DNA from: Albidovulum litorale
Lineage (GTDB): Bacteria; Pseudomonadota; Alphaproteobacteria; Rhodobacterales; Rhodobacteraceae
Reading direction: 5' to 3'
NCBI RefSeq assembly: GCF_025751495.1
Contig: NZ_JAOWKZ010000001.1
Location: 937,920-1,001,919, forward strand
DNA length: 64,000 bases
The notes below the pieces were generated by a model that saw only the letters and a program-made list of their open reading frames with translations, was not told the origin of the DNA and did no database searches. Position numbers and translations under genes: made by a program. Positions 1-64,000 of this stretch are shown one piece after another (position 1 is the first letter of the stretch; every line of letters begins with the position of its first letter).

Positions 1-282
1 GTGGCCTATGCCGCCCATCCCGATGTCATCCTGCTGGACGAACCCTTCACCGGCATGAACCCGGAAGAGACGCGGGTGATGATGGGCCTGATGCGCAAGC
101 TGCGCGATGACGGCACCACGATCCTGATCGTCGAACATGACATGCAGGCGATCATGGGGCTCTGCGACCGCATCACCTGCATGAGCTTTGGAAAATGGCT
201 GGCCGAGGGCGGCCCCGACCACATCCGCCACCATCCTTCAGTGATCGAGGCCTATCTGGGGGGTGCCCGCCATGTTGCTTGA
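1..282 (+). CDS. livG: Branched-chain amino acid ABC transporter ATPase, C-terminal part (LivG-like, 5' end outside window)
   Basis: This is the last 93 residues of an ABC ATPase that energises import of branched-chain amino acids or related amides; the start lies before base 1. Visible are the Walker B aspartate-glutamate (LLDEPFTGMN), whose GMN D-loop is typical of LivG, then the switch histidine in VEHDM and the usual LivG-type tail. The Walker A and signature motifs are outside the window. It overlaps the next gene (livF) by 11 bases, the normal livG-livF order. The GTG at base 1 is an internal codon, not a start. LivG rather than another ABC family is inferred from the D-loop and the livF neighbour; the true substrate could be urea or amides. 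Confidence 0.85.
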   Translation: MAYAAHPDVILLDEPFTGMNPEETRVMMGLMRKLRDDGTTILIVEHDMQAIMGLCDRITCMSFGKWLAEGGPDHIRHHPSVIEAYLGGARHVA

Positions 283-979
283 ATTGCGCGATGTCGCGGT
301 GAATTACGGTCAGGTTTCTGCCCTCAGGCACCTATCCATGTCGGTTCCCGACGGCGCCATCGTCACCATCATCGGCGGCAACGGCGCGGGCAAGACGACA
401 ACGCTCCGCGCCATGTCGGGCCTTGCGAAACTCGCCACCGGCGAAATCCTGTTCGAGGGTGAGCGGATCGACACCTTGCCCGCCGACCGCATCGTCGCAC
501 GCGGCATTGCCCATGTACCAGAAGGCCGCCGCATCTTCCCCGACATGACGGTGGAAGAGAACCTGCGCACGGGTGCCTTCCTGCGCCGCGACAAGGCCGG
601 GGTGGAAAGCGATCTGGACAAGGTCTACCACCGCTTTCCGCGCCTGAAGGAGCGCCGCACTCAGCGCGCCCAGACCATGTCGGGCGGCGAACAGCAGATG
701 CTGGCCATCGGGCGTGCATTGATGGCGCGACCAAAACTTCTGTTGATGGACGAACCCTCGATGGGCCTCGCCCCCGTCATCGTCGAGGAGATTGCCCGCA
801 TCATCGAAGAGATCAATGCCGACGGGGTGCCGGTGGTGCTGGTCGAACAGAATGCCGGTCTGGCGCTTGATCTGGCAAGCCACGCCTACGTCCTTGAAAC
901 CGGAAACCTTGCTTTGGAGGGTCCAGCCCATGAGCTCCATGACAATGAGCATGTCCGCGCGGCATATCTTGGGATTTGA
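272..979 (+). CDS. livF: Branched-chain amino acid ABC transporter ATPase LivF
   Basis: ATP-hydrolysing subunit of a HAAT-type (Liv/urea/amide) importer, acting on the cytoplasmic face of the membrane. The 235-residue protein has Walker A GGNGAGKTT near residues 34-42, the signature MSGGEQQ, Walker B LLLMDEPS with the LivF-style SMGLAP D-loop, and switch histidine replaced by glutamine in VEQN, a normal LivF trait. I chose ATG 272 over the in-frame GTG 263 because LivF proteins begin with a short MLELRDV-type strand. It overlaps livG upstream by 11 bases and the next ORF downstream by 50 bases, so the three are probably co-transcribed. Confidence 0.9.
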   Translation: MLLELRDVAVNYGQVSALRHLSMSVPDGAIVTIIGGNGAGKTTTLRAMSGLAKLATGEILFEGERIDTLPADRIVARGIAHVPEGRRIFPDMTVEENLRTGAFLRRDKAGVESDLDKVYHRFPRLKERRTQRAQTMSGGEQQMLAIGRALMARPKLLLMDEPSMGLAPVIVEEIARIIEEINADGVPVVLVEQNAGLALDLASHAYVLETGNLALEGPAHELHDNEHVRAAYLGI

Positions 980-1541
980 CGCGGCAGATGTCGACTGGCG
1001 GCAGGCAAAAGCCAGCGGCTGGCGCCGTGCCGATCTGCGCTGGGAACGGCTGAGCGAAGCTGCCATTGCTGCCTGGCAAGCGCATCGTCGGTTCCGTGCG
1101 GTCTGTCTGTTTCACCTGGCCTACCGGCAGGCCCGATTTTCATTTGCTCCAAGCGACCGCCGGATCGCGACAAGCCTGATCAATCTTGGCATTGCCTCCG
1201 GCGCTGGGACCGTGACAGCAAAGAGGTATTTCGCAAAGGCGCGGCATCAATGGCAGGCATCGCGGGGCGATGTCGATGATATGGTCGTGCGCCCACGTTC
1301 GCGCTCTTCGCTGTTCCATCTGCGCATGGAGGCACGCCATCGCGAGACCTACCTTGCCAACACCCGGCTCAGGATCAGCCGCATCATCGTCGAAACCGAG
1401 GAAACCCTGGATGCGCTCGAAGCAGGCTCCTTGACGCTACCGCACCGCCATTCCTCACGCTGGCGGGGCGAGCGGCCGGTCGTGTTCGACGACATGCGAA
1501 AGATACTTGGTGCCTGCCTTTTAATTGCCTGCCCGCTTTGA
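930..1541 (+). CDS. Uncharacterised protein, helical, linked to liv operon
   Basis: A 203-residue protein of no family I recognise. ATG 930 is preceded by GGAGG (916-920) with about nine bases of spacing, and the frame is open across the overlap with livF, so the start is well supported. The first half is rich in Ala and Arg helices with a repeat-like look (AIAAWQAHRRFRAVCLFHLAYRQ), somewhat like TPR or helical-bundle proteins. The middle contains a basic RPRSRSSLFHLRMEARHRETYL stretch split over two helices. The protein is strongly basic and has no signal peptide. It ends 10 bases before an IS5-type element but its stop lies outside the element, so it may be complete. Function unknown; its context suggests association with the Liv transporter. 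Confidence 0.6.
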   Translation: MSSMTMSMSARHILGFDAADVDWRQAKASGWRRADLRWERLSEAAIAAWQAHRRFRAVCLFHLAYRQARFSFAPSDRRIATSLINLGIASGAGTVTAKRYFAKARHQWQASRGDVDDMVVRPRSRSSLFHLRMEARHRETYLANTRLRISRIIVETEETLDALEAGSLTLPHRHSSRWRGERPVVFDDMRKILGACLLIACPL

Positions 1542-1551
1542 GCAGGTGATC

Positions 1552-2445
1552 AGGTTCCGGACTCATTAATCGTCAAAGCCAGAAGATAACGGTTGCGGCG
1601 AGGGCGCATAGGTAGGTCGTAGCGGGTGGCGATGCGGTGCCAGTCTTTCAGTCTACCAAACATGATCTCGATCCGGTTGCGGCTGCGATACCGCCTGTTT
1701 GTCGAAGCGAACGGTTTTGCCGCGGGACTCTCGGCCAGGGATAAAGGGGCGTATGCCATTGTCTTTCAACGCATCCCTGAACCAATCGGTATCATGGCCC
1801 CGGTCAGCGATCAGCCAATTGGTGGCTGGCAGACAGCCCAGCACGGCCCAGCAGGTCCGCCGCGCCGGTGTCGTCGCTGATCCGTTGCCTGACAGGCGAT
1901 GCGTGCATCCCCGAGAAGGGGGCCGCCGTCATGAAAAAGCGCAGCGGGCAGCCTTTGGCGTCGGTGACAGCGTGCAGCTTGGCGTTCAGCCCGCCCTTCG
2001 TCCGACCGATCAGACGCCCGCGCTGATCGTCGGATCCTCCTTTTTCGCCTGCCGGCTGGAAGCCGTGCGACGCGCCTTAAAATAGGTCGCGCCGATCGTG
2101 ATGGCCCTCTGCTCGGTGCCCTCGGAAGCCAGCCCCTCCATCATCCTGGCGAAAACCCCCATGTCGCCCCACCGTTTCCAGCGGTTGTAGAGCATCTTCG
2201 GCGGGCCATTTCCCCGGGGCGCGTCACACCACCGCAATCCATTGCGATTGATACAGATTATCCCGCTCAGAACATGTCGGTCCTCGACACGCGGCTTGCC
2301 ATGACTCTCTAGAAAGAAGGGCTTCTGACGTTCCATCCGCTGATCGGTCAGTAAGAATAGGTCGCTCATCATAACCCCCCGTCAGTTCGGGAGCATGAAT
2401 TACCCAGGCCGGACGGCCGCAACCCTATTAATGGGTCCTGAACCT
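1552..2445 (-). mobile_element. Decayed IS5-family (IS427-group) insertion sequence, copy 1
   Basis: About 894 bp bounded by imperfect terminal inverted repeats: left 1552-1570 (aggttccggactcattaat) and right 2427-2445, whose complement matches it at 17 of 19 positions. The interior encodes a broken two-frame IS427-type transposase on the minus strand. No clear target duplication is visible at the flanks, suggesting an old insertion or end rearrangement. The right end cuts the small ORF at 2444-2635. A related, differently decayed copy lies at 35685-36545. Confidence 0.85.
1553..2372 (-). pseudogene. IS427-type transposase, frameshifted remnant
   Basis: Starting from ATG 2372 the first frame gives the typical N-terminus (FLLTDQRMERQKPFF, then GLRWCDAPRGNGPPK) and runs to the slippery A-rich tract near 2040 where such elements normally shift to the second frame. 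The second part (LIADRGHDTDWFRDALKDN and IEIMFGRLKDWHRIATRYD) is split over different frames, and an extra stretch between 1870 and 1930 interrupts the GQVSDYTGAA region. The conserved C-terminal RYDRCP motif has become RYDLPMRP. Several indels mean no active DDE enzyme can be made. On family knowledge this is a DDE transposase of the DDE_Tnp_1 type. Confidence 0.85.
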
Positions 2446-2635
2446 AGGTGTTGAGGATGGCGCGGAGACGCCAAAGGGTATCGGGTTTCTTGGCGAGGTC
2501 CACAACGTCGGAAAGTTGGCCTCGCAGTTCCGCGATAACCGCTTCGCGCCGTGCCATCTGGACCGTCTCATCAGGCGGGAATGCCCGGCCAGGGTTCACC
2601 CCCTCCGCAAATGGATTTGACTCAACCAATCGCAT
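2444..2635 (-). CDS. Small uncharacterised protein, probably cut by the IS element
   Basis: A 63-residue ORF on the minus strand. A gagga Shine-Dalgarno lies about eight bases before ATG 2635 (an in-frame GTG sits at 2638). The stop codon straddles the outer edge of the IS right repeat, so the natural C-terminus was probably lost when the element inserted. The protein is mixed helical with PPDETVQMARREAVIAEL resembling a short DNA- or partner-binding helix. An inverted repeat upstream (2658-2678) looks like an operator. No family recognised; a toxin-antitoxin component or small regulator is possible but not supported by a motif. Confidence 0.4.
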   Translation of the reverse strand: MRLVESNPFAEGVNPGRAFPPDETVQMARREAVIAELRGQLSDVVDLAKKPDTLWRLRAILNT

Positions 2636-2657
2636 CACTGGTTCCTCGAAGACACTT

Positions 2658-2678
2658 GTTTACGAATGCAACGTAAAC
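2658..2678. promoter_or_regulatory. Inverted repeat, possible operator of the small ORF
   Basis: GTTTACG (2658-2664) and CGTAAAC (2672-2678) form a perfect 7-bp inverted repeat with a 7-base spacer, 23 bases upstream of the ATG at 2635. The local sequence is more AT-rich than its surroundings, as expected for a promoter/operator. The regulator is unknown; autoregulation is an inference. Confidence 0.4.
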
Positions 2679-2983
2679 TTGAAATCTGGCACGAGCCGGG
2701 CCGTAATCTGCCGAATTTGGCACTTTTTCCCGTCCAAGATCATTAACCCTGAACTCAGCAGATGGCGGCGACGTGGCGGATCGCACGGGTAGTCCGGCTG
2801 GTTGGAATTGTCATGGGTCGCAACGTCTGGCGTTTCCGAGCCCTTCGAACGCCTCGCCGATTTGTTGCGCATCGGCGGCTGGAGGATATGCGGTCTTGCC
2901 CCGCCAACCCTGTCGTCAACCGCGTACACAGCCAACTTACCGGCCAACGGATTGTCTGATAGCAGCCGGCAATGCTCGGCGCA
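2679..2983. other. Unassigned DNA between IS remnant and tetR gene
   Basis: Several overlapping short frames exist on both strands, but none has a recognisable motif, a good ribosome site or convincing codon use. The composition is closer to coding DNA than to a normal intergenic gap, so it may be a decayed gene, possibly residue of the insertion event. I see no RNA gene or repeat here. Confidence 0.4.
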
Positions 2984-3655
2984 TCAACCCTTTGCCGCAC
3001 CGCCCACGACGCCCATTTCGGTGAACTTCCCCGGGAAGAAGGCCGCGGCACAGTTGAATGCCGTGTGGAGCGCTTCCGTCATGCTGTAGGGATCGCTCAT
3101 CGTCATCAGGTCGAACCAGGCGCCTTCGGTCGTCATCCGCAGCACCCGGGCGATGCGGACGGGATCGCCGGATTGGCCGGTTTCGGCCAGAAGTTCGCCG
3201 CAGATCTCCTCAAGGACGCGGGTGTATTCCCGGTCGTTCGACCCGCACTGTTCCTGATAAAGCGGCCTGCTCTGCGCCTCGCCCCAGAAGGCGCACCAAG
3301 CGGCAAGGCGTGATGGTGTACAGATCTCGGGATTGAAATCGGCCCTGAGTATCGCGTCAAGACGTTGCGCCGGCGCGGGTCCCGATGCCTCCAGCGCGGC
3401 GGTCCAGTTGCGGCGGTATTCCTCAGCGAGATAGGAAAGCGTCTCCCCCAGCAGACCTTCCTTCGTCTCGAAGTGGAAATTGACCAATCCATGCGAGAGC
3501 CCGGCATGGCGGGCGACATCGGTCAGCGTTGTCCGGGCATAACCCTTCCGGGCGATGATCTCGATCGTCGCTTCGATCAATTGTTCGCGTCGCGCTTGGC
3601 GGCTGAGCTTGCGCGGAGACGGCTGCACCGCCGCATTGCCTTCGACCTGGTTCAT
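2984..3655 (-). CDS. TetR/BetI-type transcriptional repressor
   Basis: A 223-residue one-component regulator. Residues about 20-65 form the TetR helix-turn-helix (TLTDVARHAGLSHGLVNFHF followed by ETKEGLL), very like BetI of choline/betaine regulons. The C-terminal half is a BetI-type ligand domain with the AAWCAFWGEA segment. I start at ATG 3655 (MNQVEGN) because the longer frame from 3718 reaches into the operator region. It is transcribed away from the 13-gene operon beginning at 3858, and a paired TTGAC-N6-GTCAA operator lies between them, so it most likely represses both itself and the operon until an inducer, perhaps a quaternary amine, binds. The ligand is not known. Confidence 0.85.
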   Translation of the reverse strand: MNQVEGNAAVQPSPRKLSRQARREQLIEATIEIIARKGYARTTLTDVARHAGLSHGLVNFHFETKEGLLGETLSYLAEEYRRNWTAALEASGPAPAQRLDAILRADFNPEICTPSRLAAWCAFWGEAQSRPLYQEQCGSNDREYTRVLEEICGELLAETGQSGDPVRIARVLRMTTEGAWFDLMTMSDPYSMTEALHTAFNCAAAFFPGKFTEMGVVGGAAKG

Positions 3656-3727
3656 TTTCGCTGCTCCGATCGCGGCCCTCGATTGCGACAGACATAGAAT
3701 ATCTGCCCGCGATTTCAATTAAATCAC

Positions 3728-3776
3728 ATTTTGACTGTACTGTCAGTCAAATTCTGATTGACAGTACAGTCAAAAT
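3728..3776. promoter_or_regulatory. Paired TetR-type operator between divergent genes
   Basis: Two 18-bp arms (attttgactgtactgtca at 3728-3745 and its exact complement at 3759-3776) are separated by 13 bases. Each arm also carries a nearly palindromic 16-bp site of the form TTGAC-N6-GTCAA (right site 3758-3773 perfect; left site 3731-3746 with one mismatch) around a GTAC core. This fits two TetR dimers binding side by side. Position between the tetR start (3655) and the aminotransferase start (3858) supports bidirectional control. Confidence 0.8.
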
Positions 3777-3857
3777 CCGTGTGAAATGGCGATGACCGCG
3801 AAGACCCGCTGATCGACGATCACCGCTGCTTCGCCTTATTCGCAAAGGAAACGGATC

Positions 3858-5201
3858 ATGCGTGCCGCGCCACGACGTACTATCGGAAAATCGAATGAAC
3901 AGTTCAAAAAGGCGCTGAAACGACTGCCGCTCGGCGTGGCATCGACCTTCCGCTATTGGGGTGATGACCGCACGATCTATGTCGATCACGGCAAGGGCGG
4001 GAGAATCTGGGACATCGACGGCAACGAATATGTCGACTATCGCCTCGGTTACGGGCCTGCAATTCTCGGCTATGCCGATGAGCGGGTCGACGCGGCCGCC
4101 CGCCGCGGCATGGAGGTCGGGGGGGTTTTCGCGCTGTCAACCGAGCGTGAGCTGGCCGTTGCCGACCGCATCGCCAAGATGGTGCCGGGCGTCGATCTCG
4201 TGCGCTACTCCAACTCGGGCACCGAGGCGGTGATGGCCGCTTTGCGCCTTGCCCGCGCCCATACCGGACGCGACAGCTATCTGCTGATCGAGGGCGCCTA
4301 TCACGGTCTTTTCGACGCGGCGATGTGGATGGCCAATGTCGAGGACTGGAGCCGCAAGGGCGGCGGCGACCCTGAGGTCGTACCCTATTCGCAAGGTATT
4401 CCGCAGGAATTGCGGTCCCTCGCCCATCTTGTGCCGATGAACGACGCACAACGGCTGGAGGACACGTTCAAGCGCCACGGCGACACGATGGCCGCGATGC
4501 TGATCGAGCCGATCCAGGGCAATTGCTGCGGAATCTCGGCCTCGGTCGAATATGTGCAGCTGGCACGTCGGCTTTGCGATCAGTACGGCGTTCTGCTGAT
4601 CATCGACGAGGTCAAGACCGGTTTCCGCGTCGCGCGCGGCGGGGTTCAGGCGCTGCTTGGCGTTACACCCGATGTCTGCACCTTCGCCAAGGCAATGGCG
4701 AACGGCTACCCGATCGCGGTTGTCGGCGGACGCGAGGAAGTCATGCGGACATTCCGCTATGGCGGTGCGGCCCATGGCGGCACCTATACCGCGCATTCCG
4801 TCAGCCTTGCCGCCGCCGAGGAATGTCTGCGCATCCTTGACGAGACACCGGCGCTGGAAACGCTCGCGAAATACGGTGCCGATCTGAAGGCCGGCATGTC
4901 GAGCGTCCTGAACCGTCGCGGCATCGCGCATTCCTATGCGGGTCACGACTCGATGTTCGGCCTCTTCTTCGCCGACAAGGCACCCGACAACTACCGCGAC
5001 TGGAAGCGGTCGGATTATTCCTTCTACGACCAGATGGCCTATTTCCTCCACGATCTCGGCATCATCTGCGAACCCGACAGCCGCGAACCCTGGTTCATGT
5101 GCGAAGCCCATGACACGGCCTGCCTCGATGACACGCTGAAGGCGTTCGAGACGGCGGTTGACATGACGCTGGAGCATTTCGAGGCCGAGAAGCGCGCATG
5201 A
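3858..5201 (+). CDS. Class III PLP-dependent aminotransferase (glutamate-semialdehyde aminomutase-like)
   Basis: 447-residue fold-type I PLP enzyme moving an amino group between an omega-amino or related substrate and a keto acid or aldehyde. Visible are the phosphate-binding NSGTEA (119-124), the cofactor aspartate in LLIIDEVKTGFR (D250) and the Schiff-base lysine K278 in FAKAMANGYP. Similarity in layout is to HemL-like aminotransferases, but HemL itself is unlikely because the gene heads a catabolic operon. The start at ATG 3858 has aaaggaaac upstream. Its last four bases overlap the next gene (ATGA), indicating translational coupling. It is the first gene after the paired TetR operator. 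The substrate is unknown; deamination of a demethylated amine is my inference. Confidence 0.85.
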   Translation: MRAAPRRTIGKSNEQFKKALKRLPLGVASTFRYWGDDRTIYVDHGKGGRIWDIDGNEYVDYRLGYGPAILGYADERVDAAARRGMEVGGVFALSTERELAVADRIAKMVPGVDLVRYSNSGTEAVMAALRLARAHTGRDSYLLIEGAYHGLFDAAMWMANVEDWSRKGGGDPEVVPYSQGIPQELRSLAHLVPMNDAQRLEDTFKRHGDTMAAMLIEPIQGNCCGISASVEYVQLARRLCDQYGVLLIIDEVKTGFRVARGGVQALLGVTPDVCTFAKAMANGYPIAVVGGREEVMRTFRYGGAAHGGTYTAHSVSLAAAEECLRILDETPALETLAKYGADLKAGMSSVLNRRGIAHSYAGHDSMFGLFFADKAPDNYRDWKRSDYSFYDQMAYFLHDLGIICEPDSREPWFMCEAHDTACLDDTLKAFETAVDMTLEHFEAEKRA

Positions 5202-6811
5202 GCTACGATGCGGCCATCATCGGTGCGGGCCATAACGGGCTGGTTGCAGCCTGTTATCTGGCCCGCGCCGGGCTGAAGGTCGTCGTCGTGGAGAAAAACG
5301 ACTGGATCGGTGGGGCCGCGGTATCGCGGGAACTGCATCCCGGCTTCACCTATTCCAACTGTTCCTATGTCTGCTCGCTCTTCCGGCCCGAGATCATGCG
5401 CGACCTCGAACTGCCGAAATATGGCCTGCAGGTTCTGCCCTATGAGGGTGGCGCTGTCTTCACCCGCGACGGCGGCTATCTCGCGATTTTCCGTGATCAC
5501 GACGCCAACCGCCGCGAATTCGCGCGCTATTCGCCACGCGATGCGGAAGCCTATGACCGCTATTCGCGCGATATCATGCGGCACTGCCGGTTCATCCGGC
5601 CGCTTCTGATGCGGACGCCCCCCGATCCCGCGACGTTCCGCCCGCGCGATCTTGCCGAACTGGCGTGGCTTGGCCGCAAGGTCGGCGAAATGTCCGAAAG
5701 CCAGATCTGCGACATGATCCGGTTCTGGACCATGTCGATCTCGGACTTCCTCGATGAATATTTCGAAAGTCCGGTGATCAAGGCCTATCTCGCTGTCTCG
5801 GCGATCATCGGCACCGCGCTCGGGCCGATGTCCCCGGGCTCGGCCTATGTGCTTCTGCACCACTACATGGGCGACGTTGACGGCAATGTCGGCGCATGGG
5901 GTTTCGCGCGCGGCGGCATGGGGGCGATCACGCAGGCGCTGACCGCATCGCTTCGCGCCTCCGGGGGCGAGGTGCGGACGGGCAAGGGCGTCGATACCGT
6001 TCTGGTAAGCAACGGCCGCGCGGTCGGGCTAAGACTCGACGATGGGGAAGAGATCGCGGCCAAGCGCGTCCTGTCCAACATGGATGTGAAGCGGACCTTC
6101 CTGAAACATGTCGACCGGGATGAACTGCCGCCCGCCTTCACCCGTCGGGTGGAGCGGTTCAAGACCCGCGGTTCGTCCGGCAAGCTCAACATTGCGCTCG
6201 ACTCTGCACCTCATTTCCCGGCGCTTCCCGAAGGATCGCCGATGCTGAAGGGCGATCTGCATTTCACCGACAGCGTCGAGCGGATGGAACGCGCCTATGA
6301 CGACTGGAAGGCCGGCCGCTTCAGCCGCGATCCGTTCCAGGACACGATGATGCCGACGATGATCGACCCGACGATGGCGCCGCCGGGCAAGCATTTCATG
6401 TCCTGCTTCATCCAGTATGCGCCGCCGAAGATCGACGGGCGCGACTGGACCGATGCCGACCGCGACGCCTTCGGCCAGACCGTCATCGACCAGATCGCCG
6501 AATACTCGCCCGGCTTCAAGGACCGCGTGCTGCATGCCGAGATCCGCACCCCGCGCGAATTGGAGGCCGAGGTCGGCCTGACCGAGGGCAATATCTTCCA
6601 GGGCGAGCTGACCTTCGACCAGCTTCTCTTCAACCGACCGGTGCCGGGCTATGCCCAGTACAAGACGCCGATCCGCGACCTCTGGCTCTGCGGCTCCTCC
6701 GCCCATCCCGGCGGCGGTGTCATGGGGGCCCCCGGCCGCAACGCCGCCGCCGAAATCCTCCGTGACACGCGCGCGCCCACCGAGATGAGGGAGGCCTATG
6801 CAGTCGTTTGA
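5198..6811 (+). CDS. FAD-dependent oxidoreductase, phytoene desaturase/PYROXD2-like (first copy)
   Basis: 537-residue flavoprotein of the COG1233 type. The N-terminus has the Rossmann GAGHNG (about 9-14) and the acidic end of strand 2 (VVVEKN), followed by GGAA typical of phytoene-desaturase-like enzymes. The C-terminal FAD segment HPGGGVMGAPGRNAA is present. These enzymes oxidise C-C or C-N bonds with FAD; most bacterial members outside carotenoid loci have no assigned substrate. There are no carotenoid genes nearby, so carotenoid synthesis is unlikely. It overlaps the aminotransferase by 4 bases and the following paralogue by 14 bases. An oxidase or dehydrogenase role on a methylated amine intermediate is inference. 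Confidence 0.85.
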   Translation: MSYDAAIIGAGHNGLVAACYLARAGLKVVVVEKNDWIGGAAVSRELHPGFTYSNCSYVCSLFRPEIMRDLELPKYGLQVLPYEGGAVFTRDGGYLAIFRDHDANRREFARYSPRDAEAYDRYSRDIMRHCRFIRPLLMRTPPDPATFRPRDLAELAWLGRKVGEMSESQICDMIRFWTMSISDFLDEYFESPVIKAYLAVSAIIGTALGPMSPGSAYVLLHHYMGDVDGNVGAWGFARGGMGAITQALTASLRASGGEVRTGKGVDTVLVSNGRAVGLRLDDGEEIAAKRVLSNMDVKRTFLKHVDRDELPPAFTRRVERFKTRGSSGKLNIALDSAPHFPALPEGSPMLKGDLHFTDSVERMERAYDDWKAGRFSRDPFQDTMMPTMIDPTMAPPGKHFMSCFIQYAPPKIDGRDWTDADRDAFGQTVIDQIAEYSPGFKDRVLHAEIRTPRELEAEVGLTEGNIFQGELTFDQLLFNRPVPGYAQYKTPIRDLWLCGSSAHPGGGVMGAPGRNAAAEILRDTRAPTEMREAYAVV

Positions 6812-8354
6812 TGCGATCGTGATCGGTGGCGGCACCAACGGGATGGCCTGCGCGGCCCGCCTGACCAAGGGGGGCAAGCGCGTCCTCGTGCTCGATGCCG
6901 CAGACCGCCCCGGCGGCGCGGCCGTCGGTGGCGACGGGGCGTCGGGTGCCTCGCAGATGCCGCTCGCGCATCTCCTGATGATGCTCGATCCGCGCGTTCA
7001 TGCCGGAATGGATCTGGACCAGTACGGCTTTTCCTATGCTGCGACGGACCTTGCGACGACCGCCCTGTCGGCCACCGGCGACCACCTCGTTCTCGAAGGC
7101 CCCGCCGGGGCCAGCCTTTCGGGTTCGCTGAGCGACGCCGACCGGGCCGCCTGGGCGACACTTCGCAAGCGCCTGCTGATCTATGCCGAGGCGCTGGTCC
7201 CGTTCCGCGCGCTGACCCCACCCCGGATCGCCCGCAAGGCCGGCAACGATATGCTCGGGCTCGCGAAGATCGGGCTTGGGCTGCGCCGTCTCGGTCGCGA
7301 TGAGTTCCGCGAGTTTCTCAGGCTTTTCCTCATCAACGTTGCCGACGTGCTGGAAGACGACCTCACCGATGACCGGCTCAAGGGCGTACTGGCCTTCGAC
7401 GCCGTGCTCGGGTCATGGCTCGGCCCGCGCTCGCCGAACTCGCTTCTGGTCTATCTCAACCGTCTCGCGGGCGAGGCGGCAGGCACCCGTGCCGCGCTCG
7501 CGCTGCCGAAAGGCGGCATGGGCACCGTCGCAGACGCCATGGCGCGCTCCGCCGCGGCTTCAGGTGTGACGCTGCAATCCGGCGCGCGGGTTGAGCGCAT
7601 CCTGATCGAAGACGACCGCGCGACCGGCGTGGTCCTGACTTCGGGCGAAACCTATCGGGCCCCGACGATCGTGTCCGCGGCAGGTCCGAAACAGACCCTG
7701 CTGGACCTCGTGGGTGCGCTCCACCTCGACACCGGTTTCGTCCGGCGTACCCGGAACATCCGGTCGCGTGGCGGTGCCGCAAAACTGCACCTTGCCTTGA
7801 CCGCACGACCCGATTTCCGTGGCGCGAACCCTGCGACGCGACTGGTGATCGCACCGGATATCAACATGGTCGAGACCGCTTTCAACGCCACGAAATACGG
7901 CGAAGTGCCCGAACGCCCGGTGATGGAGATCGTGATCCCGACTGCGCATGAAGCTGCCGGGGCAAGCGACCCGCATCTCCTGTCGGCCATCGTCCAGTTC
8001 GCGCCGCACGACCCGCGAGACGGGCTCGACAAGGCGCGCAAACAGATGCTGGCCAATACGCTAAATGTTCTTGAAGACCATGCGCCCGGGATCGGCGGCC
8101 TGATTTCCGAAAGCGAGCTTCTGATGCCACAGGATATCGAAGCGCGCTACGGGATGGCCGGAGGCAACTGGCACCACGGCGAACTGAGCGTGGAGCAGAT
8201 GCTGTTCTTGCGCCCCTTCGCCGATGCCGCTCAGTATTCGACACCCATCGCGGGGCTCTGGCTCGCCAGCGCGGGCAGCCATCCGGGCGGCGGCATTTCG
8301 GGTGCGGCGGGCTGGAACGCGGCCGAACGCATCCTGTCGGGGGTGGCGGCATGA
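6798..8354 (+). CDS. FAD-dependent oxidoreductase, phytoene desaturase/PYROXD2-like (second copy)
   Basis: 518-residue paralogue of the preceding protein, with GGGTNG at about 10-15, RPGGAA shortly after, and the same C-terminal HPGGGISGAAGWNAA flavin segment. The two share layout throughout (for example the LGSWLGPRSPNS region corresponds to IGTALGPMSPGS in the first copy) but are clearly diverged, so this is an old tandem duplication rather than a recent one. They may form a heteromeric enzyme or act on successive intermediates. The gene overlaps both neighbours (14 bases upstream, 4 bases downstream), so it belongs to the same transcript. Confidence 0.85.
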   Translation: MQSFDAIVIGGGTNGMACAARLTKGGKRVLVLDAADRPGGAAVGGDGASGASQMPLAHLLMMLDPRVHAGMDLDQYGFSYAATDLATTALSATGDHLVLEGPAGASLSGSLSDADRAAWATLRKRLLIYAEALVPFRALTPPRIARKAGNDMLGLAKIGLGLRRLGRDEFREFLRLFLINVADVLEDDLTDDRLKGVLAFDAVLGSWLGPRSPNSLLVYLNRLAGEAAGTRAALALPKGGMGTVADAMARSAAASGVTLQSGARVERILIEDDRATGVVLTSGETYRAPTIVSAAGPKQTLLDLVGALHLDTGFVRRTRNIRSRGGAAKLHLALTARPDFRGANPATRLVIAPDINMVETAFNATKYGEVPERPVMEIVIPTAHEAAGASDPHLLSAIVQFAPHDPRDGLDKARKQMLANTLNVLEDHAPGIGGLISESELLMPQDIEARYGMAGGNWHHGELSVEQMLFLRPFADAAQYSTPIAGLWLASAGSHPGGGISGAAGWNAAERILSGVAA

Positions 8355-9547
8355 AGGATCTGCGTCACCATTTCGAAACCCCGCTCAGGACCACGGCATT
8401 TCACAACCGTATCGCCGCAGCCAATGTCCTGAACGAATGGGCCCCATGGGCCGGATACACGACCGCGACCGTTCTCGAAGACGCGGAAACGGAATACACC
8501 GCGATCCGAAACACCGCGAGCCTCTACGACCTCTGCCCGATGATCAAATACCGGATCACCGGGCCCGGCGCCGTCGATTATCTCAACCGGCTGACGCTCA
8601 GGGACGTGGCACGCTTGCCGGTGGACGCGGTGCATTACACGGCATGGTGCGACGATCACGGCAAACTGCTCGATGACGGCACATTGTTCCGGCTGGGGGA
8701 AGCCGAGTTCCTGCTCTGCTGTCAGGAACGGCACCTGCCGTGGCTGGCGGATTCCGCCATCGGTTTTGACGTCACGATCCGCGACGTGACGGATGAGATC
8801 GCGGGCCTCTCGCTTCAGGGGCCCTGCACGGCGGCGGTTCTGACCGAGGCGGGCTTTGACGTCTCGGCGCTGAAACCCTTCCGCATCGCGCGCTATCCTT
8901 TCAAGGGCGGCACGCTGACGATCTCGCGCACCGGCTTTACGGGCGATCTCGGCTATGAACTTTGGATCGAGCCGGGGCGGGCGCTGCCACTCTGGGACCG
9001 GTTGATGGAGGCAGGCAGTTATTGCGGCATCCGCCCGGTCGGGTCCACCGCGCTCAACCTCGCGCGGATCGAGGCAGGCTTCATCACCACAAATGCCGAT
9101 TTCGTGCCCGCCGATCAGGCGGTTCGCGAAGACCGCGTGCGATCCCCTTACGAGATGGCGCTCGACTGGATGATCGACTTCGGCAAGGGCCATTTCAACG
9201 GCCGCCGCGCGCTTTTGAAGGAACGCGACACGCAATCGGGCGAATGGGCGTTTGTCGCGCTCGACATCGAAGGCAACGTCGCCGCAGATCACGCGATCCT
9301 CTATGACGGGCGCGACCGCGAGATCGGTCAGGTCACCTCCGCCGCATGGTCGCCGGTGACGAAGAGCAGCATCGCATTGGCCCATATGCGCCGCCCGTAT
9401 GACACCAAGGCGAAAGGCGGCATCTGGGCCGAAATCTACGCGCTCCGCGAACTGCATTACGTCAAGCTGATGATGAAGGCCGAAATCGTCGCTCGCCCCT
9501 TCTTCGCCCCGCCACGTCGGCGCGCCACACCCCCCGGACGGTTCTGA
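8351..9547 (+). CDS. GcvT-like aminomethyltransferase / folate-binding protein
   Basis: 398-residue protein of the GcvT/DmgdH folate-binding superfamily. It begins like a glycine-cleavage T-protein (FHNRIAAANVLNEW, then YDLCPMIKYRITGPGA corresponding to the T-protein's substrate-entry region), and has TGFTGDLGYELWIEP matching the conserved T-protein GYTGExGxEI segment. Family members transfer a one-carbon group from an amine to tetrahydrofolate; many catabolic versions serve in dimethylglycine, sarcosine or DMSP demethylation. No glycine-cleavage P or H genes are nearby, so a catabolic demethylase role is favoured. DmdA-type DMSP demethylases are also in this superfamily; I cannot tell from sequence which substrate applies. 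It is coupled to the upstream gene by a 4-base overlap. Confidence 0.8.
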   Translation: MKDLRHHFETPLRTTAFHNRIAAANVLNEWAPWAGYTTATVLEDAETEYTAIRNTASLYDLCPMIKYRITGPGAVDYLNRLTLRDVARLPVDAVHYTAWCDDHGKLLDDGTLFRLGEAEFLLCCQERHLPWLADSAIGFDVTIRDVTDEIAGLSLQGPCTAAVLTEAGFDVSALKPFRIARYPFKGGTLTISRTGFTGDLGYELWIEPGRALPLWDRLMEAGSYCGIRPVGSTALNLARIEAGFITTNADFVPADQAVREDRVRSPYEMALDWMIDFGKGHFNGRRALLKERDTQSGEWAFVALDIEGNVAADHAILYDGRDREIGQVTSAAWSPVTKSSIALAHMRRPYDTKAKGGIWAEIYALRELHYVKLMMKAEIVARPFFAPPRRRATPPGRF

Positions 9548-9558
9548 GGACAAACGTC

Positions 9559-10707
9559 ATGACCGAACACCGCCATCCCGCATCACCGCTTCTCGACCAC
9601 TGCCCCGAGACGCTTCCCGCGTCGTCCTATGTCGATCCCGACTGGTACGAGCGCGAGCGGCAGACGATCTGGGCGCGGAACTGGGTCTGCGCGGGCCGGC
9701 TTGATGACCTCTCCCCCGGCACCATCCGGCGGTTCGATCTTGCGGGCCACAATCTGATCCTCTGCCGTGACCGGGATGGCCGGGTAACGGCCTTTCACAA
9801 TACCTGCCGCCACCGCGGCTCGGAACTTTGCATCGAGGATAATGCCGAGCTCGGCAAGCTTATCCGCTGCCCCTACCATGCCTGGGCTTACGATACGAAC
9901 GGGCGGCTGATCTCGACCGCCTATGCGACGCCGACCGACGATTTCCGCAAGGAGGATCACAGCCTCTTCCCGGTCCACGTCCGGCTCTGGAATGGCTTCG
10001 TCTTTCTCAACCTCGCAGACGAGCCCGGCGAACTCGCGCCCGATCTGGGACTGGCCGCACTCGACAACTGGCCGATGGCGGACCTTCGCACGGGCCACCG
10101 TCTGGTCAAGGACATCGACTGCAACTGGAAGATCTTCTGGGAGAACTACAACGAATGCCTGCACTGCCCGGGCATCCACCCTGAGCTTTGCGACATGGTC
10201 CCGGTCTACCGCGACGGGATCATGTCACCCGAGGAGAGCTCGAACTGGTCAGCCGACACCGAACGGCCAACCGCGCTGCGCGACAAGGCCGTGACATGGA
10301 CCATGTCGGGTGAACCCTGCGGCCCGGAATTTCCGAACCTTTCCGCCGACGAACGTGCCAACGGCCACAACTTCGTGACGATCTATCCCACGATGTACAT
10401 CGTCGCCCATGTCGACTATGTGCGCGCCGTCTCGCTGATGCCGCTCGGGCCGGAACGGACCCGGCTGACCGCCGAATGGCTGTTCCCGGCAGAAACGCTT
10501 GCCCAGCCCGGCTTTGACGCCGCATCCGTGGCCGCGTTCGCAACCATCGTGATGGCTCAGGATGGTGAGGCTTGTGAGATGAACCAGCGCGGGTTGCGAA
10601 GCAGCCGCTACCGGCACGGACGGCTGATGCCACAGGAATTCGACATCGCGAAATTCCATGACTGGGTGCGTCGGCAGATGAATACGACCATCGGAGAAAC
10701 GCCATGA
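9559..10707 (+). CDS. Rieske non-heme iron oxygenase alpha subunit (GbcA-like), first copy
   Basis: 382-residue oxygenase component. The Rieske [2Fe-2S] ligands are C83, H85, C104 and H107 (CRHRGSEL and CPYHAW). The mononuclear iron site is NYNECLHCPGIH with H201 and H206. This combination is shared by glycine betaine monooxygenase GbcA, stachydrine demethylase and related N-demethylating enzymes, which release a methyl group as formaldehyde. A GCN-type reductase partner (GbcB-like) is not encoded anywhere in this operon, so electrons must come from another locus. It is followed with a 4-base overlap by a second alpha subunit. Confidence 0.88.
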   Translation: MTEHRHPASPLLDHCPETLPASSYVDPDWYERERQTIWARNWVCAGRLDDLSPGTIRRFDLAGHNLILCRDRDGRVTAFHNTCRHRGSELCIEDNAELGKLIRCPYHAWAYDTNGRLISTAYATPTDDFRKEDHSLFPVHVRLWNGFVFLNLADEPGELAPDLGLAALDNWPMADLRTGHRLVKDIDCNWKIFWENYNECLHCPGIHPELCDMVPVYRDGIMSPEESSNWSADTERPTALRDKAVTWTMSGEPCGPEFPNLSADERANGHNFVTIYPTMYIVAHVDYVRAVSLMPLGPERTRLTAEWLFPAETLAQPGFDAASVAAFATIVMAQDGEACEMNQRGLRSSRYRHGRLMPQEFDIAKFHDWVRRQMNTTIGETP

Positions 10708-11924
10708 ACAAGAGCCTGAAACCGATACCCGTACCGAACGACTGGGACCGCCGGGGGCTCCCGGGCTGGACCTACCATTCGCAGGCGCTGTTCGACCTCG
10801 AATGCAATGAAGTTCTGCTGACCCACTGGCAGGTGGCCGGGCATGTCAGCGACATGCCGGCGCCCGGCGACTGGCTGACCTTCGACTTCCTCGACGAACG
10901 CGCGCTCATCATCCGGGGCCGCGATGGCGAGGTGCGCGCCTTCCACAATCTCTGCCGCCACCGTGGCGCGCGGCTGGCCGACGGCGAGGCGGGCCATTGC
11001 AAATCCGCGATGGTCTGCCCGTTCCACGGCTGGGTCTACAATCTCGACGGCACGCTCAGGGGGGCGGCGCGGCCCGAAACCTTTGGCGACATGGATCGGT
11101 CCAAGTTCGGGCTCAAACCGCTCGACATGGAAATCTGGCACGGCTTCATCTTCCTGCGGTTCCGCGAAGGTCCGCAGCCATCGGTTGCCGAACTTCTCAA
11201 GCCTTTTGACGCGGATTTCGAAGCCTACCGAGCGTCCGAACTGCTGCCCAGCGACGCGCTCGGCCACTGGACGGTTGATCCGCTGCCGATCAACTGGAAG
11301 TCCATGCGCGACGTGGACAACGAAGGCTACCATGTGGCGATGGCGCATCCCGCGCTTCAGGACCTTTACGGCCGCAGCTACAAGGACATGATCTTTCCCG
11401 GCGGTATTTCGCAATCAATCGCCGAATACGGCGACCAGCCCGGCCGCCTCTGGTCGGTCCGGAACTACGTGAAATTCAGCAAGGGCCGCGACTGGCTGCC
11501 CGATCACTTGCGCAGCAGCTGGACCTATTACGGCATCTTTCCAAATTCGGTCATCGCCTTTACGCCCGAAGGCGCGCAGTACTACCAGGACATTCCGCAT
11601 TCGCTGAACCAGACCGAGATGTCGGGCAGGCTCTACCGTCGCCCGCACGAAACGCGCGAGGAGCGCGCCGCGCGCTACCTCGCCTACCGGATCGACCGTG
11701 AAACCTCAGTTGAGGATCAGCAGCTTTCGATCTGGTCCAACGAGTCGATGAAGTCCTCGGCCTTCGATGACTTTCACCTGTCCGACCTCGAATTCGGCGT
11801 CCGCACCCACCACGATCGGCTGCGCGCACTTATTCCGGTCATGAATCTCGATGAAAAACCATCGGAAGATGCACTCATCACGGTCAATGAAGAATTGCGT
11901 AGCGCCGGCGCGAAAACCTCATAA
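10704..11924 (+). CDS. Rieske non-heme iron oxygenase alpha subunit, second copy
   Basis: 406-residue oxygenase alpha subunit with Rieske ligands C84, H86, C105 and H108 (CRHRGARL and CPFHGW) and catalytic iron ligands H210 and H215 in VDNEGYHVAMAHPALQDLYG. The NEGYH form differs from the NECLH of its neighbour, so the two are distinct enzymes. The pair is translationally coupled. Family members demethylate or hydroxylate quaternary amines and aromatic acids. The presence of two different oxygenases argues for two successive oxygenations, or for two substrates. No beta subunit is present, as expected for alpha-only (alpha3) Rieske enzymes. Confidence 0.88.
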   Translation: MNKSLKPIPVPNDWDRRGLPGWTYHSQALFDLECNEVLLTHWQVAGHVSDMPAPGDWLTFDFLDERALIIRGRDGEVRAFHNLCRHRGARLADGEAGHCKSAMVCPFHGWVYNLDGTLRGAARPETFGDMDRSKFGLKPLDMEIWHGFIFLRFREGPQPSVAELLKPFDADFEAYRASELLPSDALGHWTVDPLPINWKSMRDVDNEGYHVAMAHPALQDLYGRSYKDMIFPGGISQSIAEYGDQPGRLWSVRNYVKFSKGRDWLPDHLRSSWTYYGIFPNSVIAFTPEGAQYYQDIPHSLNQTEMSGRLYRRPHETREERAARYLAYRIDRETSVEDQQLSIWSNESMKSSAFDDFHLSDLEFGVRTHHDRLRALIPVMNLDEKPSEDALITVNEELRSAGAKTS

Positions 11925-11964
11925 TCTCAACATGAACGGCGACGTTTAAGGGAGGAGATCAGCA

Positions 11965-13068
11965 ATGACCAAACTGACAAGAAGAACAACGCTTGCAACG
12001 CTCGGAGCGGGCCTTGCAATGCCGTATGTGCGCCCGTCCTGGGCACAATCCGGCACCGTCAATGTTTATAACTGGGCGGACTATATTGGTGAGACGACGC
12101 TCGCCGATTTCGAAGCGCAGACCGGCATCGGGGTCGTCTATGACACCTATTCCTCGGCCGAGGAGATGCAGGCCAAGATGCTTGCCGGATCGACGGGCTA
12201 CGATGTGGTCGACCATGCTGGTATCGACATGCCGCGCGCCATAGCCGCCGGGATCTACGAAGAACTTGACAAGTCCCTGCTGCCCAACTGGGGCAATCTC
12301 GACACCGAAATCCTGCGCATCCTGTCGGGTTGGGATGAAGGCAACAAATACGGCATGCCTTACATGTGGGGCTCGGTCGGCTTCACCTACAATGTCGACA
12401 TGGTGAACGAACGGATCCCCGATGCCGACATGACCTCGATGGATCTGATCTTTGATCCCGAGAATGCCGCGAAGCTCGCCGATTGCGGCATCTCGATCCT
12501 CGACAGCCCGACCGACATCATGCTGATGGTGCTGAAATATCTCGGGCTCGACGGCGACACGACGAATGTCGAGGATTACCAGAAGGTGGTCGAGGCGTTT
12601 AAACCGATCCGCCAGTACATCCGCACCTTCGACAACACGAACTACCTCAACGCGATCCCGAACGGCGAACTTTGCGCGATCAACAACTGGTCGGGCGACT
12701 ATGCGACAGCGGCGGGCCGCGCGGCCGAGGCCGGGATCGACATGAACCTCGCCTATTTCGTGCCGAAAACCGGTGCGCCGGCCTGGGTCGATGTGATGTG
12801 CATCACCTCGGACTCGCCGAACCGCGAGAACGCGTACAAGTTCCTCGACTTCATGATGCAGCCCGAAGTCGCTGCGGGATGCACGAACTACACCTACTAC
12901 GCCAATGCCAACGTGCCCGCGCGCGAATTCGTTCTGCAGGAAATCCTCGACGACCCGGCGGTTTATCCCGACGCCGAGACGATCGGCCGGATGTGGGCGC
13001 CGAAACCGTTCAGCGAAGAGCAGGACCGGGCCATCACCCGCGCCTGGCAGGACATCAAGTCGGGCTGA
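11965..13068 (+). CDS. Extracellular solute-binding protein, PotD/polyamine type
   Basis: 367-residue periplasmic binding protein delivering a small cationic or amine ligand to the ABC permeases encoded just downstream. It begins with a Tat-like signal (LTRRTTLATLGAG ending at AWAQ, about residue 28), then VNVYNWADYIG, the hallmark opening of PotD/PotF proteins. The sequence keeps the aromatic-rich binding cleft pattern. The intergenic 41 bases contain aagggaggag before ATG 11965, a strong ribosome site expected for an abundant binding protein. Placement in the same operon as the oxygenases suggests its ligand is the substrate of the pathway, not necessarily a polyamine. Confidence 0.88.
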   Translation: MTKLTRRTTLATLGAGLAMPYVRPSWAQSGTVNVYNWADYIGETTLADFEAQTGIGVVYDTYSSAEEMQAKMLAGSTGYDVVDHAGIDMPRAIAAGIYEELDKSLLPNWGNLDTEILRILSGWDEGNKYGMPYMWGSVGFTYNVDMVNERIPDADMTSMDLIFDPENAAKLADCGISILDSPTDIMLMVLKYLGLDGDTTNVEDYQKVVEAFKPIRQYIRTFDNTNYLNAIPNGELCAINNWSGDYATAAGRAAEAGIDMNLAYFVPKTGAPAWVDVMCITSDSPNRENAYKFLDFMMQPEVAAGCTNYTYYANANVPAREFVLQEILDDPAVYPDAETIGRMWAPKPFSEEQDRAITRAWQDIKSG

Positions 13069-13114
13069 ACCAACCGGTTCCACTGGCAACCACTCACCGG
13101 AGGAGACCGTCTGG

Positions 13115-14278
13115 ATGTCCGAACCTGCGACGAATATTGGCGCGAAAGTCGCGCAGTTTCCGCGCGCCGCCGCGCTGGCCGAAAAGGAACCGCCCTTCAT
13201 TCGCGTTGAAGGCGTAACGAAGCGGTTCGGATCATTCACGGCGGTCTCCTCCGTCAACCTCGAAATCCGCAAGGGAGAGATCTTTTCTCTCCTCGGCGGT
13301 TCGGGCTGCGGCAAGACCACGCTTCTGCGGATGCTCGCCGGGTTCGAGGACCCGACCGAGGGCCGCATCTTTATCGACGGGCAGGACATGACCGACCTGC
13401 CCCCTTATGAGCGCCCGGTGAACATGATGTTCCAGTCCTATGCGCTCTTTCCCCATATGACGGTCGAAAAGAACGTCGCCTACGGGCTGAAACATATGGA
13501 CATGACAGCGTCCCAGCGTGCAGACCGGGTGCGCGAGATGCTGGCGCTTGTGCAGCTTTCCGACTTTTCCCACCGCAAGCCGCACCAGATTTCCGGCGGC
13601 CAGCGGCAGCGCGTTGCGCTGGCGCGCGCGCTCGCCAAGCAGCCGAAGCTTCTCTTGCTCGACGAACCGCTCGCCGCGCTCGACAAGAAGCTGCGCGAGG
13701 CGACGCAGTTCGAACTGATGGATATTCAGGACAAGACCGGCACGACCTTCATCGTCGTCACCCATGATCAGGAAGAGGCGATGACGCTGTCGTCGCGTCT
13801 CGCGGTCATGGACAAGGGCCGGATCATGCAGACCGGCACCGCGACCGAGGTCTATGAATACCCCAATTCGAAACTCGTCGCCGGGTTCATCGGGTCAATC
13901 AACTTCTTCGAGGCGACGATCCGGGACGTACGCGACGATGTCGCGACGGTGGACGCACCAGAGCTTGGCGCGACCGTCGAGGCGCGCGCGATCCCTGGCC
14001 TTTCGCCCGGCCAGCCAATCACACTGGCGATCCGCCCCGAAAAGCTGACGATCTCACGTTCGAAACCCGAGGGGCCGAATGCCATTTCGGGCAAGGTCCG
14101 CGACCTCGCCTATTTCGGCAAGGACTCGCTCTACCGCATCGAACTGCCATCCGGGCGCGTGCTGTCCATCAACTCGGTCAACTCGCGGCGCGTCGGTGAA
14201 AACGAGAGGGTCGCGGACTGGGAAGACGCGGTCTGGCTGTCGTTCGACCCCTCGTCGGCCATCCTGCTGAAGGACTGA
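13115..14278 (+). CDS. ABC transporter ATPase, PotA type
   Basis: 387-residue ATPase with Walker A GGSGCGKTT, signature ISGGQRQR, Walker B LLLLDEPLAALD and switch histidine in VVTHDQEEAM, followed by a TOBE regulatory domain (about residues 290-380). I start at ATG 13115 with ggaggagacc upstream; the frame is open further back to 12905, but that part lies inside the binding-protein gene. It couples ATP hydrolysis to import through the two following permeases. A roughly 40-residue N-terminal extension before the first ABC strand is typical of PotA/PotG proteins. Confidence 0.9.
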   Translation: MSEPATNIGAKVAQFPRAAALAEKEPPFIRVEGVTKRFGSFTAVSSVNLEIRKGEIFSLLGGSGCGKTTLLRMLAGFEDPTEGRIFIDGQDMTDLPPYERPVNMMFQSYALFPHMTVEKNVAYGLKHMDMTASQRADRVREMLALVQLSDFSHRKPHQISGGQRQRVALARALAKQPKLLLLDEPLAALDKKLREATQFELMDIQDKTGTTFIVVTHDQEEAMTLSSRLAVMDKGRIMQTGTATEVYEYPNSKLVAGFIGSINFFEATIRDVRDDVATVDAPELGATVEARAIPGLSPGQPITLAIRPEKLTISRSKPEGPNAISGKVRDLAYFGKDSLYRIELPSGRVLSINSVNSRRVGENERVADWEDAVWLSFDPSSAILLKD

Positions 14279-14282
14279 TCCG

Positions 14283-15224
14283 ATGAGCCTCTCGTCACGC
14301 TCTGCAAGATTGCGGAAATGGTTCAACCGGCGCGGCTGGATCAAGATCACGATCGCCACGCCCTATATCTGGCTGGCGCTGTTCTTCCTTCTGCCCTTCA
14401 TCATCGTCATGGCGATGAGCTTCGCCACGCGCACCCCGACGGCGCCGCCCTTCTCCTTCGGCGGTGACCACCCGGTGATGAACACCGACCACTACGCGCG
14501 GCTGTTCAGCGACGATCTCTATATCCGCGCCTATCTGAACTCCATCGGCAACGCGACGCTCGCAACCTTGATGTGCCTCATGATCGGCTATCCGATGGCT
14601 TTGGGCCTGACGCGGGTCAGCCGGTCATGGCGCAACGTCCTCCTGATGCTGGTGATCCTGCCGTTCTGGACCTCGTTCCTTCTGCGGGTCTACGCTTGGA
14701 TGGGGCTCATGGGCACGAACAGCTGGTTCAACAAGCTCCTGACAGGTGCCTACAACTGGATCGTCCCGTCCGACATGGCGCTGCGCTACATCCCGATGAT
14801 GAATACCGGCTTCGCGGTCGTGCTGGTGACGGTCTATTCCTACCTGCCGTTCATGATCCTGCCGCTCTATGCCAATCTCGAAAAGCTCGACATCTCGCTG
14901 AACGAAGCGGCGATGGACCTCGGATCGAAACCGTTCCAGGTCTTCCGCGACGTGACGTTGCCCCTGTCGGTGCCGGGTATCATCGCCGGATCGCTTCTGG
15001 TGTTCATCCCGGCCTCGGGCGAGCTGATCATCCCCTCGCTCGTCGGCTCCTCCTCGCGGCCGATGATCGGCCGCGTCATCTCCGACGAATTCGCCTCGGC
15101 ACGGGACTGGCCGATGGCCTCGGCAGTGGCCGTGGCGCTCCTCCTCCTCCTCGTCGTGCCGCTGATGATCTACACCTATTACGACGGCAAGGCGCATGAG
15201 AAAGCGCAGAAGGAGGCAACATGA
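14283..15224 (+). CDS. ABC transporter permease, PotB type
   Basis: 313-residue inner-membrane permease with about six membrane segments, the first near residues 28-46 (YIWLALFFLLPFIIVM). The EAA loop that contacts the ATPase is NEAAMDLGSKPFQVFRDVTLP in two parts, as in PotB. It is separated from potA by four bases and overlaps potC by four bases (ATGA). Together with potDAC it forms a complete type I importer within the catabolic operon. The ligand is not evident from sequence. Confidence 0.88.
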   Translation: MSLSSRSARLRKWFNRRGWIKITIATPYIWLALFFLLPFIIVMAMSFATRTPTAPPFSFGGDHPVMNTDHYARLFSDDLYIRAYLNSIGNATLATLMCLMIGYPMALGLTRVSRSWRNVLLMLVILPFWTSFLLRVYAWMGLMGTNSWFNKLLTGAYNWIVPSDMALRYIPMMNTGFAVVLVTVYSYLPFMILPLYANLEKLDISLNEAAMDLGSKPFQVFRDVTLPLSVPGIIAGSLLVFIPASGELIIPSLVGSSSRPMIGRVISDEFASARDWPMASAVAVALLLLLVVPLMIYTYYDGKAHEKAQKEAT

Positions 15225-16060
15225 ACCGCCGACCCGTCTTCCTGATCACGATGCTCTGCTTCGGATTCGCTTTCTTCTACATCCCGATCATTTCGATGAT
15301 GGTCTATTCGTTCAACGGATCGCGGCTGGCGACCGTCTGGGGCGGGTTCTCCACCAAGTGGTACATCTCGCTGCTGTCCAACCGGCAGGTCCTGAAGGCG
15401 GTAATCCTGTCCTTGGAGATCGCGGTCCTCAGCGCCACGGTCGCAACGATCCTCGGCACCATGGCGGGCATCGCGATGGCGCGGTTCAAGAGGTTCCGGG
15501 GACGCACCTTGTTTTCCGGTCTCGTGACCGCCCCGCTCGTCATGCCCGAAGTGATCACCGGCATCGCCTCGCTCATGCTCTTCATACTGATGGCCGAATA
15601 TATCGGCTGGCCCGCGACGCGCGGCTTCACCACGGTGACGCTGGCCCACATCACCTTCTCAATGGTCTTCGTCACGACCATCGTCCATTCCCGCCTCGTC
15701 CAAGCCGATGAGGCCATTGAAGAGGCCGCGATGGATCTGGGCAGCCGCCCATGGCAGGTGATGAAGGACATCACGCTGCCGGTCATCTCCCCTGCAATCC
15801 TGTCGGGCTGGCTTCTGGCCTTCACCATCTCGCTCGACGATGTGGTTATCACGAACTTCACCACCGGGCCGGGCACGACGACCCTGCCGATCCTGATCTG
15901 GTCGAAGGTCAAGCTTGGCGTCACGCCTGATATCAATGCTCTGGCGACGATCACGGTGGTGATCGTGGGCATTGGGGTCTTTACCGCGGGCTGGCTCCTG
16001 AACCGCGCGGAAAAGCGCCGCGAGCTTGACATCCAGCTTGCCTATCAGGCCAACCAATGA
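15221..16060 (+). CDS. ABC transporter permease, PotC type
   Basis: 279-residue permease partner of the preceding gene. First membrane segment at about residues 8-28, EAA loop EEAAMDLGSRPWQVMKD, and the LSLDDVV-like motif near residue 205 (TISLDDVVITNF) that is diagnostic of PotC/PotI proteins. Its stop overlaps the start of the cupin gene by four bases, showing that transporter and enzyme genes are translated as one unit. Confidence 0.9.
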   Translation: MNRRPVFLITMLCFGFAFFYIPIISMMVYSFNGSRLATVWGGFSTKWYISLLSNRQVLKAVILSLEIAVLSATVATILGTMAGIAMARFKRFRGRTLFSGLVTAPLVMPEVITGIASLMLFILMAEYIGWPATRGFTTVTLAHITFSMVFVTTIVHSRLVQADEAIEEAAMDLGSRPWQVMKDITLPVISPAILSGWLLAFTISLDDVVITNFTTGPGTTTLPILIWSKVKLGVTPDINALATITVVIVGIGVFTAGWLLNRAEKRRELDIQLAYQANQ

Positions 16061-16938
16061 CCGCACGGGACGATGCGCGCGCACGTGTCGACCTTTACGC
16101 CGCGCTTGGACAGCCGGGTTCGGGGCGCGTGCGTTATGCCGCCGCGATGTACTTCAACTGCAAGGGTCTGCTGTCATCCGAGGCCCTTGAGGTCTACCGC
16201 ATCTGCTCGGCGCGCGATGGTGACGACCCCGCGGCACTCATGGCGACGCGCGGTCTTGCACCGAACCTGCCCCCTCCGCCCGATCTGAACCGCGAGCAGG
16301 CATTGCGCCTTCTGCTGGATGAGGTCGACCGCTATCTCGCGACCCTCCCCGGTGCCGGTATCGCAGAATCCCGCGCCGGACTGGCTGCCCTCCGCGATGG
16401 TCCCGTGCGGTCTGAACCACGCGGCCCGGACGCGACCGTCCGCGCCCATCTGCCCGCAGCGCTTGCGGCACTCACCGACAGTCACCCTGCCCTTGCCACC
16501 GCGATCGAAATGGCCGAACCGCATCTGTGCTGGCGCGTCTATGACAGCTACCCCCCGGAACAGATCGGCACCGCTTTCAACGCCGGCCACGCCTATACCT
16601 CGCTGATCGGAGAGGGCGCGATTGCCGCCGACGACTTCGATCTCGGCCTTTTCCTGATCGCGCCCGGTCTGCTCTACCGCGACCACGCGCATCCCGCGCC
16701 AGAGCTTTATGCACCCCTGACCGGACCGCATGGCTGGCGCTTCGCGCCGGAGGGACCAATCGCCGTCAAACCCGCGCATGAACCGGTCTGGAACGAGCCC
16801 GGCCAGCCGCATCTGACCAAGGTGGGCCCGGTTCCGTTCCTGTGCATCTATTGCTGGACGCGCGACGTGAACGAACCCGCGCAGATCATCGCGGCCACGG
16901 ACTGGGACGCGCTTGAACGTCTGAAAATCAGCGCCTGA
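16057..16938 (+). CDS. Cupin protein of the DMSP lyase (DddQ/DddL-like) family
   Basis: 293-residue protein whose C-terminal half is a cupin barrel. It matches cupin motif 1 exactly in spacing: G204, then five residues, H210, H212, E216, and G223 (around APGLLYRDHAHPAPELY). The following tyrosine Y218 corresponds to the catalytic tyrosine proposed for DddQ, which lies just after the metal-binding histidines. H241 or H252 could be the remaining metal ligand. DddQ/DddL/DddW enzymes cleave dimethylsulfoniopropionate to dimethyl sulfide and acrylate. However, the family also contains uncharacterised members, the N-terminal 150 residues here look helical and specific, and no acrylate-processing genes follow, so DMSP lyase activity is uncertain. 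It is translationally coupled to potC. Confidence 0.65.
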   Translation: MTARDDARARVDLYAALGQPGSGRVRYAAAMYFNCKGLLSSEALEVYRICSARDGDDPAALMATRGLAPNLPPPPDLNREQALRLLLDEVDRYLATLPGAGIAESRAGLAALRDGPVRSEPRGPDATVRAHLPAALAALTDSHPALATAIEMAEPHLCWRVYDSYPPEQIGTAFNAGHAYTSLIGEGAIAADDFDLGLFLIAPGLLYRDHAHPAPELYAPLTGPHGWRFAPEGPIAVKPAHEPVWNEPGQPHLTKVGPVPFLCIYCWTRDVNEPAQIIAATDWDALERLKISA

Positions 16939-16971
16939 CCCAGATACAGACAAGAGAGGGAGGACGGGGAC

Positions 16972-17757
16972 ATGGAAGCGGAAGGTGGCGAGCTTTATCA
17001 CAGGCGCCTGATCGACATGCTCGAGGCTCTCTGGGGCACGGGGTTCCTGTCCCCGGGCGGCCCGGACGAGGTCGGCCGGGTCGTTGCCGGAATGGATCTT
17101 GGCGGCAAGGCCATTCTTGACATCGGTTGCGGTGCAGGCGGGATCGACGTCGCGCTCATCGGCAACCATGGCGCGGGATACGTCACCGGGATCGACGTCG
17201 AGGACACCGTGCTGACCCGCGCCCGCGAAGTGATCTCGGACGCCGGGCTGTCGGATCGCATCGGCTGCCTGAAGGTCGCGCCCGGTCCCCTGCCCTTCCC
17301 GCCCTCCACCTTCGACATCGTCTTTTCCAAGGATTCCATCGTCCATATCCCCGACAAGCACGCCCTCATGCGCGAGGTCTTCCGCGTGCTGCGCCCCGGG
17401 GGATGGTTCATCGCTTCCGACTGGCTGATCGGCCATGACGGCGCGCCAAGCGCCGAGATGGCCGCCTATATCGCCGCCGAGGGGCTCGATTTCGGCATGG
17501 CCTCGCCCGGCCGCTACCGCGAAGCCATGAATGAAGCGGGGTTTACCGACATCACGATTACCAGCCGCAACCTCTGGTACCGCGATACGGCACGGTCAGA
17601 ACTTGACCGCCTCCAGGGCCCGGTCGGGCAGGCGGCGGCCAAGCTGGTCGGGCAGGATTTCGTGGATGACAATATTGGCATCTGGCAAAGGATGATCCCC
17701 GTCCTCGACAGCGGCGAACATTGCCCGACCCATCTCAGAGCACGCAAACCTGAATGA
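16972..17757 (+). CDS. Class I SAM-dependent methyltransferase
   Basis: 261-residue methyltransferase with motif I ILDIGCGAGGIDVAL (about 45-59), an acidic residue at the end of strand 2 (VTGIDVED), motif post-II and the RVLRPGGWFIASDW segment typical of UbiE/PmtA or phosphoethanolamine-N-methyltransferase-like enzymes. A gagagggaggacgggg ribosome site precedes ATG 16972. It could methylate an amine or thiol intermediate, or be a salvage step that moves methyl groups. Its presence in an operon of demethylating enzymes is unexpected and worth noting. It overlaps the amidohydrolase by four bases. Confidence 0.8.
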   Translation: MEAEGGELYHRRLIDMLEALWGTGFLSPGGPDEVGRVVAGMDLGGKAILDIGCGAGGIDVALIGNHGAGYVTGIDVEDTVLTRAREVISDAGLSDRIGCLKVAPGPLPFPPSTFDIVFSKDSIVHIPDKHALMREVFRVLRPGGWFIASDWLIGHDGAPSAEMAAYIAAEGLDFGMASPGRYREAMNEAGFTDITITSRNLWYRDTARSELDRLQGPVGQAAAKLVGQDFVDDNIGIWQRMIPVLDSGEHCPTHLRARKPE

Positions 17758-19391
17758 CCGTTGCCGCTCATCATTCCGCTGACCTGATTGTCATCAATGC
17801 GCGCATCGTCACGATGGACGGGGCGATCCCCTATGCCGAGGCGCTGGCTGTCCGGAACGGGCGCGTTATCGCACTGGGGACCAGTGCCGATATCCGGGAT
17901 CTGGCGCACTCTTCCACTCGTGTGATCGACGCTGGCGGGCGACTGGTGCTGCCGGGCTTTCAGGACACCCATATCCATCTTCAGGACAGCGGACAGGACT
18001 ACAGCCAGAACGCCGATCTTTCGGCCGCGCGCAGCCAGGACGATATCGTGGCGACTTTGTCGGCCTTCGCGAAAACGCACTCCCGGCCATGGGTCAATGG
18101 CACCGGCTGGTATTCCGGCATCTTCACCGCGCAGAACCTCGACCGCCACCTGCTCGACCGCGCCGTTCCCGACCGGCCCTGCCTGATCGTCGCCTCGGAC
18201 GGGCATAACGGTTGCATGAATACGCTCGGCTGCAAGGCGGTCGGGCTCGAACCCGGAACGCCCGATCCGCAGAACGGCCATTTCGTTACGGATGCCAGGG
18301 GCGAGCCCACCGGCATGCTCTACGAAAACGCGGTCATGTGGGCCGAAAGCCGTATGCCTCACCCCTCCGACGCCGACTTTGCCGCGGGCGTGAAATGGGC
18401 GCAGGCACTCGCGCACCGCCATGGCATCACCGGCGTCATCGACGCCAAGGTGGAGGAGCGCCATGTCCGCGTCTACCGCGCGCTGGAAGCGGCGGGGGAG
18501 CTGACATTGCGGGTTGCGGCAACCTCGCTTGTCAACGCGTTCGACACGACAGAAGGCGCGGTCGAGCGTCTGACCGCCTTCCGCGCCAGCGCGAGGGGGC
18601 CGCGCTTCAAGGTGCATTCGGCCAAGTTCTTCCTCGATGGCGTCGTCGAGAACCGGACGGCCGCTATGATCGCGCCCTATTCGGACGCCGAGGGCGGCAA
18701 CGCGCCCCTGATGTTCACGCCCGCCCAGATCAACGAGATGTTCACGGCCTTCGACGCCGCGCGCTTCCAGATCCACGTCCATGCCATCGGCGACATGGCG
18801 GTGCGGGCCGCGCTCGATGGTTGCGAAGCGGCGCGAATCGCGAATGGCGACTGGCCGTCTCTGCACCAGATCGCCCATATCCAGTTTCTTGACCCCGCCG
18901 ATATTCCGCGCTTCCGGTCGCTCGGGGTCATGGCCAATGTCCAGCCGCTCTGGGCCCGGAGCGAGCCATCGGTGACCGATGTCGCCGTGCCGATGGTCGG
19001 CAACGACCGCAGTCGCTGGATCTATGCGTTCCGGTCCCTGCTCGATGGCGGCGCTGCGATGGCCTTGTCCAGTGATTGGGGCGTCTCCACCCTCAACCCG
19101 TTCGAGATCATCGAAACCGCCGTGACCCGCCAGCCCCCCGCGGCCGAGGGCAAGGTGCCACCCTTCGTACCGGAAGAGCGCATCACGCGGATGGAAGCGG
19201 TCGCGGGCTACACGACCGAAGCCGCAGCAGCCGCCTGGAGATCGACTGAAACCGGCTCCCTTGCGATCGGCAAAGCGGCAGACCTGATCGTACTCGACCG
19301 CGATATCTTCACCTGCCCGGCCTACGAAATCGGTGGCACGAATGTCGATTTGACCATGGTCGGCGGAGACGTGGTCTTTGAAAGGCACTGA
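17754..19391 (+). CDS. YtcJ-like amidohydrolase (amidohydrolase 3 family)
   Basis: 545-residue metal-dependent hydrolase. The N-terminal beta-sandwich part leads into GFQDTHIHLQD, the HxH metal site, and later into HAIGDMAVRAAL and SSDWGVSTLNPFE, all matching the YtcJ/exoenzyme-regulatory-protein AepA group. Family members hydrolyse C-N bonds in amides or cyclic ureas; most are uncharacterised. As the last gene of the operon it would release an amine or open a ring in the imported compound or an intermediate. A bidirectional terminator follows at 19421. Confidence 0.85.
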   Translation: MTVAAHHSADLIVINARIVTMDGAIPYAEALAVRNGRVIALGTSADIRDLAHSSTRVIDAGGRLVLPGFQDTHIHLQDSGQDYSQNADLSAARSQDDIVATLSAFAKTHSRPWVNGTGWYSGIFTAQNLDRHLLDRAVPDRPCLIVASDGHNGCMNTLGCKAVGLEPGTPDPQNGHFVTDARGEPTGMLYENAVMWAESRMPHPSDADFAAGVKWAQALAHRHGITGVIDAKVEERHVRVYRALEAAGELTLRVAATSLVNAFDTTEGAVERLTAFRASARGPRFKVHSAKFFLDGVVENRTAAMIAPYSDAEGGNAPLMFTPAQINEMFTAFDAARFQIHVHAIGDMAVRAALDGCEAARIANGDWPSLHQIAHIQFLDPADIPRFRSLGVMANVQPLWARSEPSVTDVAVPMVGNDRSRWIYAFRSLLDGGAAMALSSDWGVSTLNPFEIIETAVTRQPPAAEGKVPPFVPEERITRMEAVAGYTTEAAAAAWRSTETGSLAIGKAADLIVLDRDIFTCPAYEIGGTNVDLTMVGGDVVFERH

Positions 19392-19420
19392 CCCGCCAGA
19401 ACCGACGCCGCGCCCAAAGC

Positions 19421-19452
19421 AAAAGGCCGGGCAGTGAACCGCCCGGCCTTTC
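19421..19452. terminator. Bidirectional intrinsic terminator
   Basis: aaaggccgggc (19422-19432) pairs perfectly with gcccggccttt (19441-19451) around an 8-base loop. Flanking A and T runs give a terminator in both directions, ending the 13-gene operon on the plus strand and the small secreted-protein gene on the minus strand. Confidence 0.85.
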
Positions 19453-19478
19453 TGAATTATTCAGTCGCAGTCAGGCGA

Positions 19479-19676
19479 TCAGGTGCCCGAAGACGAGCTT
19501 GCCGCAGCAGCCGCGATGCCAAGCAGCAGCAGACCGCCGATCAGGGCGCCATTGCCCGAACCCGCCGGGCCGGCAACGATCGGTTCGCCTTCAACCATCG
19601 GGTCGGACATACCGCCAGCGAATGCCGTACCAGCCGAAAGGCCAAGCACAACGGCAATGGTCATAACTTTTTTCAT
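19479..19676 (-). CDS. Small secreted protein, Rhodobacteraceae type
   Basis: 65 residues: an N-terminal signal peptide (MKKVMTIAVVLGLSAGTAFA, cleavage after AFA), a short exported stretch, then a hydrophobic glycine/alanine/leucine segment (GALIGGLLLLGIAAAAA) and a serine tail. Short proteins of this layout recur in Rhodobacteraceae genomes without known function. A gagatgaaaaaag ribosome region precedes the start. The hydrophobic C-terminal segment suggests inner-membrane anchoring or a ferrochelatase/YtcA-like tail; no function can be given. Confidence 0.75.
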   Translation of the reverse strand: MKKVMTIAVVLGLSAGTAFAGGMSDPMVEGEPIVAGPAGSGNGALIGGLLLLGIAAAAASSSSGT

Positions 19677-19810
19677 CTCAGTTCTCCGGTTTCAGATACG
19701 TAAGCGCGCGGCGCCATTATTGATTAAAGCGAAACACAATCATGGCGTGAAGAAAAGCAGAATTTGCCGATTCGGCGGATTGTGACTTGGCTGTTGCATT
19801 GCCGCCAGCC

Positions 19811-20458
19811 TTACCCGGCAAAGCTTTGCGAAACATAAAGCCGACCGCAATATTCCGATCTCGGGTCGAAGCCGACTGCGGATCCGACCTGCGTGACCTT
19901 GCGGTCAAGGATGTTGCGCCGGTGCTTCGGCGACCCCATCCACAGATCCACAATGGTCCGCGCCATCGAGGCATAGCTGTGCGGCGGAATCATCTGGCCG
20001 CCATTCGTGGCGAAACCGCAATTCGCCCGGTCACGGATCAGAAACCGGCGACCATCAAGCTGATACCGGGCGATATAGCCAATGTTCTCGGACCCTGCAC
20101 GGAACCGGATGCCGGAGGATTTCAGCCGCGCGGCTGCGGTGGCCTGCCCCGCAACCGTCGAGCGGTGTGACAATTGTTGCGACCGCGCCATCCACTTCGC
20201 ATGGGTTCCCGCGACTTTGCGCAGTCCGGTGGCCTGCTTCAGCTCATGCAGCCCCTTCTTGCAGCGGTGATAGTTGAGTTCGGCCAGAATCGCCTTGTCC
20301 GCAAGGCCCTGGTCGATCCGCGCATTCGCCTTGATCATCGTCTCTGCCCCTTTGGGCATGTTGCGCGAACAGGCCTCAGCCGCGCCAGCGGCAAGCGTCA
20401 GGGCAATGGCGGCACTCAACAGTGCTTTGGCAGCAAGATTTCGCATCATCCCCCTCAT
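19811..20458 (-). CDS. Secreted CAP-domain protein (SCP/PR-1 family)
   Basis: About 215 residues with a signal peptide (AKALLSAAIALTLAAGAAEA) followed by a CAP domain: ELNYHRCKKGL, HAKWMARSQQLSHRS with the conserved histidine, the SENIGY motif and SPKHRRNIL. Bacterial CAP proteins of the YkwD type are exported and often cell-envelope-associated; enzymatic activity is not established. The start is uncertain: ATG 20458, 20449 and 20446 are all in frame, with a purine-rich gaggggg between the first two. Cysteines at the domain ends suggest disulfides. It is divergent from ugd. Confidence 0.75.
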   Translation of the reverse strand: MRGMMRNLAAKALLSAAIALTLAAGAAEACSRNMPKGAETMIKANARIDQGLADKAILAELNYHRCKKGLHELKQATGLRKVAGTHAKWMARSQQLSHRSTVAGQATAAARLKSSGIRFRAGSENIGYIARYQLDGRRFLIRDRANCGFATNGGQMIPPHSYASMARTIVDLWMGSPKHRRNILDRKVTQVGSAVGFDPRSEYCGRLYVSQSFAG

Positions 20459-20606
20459 TGCTCGATACAACGCGGCAGCGCATGGGTCACTGTGCATGAA
20501 ACTTTGGCAATAACGTGGCCCGGCCATGCCGTTTTCGGGCCGGGGCGTTGACAGGGGGCGGGGGATCGTTCCATGTCGTCGCACTGTATTTGTCGAGGGT
20601 TCATTC

Positions 20607-21911
20607 ATGAAAATCGCAATGATCGGAACCGGCTATGTCGGCCTCGTCTCGGGTGTATGCCTGTCCGACTTCGGACATGAAGTGACCTGTGTCGACAAGG
20701 ACCCGCGCAAGGTGGAGATGCTTTTGCGCGGAGACGTGCCGATCTACGAACCCGGTCTCGATGTGCTGATGGCCCGGAACGTCGCCGCAGGGCGGCTTAC
20801 CTTCACCGGCGACCTGAATGCGGCTGTCGACGGGGCGGATGCGGTCTTTATCGCCGTCGGCACGCCGACGCGGCGCGGTGACGGCCATGCCGACCTCACC
20901 TATGTGATGGCGGCGGCTGAGGAAATCGGCCGGGCCCTGACCGGCTATGCCGTCATCGTCACCAAATCGACCGTGCCGGTCGGCACCAATGCCGCCGTCC
21001 GTGCGGTGATCGAGAAGACATCGCCCGAGGCCGAGTTTGACGTGGCCTCCAACCCCGAATTCCTGCGTGAAGGTGCCGCGATCGACGATTTCATGCGCCC
21101 CGACCGCGTGGTCGTCGGCGTCACCTCGGATCGCGCGAAAAAGGTCATGGGCGAGATCTACCGCCCGCTCTTCCTGCGCGACTTTCCGATCCTCTACACC
21201 GATCTCGAAACCGCCGAGATGATCAAATACGCGGCGAATGCCTTTCTCGCGACCAAGATCACCTTCATCAACGAAATCGCCCGGCTTTGCGAAAAGGTCG
21301 GCGCGGATGTGAAACAGGTGTCGAAGGGCATGGGCCTCGACAACCGGATCGGCAACAAGTTCCTCCATGCAGGCCCCGGCTATGGCGGATCGTGCTTCCC
21401 GAAGGACACTTCCGCACTCGCCCGGATCGGGCAGGAACATGCAGCACCCATGCAGATCGTCGAGACGGTCATCAAGGTCAATGACGAGATCAAGCGGCGG
21501 ATGATCGAGAAGGTCATGGACCTCTGCGACGGTTCGGTGAACGGCAAGACCGTGGCGGTTCTGGGTGTGACCTTCAAACCCAATACCGATGACATGCGCG
21601 ACGCGCCCTCGCTGACCATCGTGCCCGCCCTGGTCGGCAACGGCGCCAGGGTCCGCGTGGTCGACCCTCAAGGCAGACGCGAGGGTGAAAGCCTCCTGCC
21701 GGGCGTAACCTGGATGGAGGATGCCTATGCCGCCGCGAAGGGCGCGGATGTGGTGGTGATCCTCACCGAATGGAACGAGTTCCGGGCCCTCGATCTCGCC
21801 CGTCTTGGCGGCACGATGAAGACCGCCCGCATGGCCGATCTGCGGAACATCTATTCGCCGAAGGATGCTGAGGCAGCGGGGTTCGAGGCCTATTCCGGCG
21901 TCGGGCGCTGA
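20607..21911 (+). CDS. ugd: UDP-glucose 6-dehydrogenase
   Basis: 434-residue NAD-dependent enzyme making UDP-glucuronate for polysaccharides. GTGYVG at residues 7-12 binds NAD; the catalytic cysteine lies in GPGYGGSCFPKDTSAL at about residue 260; GVTFKPNTDDMRDAPS is the conserved C-terminal UDP-binding stretch. ATG 20607 is chosen over the longer frame because the Rossmann strand MKIAMIGTGYVG begins there and a gagggttc site precedes it. It is a single gene convergent with matB; no polysaccharide cluster is adjacent. Confidence 0.93.
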   Translation: MKIAMIGTGYVGLVSGVCLSDFGHEVTCVDKDPRKVEMLLRGDVPIYEPGLDVLMARNVAAGRLTFTGDLNAAVDGADAVFIAVGTPTRRGDGHADLTYVMAAAEEIGRALTGYAVIVTKSTVPVGTNAAVRAVIEKTSPEAEFDVASNPEFLREGAAIDDFMRPDRVVVGVTSDRAKKVMGEIYRPLFLRDFPILYTDLETAEMIKYAANAFLATKITFINEIARLCEKVGADVKQVSKGMGLDNRIGNKFLHAGPGYGGSCFPKDTSALARIGQEHAAPMQIVETVIKVNDEIKRRMIEKVMDLCDGSVNGKTVAVLGVTFKPNTDDMRDAPSLTIVPALVGNGARVRVVDPQGRREGESLLPGVTWMEDAYAAAKGADVVVILTEWNEFRALDLARLGGTMKTARMADLRNIYSPKDAEAAGFEAYSGVGR

Positions 21912-21934
21912 CCAAGCCTTCCGGGGCGCTGCCC

Positions 21935-21977
21935 GTCGTCCATTGGTTCTCGAACCAATGGCGCACCAATGGACGAC
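21935..21977. terminator. Nested hairpins between convergent ugd and matB
   Basis: gtcgtccattggt (21935-21947) pairs perfectly with accaatggacgac (21965-21977). Inside it, ccattggtt and aaccaatgg can form a second, mutually exclusive hairpin. The structure lies between two convergent genes and is followed on the plus strand by gtatttt, so it probably acts as a terminator in at least that direction. Confidence 0.55.
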
Positions 21978-22004
21978 CCCGGAGTATTTTCGAACAGAAG
22001 AAGT

Positions 22005-23513
<1,509 letters not shown>

Positions 23514-23564
23514 GGCCTGCCCCTGCTTCGTCCTGCCCGAATTACTGCCAACCGATCTCAGACT

Positions 23565-24353
23565 CTAGCCCCGGTGGCGGCAGGGCAAAAGGCTGACGGC
23601 GAAAAGCCCGGCGGCAGCCACGACAATTGACGGCCCGGCGGGCGTATCGAAGTGAAGCGAGGCCCAAAGACCGGCAATCACCGCCGCAACGCCGATCAGC
23701 ACGGACAAAAGCGCCATCGCCTCGGGGCTGCGGGCAAAGGCCCGCGCCGTCGCGGCGGGAATGATCAGCATTGCCGCGATCAGAAGCGCGCCGACGATTT
23801 TCAGCGCCACCGCGACCACCAGTGCCAGCGCCAGCGTCAGCACCAGCTTTTCGCGCCGGGGGTCGAGGCCCGAAGCCATCGCCAGTTCCTCGTTCACCGT
23901 TGCCGTCAATAGCGCGTCCCAACGCCACAGGATCAGGGCCATAACCGCGCCCGATCCGACCCAGATCCAGATCAGTTCGCCCCACCGCACCGTCAGCACA
24001 TCACCGAAGAGATACGAGGACAGGTCCGCCCTGACCGAGGGCAGGAAGGACACCGCGACAAGGCCAAGCGCAAGGGCCGAATGGGCCAGAACACCAAGCG
24101 CGGTATCGGCCGCCCGCCCCCGCCCGCTCAGCCCGTTGACCGCCAGTGCCATCGCCAGCGCCACGATCATCGTGCCGACAAGGACCGGCAGCGAGGCGGC
24201 CAGCGCCAGCGCCACGCCAAGGATCGCCGCATGCGCGGTCGCATCGCCCATATAGGCCATGCGCCGCCAGACGACGAAGGCCCCGAGCGGACCGGCCGCC
24301 AGCATCAGGCCGATTCCGGCCAGGCCGGCGCGGATGAGGAAATCGTCAGGCAT
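23565..24353 (-). CDS. znuB: Zinc ABC transporter permease ZnuB
   Basis: 262-residue integral membrane permease of the ZnuB/MntB family with seven to nine hydrophobic segments, including GPLGAFVVWRRMAYMGDATAHAAILG, split around residue 25, the region where the family places its conserved GDAxxHA motif. It overlaps znuC by eight bases, so the two are coupled. The true start is ATG 24353 (MPDDFLIRAG); the longer frame runs into znuC's His-rich tail. Function: high-affinity zinc uptake with ZnuA and ZnuC, expected to be repressed by the Zur encoded in the same operon. Confidence 0.9.
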   Translation of the reverse strand: MPDDFLIRAGLAGIGLMLAAGPLGAFVVWRRMAYMGDATAHAAILGVALALAASLPVLVGTMIVALAMALAVNGLSGRGRAADTALGVLAHSALALGLVAVSFLPSVRADLSSYLFGDVLTVRWGELIWIWVGSGAVMALILWRWDALLTATVNEELAMASGLDPRREKLVLTLALALVVAVALKIVGALLIAAMLIIPAATARAFARSPEAMALLSVLIGVAAVIAGLWASLHFDTPAGPSIVVAAAGLFAVSLLPCRHRG

Positions 24354-25119
24354 GCTCGTCCTCGTGCCGGTGCGCATGATCATGGCCATGGTGCGCGTGA
24401 TCATCTCCGTGATCGTGATCATGGTCATGAACGTGACGGTAAAGCGCCAGAGCCCCACCCGTCCCGAACCCGAACAGCGCGCGGTATTCCGGCGCCGCCG
24501 AAACGACATGCGGCGCGCCCTCGCAGCAGACATGACCGTTGAGGCAGATGACCCGGTCCGAGGCGCTCATCACCACATGCAGGTCATGGCTGACCATCAG
24601 CACGGCGACACCCGTCTCGGCCCGCACCTCCTCGATCAGGTGGTAAAAGGCGGCGATGCCCGGCTGGTCGAGGCCCTGAGTCGGCTCGTCGAGGATCAGA
24701 ATCTCCGGCCGGGCCAGAAGCGCGCGCGCGAGCAGCACGCGCTGTAACTGTCCCCCGGACAATCCTGCCATCTGCCGGTCTCGCAGCCCCGGAACGCCGG
24801 TTCGGACCAAAGCCGCCTCGGCCTCGTCAAACGGAACCCGGCGCGGCAACGACAGGAACCGGCCCACCGTCATCGGCAGGGCCGCGTCGATATGCAGCCG
24901 TTGCGGCACATAGCCTATACCAAGACCGACCCGGCGGATCACCTCGCCTTCCGCAGCGGGCTCCAGCCCGATCAGCGCGCGGATCAGCGTCGACTTGCCC
25001 GAGCCGTTCGGACCAACGACGGTCACGATCTCGCCCGGCCGGATCGCGAAATTCACGCCCTTCAGAACGGTCGCCGCACCGTGCTGAACGCAGAGCCCCC
25101 GCGCCTCGATCAGCGTCAC
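24346..25119 (-). CDS. znuC: Zinc ABC transporter ATPase ZnuC with histidine-rich tail
   Basis: 257-residue ATPase: Walker A GPNGSGKST, signature LSGGQLQR, Walker B ILILDEPTQGLDQ, switch histidine in MVSHDLHVV. The last ~30 residues are a histidine/aspartate-rich run (HDHDHDHGDDHAHHGH), a common zinc-binding tail in ZnuC. I use GTG 25119, whose GTGA overlaps the zur stop, giving coupled translation zur-znuC-znuB. It powers zinc import. Confidence 0.9.
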   Translation of the reverse strand: MTLIEARGLCVQHGAATVLKGVNFAIRPGEIVTVVGPNGSGKSTLIRALIGLEPAAEGEVIRRVGLGIGYVPQRLHIDAALPMTVGRFLSLPRRVPFDEAEAALVRTGVPGLRDRQMAGLSGGQLQRVLLARALLARPEILILDEPTQGLDQPGIAAFYHLIEEVRAETGVAVLMVSHDLHVVMSASDRVICLNGHVCCEGAPHVVSAAPEYRALFGFGTGGALALYRHVHDHDHDHGDDHAHHGHDHAHRHEDEHA

Positions 25120-25592
25120 GATTCCGTCTCCGCACAGGTGGGGCACAGCCCAAGCGCCTCGACATTCGCCCGTTCCACGGTGAAGCCGATATCGGCGGCC
25201 GCCTTGCCCAGCGCGGCATGAATCGCCGCTGCCGGCGCCTCGGCCACGGCGGCGCAGGATTTGCAGATGAGGAAGGCGGGACTGTGCGCCTCGCCCGGAT
25301 GCATGCAGGCGGCGAAGGCATTCAGACGCCGGATCCGATGCGCAAGGCCCTGATCGACGAGATAGTCGAGTGCCCGGTACGCTACCGGCGGCTGGTTGCC
25401 GAACCCGGCATCGGCGAGCTTTTCAAGAACCTCATAGGCCCCCATTGCCCGGTGCGATTCGAGCAGGATTTCCAATGTACGTCGGCGAACCGGCGTCAGC
25501 CGCGCGCCGCTGATCGCCTCCGCCCGGGTCAGCACATCGCCCGCGCAGGTCCTGTGGTCATGGGCCTCAAAGGCCAATGCCGGATCGGTCAT
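25116..25592 (-). CDS. zur: Zinc uptake regulator Zur (Fur family)
   Basis: 158-residue Fur-family repressor. The winged-helix part contains RRRTLEILLESHRAMGAYEVLEKL and the recognition helix PPVAYRALDYLVDQGLAHRI. The structural zinc site uses C-x2-C pairs in ICKSCAAV and GLCPTCAE, and HxH-type ligands precede them (CMHPGEAHSPAF). With zinc bound it would repress znuCB and the divergent znuA through the box at 25632. It overlaps znuC by four bases. Confidence 0.9.
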   Translation of the reverse strand: MTDPALAFEAHDHRTCAGDVLTRAEAISGARLTPVRRRTLEILLESHRAMGAYEVLEKLADAGFGNQPPVAYRALDYLVDQGLAHRIRRLNAFAACMHPGEAHSPAFLICKSCAAVAEAPAAAIHAALGKAAADIGFTVERANVEALGLCPTCAETES

Positions 25593-25631
25593 CTCAGTGA
25601 TCCCCCGATGTCTGGTCGCAATCGACTTGAC

Positions 25632-25648
25632 ATGTTATGCTATAACAT
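25632..25648. promoter_or_regulatory. Zur operator
   Basis: ATGTTAT-GCT-ATAACAT is a perfect 7-bp inverted repeat with a three-base centre, matching the alphaproteobacterial Zur box pattern. It sits 40 bases before the zur ATG and 57 bases before the znuA ATG, placing both divergent units under one zinc switch. Confidence 0.88.
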
Positions 25649-25704
25649 ACGATATCGCCCGCGGGTCGACAATCCCCTCATCTACGGCCCGGAAGGAACT
25701 TGCC

Positions 25705-26676
25705 ATGCGTCCGGTAATCGCCCTCTCCACCTGCCTTGTTTTGGCCGCCGCCCCGTCGCTCGCCGAGGTGCCCGAGGTGGTGACCGACATCCCGGCGGTG
25801 CACTCCCTGGTATCCCAAGTGATGGGCGATCTCGGCACCCCGACGCTGCTTCTCGATCAGGGGGCGGATGCCCATGATTTCCAGCTCCGGCCGTCGCAGA
25901 TCAGCGCGGTTCAGGGGGCAGATCTCATCGTCTGGATCGGCCCCGAACTGACGCCATGGCTTGACCGGATTGTCGACGAAGGATCGGGCGAACAATCCCT
26001 GTCGCTGCTTCATCAGACGGGCACGACGATCCGCGAGTTTGAAGCCGACCACAATGACGAATCGGACCATGACGCTCATACAGGCCACAGCCATGGCATG
26101 GATGGCCACGATCATGCGCATCATGCCCCGGTAGCCGGTGAACACGACCACGACGGCCTCGATCCCCATGCCTGGCTCGACCCCGACAATGCCGCGCTCT
26201 GGATCGGCCTGATCGCAGATGCGCTGGTCGAACGCGACCCCGGCAATGCCGTAACCTACCGCGCAAATGCCTCCCTGGCACTCAGCCGGATCAATACGAT
26301 TAAGGATGAGCTGGAAGAGCAACTCACCACCGTGAAAGACCAGCCCATCGTCGTCGCTCACGACGCCTACGGTTACTTCGCCGATCACTTCGGCCTGACC
26401 ATCGCCGCGAGCCTTGCCGAAGGCGATGCCGCCGATCCCGGCGCCGCCCGTCGGTCAGAGCTTCGCGCCCTTCTCAAAAGCGGCGGCGCAGTCTGTATCT
26501 TCCCCGAGGCCATGGGTGACCCCGACATGGTGACGCTTCTCGCCGAGGGCACCGACACCCGCATCGGTGCGCCGCTCGACCCTGAGGGACGCGGCCTGCA
26601 ACCTGGGCCGATGCTCTACGATCAGATATTGGTCGGGATGGTCACGGCCATCACCGACTGTCTCGCCGGTAACTGA
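25705..26676 (+). CDS. znuA: Zinc ABC transporter substrate-binding protein ZnuA
   Basis: 323-residue periplasmic binding protein. A signal peptide (MRPVIALSTCLVLAAAPSLA) is followed by VVTDIPAVHSLVSQVM with the first zinc histidine, GADAHDFQLRPSQ with the second, and HAWLDPDNAALW. A flexible His/Asp-rich loop at about residues 115-150 (HNDESDHDAHTGHSHGMDGH) helps collect zinc. ATG 25705 has cggaaggaactt upstream and lies downstream of the Zur box. It is divergent from zur-znuCB. Confidence 0.92.
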   Translation: MRPVIALSTCLVLAAAPSLAEVPEVVTDIPAVHSLVSQVMGDLGTPTLLLDQGADAHDFQLRPSQISAVQGADLIVWIGPELTPWLDRIVDEGSGEQSLSLLHQTGTTIREFEADHNDESDHDAHTGHSHGMDGHDHAHHAPVAGEHDHDGLDPHAWLDPDNAALWIGLIADALVERDPGNAVTYRANASLALSRINTIKDELEEQLTTVKDQPIVVAHDAYGYFADHFGLTIAASLAEGDAADPGAARRSELRALLKSGGAVCIFPEAMGDPDMVTLLAEGTDTRIGAPLDPEGRGLQPGPMLYDQILVGMVTAITDCLAGN

Positions 26677-26772
26677 CGTCCACGGCGCCCCGGAGCGGGA
26701 AAAAAGGCCCGCGCAGCCGCTGAACAACACGAATGTCAGGCCTTCACGAACGCGAATCCCGGGGCCAGGAGA

Positions 26773-26821
26773 CGATTTCTTGAAAAGAAATCGCGCCGGA
26801 AACTTTCAAAGTTTCCGGCGC
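26773..26821. terminator. Two tandem hairpins between znuA and trcR
   Basis: cgatttctt/aagaaatcg (26773-26793, three-base loop) and gcgccggaaactt/aagtttccggcgc (26793-26821, 13-bp stem, three-base loop) lie side by side, sharing the base at 26793. They are between convergent genes and probably end the znuA transcript. The same two-hairpin architecture appears at 31438-31506. Confidence 0.6.
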
Positions 26822-26862
26822 CCTGTTTCCACGCGATTGCGGTCCCGACACGACTGAAACAA

Positions 26863-26887
26863 AACGCCCCGGCGGTGCCGGGGCGTT
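26863..26887 (-). terminator. Intrinsic terminator of trcR
   Basis: aacgccccggc and gccggggcgtt form an 11-bp stem with a three-base loop; on the minus strand it is followed by ttttgttt, the expected U-rich tail directly after the trcR stop at 26894. Confidence 0.85.
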
Positions 26888-26893
26888 CGGGGA

Positions 26894-27652
26894 TCACTTG
26901 TCGTCGTCATCCTCGTCGTCATCATCGTCATGCGGCAGGTTGAAGAAGCTGTCGGCGTTCGAGTAGTCCGCCGGGTTCTTCTCTTCGTCCTCCTCGCTCT
27001 GGCTGAGGGAGAAGTTCTCCAGCCCGGCAATCGCCGTCGGCATCTTCGGCTCGGACGACATGCCAAGCGACTGCTCGGTCGAAACGAGCTTGCGGCGCTC
27101 GTCATCGGACATTACCGCGCCGTCAGCCGCTTTCTTCTTCGCGGCCTTCTGCACGGCGGCATCCAGTTCCGACTGACGGCAGAGGCCCAGCGCCACCGGG
27201 TCGATCGGCGTGATATTGTTGATGTTCCAATGCGTCCGCTCGCGGATCGAGGCGATCGTCGGCTTCGTCGTACCAACAAGCTTGCCGATCTGACTGTCGG
27301 CAAGCTCGGGATGGAACTTCACCAGCCACAGGATCGCCGCCGGACGGTCCTGACGCTTGGACAAGGGCGTATAGCGCGGACCCCGGCGCTTTTCCTCGCC
27401 GAGCGAGGCCGGGTTGAACTTCAGCTTCAGCTTGTGCAGCGGGTCCTTCTCACCCTTGTCGATCTCGGACTGCTCAAGCTGGTTGTTGGCGATCGGGTCG
27501 AAACCCTTGACGCCAGTCGCGACATCACCATCGGCGATGCCCTGCACTTCAAGCTCGTGCAACCCGCAGAAATCGGCGATCTGCTTGAAGCTCAGCGTCG
27601 TATTGTCCACCAGCCACACGGCCGTGGCCTTGGCCATAAGCGGTTTGTTCAT
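26894..27652 (-). CDS. trcR: Cell cycle transcriptional regulator TrcR (DUF1013)
   Basis: 252-residue protein of the DUF1013 family found throughout alphaproteobacteria. The N-terminus PLMAKATAVWLVDNTTLSFKQ begins the conserved domain (about residues 1-130), followed by an HTH-like IGKLVGTTKPTIASIRERTHWN. The C-terminus is strongly acidic, ending in a run of aspartate and glutamate residues interspersed with a lysine. NCBI calls the family a cell-cycle regulator; its molecular mechanism is poorly known. It is divergent from the RNase T2 gene and has an atctcctttaca ribosome region before the ATG. Confidence 0.88.
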   Translation of the reverse strand: MNKPLMAKATAVWLVDNTTLSFKQIADFCGLHELEVQGIADGDVATGVKGFDPIANNQLEQSEIDKGEKDPLHKLKLKFNPASLGEEKRRGPRYTPLSKRQDRPAAILWLVKFHPELADSQIGKLVGTTKPTIASIRERTHWNINNITPIDPVALGLCRQSELDAAVQKAAKKKAADGAVMSDDERRKLVSTEQSLGMSSEPKMPTAIAGLENFSLSQSEEDEEKNPADYSNADSFFNLPHDDDDDEDDDDK

Positions 27653-27778
27653 ACGGCATCTCCTTTACAAATCTCTCCCGTGCCGGGAAAACGGCCGCGA
27701 CCTTTCGGGCCGCCTTTCCTCGTTTTCGGGGAAGTTGGGGGGCTATATAGTCCTTCGCGCGACCGGAGAAAAGAGAAA

Positions 27779-28408
27779 ATGCGCTGGCTTGCCGCCCTTG
27801 CCTTTCTGCCCCTGCCCGTTTTCGCGGAAGGCGAAGCGGCAGGCGCGTTCGACTACTACATCCTGTCGCTCTCGTGGTCGCCCACCTTCTGCGCGCTGAC
27901 CGGCGATGCGCGGGGCGAGGATCAGTGCGACCCCCGGCACGATCACAGCTTCACCCTGCACGGGCTCTGGCCGCAATACGAGTTCGGCTGGCCGAGCTAT
28001 TGCCGCACCTCCGCGCGCGACCCCTCACGCGCGGACACAAGGGCGATGGCCGACATCATGGGATCGGCGGGCCTGGCCTGGCATGAATGGAAGAAACACG
28101 GCCGCTGCACCGGCCTTTCGGCTGACGACTATTTCGCGGCCTCGCGCCTGGCTTATGAAAAGGTCACGATCCCCGATGTTCTCGCCCAACTCGACCGCGA
28201 CGTGAAACTGCCCGCAAGCGTGGTGGAGGAGGCATTTCTGGAAGCCAATCCCGGCCTTGACCGCAACATGATCACCATCACCTGCGAGGCGGGCCGGATC
28301 GACGAGGCCCGCATCTGCCTGACCCGCGACCTGGAGTTCCGCACCTGCGGCGAGGATGCAATCCGCGATTGCCGGATGCGGGACGCGCTGATGGAAAAGG
28401 TGCGGTGA
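27779..28408 (+). CDS. Secreted ribonuclease T2
   Basis: 209-residue exported RNase. A signal peptide (MRWLAALAFLPLPVFA) precedes DYYILSLSWSPTFC and the catalytic segments CAS I FTLHGLWPQ and CAS II WHEWKKHGRC, each bringing a conserved histidine. It would degrade RNA in the periplasm or outside the cell, nonspecifically, by a 2',3'-cyclic phosphate route. Six or more cysteines support disulfides. ATG 27779 is chosen because ggagaaaagagaa precedes it and the signal peptide starts there; a much longer frame upstream is antisense to trcR. Confidence 0.9.
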   Translation: MRWLAALAFLPLPVFAEGEAAGAFDYYILSLSWSPTFCALTGDARGEDQCDPRHDHSFTLHGLWPQYEFGWPSYCRTSARDPSRADTRAMADIMGSAGLAWHEWKKHGRCTGLSADDYFAASRLAYEKVTIPDVLAQLDRDVKLPASVVEEAFLEANPGLDRNMITITCEAGRIDEARICLTRDLEFRTCGEDAIRDCRMRDALMEKVR

Positions 28409-28456
28409 GCGACAGTAAGGTGGGTTTAAACCCGACATACAGGCAATTGAACCGGG

Positions 28457-31288
28457 TCAATGCGCCTCGGCCCAGTTCGCCCCCTGCCCGGCATCGACCA
28501 CCAGCGGCACATCGAGATGCACTGCCGGATGGGCCGCGCCCTCCATCACATCCCGCGCCGTCGCGATCAGCTTGTCGACTGCGCCTTCCTCGACCTCGAA
28601 GAGAAGTTCGTCATGGACCTGCAGCAACATCGTCGCGGGAAGGTCGGCGATGGCAGCAGGCATGCGGATCATCGCCCGCCGGATCACATCCGCCGCCGCG
28701 CCCTGAATCGGCGCGTTGATCGCCGCGCGGCGGGCGAAGCCCGCATGGGGCCCCTTGGCATTGATCTCGGGCGTGTGGATCTTGCGCCCGAAAAGCGTCT
28801 GGACGAAGCCGTTTTCCTTGGCGAAGGCTACCGTCGCCTCCATGTAGTCCTTGATCCCCGGGAAGCGCTCGAAATAGCGGTCGATGAAGCCCTGCGCCTC
28901 CGCCCTCGGGATGCGCAGGTTGCGGGCAAGGCCAAAGCCCGAAATGCCATAGATCACCCCGAAATTGATCGCCTTGGCCTGGCGGCGCACCATCGGGTCC
29001 ATCCCCTCGACCGGCACGTTGAACATCTCGGACGCCGTCATCGCGTGAATGTCGATCCCATCACGGAAAGCTTGCTTCAGCTGAGGGATGTCGGCGACAT
29101 GGGCAAGGATGCGCAGCTCAATCTGGCTGTAGTCAAGCGACACCAGCCGCATCCCCGGCCCCGCGATGAAAGCTTCGCGGATACGCCGCCCCTCCTCGGT
29201 TCTGACGGGGATATTCTGCAGGTTCGGGTCCGTGGAGGCGAGGCGGCCCGTCGACGCGCCCGCGATGGAATAGGATGTGTGGACCCGGCCAGTATCGGGA
29301 TTGATCGCAGTCTGAAGCGCGTCCGTGTAGGTCGATTTCAGCTTCGAGAGTTGCCGCCAGTCAAGAACCGTCGCCGCCAGCTTCGCGGCATCCGGGTTCA
29401 CATCCTCCAGCGTCGTGATGTCTTCCAGCACATCGGCACCGGTCGCATACGCGCCGGTCTTGCCCTTCTGCCCGCCTTCGACGCCCATTGTGTCAAACAG
29501 GATCTCGCCCAGCTGCTTGGGACTGCCGACATTGAAGGGCTGACCGGCGATCTCCTGTATCTCGGCCTCCAGCCCCGCCATCTTCTGCGCGAAGGTGTTC
29601 GACATGCGGGACAGGACCTGACCATCGACCCGGATGCCCGCCATTTCCATATCCGCGAGCACCGGCACCAGTGGACGTTCCAGCGTTTCATAGACGGTCG
29701 TGACCTGCACCCGGTGCAGGTTCGGCTTGAAGGCCTGCCAGAGGCGGAGCGTGATATCGGCGTCCTCGGCGGCGTATTTCACGGCCTCGTCGATCGGCAC
29801 CCGGTCGAAGGTGATCGCCGACTTGCCAGAGCCAAGAAGCGATTTGATTTCAATGGATTTGTGGCTGAGATAGCGTTCCGACAGAAGGTCCATGCCATGA
29901 TTGTGCTGACCTGCATGCATCGCGTAGGACATCAGCATCGTATCGTCGATGGGTCCAACCTGGATCCCTTGGCGTGCAAAGATCTTCCAGTCGTATTTCA
30001 TGTTCTGGCCGATCTTGAGGATCGCATCATCCTCCAGCACTGGTTTCAGGATCGCCAGCGCCTCATCAAGCCCCATCTGCCCATCGGACAGATCGTTCGA
30101 CCCAAAGAGATCGCCGCCACCCTGCTTATGGCCCAGCGGGATGTAACAGGCCTCGCCGGGGATGACCGAAAGGGATATCCCCACAAGCTCGGCCCGCATC
30201 TCGTCAAGGCTGGTGGTTTCGGTATCGACGGCGACATAGCCCCGCTCGCGGATCAGATCGACCCAGCGGGTCAGCGCCCCGGCATCGCGGATACATTCGT
30301 ATTTTGCATGATCGAAGGGCGGCTGGTCCGGCGCCGGGGCCTCCTCCTCCGCGTCATGGCTGACCGGAACGGCAGGCGCCTCCGGGATCGCCGGGGCCTC
30401 CACCTTCAGCGCCTCGGCGACGCGTTTCGTCAGCGTGCGGAACTCCATCTGGGTCAGGAACCCCATCAGCGGTTCGGCCTCGGGTGCCCGCACCTCCAGC
30501 TCGTCGAGGGTCCATTCCACCGGCGTGTGATCGTCAAGCGTCACCAGCCGCTTGGAGATGCGGATCAGATCGGCATTATCGATCAGGGCCTGACGGCGCT
30601 TCGGCTGCTTGATCTCTTCCGCACGCTCGAGAAGCGTTTCCAGATCGCCGTATTCGTTGATCAAAAGCGCCGCCGTCTTCACGCCGATCCCCGGCGCGCC
30701 GGGGACGTTGTCGACGCTGTCGCCCGCCAAAGCCTGCACGTCGATCACCCGGTCGGGCTTCACCCCGAACTTCTCTTCCACCTCATCGACACCGATACGC
30801 TTCGACTTCATCGCGTCAAACATCTCGACGCCATTGCCGACAAGCTGCATCAGGTCCTTGTCAGACGAGATGATCGTGACCTCGCCCCCGGCCTCACGCG
30901 CCTGGCGGGCCAGCGTGGCGATGATGTCGTCGGCCTCATACCCCTCCATCTCAAGGCAGGCGACGTTGAAGGCCTTGGTCGCCTCGCGCGTCAGGGGAAA
31001 CTGCGGCCGCAGGTCCTCTGGAAGCTCCGGCCGGTTCGCCTTGTACTGGTCGTAGATCTCATCGCGGAAGGTCTTGGACGAATAGTCGAAGACGCAGGCG
31101 ATATGGGTCGGCGCATCATCGCCCTTGTTGTTGGCAAGCTGCGACCAGAGCATGTTGCAGAACCCCGCCACCGCCCCGATAGGCAACCCGTCCGATTTGC
31201 GCGTGAGCGGCGGCAGCGCGTGGTAAGCGCGGAAGATGTAGGCCGAGCCGTCGATCAGATGCAGATGGCAGCCCTTGCCGAATGTCAT
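28457..31288 (-). CDS. polA: DNA polymerase I
   Basis: 943-residue polymerase used in Okazaki-fragment processing and repair. Three domains are seen: 5' nuclease (HLIDGSAYIFRAYHALPPL, ALAGDSVDNVPGAPGIGVKTA), a 3'-5' exonuclease with an intact DTETTSLDEM active site and AAEDADITLRLW, and the polymerase with motif A DYSQIELRILAHV, motif B KAINFGVIYGISGF and motif C QVHDELLFEV. The start ATG 31288 (MTFGKGCHLH) is preceded by gaggctgac; the frame extends upstream without family similarity. The 3'-5' exonuclease looks active, unlike that in several other bacteria. Confidence 0.95.
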   Translation of the reverse strand: MTFGKGCHLHLIDGSAYIFRAYHALPPLTRKSDGLPIGAVAGFCNMLWSQLANNKGDDAPTHIACVFDYSSKTFRDEIYDQYKANRPELPEDLRPQFPLTREATKAFNVACLEMEGYEADDIIATLARQAREAGGEVTIISSDKDLMQLVGNGVEMFDAMKSKRIGVDEVEEKFGVKPDRVIDVQALAGDSVDNVPGAPGIGVKTAALLINEYGDLETLLERAEEIKQPKRRQALIDNADLIRISKRLVTLDDHTPVEWTLDELEVRAPEAEPLMGFLTQMEFRTLTKRVAEALKVEAPAIPEAPAVPVSHDAEEEAPAPDQPPFDHAKYECIRDAGALTRWVDLIRERGYVAVDTETTSLDEMRAELVGISLSVIPGEACYIPLGHKQGGGDLFGSNDLSDGQMGLDEALAILKPVLEDDAILKIGQNMKYDWKIFARQGIQVGPIDDTMLMSYAMHAGQHNHGMDLLSERYLSHKSIEIKSLLGSGKSAITFDRVPIDEAVKYAAEDADITLRLWQAFKPNLHRVQVTTVYETLERPLVPVLADMEMAGIRVDGQVLSRMSNTFAQKMAGLEAEIQEIAGQPFNVGSPKQLGEILFDTMGVEGGQKGKTGAYATGADVLEDITTLEDVNPDAAKLAATVLDWRQLSKLKSTYTDALQTAINPDTGRVHTSYSIAGASTGRLASTDPNLQNIPVRTEEGRRIREAFIAGPGMRLVSLDYSQIELRILAHVADIPQLKQAFRDGIDIHAMTASEMFNVPVEGMDPMVRRQAKAINFGVIYGISGFGLARNLRIPRAEAQGFIDRYFERFPGIKDYMEATVAFAKENGFVQTLFGRKIHTPEINAKGPHAGFARRAAINAPIQGAAADVIRRAMIRMPAAIADLPATMLLQVHDELLFEVEEGAVDKLIATARDVMEGAAHPAVHLDVPLVVDAGQGANWAEAH

Positions 31289-31437
31289 GTCAGCCTCCCC
31301 TCGCGCCTCGGTCGGACGAGTATTGTCACGTTCCCTGACCGGGTGCCACCCTCGGGAAAGCAAGAAATGGCGAGGGGTGGGTGTGAGCCATTTGCGGGCA
31401 GAGCTCGGGAAAATCTTCACTCTGGGCAGTGCGACGG

Positions 31438-31506
31438 GGCACGAAGGGTTTTGGAACAAAACCCTTCGTGCCGGCCGGAAAAGTTTTGGTCAAAACTATT
31501 CTGGCC
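31438..31506. repeat. Two tandem hairpins upstream of polA
   Basis: ggcacgaagggttttg/caaaacccttcgtgcc (31438-31472, 16-bp stem, loop gaa) and ggccggaaaagttttg/caaaactattctggcc (31473-31506, one G-U pair and one mismatch) are immediately adjacent. They lie between the OmpA-lipoprotein gene and polA on the same strand, in a 335-base gap with no gene. They may belong to the end of the upstream transcript or the polA leader. Same layout as 26773-26821. Confidence 0.7.
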
Positions 31507-31576
31507 ACGCGGTTCTGATCTGTCCGATATGTTCCTTTTTCCCGAAAGTGGACACCCGTTCCGGAAAGGCCATGAA

Positions 31577-31604
31577 AAAGGCCGGGCATGATGGCCCGGC
31601 CTTT
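31577..31604 (-). terminator. Intrinsic terminator of the OmpA-type lipoprotein gene
   Basis: aaaggccgggc and gcccggccttt form an 11-bp stem with loop atgatg; in the minus direction a run of five T residues follows. It lies 20 bases after the lipoprotein stop. The stem sequence is identical to the one at 19422-19451. Confidence 0.88.
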
Positions 31605-31623
31605 CTGGTTCGTGGGTGACAGA

Positions 31624-32286
31624 TCAGCCCGTCGGGATGATCAGAATCTCCACCCGGCGGTTCTGGGCGCGGCCTTCGGGCGTCAGGTTCGACGCGACTG
31701 GCACATCCTCGCCACGGCCATAGGCCACGAGGCGGCCGCCCGAGACGCCCGCGTTGCGCAGTACGGCGGAAACCGCCATGGCGCGGCGCTGCGAGAGGTC
31801 CTGGTTGTAGGCAGCCGAGCCGGTATTGTCGGTATGGCCGATGATCTCCACCCGGCTGTTCGGGTAGCGGTTGAGGTTGTCGGCGACCGCATAGAGGTCG
31901 TTCTGGATCGAGGGCATGACCGCGGCGCTGTCGACGGCGAAGAGAAGCCCTTCCGGCATGACGACGCGAAGCTGGTTGCCTTCGTTGATGATGCGGATGC
32001 GGCTGTCGTTGATCTCGGCCTGAAGTTCGGCCGCCTGACGGTCGAGGTTGTGGCCGATCACGCCGCCGGCAAGACCGCCGATCGCGGCGCCGACCACGGC
32101 GCGGTCGAGCTTGTCCTTACCGCCGTCGCCGGTGAGGATGCCGAGCCCGGCGCCGATGGCCGCGCCGGTCAGCGCGCCTTCCTTGGTGCGCTGGTTCGGG
32201 TTCGACGAATATTCATCGACCGGGGTACAGGCCGTGAGCGTCAGAACCGCTGCGGTCCCGGCGACGAGTAAAGATTTGATGTGCAT
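31624..32286 (-). CDS. OmpA-family outer membrane lipoprotein (YiaD-like)
   Basis: 220 residues. A lipoprotein signal (KSLLVAGTAAVLTLTAC, lipobox LTAC at 17-20) is followed by a glycine-zipper stretch (GAAIGAGLGILTG, GAAIGGLAGGVIGHN), typical of a membrane-inserting Gly-zipper domain, then a C-terminal OmpA peptidoglycan-binding domain with EIIGHTDNTGSAAYNQDLSQRR split over two parts and YGRGEDVPVASN. It tethers the outer membrane to peptidoglycan. The start ATG 32286 with atgcacatc gives the complete signal peptide. Confidence 0.9.
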   Translation of the reverse strand: MHIKSLLVAGTAAVLTLTACTPVDEYSSNPNQRTKEGALTGAAIGAGLGILTGDGGKDKLDRAVVGAAIGGLAGGVIGHNLDRQAAELQAEINDSRIRIINEGNQLRVVMPEGLLFAVDSAAVMPSIQNDLYAVADNLNRYPNSRVEIIGHTDNTGSAAYNQDLSQRRAMAVSAVLRNAGVSGGRLVAYGRGEDVPVASNLTPEGRAQNRRVEILIIPTG

Positions 32287-32387
32287 GCAAGCTGCTCCGA
32301 TTTGTTATCTGCGCGCTATTTCGGAGATTATCCGTTGTTAGGCAATAACGCGCGGCCCCAGATTCGGTTCCAGCAGCTTTTCGCCTA

Positions 32388-33242
32388 TCAGGCGGCGCCT
32401 TCCGCCTCGGCCCGCGCGGTCTCCCATGCCAGCATGGCGCGTTTGACCGGCAAGCCCCAGTGATAGCCGCCCAAACCGCCGGATTTGCGGATCGCCCGGT
32501 GGCAGGGAATGAGCCAGCTGACCGGGTTGCGCCCGACCGCCGTGCCAACCGCACGGACGGCGCGCGGATTGCCGATGGCGCCCGCGATGTCGGAATAGGT
32601 GGTCACATGGCCCGAGGGGATGGTCAGGAGGGCTTCCCAGACCTTGATCTGGAAGGGCGCGCCAATCAGGTGTAGCCGCGCCTCGCCCGCCTGGGCGAAA
32701 GCGGCTGTGACCCATGGCTCCAGCGTCGCGGGGGCCTCGTCGAAGCGGGCGCGCGGCCAGCGTGCCGCGAGGTCGGCGAAGGCGGCATCGCGTCCCGTTT
32801 CCGCAGTGAAGGCCATGCCGCAGAGCCCGCGTTCGGTGCCCATTGCGAGCGCCTCGCCGAAGGGTGAGGGGAACCAGCCGTAGCGGACGCCCAGCCCTTC
32901 ACCGGCGCGGGCGTAATCGCCGGGGCTCATCGCCTCCCATCTGAGGAAGAGGTCATGGAGGCGGCCGGTGCCCGAGAGCCCGGCCTCCGCCGCGGTGTCG
33001 AGAAGCGTATGGCGGTCGGCCAGCAATCGCCGGGCAAGGTCGATGGTCAGGTATTGCTGGTAGCGCTTGGGCGAGACGCCGACCCAGCGTGAGAAAACGC
33101 GCTGGAAATGCGCGGGGCTCATCGACAGGCGCGCGGCCAGATCGTCGAGCGTCATCGCGGTGCCACCCTCGGCGTCGATGAGGGTCAGGGCGCGGGCGAT
33201 GACGCCGTAATGGTAGCGGTCGTCGTTGGTCTCGGTCAGCAT
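32388..33242 (-). CDS. Ada-like methylated-DNA-protein methyltransferase with AraC domain
   Basis: 284-residue protein with two parts: an AraC-type helix-turn-helix region (LDDLAARLSMSPAHFQRVFSR and VSPKRYQQYLTIDLARR) at about residues 30-110 and an O6-methylguanine methyltransferase domain (about 115-280) with the active cysteine in IPCHRAIRKSGGLGGYHWG. The N-terminal zinc-binding Cys domain that E. coli Ada uses to sense methyl phosphotriesters is absent. I choose ATG 33242 because aaggaga lies 8 bases before it, while ATG 33248 is too close. It should repair O6-alkylguanine; whether it also activates transcription is unclear. Confidence 0.85.
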   Translation of the reverse strand: MLTETNDDRYHYGVIARALTLIDAEGGTAMTLDDLAARLSMSPAHFQRVFSRWVGVSPKRYQQYLTIDLARRLLADRHTLLDTAAEAGLSGTGRLHDLFLRWEAMSPGDYARAGEGLGVRYGWFPSPFGEALAMGTERGLCGMAFTAETGRDAAFADLAARWPRARFDEAPATLEPWVTAAFAQAGEARLHLIGAPFQIKVWEALLTIPSGHVTTYSDIAGAIGNPRAVRAVGTAVGRNPVSWLIPCHRAIRKSGGLGGYHWGLPVKRAMLAWETARAEAEGAA

Positions 33243-33317
33243 GAACATATCTCCTTGCCCCTGAAGATAGGCGAGGGCGCGCGGCGGCGCGACCCGGATC
33301 ATGCGGCTTTGGCGGGA

Positions 33318-33929
33318 TCAGGCGGCGAGGCCGCCGTCGCGGCGAATGGGACCCATGATTGCGGCGGTCTGCTGCCGGGAAAGGCAGGTCCGCGCGGTCT
33401 GAATATGCGGTGTGCGCAGGCAGTCGCGAAGGTGGGTGCCGAGTGCGGCGGGTGGGTTGGTGAACCAGTTTGCATCAGCAAAGAGGCTTTCGCACCAGAT
33501 GCCATTGGCAAGGATCAGTTCATGGTCGCCGAGCAATAGCTGAAACAGGGGAGCAGAATGAAGCAAGTCTGACGACTGTCGGCCAGTCCCCGCCAGATGA
33601 TCGGCCGTGGCGAGCGCCTCGTGATCGCCGATATGCAGCGCGACCCGGGGGCCGGATAGAAGCAACCGGTGATGCACGCCGAGATGGAGCGGGCGCTGCG
33701 GCAGGCCGGGGCCGAGGCTGTCCGCCGGAACCCGGACCAGCCGGTGGTCTTGCGGCCGGGGAAGCGCACCGGACCAGATCAGCCGCCGGTAGCCATGATC
33801 CATGGTCAGGATACGGTCGTTCGCTTTCAGATCCTCGACCGCCACCTCACCCCGTTCCGTCGCTATGCCGGTGCCGGGGGCAAAGCCCGTCGTCTGCGGG
33901 AAGGGGGAATGTTGCGGGGATAAAGCCAT
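33318..33929 (-). CDS. Hint-domain protein
   Basis: 203-residue protein with a Hint (hedgehog/intein-like, Hint_2) domain: GFAPGTGIATERGEVAVEDL resembles the autocatalytic N-terminal block, in which a Cys or Ser normally sits at the cleavage site, followed by LKANDRILTMDHGYRRLIWSG, and HHRLLLSGPRVA. The usual Cys at the start of the block is not obvious: the sequence has TG-FAPGTGIA. Such short Hint proteins are common in Rhodobacteraceae, sometimes fused to large secreted repeat proteins; here it is alone. Autoprocessing activity is not established. Confidence 0.75.
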   Translation of the reverse strand: MALSPQHSPFPQTTGFAPGTGIATERGEVAVEDLKANDRILTMDHGYRRLIWSGALPRPQDHRLVRVPADSLGPGLPQRPLHLGVHHRLLLSGPRVALHIGDHEALATADHLAGTGRQSSDLLHSAPLFQLLLGDHELILANGIWCESLFADANWFTNPPAALGTHLRDCLRTPHIQTARTCLSRQQTAAIMGPIRRDGGLAA

Positions 33930-34054
33930 GACGCCTCCTTGCCGTGAGGGAGAGGGTCGCCTTGGGGCGCGAAATCCCGGTTAATGCGGCGGGAGGAAAT
34001 CCTTCGAATTGTACGCGCTTGCCTCGCGCGCGCGGCCATTGCATACCGGCTCTC

Positions 34055-34699
34055 ATGGCGCGACAGCTCGACTATCATACGATCCAAGCGATCTTCACCC
34101 GCTTCCGTGAGGCCGAGCCCGAGCCGAAGGGCGAGCTGGAGCATGTGAATGCCTTCACGCTTGTCGTCGCCGTGGCCCTGTCGGCGCAGGCGACGGATGC
34201 GGGGGTGAACAAGGCGACGCGGGCCCTGTTCAGGATCGCCGACACGCCGGAAAAGATGCTGGCTTTGGGCGAAGAGGGGCTGATCGAGCATATCAAGACC
34301 ATCGGCCTTTTCCGCCAGAAGGCGAAGAACGTCATCAAGCTCAGCCGCATCATTGTCGAGGAATACGGCGGCGAGGTGCCGTCATCCCGTGCGGCATTGC
34401 AATCGCTGCCCGGCGTCGGGCGCAAGACGGCGAATGTCGTCCTGAACATGTGGTTCAAACAGCCTGCTCAGGCGGTCGACACCCATATCTTTCGGGTCGG
34501 CAACCGCACCGGAATCGCTGTCGGCAAAACCGTCGAGGCGGTTGAACGCGCGATCGAGGACAACGTCCCGGCCGAGTTCCAGCAACATGCCCATCACTGG
34601 CTGATCCTGCATGGCCGCTATATCTGCGTGGCGAGGAAACCTAAATGCGGCGCCTGCCATATCCGCGACCTTTGCCCCTATGAGGAGAAGACCCTTTGA
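34055..34699 (+). CDS. nth: Endonuclease III (DNA glycosylase/AP lyase)
   Basis: 214-residue enzyme removing oxidised pyrimidines. The helix-hairpin-helix is LPGVGRKTANVVL with the catalytic lysine, the catalytic aspartate is in AVDTHIFRV, and the 4Fe-4S loop near the C-terminus is C-x6-C-x2-C-x5-C (CVARKPKCGACHIRDLC). ATG 34055 (MARQLDY) matches the family start; a longer frame upstream is not conserved. It overlaps the next gene by four bases. Confidence 0.95.
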   Translation: MARQLDYHTIQAIFTRFREAEPEPKGELEHVNAFTLVVAVALSAQATDAGVNKATRALFRIADTPEKMLALGEEGLIEHIKTIGLFRQKAKNVIKLSRIIVEEYGGEVPSSRAALQSLPGVGRKTANVVLNMWFKQPAQAVDTHIFRVGNRTGIAVGKTVEAVERAIEDNVPAEFQQHAHHWLILHGRYICVARKPKCGACHIRDLCPYEEKTL

Positions 34700-35685
34700 C
34701 CAAGTATCAGGTTGTCGGCATCGGCAATGCCATCGTCGATGTGCTGACCCAGTGCGACGACGATTTCCTCGACTGGATGGGGATCGAAAAGGGCATCATG
34801 CAGCTTGTCGACCGCGAGCGGGGCGAGACGCTTTATGCCGCGATGAAGGAACGCACACAGGCGCCCGGCGGGTCGGTCGGGAACACGCTGGCGGGGCTCG
34901 GCAATCTGGGGCTGAAGACGGCCTTTGTCGGCAAGGTCAAGGATGATGCTTTGGGCCGGTTCTATGCCAAGTCGCTTGAGGCGGAGGGGACGGATTTTCC
35001 GAACCCGCCCTCTGCGGCAGCGGACCTGCCCACCTCGCGCTCGATGATCTTTGTTTCGCAGGACGGCGAGCGGTCGATGAATACCTATCTTGGCGCGGGC
35101 GCGGATTTCGGGCCCGCGGATCTGGATGAAGAGGTGGTAAAATCCACAGATTACCTGTTCCTGGAGGGCTACCTCTTCGACAAGGATCAGGGCAAGGCCG
35201 CGTTCCTGAAAGCGGCCGAGGCCTGTCACAAGGGGGGCGGCAAGGCGGGGATTTCGCTGTCGGACCCGTTCTGCGTCGACCGGCACCGCGCCGATTTCCG
35301 GCGGCTCGTGCATGACCAGATGGATTACGTGATCGGCAATCAGCATGAATGGTGTTCGCTCTATCAGACCGAGGATCTGGAAGCGGCGCTGAAGCAGGCT
35401 CAGGAGGATTGCCCGCTGGTCGTCTGCACCCGGTCGGGCGCGGATGTCGTGATCCTGCGCGGCGAGGAACGGGCCGAGGTGCCGGTGCACCGTGTCGTGC
35501 CCGTCGATGCAACCGGCGCGGGCGACCAGTTCGCCGCCGGGTTTCTTTACGGTCTGGCGACCGGCCAGCCTTTGGCCAAGGCAGGCCGCATGGGCTGCAT
35601 CGCGGCCGCCGAAGTCATCAGCCATTTCGGTGCAAGGCCCGAAGTCGACGTCAAGGCGCTCTTCCGGGCGCAGGGGTTGATCTAG
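34696..35685 (+). CDS. PfkB-family carbohydrate/adenosine kinase
   Basis: 329-residue ribokinase-fold enzyme. It has the adenosine-kinase-like opening GIGNAIVDVLTQ, GGSVGNTLAGLGNLG and the C-terminal DATGAGDQFAAGFLYG anion-hole motif with the catalytic aspartate. This layout is typical of alphaproteobacterial adenosine kinase/sugar kinases of the PfkB family. It uses a TTG start overlapping the nth stop (34697-34699), with gaggagaag before it. Its stop codon TAG (35683-35685) touches the left end of the second IS element, but the protein length looks complete. Adenosine is the best guess for substrate. Confidence 0.85.
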   Translation: MTKYQVVGIGNAIVDVLTQCDDDFLDWMGIEKGIMQLVDRERGETLYAAMKERTQAPGGSVGNTLAGLGNLGLKTAFVGKVKDDALGRFYAKSLEAEGTDFPNPPSAAADLPTSRSMIFVSQDGERSMNTYLGAGADFGPADLDEEVVKSTDYLFLEGYLFDKDQGKAAFLKAAEACHKGGGKAGISLSDPFCVDRHRADFRRLVHDQMDYVIGNQHEWCSLYQTEDLEAALKQAQEDCPLVVCTRSGADVVILRGEERAEVPVHRVVPVDATGAGDQFAAGFLYGLATGQPLAKAGRMGCIAAAEVISHFGARPEVDVKALFRAQGLI

Positions 35686-36545
35686 GCTCCAGCCTCATTG
35701 ATCGTCAAAGCCAGAGCATGACGATTGCGGCGAGGGCGACGGCGGACAGGAAAGTCGTCGCGCATCTGTTGTAGCGCGTGGCGATGCGGGGCCAGTCCTT
35801 CAATCTGCCGAACACGATCTCGATCCAGTTGCGGCGGCGATAGCCCCGCTTGTCGTCGCGAACCGGCTTGCCGCGGGACTTTCGACCGGGGATGCATGGA
35901 CGTATCCCTTTGTCTTTCAGCGTTTCCCCGGACCAGTCGGCGTCATAACCCCGGTCTGCGATCAGCCATTCGGCGGCGGGCAGACTGCCCAGCAAGGCGG
36001 CGGCTCCGGTGTAGTCGCTGACCTGGCCTGCGGTCATGAAGAACTTCAGGGGCCGTCCCTTGGCGTCCGTGACGGCGTGCAACTTGGTGTTCAGCCCGCC
36101 CTTGGTCCGCCCGATCAGACGCCCGCGCTGGTCGTCGCCCCCTTTTTCGCCCGCAGGCTCCAAGCCGTGCGGTGCGCCTTCAGATAGGTCGCGTCGATCA
36201 TGGCGACCTTCGCCTCGCCCCCTCCGGAGACCAGCCCCTCCATCATCCGCGCGAAGACCCCCATGTCGCCCGCCGCTTCCACCTGTTGCAGAGCGTCTTG
36301 GGAGGGCCATACTCCCGCGGCGCATCGCACCATCGCAACCCATTGCGATTGATGAAGATTATCCCACTCAGAACCCGCCTATCATCGACCCGCGGCTTGC
36401 CATGGCTCTTGGGGAAGAACGGCGTAAGCCGCTCCATCTGCTCGTCCGTCAGCCAGAAAAGGGTGCTCGTCATCACCCCCGTCAGTCCGGGAGCTTGAAT
36501 GACGCAGGCCGGGCGCCCTCAAGCAAATCAATGGGTCCTGACCCT
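35685..36545 (-). mobile_element. Decayed IS5-family (IS427-group) insertion sequence, copy 2
   Basis: About 861 bp with imperfect ends: left ggctccagcctcattgat at 35685-35702, right 36527-36544 (complement gggtcaggacccattgat). A CTA at both junctions (35682-35684 and 36543-36545, the ends overlapping the repeat) fits the short TA-type duplication of the IS427 group. It encodes a frameshifted transposase. It sits directly behind the kinase stop codon and is related to but distinct from copy 1, with clear base differences throughout. Confidence 0.85.
35705..36476 (-). pseudogene. IS427-type transposase, frameshifted
   Basis: ATG 36476 (MMTSTLFWLTDEQMERL) opens frame A, which is interrupted by an extra shift near 36275 (WKRR followed by out-of-frame residues, with GDMGVFARMMEGL in the next frame). 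A natural -1 slip site AAAAAGG lies near 36145, after which frame B gives GRTKGGLNTKLHAVTDAK, LIADRGYDADW and the intact C-terminus RRNWIEIVFGRLKDWPRI followed by the RYNRC motif. One extra frameshift, beyond the programmed one, probably kills it. Frame B itself is nearly intact, so this copy is younger than copy 1. Confidence 0.85.
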
Positions 36546-37136
36546 AAACTGGAGCCGCTGTGCATGACCTGGCTGTCCTCGACGATACCAATCCAAGTTA
36601 CCGCCCTGCCATGCTTGGTCGAGCCGCAGCCTCACAGCCTTTCTCCCACCAATCTGGACCAGCTTGATCGCCTCTTTGTTCTGCACATTCACCTCAGACG
36701 ACGGCTCAAACGCGGTCTTTGCCTCTCCACCGAGAACGGGCGGACAGACTACGCATCGGCTCGACCTGAAAGGCCGATGATCGGCCCAAGGCAAGCCAGG
36801 TAGACAAATAGGAACAGTCTTATGGCAAAGCCTCTCTCAAATGGCGCTCGCTGATGAGCAACTCTGCTTGCGAGGGCTGTAAAGTCAATGTTCGTGAGTT
36901 TTCACACCAATGCGATCCGATATCTGCATGGGCGGTATGGCTGCCGACTACCCGGCGCATAAACTGGGCTATTTGGTAGGTGCAGCAGCGACGCTGACCT
37001 CGAAATCGTACCGTGCGTCGAGATGGTGTTCTTTGCAGAATGGGGCTCGAATGGAAGCGCTTCCAATGCGTCTCCTTCCGGCTCACTTCAGTCAGATGCA
37101 CTCTCGCTGTGACTCCTTGAACCCTGCGACTTCCAC
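36546..37136. other. Degraded DNA without a supportable gene
   Basis: About 590 bases with lower GC than the flanks and only short frames on either strand (for example one reading leftward from 36794 and one from 37140). None has a recognisable motif or good ribosome site. A near-palindrome around tggaagcgcttcca (37052-37065, perfect 14-bp palindrome) stands out. The stretch may be a decayed gene or the scar of an IS-linked deletion. Confidence 0.45.
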
Positions 37137-37619
37137 TCATCCTCGCGTCAACCCGAAAGCCGCATCCAGCAGGCTGCGGCTTTCCGCGTCGAACAGCCCC
37201 TCGGTATCGCGCAACGACAGATAGGTCTGACGCGCCTCTTCCGACTGGACGACACCGAACTCGCTCATCACCGCGCTGAGGTCGCGGGCCTGACGGTCGA
37301 TCTCGCCCATCCGCATCTGCGCATAGGTCGCAAGGATATGGTTGATCCGCGCCTGATAGCCCTTGCCCATGGCGCGGAACAGTTTCGCCACGCTGGCGTC
37401 GAGCCTGAGCGTGATCTTCACCTTCTCCTCCTCACTGTCGATATCCTCCTCGACCGTGGCCCAGGCTTCGGGCACCCGTTCCTGCACCCGCCACCACAGC
37501 CCCTCGTCATCGCCTAAGCCCTGAAGGTGCCGCGCGAGCCTTGCGCGGGCCATCCGCGCGGTGCGGGTCTGGATAAAGCGGCGGGGCGGTTCGGTACTTT
37601 GTGGCGCGGGATCGGTCAT
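37137..37619 (-). CDS. BrnA-like ribbon-helix-helix protein
   Basis: 160-residue protein. The central part EEKVKITLRLDASVAKLF, followed by RAMGKGYQARINHILATY, matches the BrnA antitoxin domain, whose strand KITLRLD binds DNA as a ribbon-helix-helix dimer. BrnA normally partners with the toxin BrnT encoded just upstream; no BrnT-like protein is seen on either side. The protein is longer than typical BrnA, with an extra helical C-terminal 50 residues and a basic N-terminus. It may be a regulator that has lost its toxin or a BrnA-derived repressor. Confidence 0.75.
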   Translation of the reverse strand: MTDPAPQSTEPPRRFIQTRTARMARARLARHLQGLGDDEGLWWRVQERVPEAWATVEEDIDSEEEKVKITLRLDASVAKLFRAMGKGYQARINHILATYAQMRMGEIDRQARDLSAVMSEFGVVQSEEARQTYLSLRDTEGLFDAESRSLLDAAFGLTRG

Positions 37620-37780
37620 CGGCTCGGCTCCTTTTCGGCCGGTTCAGCCTCGCCGGAACGGGTAAAGACCGGCCGAACGGGCCGCGCGGTCCTGCCATAC
37701 GTTTTGCCGACAGAATGCCGACGGCGTGCCGACCCGACCCCGCCTTGCGAATCCGCGGACCAGCCTTTATATCGGACCCC

Positions 37781-37874
37781 GAGAGGTTGGCGCGGGCGAG
37801 CGCCTCGCCAACCCGGTCAGGTCCGGAAGGAAGCAGCCGTAACGAGCCCCGCTTGGGTCGTTGTCCAGCCTCTC
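37781..37874 (+). ncRNA. ffs: Signal recognition particle RNA (4.5S type)
   Basis: About 94 bases. The ends gagagg (37781-37786) and cctctc (37869-37874) pair, and the hairpin tip contains the universally conserved Ffh-binding ggtcaggtccggaaggaagc region (37815-37835) followed by agcc. Length and conserved loop identify the small bacterial SRP RNA. It lies in a 417-base gap between the brnA-like gene and rsgA and is transcribed on the plus strand, toward rsgA. Confidence 0.93.
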
Positions 37875-38036
37875 ACCTTCGGTCACCACCGGCAAAAGGA
37901 GTAGAACATGGCAGAGCTTGTTTCCCTCCGGGCCGGGGCTGTCTGAGACCTCCGATCTGCCCCGCCCATCCCGACATTCCCCGCCTGCAGCACCGGCTGA
38001 CAGGCAAAGATATCGGTTTGCCAAGAGGGCAGAACA

Positions 38037-39077
38037 TTGACCCCCAATTCTCATGCACTCGCCGATCTCGGATGGTCGGCGGACTTCCTGCGCCAGCTCG
38101 ATACTGATGAGCTGGACAGCCTGAAACCGGCCCGCGTCACCGGCGTCCACCGCGACCGGCTAAGCGCATTGTCCGAAAGCGGCCCGCTTCTCCTCACCCT
38201 GCCACCCGGCCTGTCCGCAGGCGATGTCGCGGTCGGCGACTGGGTTCTCGCCGACCCCTCAACGGACCGGGCTGAACGGCTACTTGGCCGGAAAACAAGG
38301 ATTTTCCGGCGCGCGACGGGCGATGCCTCACGCGAACAGCTGATCGTCGCGAATGTCGATACGGTCTTTCTGACCACCTCCTGCACCGAGGAATTCAACG
38401 AGGCGCGGCTCGAACGCTACCTCGCGCTGGCCCATGCGGGCGGCATTCCCCCGGTCTTCGTGGTCACCAAGGCCGACAAGACAGATGACCCCGACGCCTA
38501 TCTCGACCGGCTCCGTGCCATCGCGCCTTCGGTTCCGGCGATCCTGCTGAACGCCAAATCCCCCGGTGCCGTCGACACGCTTCGCGACTGGTGCGGGCCG
38601 GGCAAGACCGTGGCCTTCCTCGGCATGTCGGGGGTGGGCAAATCGACGCTCGCCTCGGCGCTCACCGGGATCGACCTTGAAACCGGCGAGGTGCGCGAGG
38701 ACGACATGAAAGGCCGCCACACCACGACCGCGCGCGAGATGCACGCGATCCCCGGCGGCGGCTGGCTGATCGACACGCCCGGCATGCGCGAACTTCGCCT
38801 GACCGACATGGCCGAAGGCATCGACGAAACCTTTGGCGAGATTACTGAAATCGCCAGCGAGTGCCGCTTCCGCGACTGCACCCACGGGCCGGAACCCGGC
38901 TGCGCGGTGCAGGCGGCCATTGCCGCGGGGCGGGTCGATGCGGGCCGGTTGGAACGCTGGAAGAAGCTGAAAGCCGAAGATGCCGCCCATGCCGCATCGG
39001 CCGCCGAGAAAAGGCGCCGGGGCAAGGCGTTTTCCAAGGTCGTCAAGCAGGCGATGAAGGCGAAGCGTCCCGGCTGA
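38037..39077 (+). CDS. rsgA: Small ribosomal subunit biogenesis GTPase RsgA
   Basis: 346-residue circularly permuted GTPase acting in 30S maturation. An N-terminal OB-like domain (GDVAVGDWVLAD), G4 VVTKADK preceding G1 GMSGVGKST and G3 DTPGMREL (permuted order), then the C-terminal zinc knuckle CRFRDCTHGPEPGCAV. A TTG start at 38037 is likely, with aagaggg upstream and no better ATG before the conserved region. A strongly basic C-terminal tail (KRRRGKAFSKVVKQAMKAKR) may bind rRNA. Confidence 0.92.
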   Translation: MTPNSHALADLGWSADFLRQLDTDELDSLKPARVTGVHRDRLSALSESGPLLLTLPPGLSAGDVAVGDWVLADPSTDRAERLLGRKTRIFRRATGDASREQLIVANVDTVFLTTSCTEEFNEARLERYLALAHAGGIPPVFVVTKADKTDDPDAYLDRLRAIAPSVPAILLNAKSPGAVDTLRDWCGPGKTVAFLGMSGVGKSTLASALTGIDLETGEVREDDMKGRHTTTAREMHAIPGGGWLIDTPGMRELRLTDMAEGIDETFGEITEIASECRFRDCTHGPEPGCAVQAAIAAGRVDAGRLERWKKLKAEDAAHAASAAEKRRRGKAFSKVVKQAMKAKRPG

Positions 39078-39091
39078 TTCCGCTCTCCTCC

Positions 39092-39125
39092 CCCCATCTC
39101 CTCCCCTAAAGGTGCGGGGATGGGG
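39092..39125 (+). terminator. Possible rsgA terminator hairpin
   Basis: ccccat...cccc and gggg-atgggg pair with an internal bulge shortly after the rsgA stop (39077). No clear T run follows, so termination is uncertain. The rest of the gap to 39375 holds no supportable gene. Confidence 0.35.
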
Positions 39126-39375
39126 ATCAGGCTGGCGCGGGCGCACACTCATCCAGGAAACGCGGGGTAAAGAACTAATTTACCGATTGCAGGATATAAC
39201 CGGGCCTCCCGGGCCATGTTTTTCGTATGGCAACCGCAGTCATCACCACGGCGGGGCGGATATCGTAAAGATCGACATGTCTTTGCTCGACGCCCCGAAC
39301 ACAGACGCGCAGGACCGATTCACCGGTCCCGCGCGGGTTCAAGGCAGCGACGCCCCGTGGCGGGCGACGAAAGAC

Positions 39376-40215
39376 TCAATGCACCATCAGCACCGGAACT
39401 TCGCAATGTTCCAGCATGTTGCGCGTGGTGCCGCCGAGGATCGCCTCGCGGAACCGCGAATGGCCGTAGGCGCCCATCACCACGAGATCGGCATTGATGT
39501 CGCGGACATGGCGGGCAAGAACCTCGGATGTCTTCGGCAGGGTCTTGGCCAGAACCGAAACCTCGGCATGAACACCATGACGCGACAGAAGCTGGGACAG
39601 CATCCCGCCGGGATCGGAACGTTCCGGACCATGGGTCGGCGGGTCGATGATGGTGATGTCCACCATGGTGGCGGCCTTCAGCACCGGCAGCGCGGCGCGG
39701 GTCGCGAACAATGCCTGATCGCTCTGGTTCCAGGCCAGCGCGACACGGGTGCCATAGTCGGCCCCCGAATAGCCTTCGGGCAGGATCAGAACCGGCGCGC
39801 GGCCCTCGAAAAGCGCGGCTTCGACAATGGCTTCGGCGGCCTGACTGCCCGCTGGACCATAGGGTTTCGACAGGATGACGAGATCGGAGAACCGCGCCAA
39901 CATCGCCACCGGCCCGCCCAGCGCACCGATCTGGGCGACGGCGGTATCGACACCCCAGCGGATGTCTTCCGCATCAAGCCGGGCACGCACCGCCGCTTCT
40001 GCCTTGTCCGCCTCTTCCCGCGCCTGATTGTAGGCTTCCTGTGTGAGGATCGCGGTCGCACCCGCATAGTAATAACCGGTCTGGGTCAGGTCGACGCCAA
40101 TGCAGAGAACGTCTAGATGCGCGTCCTCGCGCCGTGCGAGCGCCACGGCGGCGTCGATCTGGGCAGCACTTCTGCCGGCGTCTGTGATGATGGTAAGAAT
40201 GGATTTGAAGGCCAT
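39376..40215 (-). CDS. Tandem universal stress protein (UspA family)
   Basis: 279 residues forming two Usp domains: the first from FKSILTIITD to about residue 150, the second ending in VMGAYGHSRFREAILGGTTRNML and VPVLMVH. The GxxGHxxx-type ATP-binding motif (GAYGHSRFREAILGG) is intact in the second domain. I start at ATG 40215 with gaggagatgcaccg before it; the longer frame from 40287 covers an FNR box. It is divergent from ccoN, and both genes are preceded by FNR-type boxes, so it is probably induced at low oxygen. Confidence 0.88.
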   Translation of the reverse strand: MAFKSILTIITDAGRSAAQIDAAVALARREDAHLDVLCIGVDLTQTGYYYAGATAILTQEAYNQAREEADKAEAAVRARLDAEDIRWGVDTAVAQIGALGGPVAMLARFSDLVILSKPYGPAGSQAAEAIVEAALFEGRAPVLILPEGYSGADYGTRVALAWNQSDQALFATRAALPVLKAATMVDITIIDPPTHGPERSDPGGMLSQLLSRHGVHAEVSVLAKTLPKTSEVLARHVRDINADLVVMGAYGHSRFREAILGGTTRNMLEHCEVPVLMVH

Positions 40216-40280
40216 CGGTGCATCTCCTCGGTGCATGGCTACCGCTAAATGAACCTTAGGCCCCGCGTCGCATCCCCACT

Positions 40281-40294
40281 TTGACAAGGATCAA
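40281..40294. promoter_or_regulatory. FnrL/FNR box, usp side
   Basis: TTGAC-AAGG-ATCAA matches the FNR consensus TTGAT-N4-ATCAA with one change. It lies 66 bases before the usp start and 19 bases from the second box that serves ccoN. Confidence 0.85.
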
Positions 40295-40312
40295 ACCGCC
40301 CGATCCCGGCAT

Positions 40313-40326
40313 TTGACCCAGATCAA
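40313..40326. promoter_or_regulatory. FnrL/FNR box, ccoNOQP side
   Basis: TTGAC-CCAG-ATCAA, one mismatch to the FNR consensus, about 97 bases before the ccoN ATG. Cbb3 oxidase operons in Rhodobacteraceae are known to be activated by FnrL when oxygen falls. Confidence 0.88.
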
Positions 40327-40423
40327 GGCGGGTCTTGCCCCCCGCCGCCACAACGCGCTCAGTCAAGAAGTGGCCGGTTCAAATCCCGAATCGGGCACAA
40401 AGGCATGACGAGGGAACGCTGAG

Positions 40424-42025
<1,602 letters not shown>

Positions 42026-42040
42026 GGAAGGGACCGCAAG

Positions 42041-42766
42041 ATGGGTATCCTTGACAAGCACAAGTTCCTTGAGACCAACGCAACCGCGCTTCTGATCGGG
42101 TCCTTCCTGGTTGTGACCGTTGGTGGCATCGTGGAAATCGCACCGCTCTTCTACCTTGAGAACACCATTGAGAAGGTGGAAGGCGTGCGGCCCTACACGC
42201 CCCTGGAACTGACCGGGCGCGACATCTACATCCGCGAAGGCTGCTATGTCTGCCACAGCCAGATGATCCGGCCGATGCGGGACGAGGTGGAGCGCTACGG
42301 CCACTACAGCCTCGCGGCGGAATCGATGTACGACCATCCGTTCCAGTGGGGGTCCAAGCGCACCGGACCGGATCTGGCCCGAGTGGGCGGCCGCTATTCG
42401 GATGAATGGCATGTCGATCACCTGACCGACCCGCAATCGGTCGTGCCGGAATCGGTGATGCCGAAATACGGCTTCCTCTCGAACCGTCTGATCGAGCCTG
42501 ATCACATCGAAGATCGCCTCTCGACCGACGCACTGGTCGGCGTGCCCTACACGTCCGAGATGATCGAACTGGCCAAGGCCGACTTCGCCGCGCAGGCCGA
42601 TCCGGACGCCGATACCGACGGGCTGATCGAGCGATATCCGGGCGCGGTCGTGTCGAACTTCGACGGGCAGGCCGGCATCACCGAGATGGACGCGCTGGTG
42701 GCCTATCTTCAGGTTCTGGGCACGATGGTCGATTTCTCGACCTTCCAGCCCGATCCGAACCGCTGA
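42041..42766 (+). CDS. ccoO: Cytochrome c oxidase cbb3-type, subunit II
   Basis: 241-residue membrane-anchored monoheme cytochrome c. An N-terminal membrane anchor ([22 protein letters not shown]) precedes CYVCH (C68, C71, H72), and the axial methionine is likely in SQMIRPMR or SVMPKYGF. It passes electrons from CcoP to CcoN. It begins 15 bases after ccoN. Confidence 0.95.
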
Positions 42767-42776
42767 GGAGGGGGAG

Positions 42777-42956
42777 ATGGATCTTTACACCATAACCCGC
42801 CAGTTCGCCGACAGCTGGGCTTTGCTCGCGCTGTTCCTCGTGTTCCTCGGGGTTGTGTTCTGGGCCTTCCGGCCCGGATCGCGGTCCGTGCACGACGACA
42901 TCTCGAACATCCCCTTCCGGCATGAAGACAAACCCGCCCCGGCGGAGGAGGCCTGA
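42777..42956 (+). CDS. ccoQ: Cytochrome c oxidase cbb3-type, subunit IV
   Basis: 59-residue single-span membrane protein (membrane segment [18 protein letters not shown] at about residues 14-31, then FRPGSR, characteristic of CcoQ). The ATG at 42777 follows gaggaggggga. It lies between ccoO and ccoP, its usual place, and ends one base before the ccoP ATG. CcoQ stabilises the complex and, in Rhodobacter sphaeroides, shields it from oxygen signalling. Confidence 0.9.
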
Positions 42957-42957
42957 C

Positions 42958-43827
42958 ATGAGCAAGAAACCGATCAAACAACAGGCCGAACCGGATACGA
43001 CAGGTCACGTCTGGGACGGCATCGAGGAATACAACAATCCGTTGCCGCGCTGGTGGCTCTGGACGTTTTACCTGACGATCTTCTGGGGCGTGCTCTACAC
43101 GATCGCCTACCCCGCATGGCCGTTGGTAAACTCGGCCACCCAAGGCCTTATCGGGACCAACAACCGTACGGCGGTCGCGGCCGAGATCCAGCGCTTTGAA
43201 GAGGCGAACGCCCCGGTCGAGGCGAAACTTGTCGCCGCCGACTTGACAGAAATCAATTCGGACCCGGATCTGGTCAACTATACACAGAATGCCGGGGGCG
43301 CGATTTTCCGCACTTGGTGTGCGCAGTGTCACGGGTCGGGTGCGGCAGGTGCCAAGGGCTATCCGAACCTTCTGGACAACGACTGGCTCTGGGGAGGCAC
43401 GATGGAGGATATCCACCTGACCATCAGCCACGGTATCCGCAATACCGAGGACCCGGACGCACGTTATTCCGAAATGCCGCGCTTTGGCGCCGACGAGCTT
43501 CTGGAACCCGCACAGATTGATCAGGTCGTGCAGTATGTGCTGCAGCTTTCGGGACAGGAGCATGACGCCGGTCTCGCGACCGACGGCGCCACCGTCTATG
43601 CCGACAACTGCGCGGCCTGCCATGCCGAAGACGGAACCGGCGACCGCTTCCAGGGTGCGCCGAACCTGACCGACGCGATCTGGCTCTATGGCGGTGATGT
43701 CGAGTCCGTGACCGAGAGCGTGGTCAATGCCCGCTTCGGCGTCATGCCGGGCTGGACCGGTCGCCTGTCTGAGGCCGACATTCGTGCGGTCTCGGCCTGG
43801 GTCCACAGCCGCGGCGGCGGAGAATAA
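42958..43827 (+). CDS. ccoP: Cytochrome c oxidase cbb3-type, subunit III (diheme)
   Basis: 289-residue protein with an N-terminal membrane anchor ([21 protein letters not shown]) and two heme c sites: C121-C124-H125 (WCAQCH) and C218-C221-H222 (NCAACH), with methionine ligands in EMPRFG and VMPGWTG. It accepts electrons from soluble cytochromes. The assembly genes ccoGHIS do not follow, so they are elsewhere. Confidence 0.95.
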
Positions 43828-43869
43828 AGAATTCGGGGGACGGGTTCCGGCCCGCCCCCCGGGTAGAGA

Positions 43870-43920
43870 GCATCGGCGCCCCGTCCTGTTCGCGCGTTTC
43901 CTGGGGGCGCCGGTGCCTTT
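43870..43920 (+). terminator. Terminator of ccoNOQP
   Basis: gcatcggcgcccc (43870-43882) pairs with ggggcgccggtgc (43904-43916, one mismatch), followed by ctttctctt on the plus strand. A second possible stem lies at 43835-43860 (ggggg..cggg / cccg..ccccc) without a T run. Confidence 0.6.
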
Positions 43921-44083
43921 CTCTTAACCGATTTTCCACCATCGTGTCAGCCAAGATTAGCGGGCGAAGATAGACTTCCCTCCCCGATGCAACTGGCTGG
44001 GAATCCTCCCAACGGATGATTAGGCAACGCTTCTAACGGCAGTCTTAAGCGGCCGGTACCAGCCGTGCCGAACTTACCGCCCC

Positions 44084-45565
44084 TCACCGCATGACAAACG
44101 GATTGGCCATCGGCGCATCGGATGTGTTGACCCAGACCGTCTTCGGCCGCGTATAGTCGTACATCGCCTGAAAACCGCTTTCACGGCCATAGCCTGACCC
44201 CTTGACCCCGCCGAACTCGGCAATAGGTGAGACGACGCGGTAGGTGTTGACCCAGACAATTCCGGCGCGTATCGCCTTCGCCATCCGCATCTGCCGTGCG
44301 CCCGAGCGGGTGAAGATGCCCGCCGCCAGCCCGTGCTTGGTGTCGTTAGCGAGTTTCAGAACCTCTTCCTCGGTTCTGAACCGTTGCACCGCCAGCACCG
44401 GACCGAACAACTCGGTATCGACGATGCGCAGGTCCTGACGCGGACAGTCGAGGATCGTAGGTTCGTAGTAGGTGCCCGGCAGCCCCTCAGGCCGCTTGCC
44501 GCCGGTCAGGACCTTCGCGCCCTCGCTGACCGCATGGGCGACCTCGCGTTCGATATGTTCCAGCTGGCCGGTCGTGCAAAGGGGCCCCATCTGGGTTTCC
44601 TCTGCCAAGGGATCGCCGATCAGGATCTTCTCGGCGAGGGCAGTCATTTTTACGAGGAATTCGTCGGCGATATCCTCGTGCAGATACAGCCGCGATCCGG
44701 CGACACAACTTTGCCCCGTTGCGCCAAAGATACCGGCGATGGAGCCGTTGACGGCGCTCTCGATATCGGCGTCGTCAAAGACGATGAAGGGCGATTTGCC
44801 GCCCAGTTCCAGCGACACTTCGGCGAAGTTTTCGGCCGAATTGTACAGGACATGCCGCGCCGCGCCCGGCCCGCCGGTAAAGGAAATCCGTGCCACCAAG
44901 GGGTGAGAGGTCAGGGCCTTGCCGCAGGGATCGCCATGGCCGGTGACGATATTGACAACACCGGGTGGAAAACCGGCCTCTTCGATCAACTCACCGAATT
45001 CCAGCATGGCGGCAGAGGCGTGTTCGGAGGCTTTCAGCACCACCGTATTGCCCGCCGCCAAAGCCGGGCCGATCTTTACCGCCACAAGGAAAAGCTGCGA
45101 GTTCCACGGAACCACCGCCGCCACAACGCCCAGCGGCTCGCGCCGGGTAAAGACGAAGAGGTCGGGCTTGTCGATGGGCAGCGTTTCGCCGGAGATCTTG
45201 TCGGCGCAGCCCGCGTAGAAATGGAAGAACTCGGCGATGTATTTCGCCTGCCAGCGGGTTTCTTTCAGCATCTTGCCGGTGTCGATACTCTCGGTCCGGC
45301 CCAGTTCCTCGGACTTCTGCGCCAGAAGATCGCCGAGCTTGCGCAGGCAGCGCCCGCGCGCCGAGGGCAGCATCTCGGCCCAGGGGCCAGAGGTAAAGGC
45401 CCGGTCGGCGGCGCGCACCGCGCGGTCGACATCCGCCGCCGTCGCCTCGGGCACGCGCGACCAGACCTGACCCGTCGAGGGGTTCACGCTGTCGAACATG
45501 CCGCCGTCAGAGGCGCCCACCCATTCGCCGTCGATCAGCATCTTGTAAGTTTTTACGTCAGCCAT
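44084..45565 (-). CDS. Aldehyde dehydrogenase (NAD-dependent)
   Basis: 493-residue ALDH oxidising an aldehyde to the acid. Motifs seen: substrate-channel WNSQLFL (usually WNFP/WNYP), catalytic glutamate in LELGGKSP, catalytic cysteine in GQSCVAGSRLYL, and the KGSGYGRE C-terminal segment. The W-N-S-Q change at the usual N-F-P position is unusual. It sits alone, divergent from an alpha/beta hydrolase. Start ATG 45565 has gggaggaacggcgcc upstream. The substrate is unknown; betaine-aldehyde-like or phenylacetaldehyde-like specificity cannot be judged. Confidence 0.88.
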   Translation of the reverse strand: MADVKTYKMLIDGEWVGASDGGMFDSVNPSTGQVWSRVPEATAADVDRAVRAADRAFTSGPWAEMLPSARGRCLRKLGDLLAQKSEELGRTESIDTGKMLKETRWQAKYIAEFFHFYAGCADKISGETLPIDKPDLFVFTRREPLGVVAAVVPWNSQLFLVAVKIGPALAAGNTVVLKASEHASAAMLEFGELIEEAGFPPGVVNIVTGHGDPCGKALTSHPLVARISFTGGPGAARHVLYNSAENFAEVSLELGGKSPFIVFDDADIESAVNGSIAGIFGATGQSCVAGSRLYLHEDIADEFLVKMTALAEKILIGDPLAEETQMGPLCTTGQLEHIEREVAHAVSEGAKVLTGGKRPEGLPGTYYEPTILDCPRQDLRIVDTELFGPVLAVQRFRTEEEVLKLANDTKHGLAAGIFTRSGARQMRMAKAIRAGIVWVNTYRVVSPIAEFGGVKGSGYGRESGFQAMYDYTRPKTVWVNTSDAPMANPFVMR

Positions 45566-45625
45566 GGCGCCGTTCCTCCCGCGTTGTTCCTTCAATAGTC
45601 ACTAAGCCGCGCCGGGTGGGATCGG

Positions 45626-45652
45626 ATTTTTCGTCAGGCCATGGCGAAAAAT
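45626..45652. promoter_or_regulatory. Inverted repeat between divergent aldehyde dehydrogenase and hydrolase genes
   Basis: atttttcg (45626-45633) and cgaaaaat (45645-45652) are exact complements with an 11-base spacer, in the 148-base divergent intergenic region. It may be an operator for both. The regulator is not adjacent. Confidence 0.35.
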
Positions 45653-45713
45653 GCGGATGCGGTTGTACCCGGTGGTGGCACCCATGAATAAACAGGGACC
45701 GCAGGAGGGGAGA

Positions 45714-46523
45714 ATGGCCACCGGCACGGCACAGGATGGGACCGTCTATGACCTCTCCGGCCCCGAAGGCGCGCCGACGGTGGTGCTGATCCATGGGCTG
45801 GGGCTGAACCGGGCCTGCTGGCAGTGGCTGGTGCCTGAACTGGCCGGGCGCTACCGGGTTCTGGCCTACGATCTTCTCGGCCACGGCGAAAGCGGTCCGC
45901 CACCGCCTGACCCGGTGCTGAAGACGCTAGCGGACCAGTTGGCCGGGCTTCTGGATCACCTCGGGCTTAACCGAGCTGCGATTGTCGGGTTTTCGCTGGG
46001 CGGGATGATCGCGCGGCGGTTCGCGCACGACCATCCGGAGCGCGTCACTGCGCTTGGCATTCTGCATTCGCCCCATGAACGGACGCCCGAGGCGCAGGCC
46101 GCGATCCTTGCCCGCGTCGAACAGGCGAAGGCCGAGGGGCCGAGCGCCACGGTCGAGGCGGCTTTGGTCCGCTGGTTCACCGACGCCTACCGCGCGGCCA
46201 ATCCGCAGATGATGGACCTCGTCCGGTCCTGGGTCATGGCCAATGATCCCGCGATCTATCCGCAGGTCTACCGTATCCTCGCGACGGGCATCCACGAGAT
46301 CGTGGCGCAAACCCCGCCGATCACCGTGCCTGCGCTGGTGATCACTGGCGATGAGGATTACGGCAACGGCCCCGAAATGACCCGCGCCATCGCGGCTGAG
46401 ATCGCAGGCGCCGAGGCGCTGATCCTGCCGGGCCTGCGGCACATGGCTCTGGCCGAAGATCCGGCGGCGGTGAACCGCCCGCTGATCGCCTTCCTTGATC
46501 GGCATCTGGGGGCGCAACCATGA
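45714..46523 (+). CDS. Alpha/beta hydrolase (3-oxoadipate enol-lactonase-like)
   Basis: 269-residue alpha/beta hydrolase with oxyanion region HGLGLNRACW, nucleophile elbow GFSLGGM (serine), acid GDEDYG and catalytic histidine in LRHMALAEDP. It resembles PcaD-type lactonases and 3-oxoacid hydrolases. ATG 45714 has aggaggggag just before it. It overlaps the CoA-transferase fusion by four bases, so the two probably act in the same pathway, perhaps releasing an acid that is then made into a CoA ester. Confidence 0.8.
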   Translation: MATGTAQDGTVYDLSGPEGAPTVVLIHGLGLNRACWQWLVPELAGRYRVLAYDLLGHGESGPPPPDPVLKTLADQLAGLLDHLGLNRAAIVGFSLGGMIARRFAHDHPERVTALGILHSPHERTPEAQAAILARVEQAKAEGPSATVEAALVRWFTDAYRAANPQMMDLVRSWVMANDPAIYPQVYRILATGIHEIVAQTPPITVPALVITGDEDYGNGPEMTRAIAAEIAGAEALILPGLRHMALAEDPAAVNRPLIAFLDRHLGAQP

Positions 46524-48604
46524 CCGGCATCCTCAGGGGCATCCGTGTGCTCGACCTCTCTCGCATGCTGTCGGGGCCCTATTGCACGATGATGCTGGCC
46601 GATCATGGGGCCGAGGTCATCAAGATCGAAGGCAAGGGCGGCGATACCAGCCGCCAGAATGGTCCGTTCCGCGACGACGATCCGAATCGCGAGTGGGCGG
46701 GTTATTACGTCAGCCTCAACCGGTCGAAGAAAAGCGTGCAGCTTGATCTGAAGACGGACGAGGGCAAGGCTGCCTTCCGCGAGCTGGCTGCCACCGCCGA
46801 TGTCGTGGTGGAAAACTTCCGCCCGGGCGTGATGGAGCGGCTGGGCCTGTCCTATGAAAGCCTTGCCAAGGTCAATCCGCGTCTTGTCTACGCCGCGATA
46901 AGGGGCTTCGGCGATCCCCGGTCCGGGGTCAGCCCCTATCAGGACTGGCCCGCCTATGACGTTGTAGCCCAGGCAATGGGGGGGCTCGTGGCGCTGACCG
47001 GGCCGGATGCGGCGACGCCGACCAAGGTGGGGCCAGGGATCGGCGACGTCTTTGCCGGGTCGATCATGGCTTTCGGCATTCTCGCTGCGTTGCGCGAGGC
47101 CGAGGCGACGGGTCTGGGACAGTTCGTCGATATCGCCATGTATGACGCCATGGTCTCGCTCTGCGAACGCGCGATCTACCAGCACGATTTCGACGGCACG
47201 GTGCCGGGCCCCGAGGGCAACGGCCATCCGCTTCTGGCCCCATTCGGGGTGTTTCCGGCCCGCGACGGCCATGTGGCTTTGGGCATCGTCGACGATGCGT
47301 TCTGGCAAAATCTGACCCGCGCCATGGGACAGCCGGCGCTGGGGACGGACCCGCGTTACGCGACCCGCGCCGACCGGCGGGCGAATTCGCCCGAGGTGAA
47401 TGCGCTGGTCGCCGACTGGACATCCGCGCACAGCAAGGCAGAACTGGCCGATCTGCTGGGCGGTCTTGTCCCCTTTGGCCCGGTGAACACGGTCGCCGAT
47501 ATCTTCGCCGATCCGCATATCGCCGCACGCAGCATGATCGCCGATGTGCCACATGCCGAGCCGGGCCACAGGAACTGGCGGGTTGCAGGTAATCCGCTGC
47601 ATTTTTCGCGCAACCCGACACCTGCCCCTGTTACGCCCGCGCGGCTGGGGGAGCATGATCAGATCCTTGTGGAACGCCCGGTGGCGCCGCCGGTCGATCC
47701 GAAAGCCCTGCGCAATGCTTTCGGCGCTTTCGCCACCGGCGTCACCGTCCTGACCGCACGGCAGGTGGACGGCACCCCGCGCGGCTTTACAGCAAACTCC
47801 TTCACCTCTGTGTCGCTCGACCCGCCCTTGCTGCTCGTCTGCCTCGCCAAGACCGCGCATAGCTGCGAGACGTTCATGCAGGCCGACCATTTTGCCGTAA
47901 ACGTACTGGCCGAAGAGCAGAAGGCAATCTCGGGGCTATTCGCCAGCCGCGCAGCGGACAAGTTCGATCAATGCGACTGGCGGCCGGGCGCGGGCGATGT
48001 GCCCCTGATCGACGGGGCACTGGCCCAGTTCGCCTGCGTTCGTGAACGGCTCGTCGATGCGGGCGATCATATCGTGCTGATCGGCCGGGTGATCGATTTT
48101 GCGACGGCCGAGGGTAGTCCATTAGGCTATTTCCGGGGCAGCTACTTCTCCATCGGTCTGGAGGACCGGCTTGTATCGGCCGTTTCGGCGACGGGCGGCA
48201 CACGGATTGGTGCGGTGCTGACGGATGAGGGGCGGCTCTTGCTTTGTGAAGCTGCGGATGGCGCACTTTCGGTGCCCGTCGCGCCAGGTCCCATCCCCAA
48301 CCTTGAAGCGCTCAGGCGGGACCTTGCCGCGCGGGGCCTGAGGCCGGAGGTCGAGTTCCTTTATGCGGTTTACGAGGATAGCGAGACGGGTACGAATGGC
48401 ATCTTCTATCACGGTCAGGTCGACGGCCCGGTGCCCAAGGGCATGGCGCTGATCCCCCTTGATGAGGTGCCTTGGGAGCGCGTGGCGAATGCCGCCGAAC
48501 GCTCGATGCTTGAACGTTATGCGGGTGAGTTCCGCCACGGCGCCTTCGGCATCTATCAGGGCAATGAAACAACCGGAAAGGTCCGTCGCGTGACGGGAAG
48601 CTGA
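46520..48604 (+). CDS. Three-part fusion: family III CoA-transferase, flavin reductase, and an extra domain
   Basis: 694 residues. Part 1 (about 1-390) is a CaiB/BaiF CoA-transferase: GIRVLDLSRMLSGPYCTMMLADHGAEVIKIE with family DLS motif, AGYYVSLNRSKKSVQLDL, and VENFRPGVMERLGL. Part 2 (about 395-555) is an FMN reductase of the HpaC/RutF type: RNAFGAFATGVTVLTA, TANSFTSVSLDPPLLLVC, HFAVNVLAEEQ. Part 3 (555-694), from GTRIGAVLTDEGRLLL on, resembles the C-terminal Nudix-like extension of some reductases but lacks a clear Nudix box. Such a fusion would link CoA activation to a reduced-flavin supply; normally these are separate genes. It is coupled to the hydrolase upstream. Confidence 0.8.
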   Translation: MTGILRGIRVLDLSRMLSGPYCTMMLADHGAEVIKIEGKGGDTSRQNGPFRDDDPNREWAGYYVSLNRSKKSVQLDLKTDEGKAAFRELAATADVVVENFRPGVMERLGLSYESLAKVNPRLVYAAIRGFGDPRSGVSPYQDWPAYDVVAQAMGGLVALTGPDAATPTKVGPGIGDVFAGSIMAFGILAALREAEATGLGQFVDIAMYDAMVSLCERAIYQHDFDGTVPGPEGNGHPLLAPFGVFPARDGHVALGIVDDAFWQNLTRAMGQPALGTDPRYATRADRRANSPEVNALVADWTSAHSKAELADLLGGLVPFGPVNTVADIFADPHIAARSMIADVPHAEPGHRNWRVAGNPLHFSRNPTPAPVTPARLGEHDQILVERPVAPPVDPKALRNAFGAFATGVTVLTARQVDGTPRGFTANSFTSVSLDPPLLLVCLAKTAHSCETFMQADHFAVNVLAEEQKAISGLFASRAADKFDQCDWRPGAGDVPLIDGALAQFACVRERLVDAGDHIVLIGRVIDFATAEGSPLGYFRGSYFSIGLEDRLVSAVSATGGTRIGAVLTDEGRLLLCEAADGALSVPVAPGPIPNLEALRRDLAARGLRPEVEFLYAVYEDSETGTNGIFYHGQVDGPVPKGMALIPLDEVPWERVANAAERSMLERYAGEFRHGAFGIYQGNETTGKVRRVTGS

Positions 48605-48615
48605 GGGAGAGAGAG

Positions 48616-49218
48616 ATGCTGCCGGAATTGCGAAAGGTCGTGACTTATGACGAGGATATCCACCGCGACGGCGACCGCGCCGCCAATCCGGTGCTCAGGG
48701 TGATCGGGGTGGCTGCCGTGGTGAAGAATCCATGGCATGGCAGGGGGTACGTCGAAGACCTCGCGTCCGAGATCCGGCGCATGGCCCCGCCCTTGGGCAA
48801 GATACTGACCGACCGGCTGATCGCGCTTGCGGGTTCCGGCGACGCGATAGAGGCCTATGGCAAGGCCGCCCTATGTGGGACGGATTGCGAGCTGGAGCAC
48901 GGCTCGGCGCTGATCCACACACTGCTTTACGGCAATTTCTATCGCGAAGCGGTAGGGGCGAAGACCTATTTGGGTTTCACTAATACGCGCGGCCCCGCCA
49001 ACACCCAGATCCAGATCCCGCTGATGGACAAGCATGATGGCGGGCGTCGGTCGCATTACCTGACGGTCCAGTTCTCCATCCCCGATGCGCCGGGGCATGA
49101 CGAACTCGTGGTGGCCCTGGGCGCGGCAACCGGCGGGCGGCCGCATCACCGGATCGGCGACCGCTATTCCGATCTTGCCGCGCTTGGGCGTGACGTGGAG
49201 AACCCGGCCGGGGTCTAA
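48616..49218 (+). CDS. AA_synth family protein (DUF1185)
   Basis: 200-residue protein of the amino-acid-synthesis/DUF1185 family (ELRKVVTYDEDIHRDGDRAA, VKNPWHGRGYVEDL, ELEHGSALIHTLLYG, QFSIPDAPGHDELVVALG). Its function is unknown; the family has been tied to amino acid synthesis and to amidase-linked operons. It begins 11 bases after the fusion gene, with gagggagagagag before ATG 48616, so it is likely in the same transcript. Confidence 0.8.
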   Translation: MLPELRKVVTYDEDIHRDGDRAANPVLRVIGVAAVVKNPWHGRGYVEDLASEIRRMAPPLGKILTDRLIALAGSGDAIEAYGKAALCGTDCELEHGSALIHTLLYGNFYREAVGAKTYLGFTNTRGPANTQIQIPLMDKHDGGRRSHYLTVQFSIPDAPGHDELVVALGAATGGRPHHRIGDRYSDLAALGRDVENPAGV

Positions 49219-49230
49219 GGCCCGGCCGGG
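49203..49230. terminator. GC-rich hairpin between convergent genes
   Basis: cccggccgggg (49203-49213) and cccggccggg (49221-49230) can pair around the AA_synth stop codon. Each arm is itself palindromic, so alternative folds exist. It may end both converging transcripts, though no T run is present. Confidence 0.4.
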
Positions 49231-49246
49231 AGCAGGCTCTGAACCT

Positions 49247-50266
49247 TCAGGCCTGCCCGTCCCTGATCGCCCGAACCTTGGCAAGCGTCGCTGAATTGAC
49301 GGCGACGCCACCTTTCAAGGCCTTGCGCCGAGCGGACGCCCTACCCTCGCCCGGAATATGTGCGCCCGGCCGGTCGCGCATTTCGGCCACGAGCGTCGCC
49401 AGACGGTCGGTAAACTGGCCGCCCGAGGTCGCAGCCGGATCGATGGCGATGAAGAACTGGCCCGTCGCAGGCGGCCCGCCCGCAGTGCCGGAAAACGGGC
49501 TGGCATGGACGCCAAGCGTCGCCCCCGTCATCGCCGCCGCCATCAGTTCGACGAGAAGCGCGATGCCCACGCCCTTGTAACCGCCCGACGGCGCCATGGA
49601 GCCCTTGAGCGCGATGGCCGGGTCGGTCGTCGGCTGCCCATCGGGGCCAAGCGCCCAGCCTTCGGGGATCGGCAGGCCTTCGCGCGAGCGTTTCATGATC
49701 TCGCTTTTCGCGATGACGCTGGCGCTCTGGTCGATGAGGATCGAAGGCGCGCCATTCGCATCCGGTGCCGCGATCGAGAACGGGTTGGTGCCGACGATTG
49801 GCTGACGCGCGCCGACCGGCGCGATGGAGGCGGGCGCATTGGTAAAGCCGATGCCCAGAAGACCCGCCTCGGCAATGGCGCGGGTATGCACGCCCAGAAC
49901 GCCGCAATTGTAGGAATTGTGGATCGCAAGCGCGGCGATGCCCTGTTCGCGGGCCAGCGGGAAGAGCAGGTCGAACCCGGCCGAAATCGCCGGATGGGCG
50001 AAGCCGTTTGCCGCATCCACGCGGATCAGGCCCGGTTTCGGACGGTCCACGACCGGCACCGCGTCGCCCACGACCTTTCCGCATTGCACATGTTCGCAAT
50101 AGATCGGAACATAGGCCATGCCATGGCTGGAAATGCCGTCGGCCTCGGTCTCGGCCGTGGCCTTGGCTAGGGCCCGGGCGCTTTCAGGGCGGGTTCCGGC
50201 GGCGACCAACGCATCGAAGGCCAGCGTCTCGATCTCGTCAAGGCTCAGCGTTTCGGTTTCGGCCAT
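49247..50266 (-). CDS. Ldh-family oxidoreductase (malate/L-lactate or imine reductase type)
   Basis: 339-residue NAD(P)-dependent enzyme of the Ldh_2 fold. Motifs include DGISSHGMAYV, NSYNCGVLGVHTRAIAEAGL, PVGARQPIVGTNPFSIAAPD and the SGGYKGVGIALLVELM segment that binds NADPH. Family members reduce pyruvate-type keto acids, delta1-piperideine- or delta1-pyrroline-2-carboxylate, or ureidoglycolate. The neighbourhood (betaine-type transporter, DUF3726) fits the imine reductase group better than lactate dehydrogenase. It is the last gene of the minus-strand cluster. Confidence 0.82.
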   Translation of the reverse strand: MAETETLSLDEIETLAFDALVAAGTRPESARALAKATAETEADGISSHGMAYVPIYCEHVQCGKVVGDAVPVVDRPKPGLIRVDAANGFAHPAISAGFDLLFPLAREQGIAALAIHNSYNCGVLGVHTRAIAEAGLLGIGFTNAPASIAPVGARQPIVGTNPFSIAAPDANGAPSILIDQSASVIAKSEIMKRSREGLPIPEGWALGPDGQPTTDPAIALKGSMAPSGGYKGVGIALLVELMAAAMTGATLGVHASPFSGTAGGPPATGQFFIAIDPAATSGGQFTDRLATLVAEMRDRPGAHIPGEGRASARRKALKGGVAVNSATLAKVRAIRDGQA

Positions 50267-50302
50267 GTCGTATTCTCCAATAGTATTTCGAGTTCACATT
50301 GA

Positions 50303-50337
50303 ATCAGAATTCGAACTTTTTTCGTTCGAATTCTGAT
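50303..50337. promoter_or_regulatory. Perfect inverted repeat upstream of the Ldh-family gene
   Basis: atcagaattcgaac (50303-50316) and gttcgaattctgat (50324-50337) are an exact 14-bp inverted repeat with a seven-base T-rich spacer, starting 37 bases before the Ldh ATG. It can be either a regulator site (GntR or LysR type are common here) or a terminator of the DUF3726-gene transcript: on the minus strand the spacer is gaaaaaa, not T-rich, which speaks against a terminator in that direction. Confidence 0.6.
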
Positions 50338-50368
50338 GTTTGCCATATCGACTGAAACCCGAAATGCT

Positions 50369-51007
50369 TCAGTCGTTGTCAGTCAGACCCGCACCGGCAC
50401 CGGCCGCACGGCTTTCCTCGGTCGCGGGCGCATAGGTGCGGTGGGCGAAGCGTTGCAGCACTTCGATGGCGTCCGGCTCAATGTCGCATCGCGCCCTTTC
50501 GGGCAACGCGTACCCTTGCGTCGCCTCGCCGCGCCGGATCGTCACGGTATCGACCTCCTGCACCGACAGCGCCTCGGCGCGCCCGTCAAAGGTCACGCCC
50601 TTCGGCCCGACAGTGACCGTCACACCACCCCAGGCCACGACAACCGTCCCCTCGCCACCGGCAAGAGCTGGCAGCAGGAAGGCCGGATAGGCACAGCGGC
50701 CAAGTTGTATCGCCGCGCCCGGTGCAAGCCCCTGCAACCGGTCGGAGAGCGCAGCCCCGGCGATCAGCGGGCAGAGCCGCCCCGCCGGTGCAGACCAATG
50801 CTCTGCCTCACAATCCGGGGCCAGATCGGTATAAGCCACGCCGTCATTCTGCGTCAGCAGATCGGCCAACAGTTGCGGCGCGGGCAGGTCATGCGTCGCC
50901 AGCCAGCGGCTTGCCCGCCCGGCCTCTTCCGCCAGCCCCCAGCTTAAGCCGCAGCCGCGCGCAGCCTTGCGGGACATCGCTTCCAGTTCGTTCAGCGACC
51001 AGTTCAT
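50369..51007 (-). CDS. DUF3726 domain protein
   Basis: 212-residue cytoplasmic protein of the DUF3726 family, beginning LNELEAMSRKAARGCGLSWGLAEEAGRA, which marks the family. It lacks membrane segments and signal peptide. The domain's role is unknown, but it recurs beside BCCT or TRAP transporters and betaine-type catabolic enzymes, so it may be a small subunit of an enzyme with the large protein next to it. It overlaps the next gene by four bases. Confidence 0.75.
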   Translation of the reverse strand: MNWSLNELEAMSRKAARGCGLSWGLAEEAGRASRWLATHDLPAPQLLADLLTQNDGVAYTDLAPDCEAEHWSAPAGRLCPLIAGAALSDRLQGLAPGAAIQLGRCAYPAFLLPALAGGEGTVVVAWGGVTVTVGPKGVTFDGRAEALSVQEVDTVTIRRGEATQGYALPERARCDIEPDAIEVLQRFAHRTYAPATEESRAAGAGAGLTDND

Positions 51008-52701
51008 TGGGCAGCCTCCTCAAGCGCCGGATAGGCCCAGTCATCGTCCCCCGATGCAGCAAGCTCATGCGGGAAAGGCGCGTCACGGTACATGTTGATC
51101 CGGACCCAGCGGTCAGAACGCGGATCGAAATGGCTGGCCCCGAAGAAGGCGAGTTTCGCGCGCAGAAGGTCGATGGGCATCATCGCAGCGGAGATCGTAT
51201 TGTCCCGGATCTCGGCATAGGGATAGCGCGCGGCAATCTGGGCGCGGCGCACGATATGGCGGTGTTCGGGATGGGCGAGGACGAAGGCCGCTACCGTGGC
51301 GTCCCCCGCCATCGCGGTCAGGTCACGATACATCGCCGCCGCATCCCGGCCCGGTGCGAGCGGCTGTTCGTAAGGTGCCAGCGGCTCTTCGAACCGCTCG
51401 CCGAGCCTCGGCTCCAGCTTTTCCTCGGACGTGTACCAGACCCGCGCCTGCGCGGTCTGCGCATTCCAGTCGGTGGTCAGCGCCCAGCCATAGACATCCT
51501 CTACGATGTTTTTCAGCGCGTCCACCTGCATCGCCCCGTCGATCCGGTGCGCGGCGGCCTCGTTGGCGGCCATGCAGATATGAAGGTCGTCGACGAGGCG
51601 GCCGTAGGGTTCCATCATCAGTGAGACGAGAAGCTCCTGCGCCTCCAGTCCCAGATTGGCCTCGCCCCAGCGCCAGAGCGCGTCCCAGGGATGACCGCCC
51701 GCAAGGCCCGCTGCCTCCACATGACCGGCCAGAAGCTCGATATCGCGGGCGAGGCCCATGACCTTCTCCCGCTGCATCGGGTGTTCCGAACGCCAGTAGG
51801 AGATGTTCAGGATCGACCGGGCCAGCATTTCGCGGAAGCGGTCGGCCTCGGCCTCGCTTGCCGATGCCACAGACCGCACCCGCGCCAGCGCCTCTTCCCG
51901 CGCGGCGATCCAGTTGTTCAGAAGGACCGGATGGTTGATGAGATACGGCGCCATGCCAAGGCCGGTCGAATTGCCGATGCCAAGGCTGCGGCGCAGGACC
52001 GGGTCCAGCACCACGGCCGTTTCAGGCGACCGCAGGCGGGCCATTTCCTCGACCAGATCCAGAACGAAGGCGCGGGTCAGATAGACCGACAGCATCTCCA
52101 CCTGGAAGGGCGCGCGGAATTCCGGGCGATTTTCGGTCTTTTCACGGTCGGCCGCGCCGAGCTTGCCAGAGCCGTAAACGGCGGTCGTGCGCATCAGGTA
52201 GCCCACGGCCCAGATCTGCTCCGGGTCGGGCTGTCGCCCGGCGGCGAGGCAATCGATGACATAATCGAAAAGCCGGACCGACCGGTTGGCCCGCGAGACG
52301 GAAAGTTCGCTTTCCGTGACCCGCCCAGCCTCCTGCTTCGGGATGTTCCGCGACAGGCGGTCGATATCCGCCTCGGTCGGGATGCCATCGAAAAGCGTGA
52401 AGGTCGCATCCCATTCGGTGGCAATCACCCGGTCGGAGCGTTTTTCCGGCGGCAGATCATTGGCGAAAGCGATGAGCGAATAGCTGCGCTCAGGCCCATG
52501 CGCGGTATAGACCGCGCGGCCGACGCCCTTGGCGTCGATGTCAAACAGGCGCCGCTCGAACCGCCAGTTCTCGGATTTCATCCGGCGCAGCAGCACCCGC
52601 ATGAAGGAAAGGCGGCATTGGTGGAATGAGCCCATGCGGGCCAGCGTCATCACGACATTCGGATCGCGACGCTGTATCTGTGGATCGGCTGTCTGTGCCA
52701 T
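51004..52701 (-). CDS. Large uncharacterised protein, partner of DUF3726
   Basis: 565-residue soluble protein that I cannot place in a known family. Striking features are a basic N-terminus (RRDPNVVMTLARMGSFHQCR), a long helical interior with repeated AREEALARVRSVASASEAEA-like segments, WRSEHPMQREKVMGLARD, and a C-terminal RSDRWVRINMYRDAPFPHEL. Several conserved-looking histidines (HQCR, HICMAANEAAAHR, HPEHRHIVRR) could hold a metal. It overlaps DUF3726 and lies beside a BCCT transporter, so it is likely an enzyme of the same pathway. It may be a hydrolase or ring-cleaving enzyme; nothing in the sequence proves it. Confidence 0.6.
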   Translation of the reverse strand: MAQTADPQIQRRDPNVVMTLARMGSFHQCRLSFMRVLLRRMKSENWRFERRLFDIDAKGVGRAVYTAHGPERSYSLIAFANDLPPEKRSDRVIATEWDATFTLFDGIPTEADIDRLSRNIPKQEAGRVTESELSVSRANRSVRLFDYVIDCLAAGRQPDPEQIWAVGYLMRTTAVYGSGKLGAADREKTENRPEFRAPFQVEMLSVYLTRAFVLDLVEEMARLRSPETAVVLDPVLRRSLGIGNSTGLGMAPYLINHPVLLNNWIAAREEALARVRSVASASEAEADRFREMLARSILNISYWRSEHPMQREKVMGLARDIELLAGHVEAAGLAGGHPWDALWRWGEANLGLEAQELLVSLMMEPYGRLVDDLHICMAANEAAAHRIDGAMQVDALKNIVEDVYGWALTTDWNAQTAQARVWYTSEEKLEPRLGERFEEPLAPYEQPLAPGRDAAAMYRDLTAMAGDATVAAFVLAHPEHRHIVRRAQIAARYPYAEIRDNTISAAMMPIDLLRAKLAFFGASHFDPRSDRWVRINMYRDAPFPHELAASGDDDWAYPALEEAAQ

Positions 52702-52783
52702 GTGTTCCCCTGATTCTATCTGCGCGCGTTTCCCGGATGGTGGGCGATCCCGGTCCGAAACCGGAACCGCCCCGTTTTATTGA

Positions 52784-54337
52784 TCAGTTCGCCCCGCGAC
52801 CCTTCGCCAGCGTGATGCGCAAAGCATCCCAGAGCGAGGGCAGAAGCACCAGCGACACCGGCACGGCGGTGATCACGATGAAGCTTTGCAGCTTGCCGAC
52901 GCCGCCCGACCCGGTATGCATCAAGATAAGCGCCATCGCCCCCATCGCGATGCCCCAGAACAGACGCACCGGCATTGCGGGCTGATCATCATCCGACATC
53001 GCCATGGCGATGACATAGGTCATCGAGTCGCCCGTCGTGGCCACGAAAACCGTGGTCAGGATCAGGAACAGGACGGAGACGATGAAGCCCATCGGCAGTT
53101 GCTTGGTGATCGCGAGAAGCGCTGCAGGCGGGTTGAAGCCCTCGAACGCGGTGGCGACCGATCCCGGTTCGGCGAGTTCAAAGGCGATGCCAGACCCGCC
53201 GACGATGGTGAACCAGAAGTTGGTGATGATCGGCGCGACGATGGACAGCATGATCACGATCGAGCGGATCGACCGGCCGCGCGAGACCCGCGCAATGAAC
53301 ATCGCCATCAGCGGGCCGTAACCGAGGAACCAGCCCCAGAAGAAGACCGTCCACCACCCAAGCCAGCCCGGATCACCGAAGAAACCCGCCTCACCCCGAT
53401 ACATCGCCATCGGGATGAAATTGGCGATATAGGTGCCCATGCCGCCGAAGAAGTTCTTGAAGATGAAGCCGGTGGGACCGGCGATCAGCATGAAGGCCAA
53501 GAGGACGGTTGCAAGGATCACGTTGAACTTCGACAGAAGCTGGATGCCCCGCGACAGCCCGGTCATCGCCGACACGGTGTAAAGCGCGACAAGCCCGAGG
53601 ACGACCATCGCCTGCGTGGTGAAGGTGTCAGGAAGGCCGAAGAGATCGCCGAGGCCATAGCTGACCTGCAGCCCGAGAAAGCCAATGGGACCAACCGTGC
53701 CCGCGACAACCGCGATGATGCAGGAGGCATCGGCAATCAGGCCGATGGGACCGTTGATCGCCTTGTCACCGAACACCGGATAAAGCAGCGTGCGCGGTGC
53801 GAGCGGCAGGCCTTTTTCATAGTGGTAATGCATGAGCATGATCGTGGTCAGCGACCCGAGGATCGCCCAGGCGAGAAACCCCCAATGCATGAAGGCCTGC
53901 GCCAGCGCCGGGGTCACATCAGCCTCGGTATTGCCCGCGCCGCCGAAGAGCGGAGGGGAATAGAGGAAATGCGCCATCGGCTCACCGGCCGCCCAGAAGA
54001 CGCCGCCGCCCGCCAGAAGCGTGCACATGATCATCGCGCCCCACTGGAACACGGTAAATTCCGGCCGGTCGAGCCCGCCCAGAACCGCCTTGCCGCCGGG
54101 CAGGACCACCAGAACGAGGCCGATGACGAAGGTCGCCAGAAGCAGGATCTGCCAGTAAAGACCGAAATACTTCGCCGAGAAGGCAAAGCCCGCATCGACG
54201 GCAGAGGACAGGCCCTCAAGATCGAGGAATGCCGTCAGACAGAACAGCGCGATGAACCCGGCTGTGATCGCAAACAGTGGCTTATTGACACTCGCAAAGC
54301 CGCCCCCGGCTGTTTGCGACGCAGTGATTTCGGTCAT
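52784..54337 (-). CDS. BCCT-family betaine/carnitine/choline transporter
   Basis: 517-residue secondary transporter with about twelve membrane segments. The BCCT signature WWTVFFWGWFLGYGPLMAMF is intact (about residues 320-340), and the aromatic box typical of betaine-binding transporters can be read in the FWAAGEP and WTVFFWGW stretches. It imports a quaternary ammonium or zwitterionic compound coupled to a cation or proton. A short tail without the long regulatory C-terminus of BetP suggests it is for nutrition rather than osmotic control. It is in the middle of the catabolic cluster. Confidence 0.9.
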   Translation of the reverse strand: MTEITASQTAGGGFASVNKPLFAITAGFIALFCLTAFLDLEGLSSAVDAGFAFSAKYFGLYWQILLLATFVIGLVLVVLPGGKAVLGGLDRPEFTVFQWGAMIMCTLLAGGGVFWAAGEPMAHFLYSPPLFGGAGNTEADVTPALAQAFMHWGFLAWAILGSLTTIMLMHYHYEKGLPLAPRTLLYPVFGDKAINGPIGLIADASCIIAVVAGTVGPIGFLGLQVSYGLGDLFGLPDTFTTQAMVVLGLVALYTVSAMTGLSRGIQLLSKFNVILATVLLAFMLIAGPTGFIFKNFFGGMGTYIANFIPMAMYRGEAGFFGDPGWLGWWTVFFWGWFLGYGPLMAMFIARVSRGRSIRSIVIMLSIVAPIITNFWFTIVGGSGIAFELAEPGSVATAFEGFNPPAALLAITKQLPMGFIVSVLFLILTTVFVATTGDSMTYVIAMAMSDDDQPAMPVRLFWGIAMGAMALILMHTGSGGVGKLQSFIVITAVPVSLVLLPSLWDALRITLAKGRGAN

Positions 54338-54375
54338 TCTCCCCTCCTTGGAATGGCCAAAGTGTCGAGCCGGGA

Positions 54376-55389
54376 CTATTCCGCGGCGCGTTTTCCGGCG
54401 TCTGAGGACGCCTGAATCGGTGTGAAATTCTCATCGAAGAAACGCAGCCAGTTGCCGCCCATCACCTTCGCCACGCCCTCGGCATCGAAACCCGCCGCAC
54501 GCAGGCCCGTCTCCAGATTGCCGAAATCGCGGTTGTCGCCGTAAAAGTCCGGCATGTCGGGGAAGCCGGGTGCCGCGGCCGAGCCTTCGCCGTAATCGAT
54601 CTTCTTGGTCCAGCGCCCGGTGCGCATCCATTCGACGACGCTGTCGGGGTGGTCCTGACACAGATCCGTGCCAATGCCGATCCGGTCTATCCCCATCAGC
54701 TCAGCCGTCTGCGCGATCATTGAGCAGAAGCTCTCCAGCGTGCAGCCGCTTCCCCCCTGCAGATGATGAGGATAGACCGAAAAGCCGAGCATCCCGCCAC
54801 TTTCGGCAAGCGCCCGCAGAACCCGGTCCGATTTGTTCCGCTTCGCCGGATGCCAGAATTCCGGGTTGGCGTGAGTGATGGCAATCGGCCGGGTGGAGTA
54901 TTCGATGGCCTCAAGGGTCGAGCGTTCCGCCGAATGGCTCATGTCGATGACAAGACCCACGCGGTTCATCTCTTCGACAACCTCGCGGCCCATGCGGGTC
55001 AGGCCCATGTCGTCGGCCTCATAACACCCGGTCGCGAGCAGCGACTGGTTGTTGTAGGTCAGCTGCATGAAGCGCAGGCCAAGCGTGTGCAGGACCTCCA
55101 CCAGCCCGATATCGTCCTCGATCGGGCTGCAATTCTGCGCCCCGAAGAAGATCGCCGTGCGACCGGTTTCCTTCGCCCGCCGCACATCGTCGCCGGTGCG
55201 GCCCTGAAAGATCAGGTCCGGATAGCGCTCGAACCAGCGGTTCCAGCGTTCGATGTTCAGCACCGTTTCACGGAAATTCTCGTGATAGGTAATGGTGACA
55301 TGGACCGCATCGAGCCCGCCTTCCCGCATCTGCCGGAAGATTTTTTCGGACCAGTTGGCGTATTGCAGGCAATCAATGCGGTAGGTCAT
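54376..55389 (-). CDS. M19 membrane-dipeptidase-like protein with atypical metal site
   Basis: 337-residue TIM-barrel protein of the renal dipeptidase (M19) family: QNCSPIEDDI carries the bridging glutamate, VIDMSHSAERS and PIAITHANPEF carry the histidines, and IGTDLCQDH follows. However, the N-terminal HxD zinc ligands that normally lie at VxDGHND are replaced by RIDCLQYAN. The active site is therefore probably changed, and a non-dipeptidase role (lactone or amide hydrolysis) is possible. It is five bases from the aldehyde dehydrogenase and 38 from the BCCT gene. Confidence 0.8.
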   Translation of the reverse strand: MTYRIDCLQYANWSEKIFRQMREGGLDAVHVTITYHENFRETVLNIERWNRWFERYPDLIFQGRTGDDVRRAKETGRTAIFFGAQNCSPIEDDIGLVEVLHTLGLRFMQLTYNNQSLLATGCYEADDMGLTRMGREVVEEMNRVGLVIDMSHSAERSTLEAIEYSTRPIAITHANPEFWHPAKRNKSDRVLRALAESGGMLGFSVYPHHLQGGSGCTLESFCSMIAQTAELMGIDRIGIGTDLCQDHPDSVVEWMRTGRWTKKIDYGEGSAAAPGFPDMPDFYGDNRDFGNLETGLRAAGFDAEGVAKVMGGNWLRFFDENFTPIQASSDAGKRAAE

Positions 55390-55394
55390 TGGCC

Positions 55395-56837
55395 TTACTC
55401 CGGGTTGCCGGCGGCGATATAGGCGGTCTTGACGGTGGTGTAGAACTCGGCCGCATAGGCGCCCTGCTCGCGGGGACCATAGGAGCTGTCGCCGCGACCG
55501 CCGAAGGGGACGTGATAATCGGTGCCCGCCGTCGGCAGGTTGACCATCACGCAGCCGGTGCGCGCGTTGCGGCGGAAATGCGCGGCGCGGGCGAGGCTTT
55601 TGGTGACGATGCCCGAGGTCAGGCCGAAATTGGTGTCGTTCACGACCGAAAGCGCCTCATCATAGCTGTCGACCTTGATGACGCAGGTGATCGGCGCGAA
55701 CATCTCTTCGCGGTTGATGCGCATGTCGTTCTTCGTGCCGGTGAAGACGGCGGGCGACATATAGAAGCCTTCGGTCTTCATCGTCAGCCGCTCACCGCCG
55801 CATTCCAGCGTGGCACCTTCCTTCTTGCCAAGGTCGATATAGCCAAGGTTGCCGTTCAACTGGCCTTCGCTGACCACCGGCCCCATCTGGGTACCCGCCT
55901 CAAGCGCGTGGCCGACCTTGAACGCCTTGGCGGCAGCGACCAGCTTTTCCACGAAGGTATCGTGAATGGCCGAATGCACGACCAGACGCGACGAGGCCGT
56001 GCATTTCTGGCCCGAGCCGCCAAAGGCACCCCCGGCGGCAAGGCTGACGGCGAGTTCGATATCGGCGTCGTCCATCACCGCGAGCGCGTTCTTCGACCCC
56101 ATCTCCATCTGCAGCTTCGTGAGGTTGCCAATGGCCGAGGCCGCGATCTGCTTGCCCACGGGCACCGACCCGGTGAAGGAAATCGCGTTGATGCCGGTGC
56201 TTTCGACCAGCTTCTGGCCGATGGCCCCGCCCGCCCCCATGACGAGGTTGAAAAGCCCCGCCGGAATGTCCTGGCGCGAAATGATCTCGGTCAGGGCCAC
56301 GGCCGAAGCGGGCGTCAGGTTGGCGGGCTTCCAGATCACCGCGTTGCCGAAGGCGAGCGCAGGCGCGATCTTCCAGGTCGCGGTGGCGGTCGGGAAGTTC
56401 CAGGGCGAGATGATCGCGACGACGCCCACGGGTTCGCGGCGCACATCGACCTCGACGCCCGGACGGACGCTGTCGGCGTTGTCGCCGATCTGGCGCAGGC
56501 ATTCAGCGGCGTAATAGGTGAAGAACTGCCCGGCGCGATAGACCTCGCCCTTGCCCTCGGCCAAAGGCTTGCCCTCTTCGCGCGCCAGAAGCGTACCCAG
56601 CTCCTCGGCCCGCGCCATCAATTCGTTGCCGATGGCGTTCAGCACGTTCTGACGACGTTCCAGCCCGTAACCGGCCCAGACCCGTTGCGCCTCACGCGCC
56701 GCATCCAGTGCCTTGTCGAGCTGCGCGGTGGAAGCCTGCGCATATTGACCGATCACATCGGAAAGGTCCGAAGGGTTGATATTGTCGATCGCGCTGTCAC
56801 CTGCGACCCATTCCCCGGCGATGTAATTCTTGTTCAC
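55395..56837 (-). CDS. Aldehyde dehydrogenase (2-oxoglutarate semialdehyde dehydrogenase-like)
   Basis: 480-residue ALDH with PWNFPTATATWKIAPAL, catalytic glutamate in QMEMGSKNAL and catalytic cysteine in SGQKCTASSRL. The GSGQKCTASSR form and the C-terminal GRGDSSYGPREQG segment are typical of alpha-ketoglutarate semialdehyde dehydrogenases of sugar acid and hydroxyproline pathways. It would oxidise a five-carbon semialdehyde to a dicarboxylate, such as 2-oxoglutarate or an N-methylated glutamate. It is first in the minus-strand operon after the LysR box. Confidence 0.88.
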   Translation of the reverse strand: MNKNYIAGEWVAGDSAIDNINPSDLSDVIGQYAQASTAQLDKALDAAREAQRVWAGYGLERRQNVLNAIGNELMARAEELGTLLAREEGKPLAEGKGEVYRAGQFFTYYAAECLRQIGDNADSVRPGVEVDVRREPVGVVAIISPWNFPTATATWKIAPALAFGNAVIWKPANLTPASAVALTEIISRQDIPAGLFNLVMGAGGAIGQKLVESTGINAISFTGSVPVGKQIAASAIGNLTKLQMEMGSKNALAVMDDADIELAVSLAAGGAFGGSGQKCTASSRLVVHSAIHDTFVEKLVAAAKAFKVGHALEAGTQMGPVVSEGQLNGNLGYIDLGKKEGATLECGGERLTMKTEGFYMSPAVFTGTKNDMRINREEMFAPITCVIKVDSYDEALSVVNDTNFGLTSGIVTKSLARAAHFRRNARTGCVMVNLPTAGTDYHVPFGGRGDSSYGPREQGAYAAEFYTTVKTAYIAAGNPE

Positions 56838-56944
56838 GGGTGGCCCTTTCCGGATTGTTCGTCAGTCATCGGGACGCAGAGCGGCCCGGCGCGACAGTAA
56901 GGGCAAGCGCCGATTCAGTTCAAACCGAAAGCATTGTAGTTTTG

Positions 56945-56959
56945 TTCAGTAAAATTGAA
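56945..56959. promoter_or_regulatory. LysR-type binding site upstream of the aldehyde dehydrogenase operon
   Basis: TTCA-GTAAAAT-TGAA is a 15-bp dyad containing the T-N11-A LysR pattern (TCAGTAAAATTGA). It lies just behind the LysR gene stop and 108-122 bases before the aldehyde dehydrogenase ATG, where an activator of the operon would bind. Confidence 0.55.
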
Positions 56960-56960
56960 T

Positions 56961-57854
56961 TCAGGATGAGCGACGGTCCAGAATCCCTGACAAACCGATT
57001 TCGCCTAAAGCAGCGAGGAAGGCCCGCGCCGCAGGGGCCAGCTTTTGCACCGGCTGCGATACGACATGCACATCGCGCTGTGCCGCGGTTTCCGCCAATG
57101 GCCGGAAGACAAGCCCGTCCCGCTCTTCCAGAACGGCAAGGCGCGGCAAAATGGTGATACCCACTCCGGCCCGCACGAAGCCAAGCAGAGACGCAGTGTT
57201 TGGCACTGAAAGGCGCGAGGCGGCAAGGATCGGCGCAAATGCTTCTTCCCGGATCAGATCGCACAGCCCGTTAGCGATCAGGTCATGATCGGCGATATCG
57301 GTCCAGCCCACCGACCCGCGCTCTGCTGCAAGCGGATGGTCCGAGCGACAGACAATGCCGAACCCGTCAGAGAAGAGCCGCTTGCGATCAAAGCCGGGCA
57401 TCGGGCCCAGAGTGGCGATACCGATATCGGCGCGCTCGCGTTCCAACTCGTGCTGCACGGCGGCCGAATTCATGTCGCGCAGATCGACCCGCACCTTCGG
57501 ATGGTCTGCCATAAAGCTGCGGATGACGGATGGCAGTACGGCCGTGGCGACAGAAGGCGTGACGGCGAGCCGCACAAAACCCAGTTCGGCCCGAGAGTGA
57601 CCCTCGATCATCGCGACAGTGCGGGCGAAATGATCAAGCTCCCGCCGCGCCTCGGCATGGATCATCTCGCCCAGTGGCGTCAGCCGAGACTTGCGCGCAC
57701 CCTCGAACAAGGGGGCGGCAAGGTGATCTTCGAACTGCTTCAGCATCATCGACACGGCCGAAGGTGTGCGCCCCAACGCCTCGGCCGCGCCTGCGAGACC
57801 GCCATGGTCACAAACCGCCACGAAGCAGCGCAACATGTCGATCTTGATGCTCAT
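56961..57854 (-). CDS. LysR-family transcriptional regulator
   Basis: 297-residue regulator with an N-terminal winged helix-turn-helix (FVAVCDHGGLAGAAEALGRTPSAVSMMLKQFEDHLAAPLFE, split here in two: DNA-binding helix GRTPSAVSMMLKQFE) and a C-terminal co-inducer domain. It is encoded on the same strand immediately upstream of the catabolic operon, which it most likely controls by the site at 56945. The inducer is unknown. Confidence 0.88.
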   Translation of the reverse strand: MSIKIDMLRCFVAVCDHGGLAGAAEALGRTPSAVSMMLKQFEDHLAAPLFEGARKSRLTPLGEMIHAEARRELDHFARTVAMIEGHSRAELGFVRLAVTPSVATAVLPSVIRSFMADHPKVRVDLRDMNSAAVQHELERERADIGIATLGPMPGFDRKRLFSDGFGIVCRSDHPLAAERGSVGWTDIADHDLIANGLCDLIREEAFAPILAASRLSVPNTASLLGFVRAGVGITILPRLAVLEERDGLVFRPLAETAAQRDVHVVSQPVQKLAPAARAFLAALGEIGLSGILDRRSS

Positions 57855-57940
57855 GAATTCAACTCACCTTAACTTCTGCCTCATAGATAAAGCCACGCCG
57901 AAATTCTGGCCAGTCAAAACCGCGCGACGGGGCCGATACC

Positions 57941-58177
57941 TCACCCGCGCCCATTCCGCCTGCGCCGGAACGCACGGATGTCGAGCCAGACCACCGCAAT
58001 CCCGAGGGGGATCATCCAGAACCCGAGCACCGGCAGAAACCCGAGGATACCACCCGCGATCAGAAGCAGGCCGAGCAGCAGGCGAAGACCGGGCGGAACC
58101 TTTTGGTTGATCCGGACCAGAACCCTTCGGCCTCGCTTCCATAGCGTCCTCATCCTGTCACGGTCGATTAAAGCCAT
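57941..58177 (-). CDS. Small membrane protein
   Basis: 78 residues. A basic N-terminus (MRTLWKRGRRVLVRI) precedes two hydrophobic segments, LLLGLLLIAGGILGFLPV and FWMIPLGIAVVWLDI, then a positively charged tail RRRR. It resembles short PGPGW-like Rhodobacteraceae membrane proteins; no function is known. ATG 58177 is chosen because the longer frame upstream has no similarity or good start; ATG 58153 is an alternative. Confidence 0.65.
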   Translation of the reverse strand: MALIDRDRMRTLWKRGRRVLVRINQKVPPGLRLLLGLLLIAGGILGFLPVLGFWMIPLGIAVVWLDIRAFRRRRNGRG

Positions 58178-58329
58178 GTGATGGCGACTCCCAGACCCCA
58201 ACGCATGGGGCGCCACATTTGAACATTGCCGGCCGTGCCCGAGATCCACTTCTCGCGACTCCGCGCGCGCGTTGGGACCGCCGATCACGTTCGGCAGATA
58301 TAGGATGCGCCTGCAGCAAGATAAGAGCC

Positions 58330-59481
58330 TCAGCCGCGCTCCAGAACTTCGACGGAAAGGATCGTCGGCAGGTGGCGGGCGATTTCGTCCCATGTGTCGC
58401 CTTCGTCCACGCTGGCGAAGACTGAACCTGAATTGGTGCCGAAATAGATGCCCGCCGGGTCGTGCGTGTCGCCCGCCATGGCCTGCCGGAGCACGGTAAA
58501 ATAGCAGCTTTCCTGCGGCAGCCCGTTCCGCATCGCCTGCCAGCTCTGTCCGCAATCGCGCGACCGCCAGACAGCGGCGGCGGCACCGGGCGGGAACCGG
58601 CCCGCCGTGTCGCCGTTCAACGGCAGGGTCCAGATCGTGTCCGGGTCACGCGGATGAACGCGGATCGGAAAGCCAAAGGTCGAGGGCAGGCCTTCGGTGA
58701 TATCGTCCCAGCTGCGCCCGCCATCGGAGGATCGCCAGACCCCGTGATGGTTCTGCTGGTAAAGCACATCGCCGCCACCCGGCGCCCGCATCATGTTGTG
58801 CACGCAATGCCCGGTCTCGCCGTCGCGTGGCGCGGCGGGGTGGTCATGATGGTCACAGGCCTCGGCATTCGAAAGCCGGTTGCGCCGGTCCCATGTCGCA
58901 CCGCCATCCTCGGTCGCAAAGACGCCGGCTGCGGAAATGCCGACCCAGAGCTTCTTCGGATTGCCGGGATCGGCGACGATGGTGTGCAGCACCAGCCCCG
59001 CCGCACCGCCATTCCAGTCGGGACGCGAGGGGTGATCGGTCAGCCCCTCCACCGTCTGCCAGGTCACACCGCCATCGTCGCTGGTGATCAGGCTGGCAGG
59101 CTTGGTCCCGGCATGGAGCCGACCATGGGCAAGGCCCAGCGACCAGACCTGCGCAAAGTCCGATCCGAATTGCGGCGCGTCGCCAGTCCAGCCGATCATC
59201 TCGGCGAAACCGGGATCGTTCGCGGCCCAGTCGTCCATCTGCCCCTTGGTGAGCTTCGCCAAAGCCCAGGTCCTGCCGCCATCGACCGACCGCCAGACGC
59301 CCGCGCCATGCCACTCTCCGCCGCCCCCGGCCCAGATCATGCCGGTTTCCGGGTCGCCAACCGCATGATTGATTGGCCAGCCGTTGCAGTGCGGGCCCGA
59401 GACAGTCCAGCCATCTCTTCCCCCGGCAATCAGAAAGAGACCTTTGGTGGTTCCAGTCAGGATCGTGACGGACCGGGACAT
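58330..59481 (-). CDS. BNR/Asp-box repeat protein (sialidase/WD40-like propeller)
   Basis: 383-residue protein with six Asp-box motifs S-x-D-x-G-x-T-W (SVDGGRTW, SDDGGVTW, EDGGATW, SSDGGRSW, SRDCGQSW, SVDEGDTW) at regular spacing, which fold into a beta-propeller. No signal peptide is seen and the catalytic Arg-triad of true sialidases is not evident, so it is probably a propeller of the VPS10/YCF48 or photosystem-assembly type. The start ATG 59481 (MSRSVTILTG) is used; a longer frame has no support. Function unknown. Confidence 0.75.
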   Translation of the reverse strand: MSRSVTILTGTTKGLFLIAGGRDGWTVSGPHCNGWPINHAVGDPETGMIWAGGGGEWHGAGVWRSVDGGRTWALAKLTKGQMDDWAANDPGFAEMIGWTGDAPQFGSDFAQVWSLGLAHGRLHAGTKPASLITSDDGGVTWQTVEGLTDHPSRPDWNGGAAGLVLHTIVADPGNPKKLWVGISAAGVFATEDGGATWDRRNRLSNAEACDHHDHPAAPRDGETGHCVHNMMRAPGGGDVLYQQNHHGVWRSSDGGRSWDDITEGLPSTFGFPIRVHPRDPDTIWTLPLNGDTAGRFPPGAAAAVWRSRDCGQSWQAMRNGLPQESCYFTVLRQAMAGDTHDPAGIYFGTNSGSVFASVDEGDTWDEIARHLPTILSVEVLERG

Positions 59482-59611
59482 CGGGGCGGCCTTTCCATGC
59501 GGATACAAGGCAAGCCTAGCACAGGCTCGATGCCCGGCACAGAGCGTCAGAGCCGCCCACAAGGGTGACTATTTCGGAAACACGGACATCAGCTTCAGGC
59601 CTATGCAACTG

Positions 59612-62269
59612 TTATTGATGCTGGCCCCGTCCCGCGCGGCGGCGCGCCGTCAGGGCGAGTTGCCCCGCCAGAAGAGGGCCCGTGCTCAGGACCGCCGCCA
59701 GCACAAGACCCTGGCCTCCGGGATGGGGCAGATCCAGAAGCTGCGACGCGCTCGGCAGCCAGAGCGCGATCGCGATAAGTGCCAAACAGAGGATAAGCGC
59801 CGCCCATACATACCGGTTGCGTGTCACCTCGTTCACCCAAAGCCGGGACTCCGGGCTGCGAAGATTGAAGACATTCCAGAGCTGTGCCAGCGCCAATGTC
59901 ACGAAGGCGACCGTCACCGCCCGCCGTGCATCAAGCCCCAGCCAGCCGAGCGCAAGACCAAAGGCCGCGAGCGTCGCGGCCGTGATCGCAGCCCCCAGAA
60001 TAGCGATCCGCCTCCATTCCGCCCGACCGATGATCTGTTCGCGGGGGTCGCGGGGAGGGACCGTCATGACATTCGCATCGCCGCCGCCAAGGCCCAGCGC
60101 AAATGCCGGGAAAACATCAGTAATCAGGTTCAGGAACAGGATCTGCAATGGCAGAAGCGGTGGTGGCAATCCAGCACCCACCGCAATTCCGACGACCAGA
60201 ACCTCGCTGACATTGCAGGACATCAGGTAGACGACGAACTTGCGGATGTTTTCAAAGATCACCCGCCCCTGACGCATCGCCGCGATGATCGTCGCGAAGG
60301 CATCGTCCCTAAGTACGACATCCGCAGCCGCGCGCGCGACAGCCGTGCCGCGCAGGCCCATCGCGATCCCGATATCGGCCTTCTTCAACGCCGGTGCGTC
60401 GTTCACACCGTCGCCCGTCATCGCGACGATATGGCCGTCGGCCTGAAACAGCGAGACCAGCATCAACTTTGTATCCGGCGCCACGCGGGCAAAAACGTCA
60501 GCGTCAAGAATGCGTTCCAGCAGGGCATCATCGGGCTGACGGTCCGCCAACCCGCGCAATTCGCGCCCCTCCATCACGGCAGCGCCTTGCGCAGCAAGAC
60601 CCGCATCCCGCGCAATTCTCGCCGCTGTATCGGCGTGATCGCCCGTGACCATCACCACACGGACCCCGGCGTCGCGGCTTGCCCGGATCGCCGCAGGCAC
60701 ATCCGGCCGCAACGGGTCCAGAAGGCAGGCAATCCCGACAAGAGTCAGACCTTCATAGGGCGGTTCATCGGGTGAATTTTCCTGTTTCATCGCCAGCGCC
60801 AGAAGCCGGAGCCCGGCCCCGGCCGCCTGCGATTGCCTCCGCGTCCAGTCGGCGCGGTCATCAGCGCCTAGGGGACGGGCGCCGTCTGCCCCGAATTCAT
60901 GGCTGCATACGTCCAAAACCGCCTCCGGCGCACCCTTCACCGCATAGAGGAAGCCATCCCCGGCGGCATGAACCGTGGCCATCATCTTTCGGTCGGGATC
61001 GAAGGCATGTTCCGCAACCCGCTGATTGCGATTCTCTGTCTCATTGCGGCTTAGTCCGGCGGCCTCGGCAGCAGTCAGAAGCGCGATTTCCATCGGGTCG
61101 CCGCTAAGGCCCTCCGCAGTGCCGTCACCCGGTCGGGCGGTGTTGCAGAGGACCCCGATCCTGAACGCCTCGGCCAGGCGCGCATCCGTCGCCAATCCCT
61201 CACCGGTTTCGATATCTCCGTCCGCCAGTAGATAGCGGACAACCGCCATCTCGTTCGCGGTCAACGTGCCGGTCTTGTCGGTCATGATCAGCGTCGTCGC
61301 GCCCAGCGTCTCGACGGCGGACAACCGGGTAATGACCGCGTTGCGCGCCGCCATGCGCCACATTCCCCGCGCGAGGCAGAGGGTCGCGACCACCGGCAGC
61401 CCTTCGGGCACCGCCGCCACTGCAAGCGCGACACCGGTCTGCACCATCACGCCGACCCCGAGGCCTTGCAACACACCAGCACCGATTGTCATCACCGCCA
61501 GTCCAAGCGTCAGCCAGACCAGACGGTGGCCAAGCCTGTCGAGCTTACGCTCCAGCGGTGACGCCTCTCCCTTGGCCGTTGCCGCAAGATGGCTGATGCG
61601 ACCGATCTCGGTCTTCATGCCGGTCGCGACGACGATCCCCTCCCCCGATCCGCGCGTGATTGCGGTTCCCTTGAACGCCATGTTCACGCGATCCGCGATG
61701 TCGGTCTGAAGGGCAAGGACGTCAGGCACTTTCTGCACTGGCGCGGATTCCCCTGTCAGGACGGATTCATCTATCTGCAGGGCCGACACAGTTAGCAGCC
61801 GAAGATCCGCGGTCACGATATCGCCGACCTCCAGAAGCACGATATCTCCCGGCACCAGAACGCGCGCATCGACCTTTCGCGTATTGCCGCCACGCCTGAC
61901 CAGCGTCCGCGTGTCGGCAAGGCGTGTCAGCGCCTCCATCGATCGGGCGGCACGAAGCTCTGTGACGAAGCCGATCACGCTGTTGATCGCGAGGACTACG
62001 AGGATCGCTGCGCCCTCAGCCAGATCACCGAAAAAAAATGAGAGCGCAGCAGCAGCCGTCAAAAGCCAGACGATGACGCTTCTGAACTGGTGCGCCAGGA
62101 TCGAAATGACGCTTTGCGGCTTATGCTCGGCCAACCGATTGAGGCCGTAGACGCGCTGCCGCCGACGCACCTCGTCGTGGTCGAGGCCCGTGTTGGGATC
62201 GCAGCCCATATTTGCCACGACCGCTTCGGGGGGGAGCGCAAAAGCGCGCGAACTCTCCGATTTCGTCAT
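59612..62269 (-). CDS. P-type cation ATPase, Ca2+-type (PacL-like)
   Basis: 885-residue P2A-type ATPase. The phosphorylation site is D331 in SDKTGTLT-like MTDKTGTLTANE; TGES lies at about 173; PEGLP (about 288-292) in M4 and NLITDVFPAFALG in M6 fit Ca2+-binding motifs of PacL/SERCA-like pumps. It exports Ca2+ or Mn2+. Two starts are possible: ATG 62311, whose ATGA overlaps the phasin-like stop, or ATG 62269, with a ggggggatc purine run and better family alignment; I use the latter. Confidence 0.85.
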   Translation of the reverse strand: MTKSESSRAFALPPEAVVANMGCDPNTGLDHDEVRRRQRVYGLNRLAEHKPQSVISILAHQFRSVIVWLLTAAAALSFFFGDLAEGAAILVVLAINSVIGFVTELRAARSMEALTRLADTRTLVRRGGNTRKVDARVLVPGDIVLLEVGDIVTADLRLLTVSALQIDESVLTGESAPVQKVPDVLALQTDIADRVNMAFKGTAITRGSGEGIVVATGMKTEIGRISHLAATAKGEASPLERKLDRLGHRLVWLTLGLAVMTIGAGVLQGLGVGVMVQTGVALAVAAVPEGLPVVATLCLARGMWRMAARNAVITRLSAVETLGATTLIMTDKTGTLTANEMAVVRYLLADGDIETGEGLATDARLAEAFRIGVLCNTARPGDGTAEGLSGDPMEIALLTAAEAAGLSRNETENRNQRVAEHAFDPDRKMMATVHAAGDGFLYAVKGAPEAVLDVCSHEFGADGARPLGADDRADWTRRQSQAAGAGLRLLALAMKQENSPDEPPYEGLTLVGIACLLDPLRPDVPAAIRASRDAGVRVVMVTGDHADTAARIARDAGLAAQGAAVMEGRELRGLADRQPDDALLERILDADVFARVAPDTKLMLVSLFQADGHIVAMTGDGVNDAPALKKADIGIAMGLRGTAVARAAADVVLRDDAFATIIAAMRQGRVIFENIRKFVVYLMSCNVSEVLVVGIAVGAGLPPPLLPLQILFLNLITDVFPAFALGLGGGDANVMTVPPRDPREQIIGRAEWRRIAILGAAITAATLAAFGLALGWLGLDARRAVTVAFVTLALAQLWNVFNLRSPESRLWVNEVTRNRYVWAALILCLALIAIALWLPSASQLLDLPHPGGQGLVLAAVLSTGPLLAGQLALTARRRAGRGQHQ

Positions 62270-62307
62270 GATCCCCCCGTAGCCGGCGTCACCGTCGGGC
62301 CATGTGT

Positions 62308-62751
62308 TCATACGGGGTCGGAATGCTCCGTCTTGATCATCGCGATCTCATCCGAAGCCTTCTCGAGCGCTTCCTGACCCGTCTCCACCTCTGCCTTGGC
62401 AAGATGACCGGCGCATCGTGCGCAGAACCCAGCCCATTCCTGCATGTCCTGGGCAATCCTTTCGGCCGAGTGCAATTGCCATTCGCTCAGTGCCTTCATG
62501 ACGGCCGCGGGATTAGCGACCGTGTTTCCGGCCGCCGCCTCGCTTGCCTTGAGGGCAGATCGGGCAGCGGTATGGCGGCGTGCGAACCAGTGCTGACTGA
62601 ATTCTTCAGCCTCGCACAGCAGCTGCTCCTGAATTTCCCAGAAATGCCGTGCGAGCGGGCCGGTCAGAGGATTGAGCCGAAACGCAGCCAATGTCTGGTG
62701 GGACAGATCGGTAACCATGTCGGCGTCGGAAGGGGCGGCGGGTTTAGCCAT
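62308..62751 (-). CDS. Phasin-like protein
   Basis: 147-residue cytoplasmic protein, mostly amphipathic helix (HFWEIQEQLLCEAEEFSQHWF, WQLHSAERIAQDMQEW), similar to phasins and to the phasin-like proteins found beside P-type ATPases. ATG 62751 has ggagactcaag before it. It is coupled to the ATPase downstream through an ATGA and lies behind an FNR-like box at 62816. Phasins coat polyhydroxyalkanoate granules; no PHA genes are near, so a stress or membrane role is possible. Confidence 0.65.
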   Translation of the reverse strand: MAKPAAPSDADMVTDLSHQTLAAFRLNPLTGPLARHFWEIQEQLLCEAEEFSQHWFARRHTAARSALKASEAAAGNTVANPAAVMKALSEWQLHSAERIAQDMQEWAGFCARCAGHLAKAEVETGQEALEKASDEIAMIKTEHSDPV

Positions 62752-62815
62752 CTTGAGTCTCCATCGAATCGGCGGGCCTCTTCTCTGAATCTGTTCAACT
62801 GATAGGTGATGCGCA

Positions 62816-62829
62816 TTGACAAGGGTCAA
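62816..62829. promoter_or_regulatory. FNR-like box upstream of the phasin-like/ATPase operon
   Basis: TTGAC-AAGG-GTCAA, a perfect dyad that differs from the FNR consensus TTGAT-N4-ATCAA by one base in each half. It lies 65 bases before the phasin-like ATG. The AAGG spacer is identical to that in the usp FNR box at 40281. Confidence 0.7.
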
Positions 62830-62885
62830 AGCCCCACCGCAATGGGCCGTTAAGCATCGGAAAACGACCAGCCTTCCAGCTTCGA

Positions 62886-64000
62886 TCAGCGGCCCATATG
62901 ACGGGCGATGGCGTGGAACGCCGCGACGGTATCCTTCATGCGCTGTGGATTCGTGGCCTCGGGCCATGTCGAGAGCTTCACAAAGACCATCCCGCGTTCG
63001 GGCGAGACATAGATGCATTGCCCGAAAACACCGAGACAGAAATGACCGCTTCGGTCCCGGTCCTCGATCCAGAACTGGTTTCGGTAGCATCCGTTCGGGA
63101 AGTAATCCCGACCGTGGTCGTTGAAATGGCCATGATCGCCACCCTGTACATCGGCAATCCAGGCATGGGGAATGACCTGCCGTCCTGCGACCATGCCGCC
63201 GTCGAGGTAAAGCTGACCGAAGCGGGCGAGATCCCGCAGGCTGGCGTTGAAGCCGCCACAGGCCAGCGCATAGCCGGACGGATCGACGGTGAAATAAGCC
63301 TCGGCCTCTGCCCCGAGCGGTTTCCAGAGCCGGTCCGATACGATTTCGGGCAGGCGCTGCCCCGTCACCCGCTCCATCGCATGGGCAAGGACATCGGTTT
63401 CGATCGACCGGTATTCGAACCGCGTGCCATGCACGGCCTCTGTGGTTTTCAGCGAAAGGATCTGATCATGGACCGAGGCGGGCCAGTCGGCGTGTTCATA
63501 GCCGGGCGGAACCGGTTTCCAGCCTGATGCAACGTCCATCTTGCCGATATCGCTCATCCGGTTCGCATAATCGGATTCGTCGAACCGAACGCCTGACGTC
63601 ATGTCCATGACCTGACCGAGCGTGGCACCGGCCCAGGCAGTGGCGGCAAGTTCCGGAAGGACATCGGTGACCAGCGCATAAGGATCGAGCAGCCCCTCCT
63701 CGATCAGCGGCGCGGCAGCGGTCGCGGTTATGGACTTCGACACCGACTGCATAAGGTGCAGCGATCCGAGGCTCATGCCGTTCCAGTAGGATTCGTGGAT
63801 GATCCTGCCATCCATCAGCACCAGAAAGCCGTCGGTATAGGTCCGGTCGATCCATTCGGCGACGGTTGTGGGGCCTGCGCCCGTGTCAAAGGTTATCCCC
63901 TCGATCGGCACCTGCGTCTCTTCCAGCGGCCGCATGTAGTCGCCGCGCGGAACAGATGCAGTCGGCAACAGCTTGCGCATATGCTGGAAGGCCCAGCGGT
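62886..64000 (-). CDS. Serine hydrolase of the beta-lactamase class C/esterase type (5' end outside window)
   Basis: At least 371 residues, running off the right end; codons upstream of ATG 63980 (RWAFQHM) continue the family N-terminus, so the true start lies beyond the window. The active-site S-x-x-K is SVSK (in MQSVSKSITATA), the Y-x-N-type tyrosine lies in FEYRSIETDVL (Y-R-S) and the third motif near SGHFCLGVFGQ. It resembles 6-aminohexanoate-dimer hydrolase and class C beta-lactamase-like esterases. It could hydrolyse amides or esters; a resistance role is not indicated. Confidence 0.82.
   Translation of the reverse strand, partial: RWAFQHMRKLLPTASVPRGDYMRPLEETQVPIEGITFDTGAGPTTVAEWIDRTYTDGFLVLMDGRIIHESYWNGMSLGSLHLMQSVSKSITATAAAPLIEEGLLDPYALVTDVLPELAATAWAGATLGQVMDMTSGVRFDESDYANRMSDIGKMDVASGWKPVPPGYEHADWPASVHDQILSLKTTEAVHGTRFEYRSIETDVLAHAMERVTGQRLPEIVSDRLWKPLGAEAEAYFTVDPSGYALACGGFNASLRDLARFGQLYLDGGMVAGRQVIPHAWIADVQGGDHGHFNDHGRDYFPNGCYRNQFWIEDRDRSGHFCLGVFGQCIYVSPERGMVFVKLSTWPEATNPQRMKDTVAAFHAIARHMGR

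Follow-up and report, generated by a model that had tools for sequence, protein, structure and literature searches.

In the window (the whole 64,000-nt stretch of Albidovulum litorale DNA analysed here), 13 plus-strand genes at 3858-19391, with a divergent TetR gene in front, appear to form a repressor-controlled operon that imports and degrades an N-methylated, quaternary, polyamine-like cation, e.g. an aminoalkyl-trimethylammonium compound, a reading to which we give about an even chance (Table 1). Such a substrate is favoured over a zwitterionic or sulfonium osmolyte because the binding protein retains the carboxylate positions of a PotF-type site and the first Rieske oxygenase, RO1, has a quaternary-ammonium signature. 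To this extent the analysis supports the original prediction that a BetI-like repressor governs an operon able on its own to import and degrade a methylated nitrogen compound.

Table 1 Features of the putative import-and-degrade operon and its flanks (positions in the window).
Feature	Position	Strand	Basis
TetR-family repressor, BetI-type C-terminal domain	2984..3655	-	Pfam TetR_N + TetR_C_6 above cut-off
Operator region, perfect 18-bp inverted repeat, two boxes	3728..3776	.	Motif and repeat search
AT3, class-III PLP aminotransferase	3858..5201	+	Family search, NCBIfam, solved relatives
FAD1, flavin amine oxidase/phytoene-desaturase superfamily oxidoreductase	5198..6811	+	Pfam PF01593 first match
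FAD2, second FAD oxidoreductase, FAD1's superfamily	6798..8354	+	Pfam, NCBIfam
GcvT-like folate-binding protein	8351..9547	+	Pfam GCV_T
RO1, Rieske oxygenase alpha subunit, CntA-type quaternary-ammonium signature (Y197, E199, C200, C203)	9559..10707	+	Pfam, alignment
RO2, second Rieske oxygenase; E207 kept, Asp205, no Cys pair	10704..11924	+	Pfam, alignment
PotD, PotF-like substrate-binding protein, putrescine-site residues kept	11965..13068	+	Pfam, NCBIfam, alignment
PotA, polyamine-type ABC importer ATPase	13115..14278	+	TIGR01187 380.7 bits, cut-off 355.6
PotB, PotB/PotH-type permease	14283..15224	+	Pfam, NCBIfam
PotC, PotC/PotI-type permease	15221..16060	+	Pfam, NCBIfam
DMSP-lyase-like cupin, extra N-terminal helical region	16057..16938	+	Pfam PF16867 above cut-off; predicted fold
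MT, SAM-dependent methyltransferase	16972..17757	+	Pfam; nearest solved relative phosphoethanolamine N-methyltransferase
AH3, Amidohydro_3 family amidohydrolase, optional member	17754..19391	+	Pfam; locus comparison
Terminator-like 11-bp hairpin, no long T run	19422..19451	+	RNA fold vs shuffles

The coordinates are as first proposed, and Pfam searches agree with the families first assigned to all 13 genes and the TetR gene. Four-base ATGA overlaps, first noted for most junctions, are present at 6/12 only; FAD1 and FAD2 overlap by 14 bases, and the remaining five junctions are gaps of 4, 11, 33, 40 and 46 bases, the last being the largest in the run. Pfam assigned neither a Rieske reductase nor an aldehyde dehydrogenase among the operon genes. 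The tRNA-Ala that ARAGORN calls at 13167-13246, within potA, is regarded as spurious.

Variants of the block are found in ~1/20 sampled genomes of the host's bacterial family. Gene order is kept in other species and genera, far exceeding chance, with protein identities of ~50-99%, and a complete copy of the unit is carried on a plasmid in Fuscovulum ytuae; annotation of the best plasmid record goes no further than single genes and names no pathway. The locus comparison took L013-L027 and L069-L097, from which L097 was dropped (RO1 <55% identity); L028, L031, L032, L098 and L099 lie outside it, and L083/L092 and L095/L096 each represent one genome. Genes of relatives were called by simple open-frame scripts, which place starts only approximately and may overlook genes. 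RO1, RO2, PotDABC and the cupin are each present in 15/15 same-genus loci, followed by AT3 (12), TetR (11), FAD1-FAD2-GcvT (9) and AH3 (5), counts that are lower bounds as several of these loci end at contig edges. The methyltransferase is odd within a demethylating operon, yet 14/15 same-genus loci have it. Among 28 loci in other genera MT is found in 11 and AH3 in seven. The unit is modular: the stable set in the genus is RO1, RO2, PotDABC and the cupin, usually with MT and AT3; FAD1-FAD2-GcvT are usually gained or lost together, the amidohydrolase is optional, and the 13-gene set is one variant. The unit as a whole is conserved across genera, its gene set is not constant, and an amidohydrolase present in 5/15 and 7/28 loci does not support the amide or cyclic C-N bond first proposed for the substrate. 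The operon's cupin is missing from 14/31 genomes with RO1 and MT occurs without RO1 in 24 genomes, indicating that these parts serve elsewhere too. The Fisher tests applied take no account of common descent.

The start of the regulator is likelier to be ATG at 3655 than TTG at 3718 (judged by eye). The protein reaches the cut-off for the Pfam BetI-type C-terminal domain, and scores 101 bits against the BetI NCBIfam equivalog (cut-off 201.3). The perfect inverted repeat before the operon (arms 3728-3745 and 3759-3776) contains two boxes, TTGACTGTACTGTCAG at 3731-3746 and TTGACAGTACAGTCAA at 3758-3773. A box like TTGACAGNNCAGTCAA (≤2 mismatches) is found in the same place in 38/38 related flanks, representing 36 distinct regulators, over two searched stretches. 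The first search identified it, with ≤2 mismatches, in 33/38; in the other five it lies, with ≤1 mismatch (0/200 shuffles as good), in the stretch before AT3, picked after the first result was known, open reading frame starts having misplaced the first stretch. In its own genome only the two operator boxes match with ≤1 mismatch; hits with two or three mismatches are noise (nine sites in all vs 21 for a reversed-pattern control), and since they do not exceed this control no wider regulon is claimed. Exact operator-form sites number 19 in 394 genomes of the family: 13 at full or partial copies of this operon, one preceding another polyamine-type importer and five in or near unrelated genes. Beyond AH3, the stretch containing the hairpin (19405-19470) folds at -26.3 kcal/mol (z -2.83; 2/200 shuffles as good). 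A consensus terminator scan, which needs 5 T, had no hit at the 19422-19451 hairpin and gave 8 terminator-like sites vs 11.2 expected; no sigma-70-like promoter was identified before the operon by consensus scan.

In PotF, the putrescine site includes W37, D39, S87, E185, W244, D247, R254, F276 and D278. In PotD, the positions of W37, D39, E185 (as Asp), W244, D247, R254 and D278 are kept, with Trp at 276. The nine-residue pattern WDDWDRWDY is found in 42/46 binding proteins (43 distinct, the window's own included, which has the pattern), and the E185 equivalent is Asp in 41/41. A sister family, c14, instead has WGDWTEWCY in 11/11 proteins (nine distinct), the amine site being missing, in loci that still hold RO1, FAD1, FAD2 and GcvT; seven more distant PotD-like proteins (<45% identity) have other patterns, none the full one. 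PotD scores 334.4 of the 636 bits needed for the PotF NCBIfam equivalog. By alignment, PotD retains the four carboxylate positions that bind the amine in PotF, one as Asp for Glu, an arrangement fit for a di- or polycation but not for zwitterions such as betaine or DMSP, leaving the 'osmolyte' of the original prediction without support. Degradation of plain polyamines (putrescine, spermidine), with Rieske and folate enzymes that do not N-demethylate, would fit this site as well as the class-III aminotransferase and the flavin amine oxidase family. Glutamine-synthetase-family genes also lie near RO1 in L091/L122, L097 and L102, the L091 copy scoring 194.4 bits as gamma-glutamylputrescine synthetase and 193.0 as type III glutamine synthetase, both far below cut-off. 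We nevertheless regard plain polyamines as improbable substrates, as they would leave the RO1 signature, found in 112/112 sequences, and the folate-binding GcvT-like protein without evident use.

RO1 carries what is, judged by alignment, the signature of carnitine-monooxygenase-type Rieske enzymes attacking quaternary ammonium. The bridging glutamate (E199) and the Cys-X-X-Cys pair at the mononuclear iron (C200, C203) are each found in 112/112 RO1 sequences, and the aromatic cation-pi position is Tyr in 76 and Phe in 36; many of these sequences were gathered with patterns including CNWK[IV]FW, just before the signature. Among group V enzymes, the aromatic residue is Y203 in CntA and is not present in all members, and the Cys pair is described in some members only. 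RO2 retains its bridging glutamate (E207, 44/44) and lacks both Cys pair and aromatic residue (Gly208, Val211 and Asp205 in 44/44). Neither approaches the GbcA equivalog cut-off of 670 bits (RO1 177.8, RO2 123.2).

Among solved structures RO1 is closest to 3vca and 4qup, which we take to be stachydrine demethylase Stc2. Together with the BetI-like repressor, they could indicate that the substrate is a zwitterion, namely an N-methyl amino- or imino-acid betaine (hydroxyproline betaine, pipecolate betaine or carnitine type), demethylated by the Rieske and GcvT-like proteins to a product entering hydroxyproline or lysine catabolism. Genes of suitable function adjoin some same-genus loci: 4-hydroxyproline epimerase and cis-3-hydroxyproline dehydratase in L022 and trans-3-hydroxyproline dehydratase in L017 (all above cut-off), DapA- and DadA-like genes in L019 (by eye) and, in L033, beside L017 in one genome, L-piperidine-6-carboxylate dehydrogenase (above cut-off). 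However, the four carboxylate positions in PotD would repel a carboxylate ligand, the CntA-type aromatic residue of RO1 aligns with Asn in 3vca, and the adjacency was seen in one genus only, with a GntR-type gene beside these genes in L019 and L022 (by eye), making a betaine an unlikely substrate. A search of open-access literature found no matching gene set for homarine or trigonelline.

Neighbours of RO1 in other genomes include FAD-GcvT fusions, a trimethylamine-methyltransferase-family gene, choline-kinase-family genes and aldehyde dehydrogenases, which point to methylated amines. In L072 (same contig as L103), BhcA, BhcC and BhcD, all above cut-off, lie beside an RO1-RO2-cupin trio. Glyoxylate as the product was set aside, these beta-hydroxyaspartate-cycle neighbours being found in this one genome only, and is left as a lead.

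Among NCBIfam models, FAD1 and FAD2 come closest to those of carotenoid type, without reaching cut-off (FAD1: CrtO, 323.9 bits, cut-off 1000), and the predicted structure of FAD1 is poor (pLDDT 60.6). AT3 is nearest to GntE (guanitoxin transaminase; 449.6 of 525 bits), and its solved relatives are glutamate-1-semialdehyde aminomutases. This likeness to a biosynthetic model, and a methyltransferase nearest to phosphoethanolamine N-methyltransferase in 14/15 same-genus loci, would be consistent with biosynthesis or salvage: MT would make a quaternary amine, and the Rieske enzymes and cupin would turn it into a retained product. We consider this quite doubtful for an operon with a mid-operon importer, several enzymes of the oxidative demethylation type and a TetR repressor, a combination typical of catabolic operons.

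The predicted fold of the cupin (pLDDT 89.9) has 4b29, 5cu1, 5jsp, 4la2 and 4la3 as best Foldseek hits, DddQ being the nearest PDB entries. In DddQ, Y120, H123, H125, E129, Y131 and H163 are described as essential. The window's cupin has all six, and five are invariant in 34/34 cupins; the H123 equivalent, the first metal-site histidine, is Arg in 2/34. By sequence, the metal site of the window's cupin is intact, and the protein most likely performs a lyase step on an intermediate. DMSP-lyase-like cupins were reportedly the subject of Lei et al. 2018. This fold and these invariant residues would agree with import of a sulfonium osmolyte (DMSP or a relative) and its cleavage by the cupin, a very improbable reading given the cation-only binding site predicted in PotD, the histidine substituted in 2/34 cupins and the lack of any operon gene assigned to acrylate metabolism by Pfam or NCBIfam. 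Moreover, the GcvT-like protein, scoring 117.9 bits against the DmdA equivalog (cut-off 410), is not DmdA, and both DmdA itself (577.8 bits) and a second DMSP_lyase-family gene are encoded elsewhere in the genome; the sulfonium part of the original prediction is not supported. As a long shot, the cupin could be a quaternary-ammonium lyase, converting a beta-trimethylammonium acid to trimethylamine and an acid of the acrylate type, in a nitrogen analogue of DMSP cleavage; AT3 and an aldehyde dehydrogenase would produce the trimethylammonium acid from the imported amine, and MT could improve the leaving group by methylating an intermediate. If true, one branch of orphan DMSP-lyase-like cupins would thereby gain a function.

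Returning to the quaternary polyamine-like cation, we infer both substrate and order of steps from the gene content. TetR would let go of the operator upon binding the amine or a product, and PotDABC would bring the cation into the cell. RO1 may then oxidise at the quaternary nitrogen, gripped via the cation-pi tyrosine, and RO2, with aspartate at that place, may act on the resulting protonated tertiary or secondary amine. FAD1, FAD2 and GcvT could constitute a three-part dehydrogenase passing a remaining N-methyl carbon to tetrahydrofolate. AT3 would convert the free primary amine to an aldehyde, oxidised by an aldehyde dehydrogenase encoded elsewhere, and the acid so formed would undergo metal-dependent elimination by the cupin. 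MT and AH3 are presumably accessory, the former perhaps N-methylating an intermediate and the latter perhaps releasing the amine from an acyl conjugate. An open-access literature search found no published description of this gene assembly or route, in keeping with its proposed novelty. If correct, the pathway names a missing route by which bacteria draw on methylated polyamines for nitrogen and one-carbon units. It would also set a DMSP-lyase-like cupin, from a family taken to signal dimethyl sulfide production, in a testable context; the operator motif and the RO1-RO2-cupin trio would be ready markers for the pathway in genomes and metagenomes.

Compared with known systems, the four-part importer resembles the putrescine importer PotFGHI in retaining key amine-site positions, but differs in E185 (Asp), F276 (Trp) and S87 (mostly Ile or Leu), in not reaching the PotF cut-off and in its location within an oxidative operon. 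Set against CntA and other group V enzymes (Stc2, GbcA), RO1 keeps the bridging glutamate, the two cysteines (Cys-X-X-Cys) and an aromatic residue for cation-pi contact; here, though, two Rieske subunits lie side by side, RO2 has neither the cysteines nor the aromatic residue, the operon holds no reductase gene and RO1 is far under the GbcA cut-off. As in dimethylglycine and sarcosine dehydrogenases, FAD oxidoreductases are paired with a folate-binding GcvT domain, but as three separate proteins with flavoproteins of the amine oxidase/CrtO branch; the FAD-GcvT fusions in related loci belong to the DAO branch, unlike FAD1 and FAD2. The cupin is like DddQ and other DMSP-lyase-like cupins in predicted fold and metal site, and unlike them in its extra helical region at the N-terminus, its 20-26% identity with the listed DddQ entries, a first metal-site histidine that varies and an operon without DMSP genes.

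Thirteen plus-strand genes, with a divergent TetR gene opposite, make up the block. Gene by gene, Pfam places them as a class-III aminotransferase (AT3), two flavin amine oxidase/desaturase-type oxidoreductases (FAD1, FAD2), a GcvT-like protein, two Rieske oxygenases (RO1, RO2), the PotD binding protein, PotA ATPase and PotB and PotC permeases of an importer (PotDABC), a DMSP_lyase cupin, a class-I methyltransferase (MT) and an Amidohydro_3 protein (AH3). Pfam revealed neither a Rieske reductase nor an aldehyde dehydrogenase among the operon's genes. The 13-gene run of the original prediction stands, but four-base overlaps are not found at most junctions: 6/12 have an ATGA overlap, one has a 14-base overlap and at the others the genes are 4 to 46 bases apart. 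A tRNA-Ala (cgc) called by ARAGORN inside potA was taken as a false positive.

Coordinates of the operon features and of a second cupin gene in the same genome (window positions unless a contig is named)
Feature	Position	Remark
Operator region	3728-3776	between TetR gene and AT3; two boxes
Thirteen-gene block	3858-19391	plus strand
PotD	11965-13068	binding protein
tRNA-Ala (cgc) call	13167-13246	within potA; rejected
Hairpin	19422-19451	3′ of AH3
Second DMSP_lyase-family cupin	414648-415091	G000 contig 7

In the TetR-AT3 interval, 13 bases separate the 18-bp arms of a perfect inverted repeat, which consists of boxes TTGACTGTACTGTCAG and TTGACAGTACAGTCAA. When up to three mismatches were allowed across the own genome, only these two boxes matched with ≤1 mismatch, and the total of nine box sites was lower than that for a reversed control (21). 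Among loci with an orthologous TetR, 33/38 flanks carry the box (≤2 mismatches to TTGACWGNNCWGTCAA), a match equalled by block shuffles of these flanks in at most 1/200, and in the remaining five it lies in the stretch before AT3 with ≤1 mismatch, giving 38/38 overall, which bears on the unit rather than on the substrate. Exact TTGACAGNNCAGTCAA-form sites in 394 family genomes, assigned to settings by hand, number 19: 13 before the operon described here or part of it, one before another polyamine-type importer (L240) and five elsewhere. AH3 is followed by an 11-bp hairpin (folded stretch −26.3 kcal/mol, z −2.83). Inverted repeat, conserved upstream box and hairpin together support the prediction of all thirteen genes as a single unit under its own repressor. 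A different but related palindrome, TTGACTGNNCAGTCAA, occurs in many of the 394 genomes, mostly once each, and could be bound by a different regulator.

Of 22 genomes sampled from the genus, the own genome counted, 16 have a cupin orthologue (E below 1e-90). Across the 394 family genomes RO1 was identified in 31, the cupin clade in 20 and MT in 49. RO1 accompanies the cupin in 17 of its 20 genomes (Fisher p 1e-18, shared ancestry ignored) and MT does so in 14, while 14/31 RO1 genomes lack the cupin and 24/49 MT genomes lack RO1. Three cupin genomes lack RO1: G424 and G430 hold much of the operon, and for G317 the cupin sits on a contig of 3.7 kb. Partners were counted among neighbours of RO1 orthologues at ≥55% identity; all counts are lower bounds. 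At 15 loci of the same genus, RO2, PotDABC and the cupin are each found at 15, MT at at least 14, AT3 at at least 12, TetR at at least 11, FAD1, FAD2 and GcvT at at least nine and AH3 at at least five. The corresponding minima at 28 loci of other genera are 19 (FAD1), 16 (RO2, TetR, FAD2, GcvT), 15 (PotD, PotA, cupin), 14 (AT3, PotB, PotC), 11 (MT) and seven (AH3). FAD1, FAD2 and GcvT are jointly missing from L016, L017, L019 and L022, and an RO1-RO2-cupin trio without AT3 is found in L072/L103, L105 and L117 (the latter two near contig ends). The operon is real, conserved and modular, under one conserved operator. A Fuscovulum ytuae plasmid of 169 kb, typed as non-mobilizable (contig of L090), carries a complete copy of 14 genes, whose annotation goes gene by gene and names no pathway. 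In listings of open-access literature, no paper on this assembly appeared.

In the best-supported reading, for which our confidence is evenly balanced, the operon would import a quaternary polyamine-like amine and N-demethylate it oxidatively; the exact compound, order of steps and roles of the cupin, MT and AH3 are what we infer rather than observe. The available text on PotF (PMC8666671) gives a proximal site (S38, D39, D247), an aromatic box (W37, W244, F276), a distal site (S85, S87, A182, E185, D278, L348) and a D39-R254 salt bridge. At the equivalent positions of 41 PotD orthologues, W37, W244 and D278 never vary, D39 is kept in 40 (E in the other one), D247 in 39 (E in the other two) and R254 in 40, and E185 and F276 are replaced by D and W, respectively, in all 41. 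The nine-residue pattern WDDWDRWDY is kept in 42/46 sequences of this group (43 distinct), whereas the control, the sister binding-protein family c14, has WGDWTEWCY in 11/11 (nine distinct), with three carboxylates lost. This points to a ligand that would carry two or more cationic amine ends, rather than a betaine or DMSP. For the self-contained import-and-degrade system first proposed, a methylated amine remains the favoured substrate, while these residues speak against a sulfonium or zwitterionic osmolyte.

Group V Rieske oxygenases are linked to quaternary ammonium substrates in the available text of PMC7948474 and PMC10952381, which also describes a bridging glutamate (E205), a Cys206-Cys209 pair in some members and a cation-pi aromatic residue, Y203, in CntA and close relatives. 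All 112 RO1 sequences have E199, C200 and C203, and position 197 is aromatic throughout (Tyr 76, Phe 36). The bridging glutamate is present in 44/44 RO2 sequences, all of which have Asp in place of the aromatic residue and lack the Cys pair. RO1 would act on a quaternary centre and RO2 on a protonated amine.

Genes near RO1 in other genomes, some several kilobases away, agree with amine, mostly methylated-amine, catabolism. They encode OYE/trimethylamine-dehydrogenase-like flavoproteins (L102, L109, L115, L123; that of L109 under every NCBIfam cut-off, with an L183 homologue matching Pfam Oxidored_FMN), trimethylamine-methyltransferase-family proteins (L072 by Pfam, L117 by similarity; weaker in L109, L115, L119), FAD-GcvT fusions (L131, L151, L154; by similarity or eye L080, L089, L104), choline-kinase-family proteins (L104 by Pfam; L089, L116 by eye), glutamine-synthetase-family proteins (L091/L122, L097, L102) and aldehyde dehydrogenases (L138 by Pfam; L079, L081, L083 by eye). 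At L072 (G173 contig 32; contig of L103) a beta-hydroxyaspartate-cycle cluster (BhcA, BhcC and BhcD over the NCBIfam cut-off) lies beside the trio, hinting at glyoxylate as product in that genome. Hydroxyproline catabolic genes lie next to the operon at L017, L019 and L022 (same genus), and L033, farther along in the L017 genome, has an L-piperidine-6-carboxylate dehydrogenase gene.

The best solved relatives of MT are the phosphoethanolamine N-methyltransferases 5wp4 (E 4e-33) and 5wp5 (E 1.4e-32), so that MT could plausibly N-methylate a small amine. The nearest NCBIfam model to AT3 is GntE, below its cut-off. Close MT homologues (65-67% identity) beside altronate/galactarate-dehydratase-type genes (by eye) in L189 and L191 indicate that the family has other settings too. 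A second locus type (L079, L084, L086, partly L097) combines RO1, more distant FAD1/FAD2/GcvT, another class-III aminotransferase and a c14 binding protein. L184, L186, L187 and L201 carry FAD1, FAD2, GcvT, that second-type aminotransferase and MT, with no RO1 within the stretch covered; this sister cluster has the look of a further, uncharacterised pathway for amines. L184 and L187 have an FAD-GcvT fusion, and L186 additionally holds a PhyH-type oxygenase and a DAO-type oxidase.

The cupin belongs with the DMSP-lyase-like cupins. Its predicted fold (pLDDT 89.9, from 15 sequences) is nearest to DddQ entries 4b29, 5cu1, 5jsp, 4la2 and 4la3, and the essential DddQ residues, as set out in the available text of PMC4437653, correspond to Y207, H210, H212, E216, Y218 and H252, five of them invariant in 34/34 sequences. 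DMSP cleavage would fit this likeness, but the operon setting argues against it. Identity of the GcvT-like protein with DmdA was rejected on the DmdA model, which has 21 matches genome-wide, one over the cut-off; DmdA is encoded elsewhere in this genome. The second DMSP_lyase-family cupin is encoded on a different contig from the operon, and the genes around it read like housekeeping genes. A 120-residue ChrR-type cupin (Cupin_7) occurs in L031, L106, L111 and L121. No DMSP-lyase-like cupin was seen in these four loci, as though either might substitute for the other, but both are present in L089 and L116.

Compared with known systems, the cupin shares the predicted fold of DddQ and differs by an extra N-terminal helical region; of the six essential positions, H210 alone varies, being Arg in 2/34. 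PotD and its relatives keep W37, W244 and D278 of PotF and differ by Asp at E185 and Trp at F276. RO1 shares the glutamate, Cys pair and aromatic residue with CntA, while RO2 shares the glutamate alone of these.
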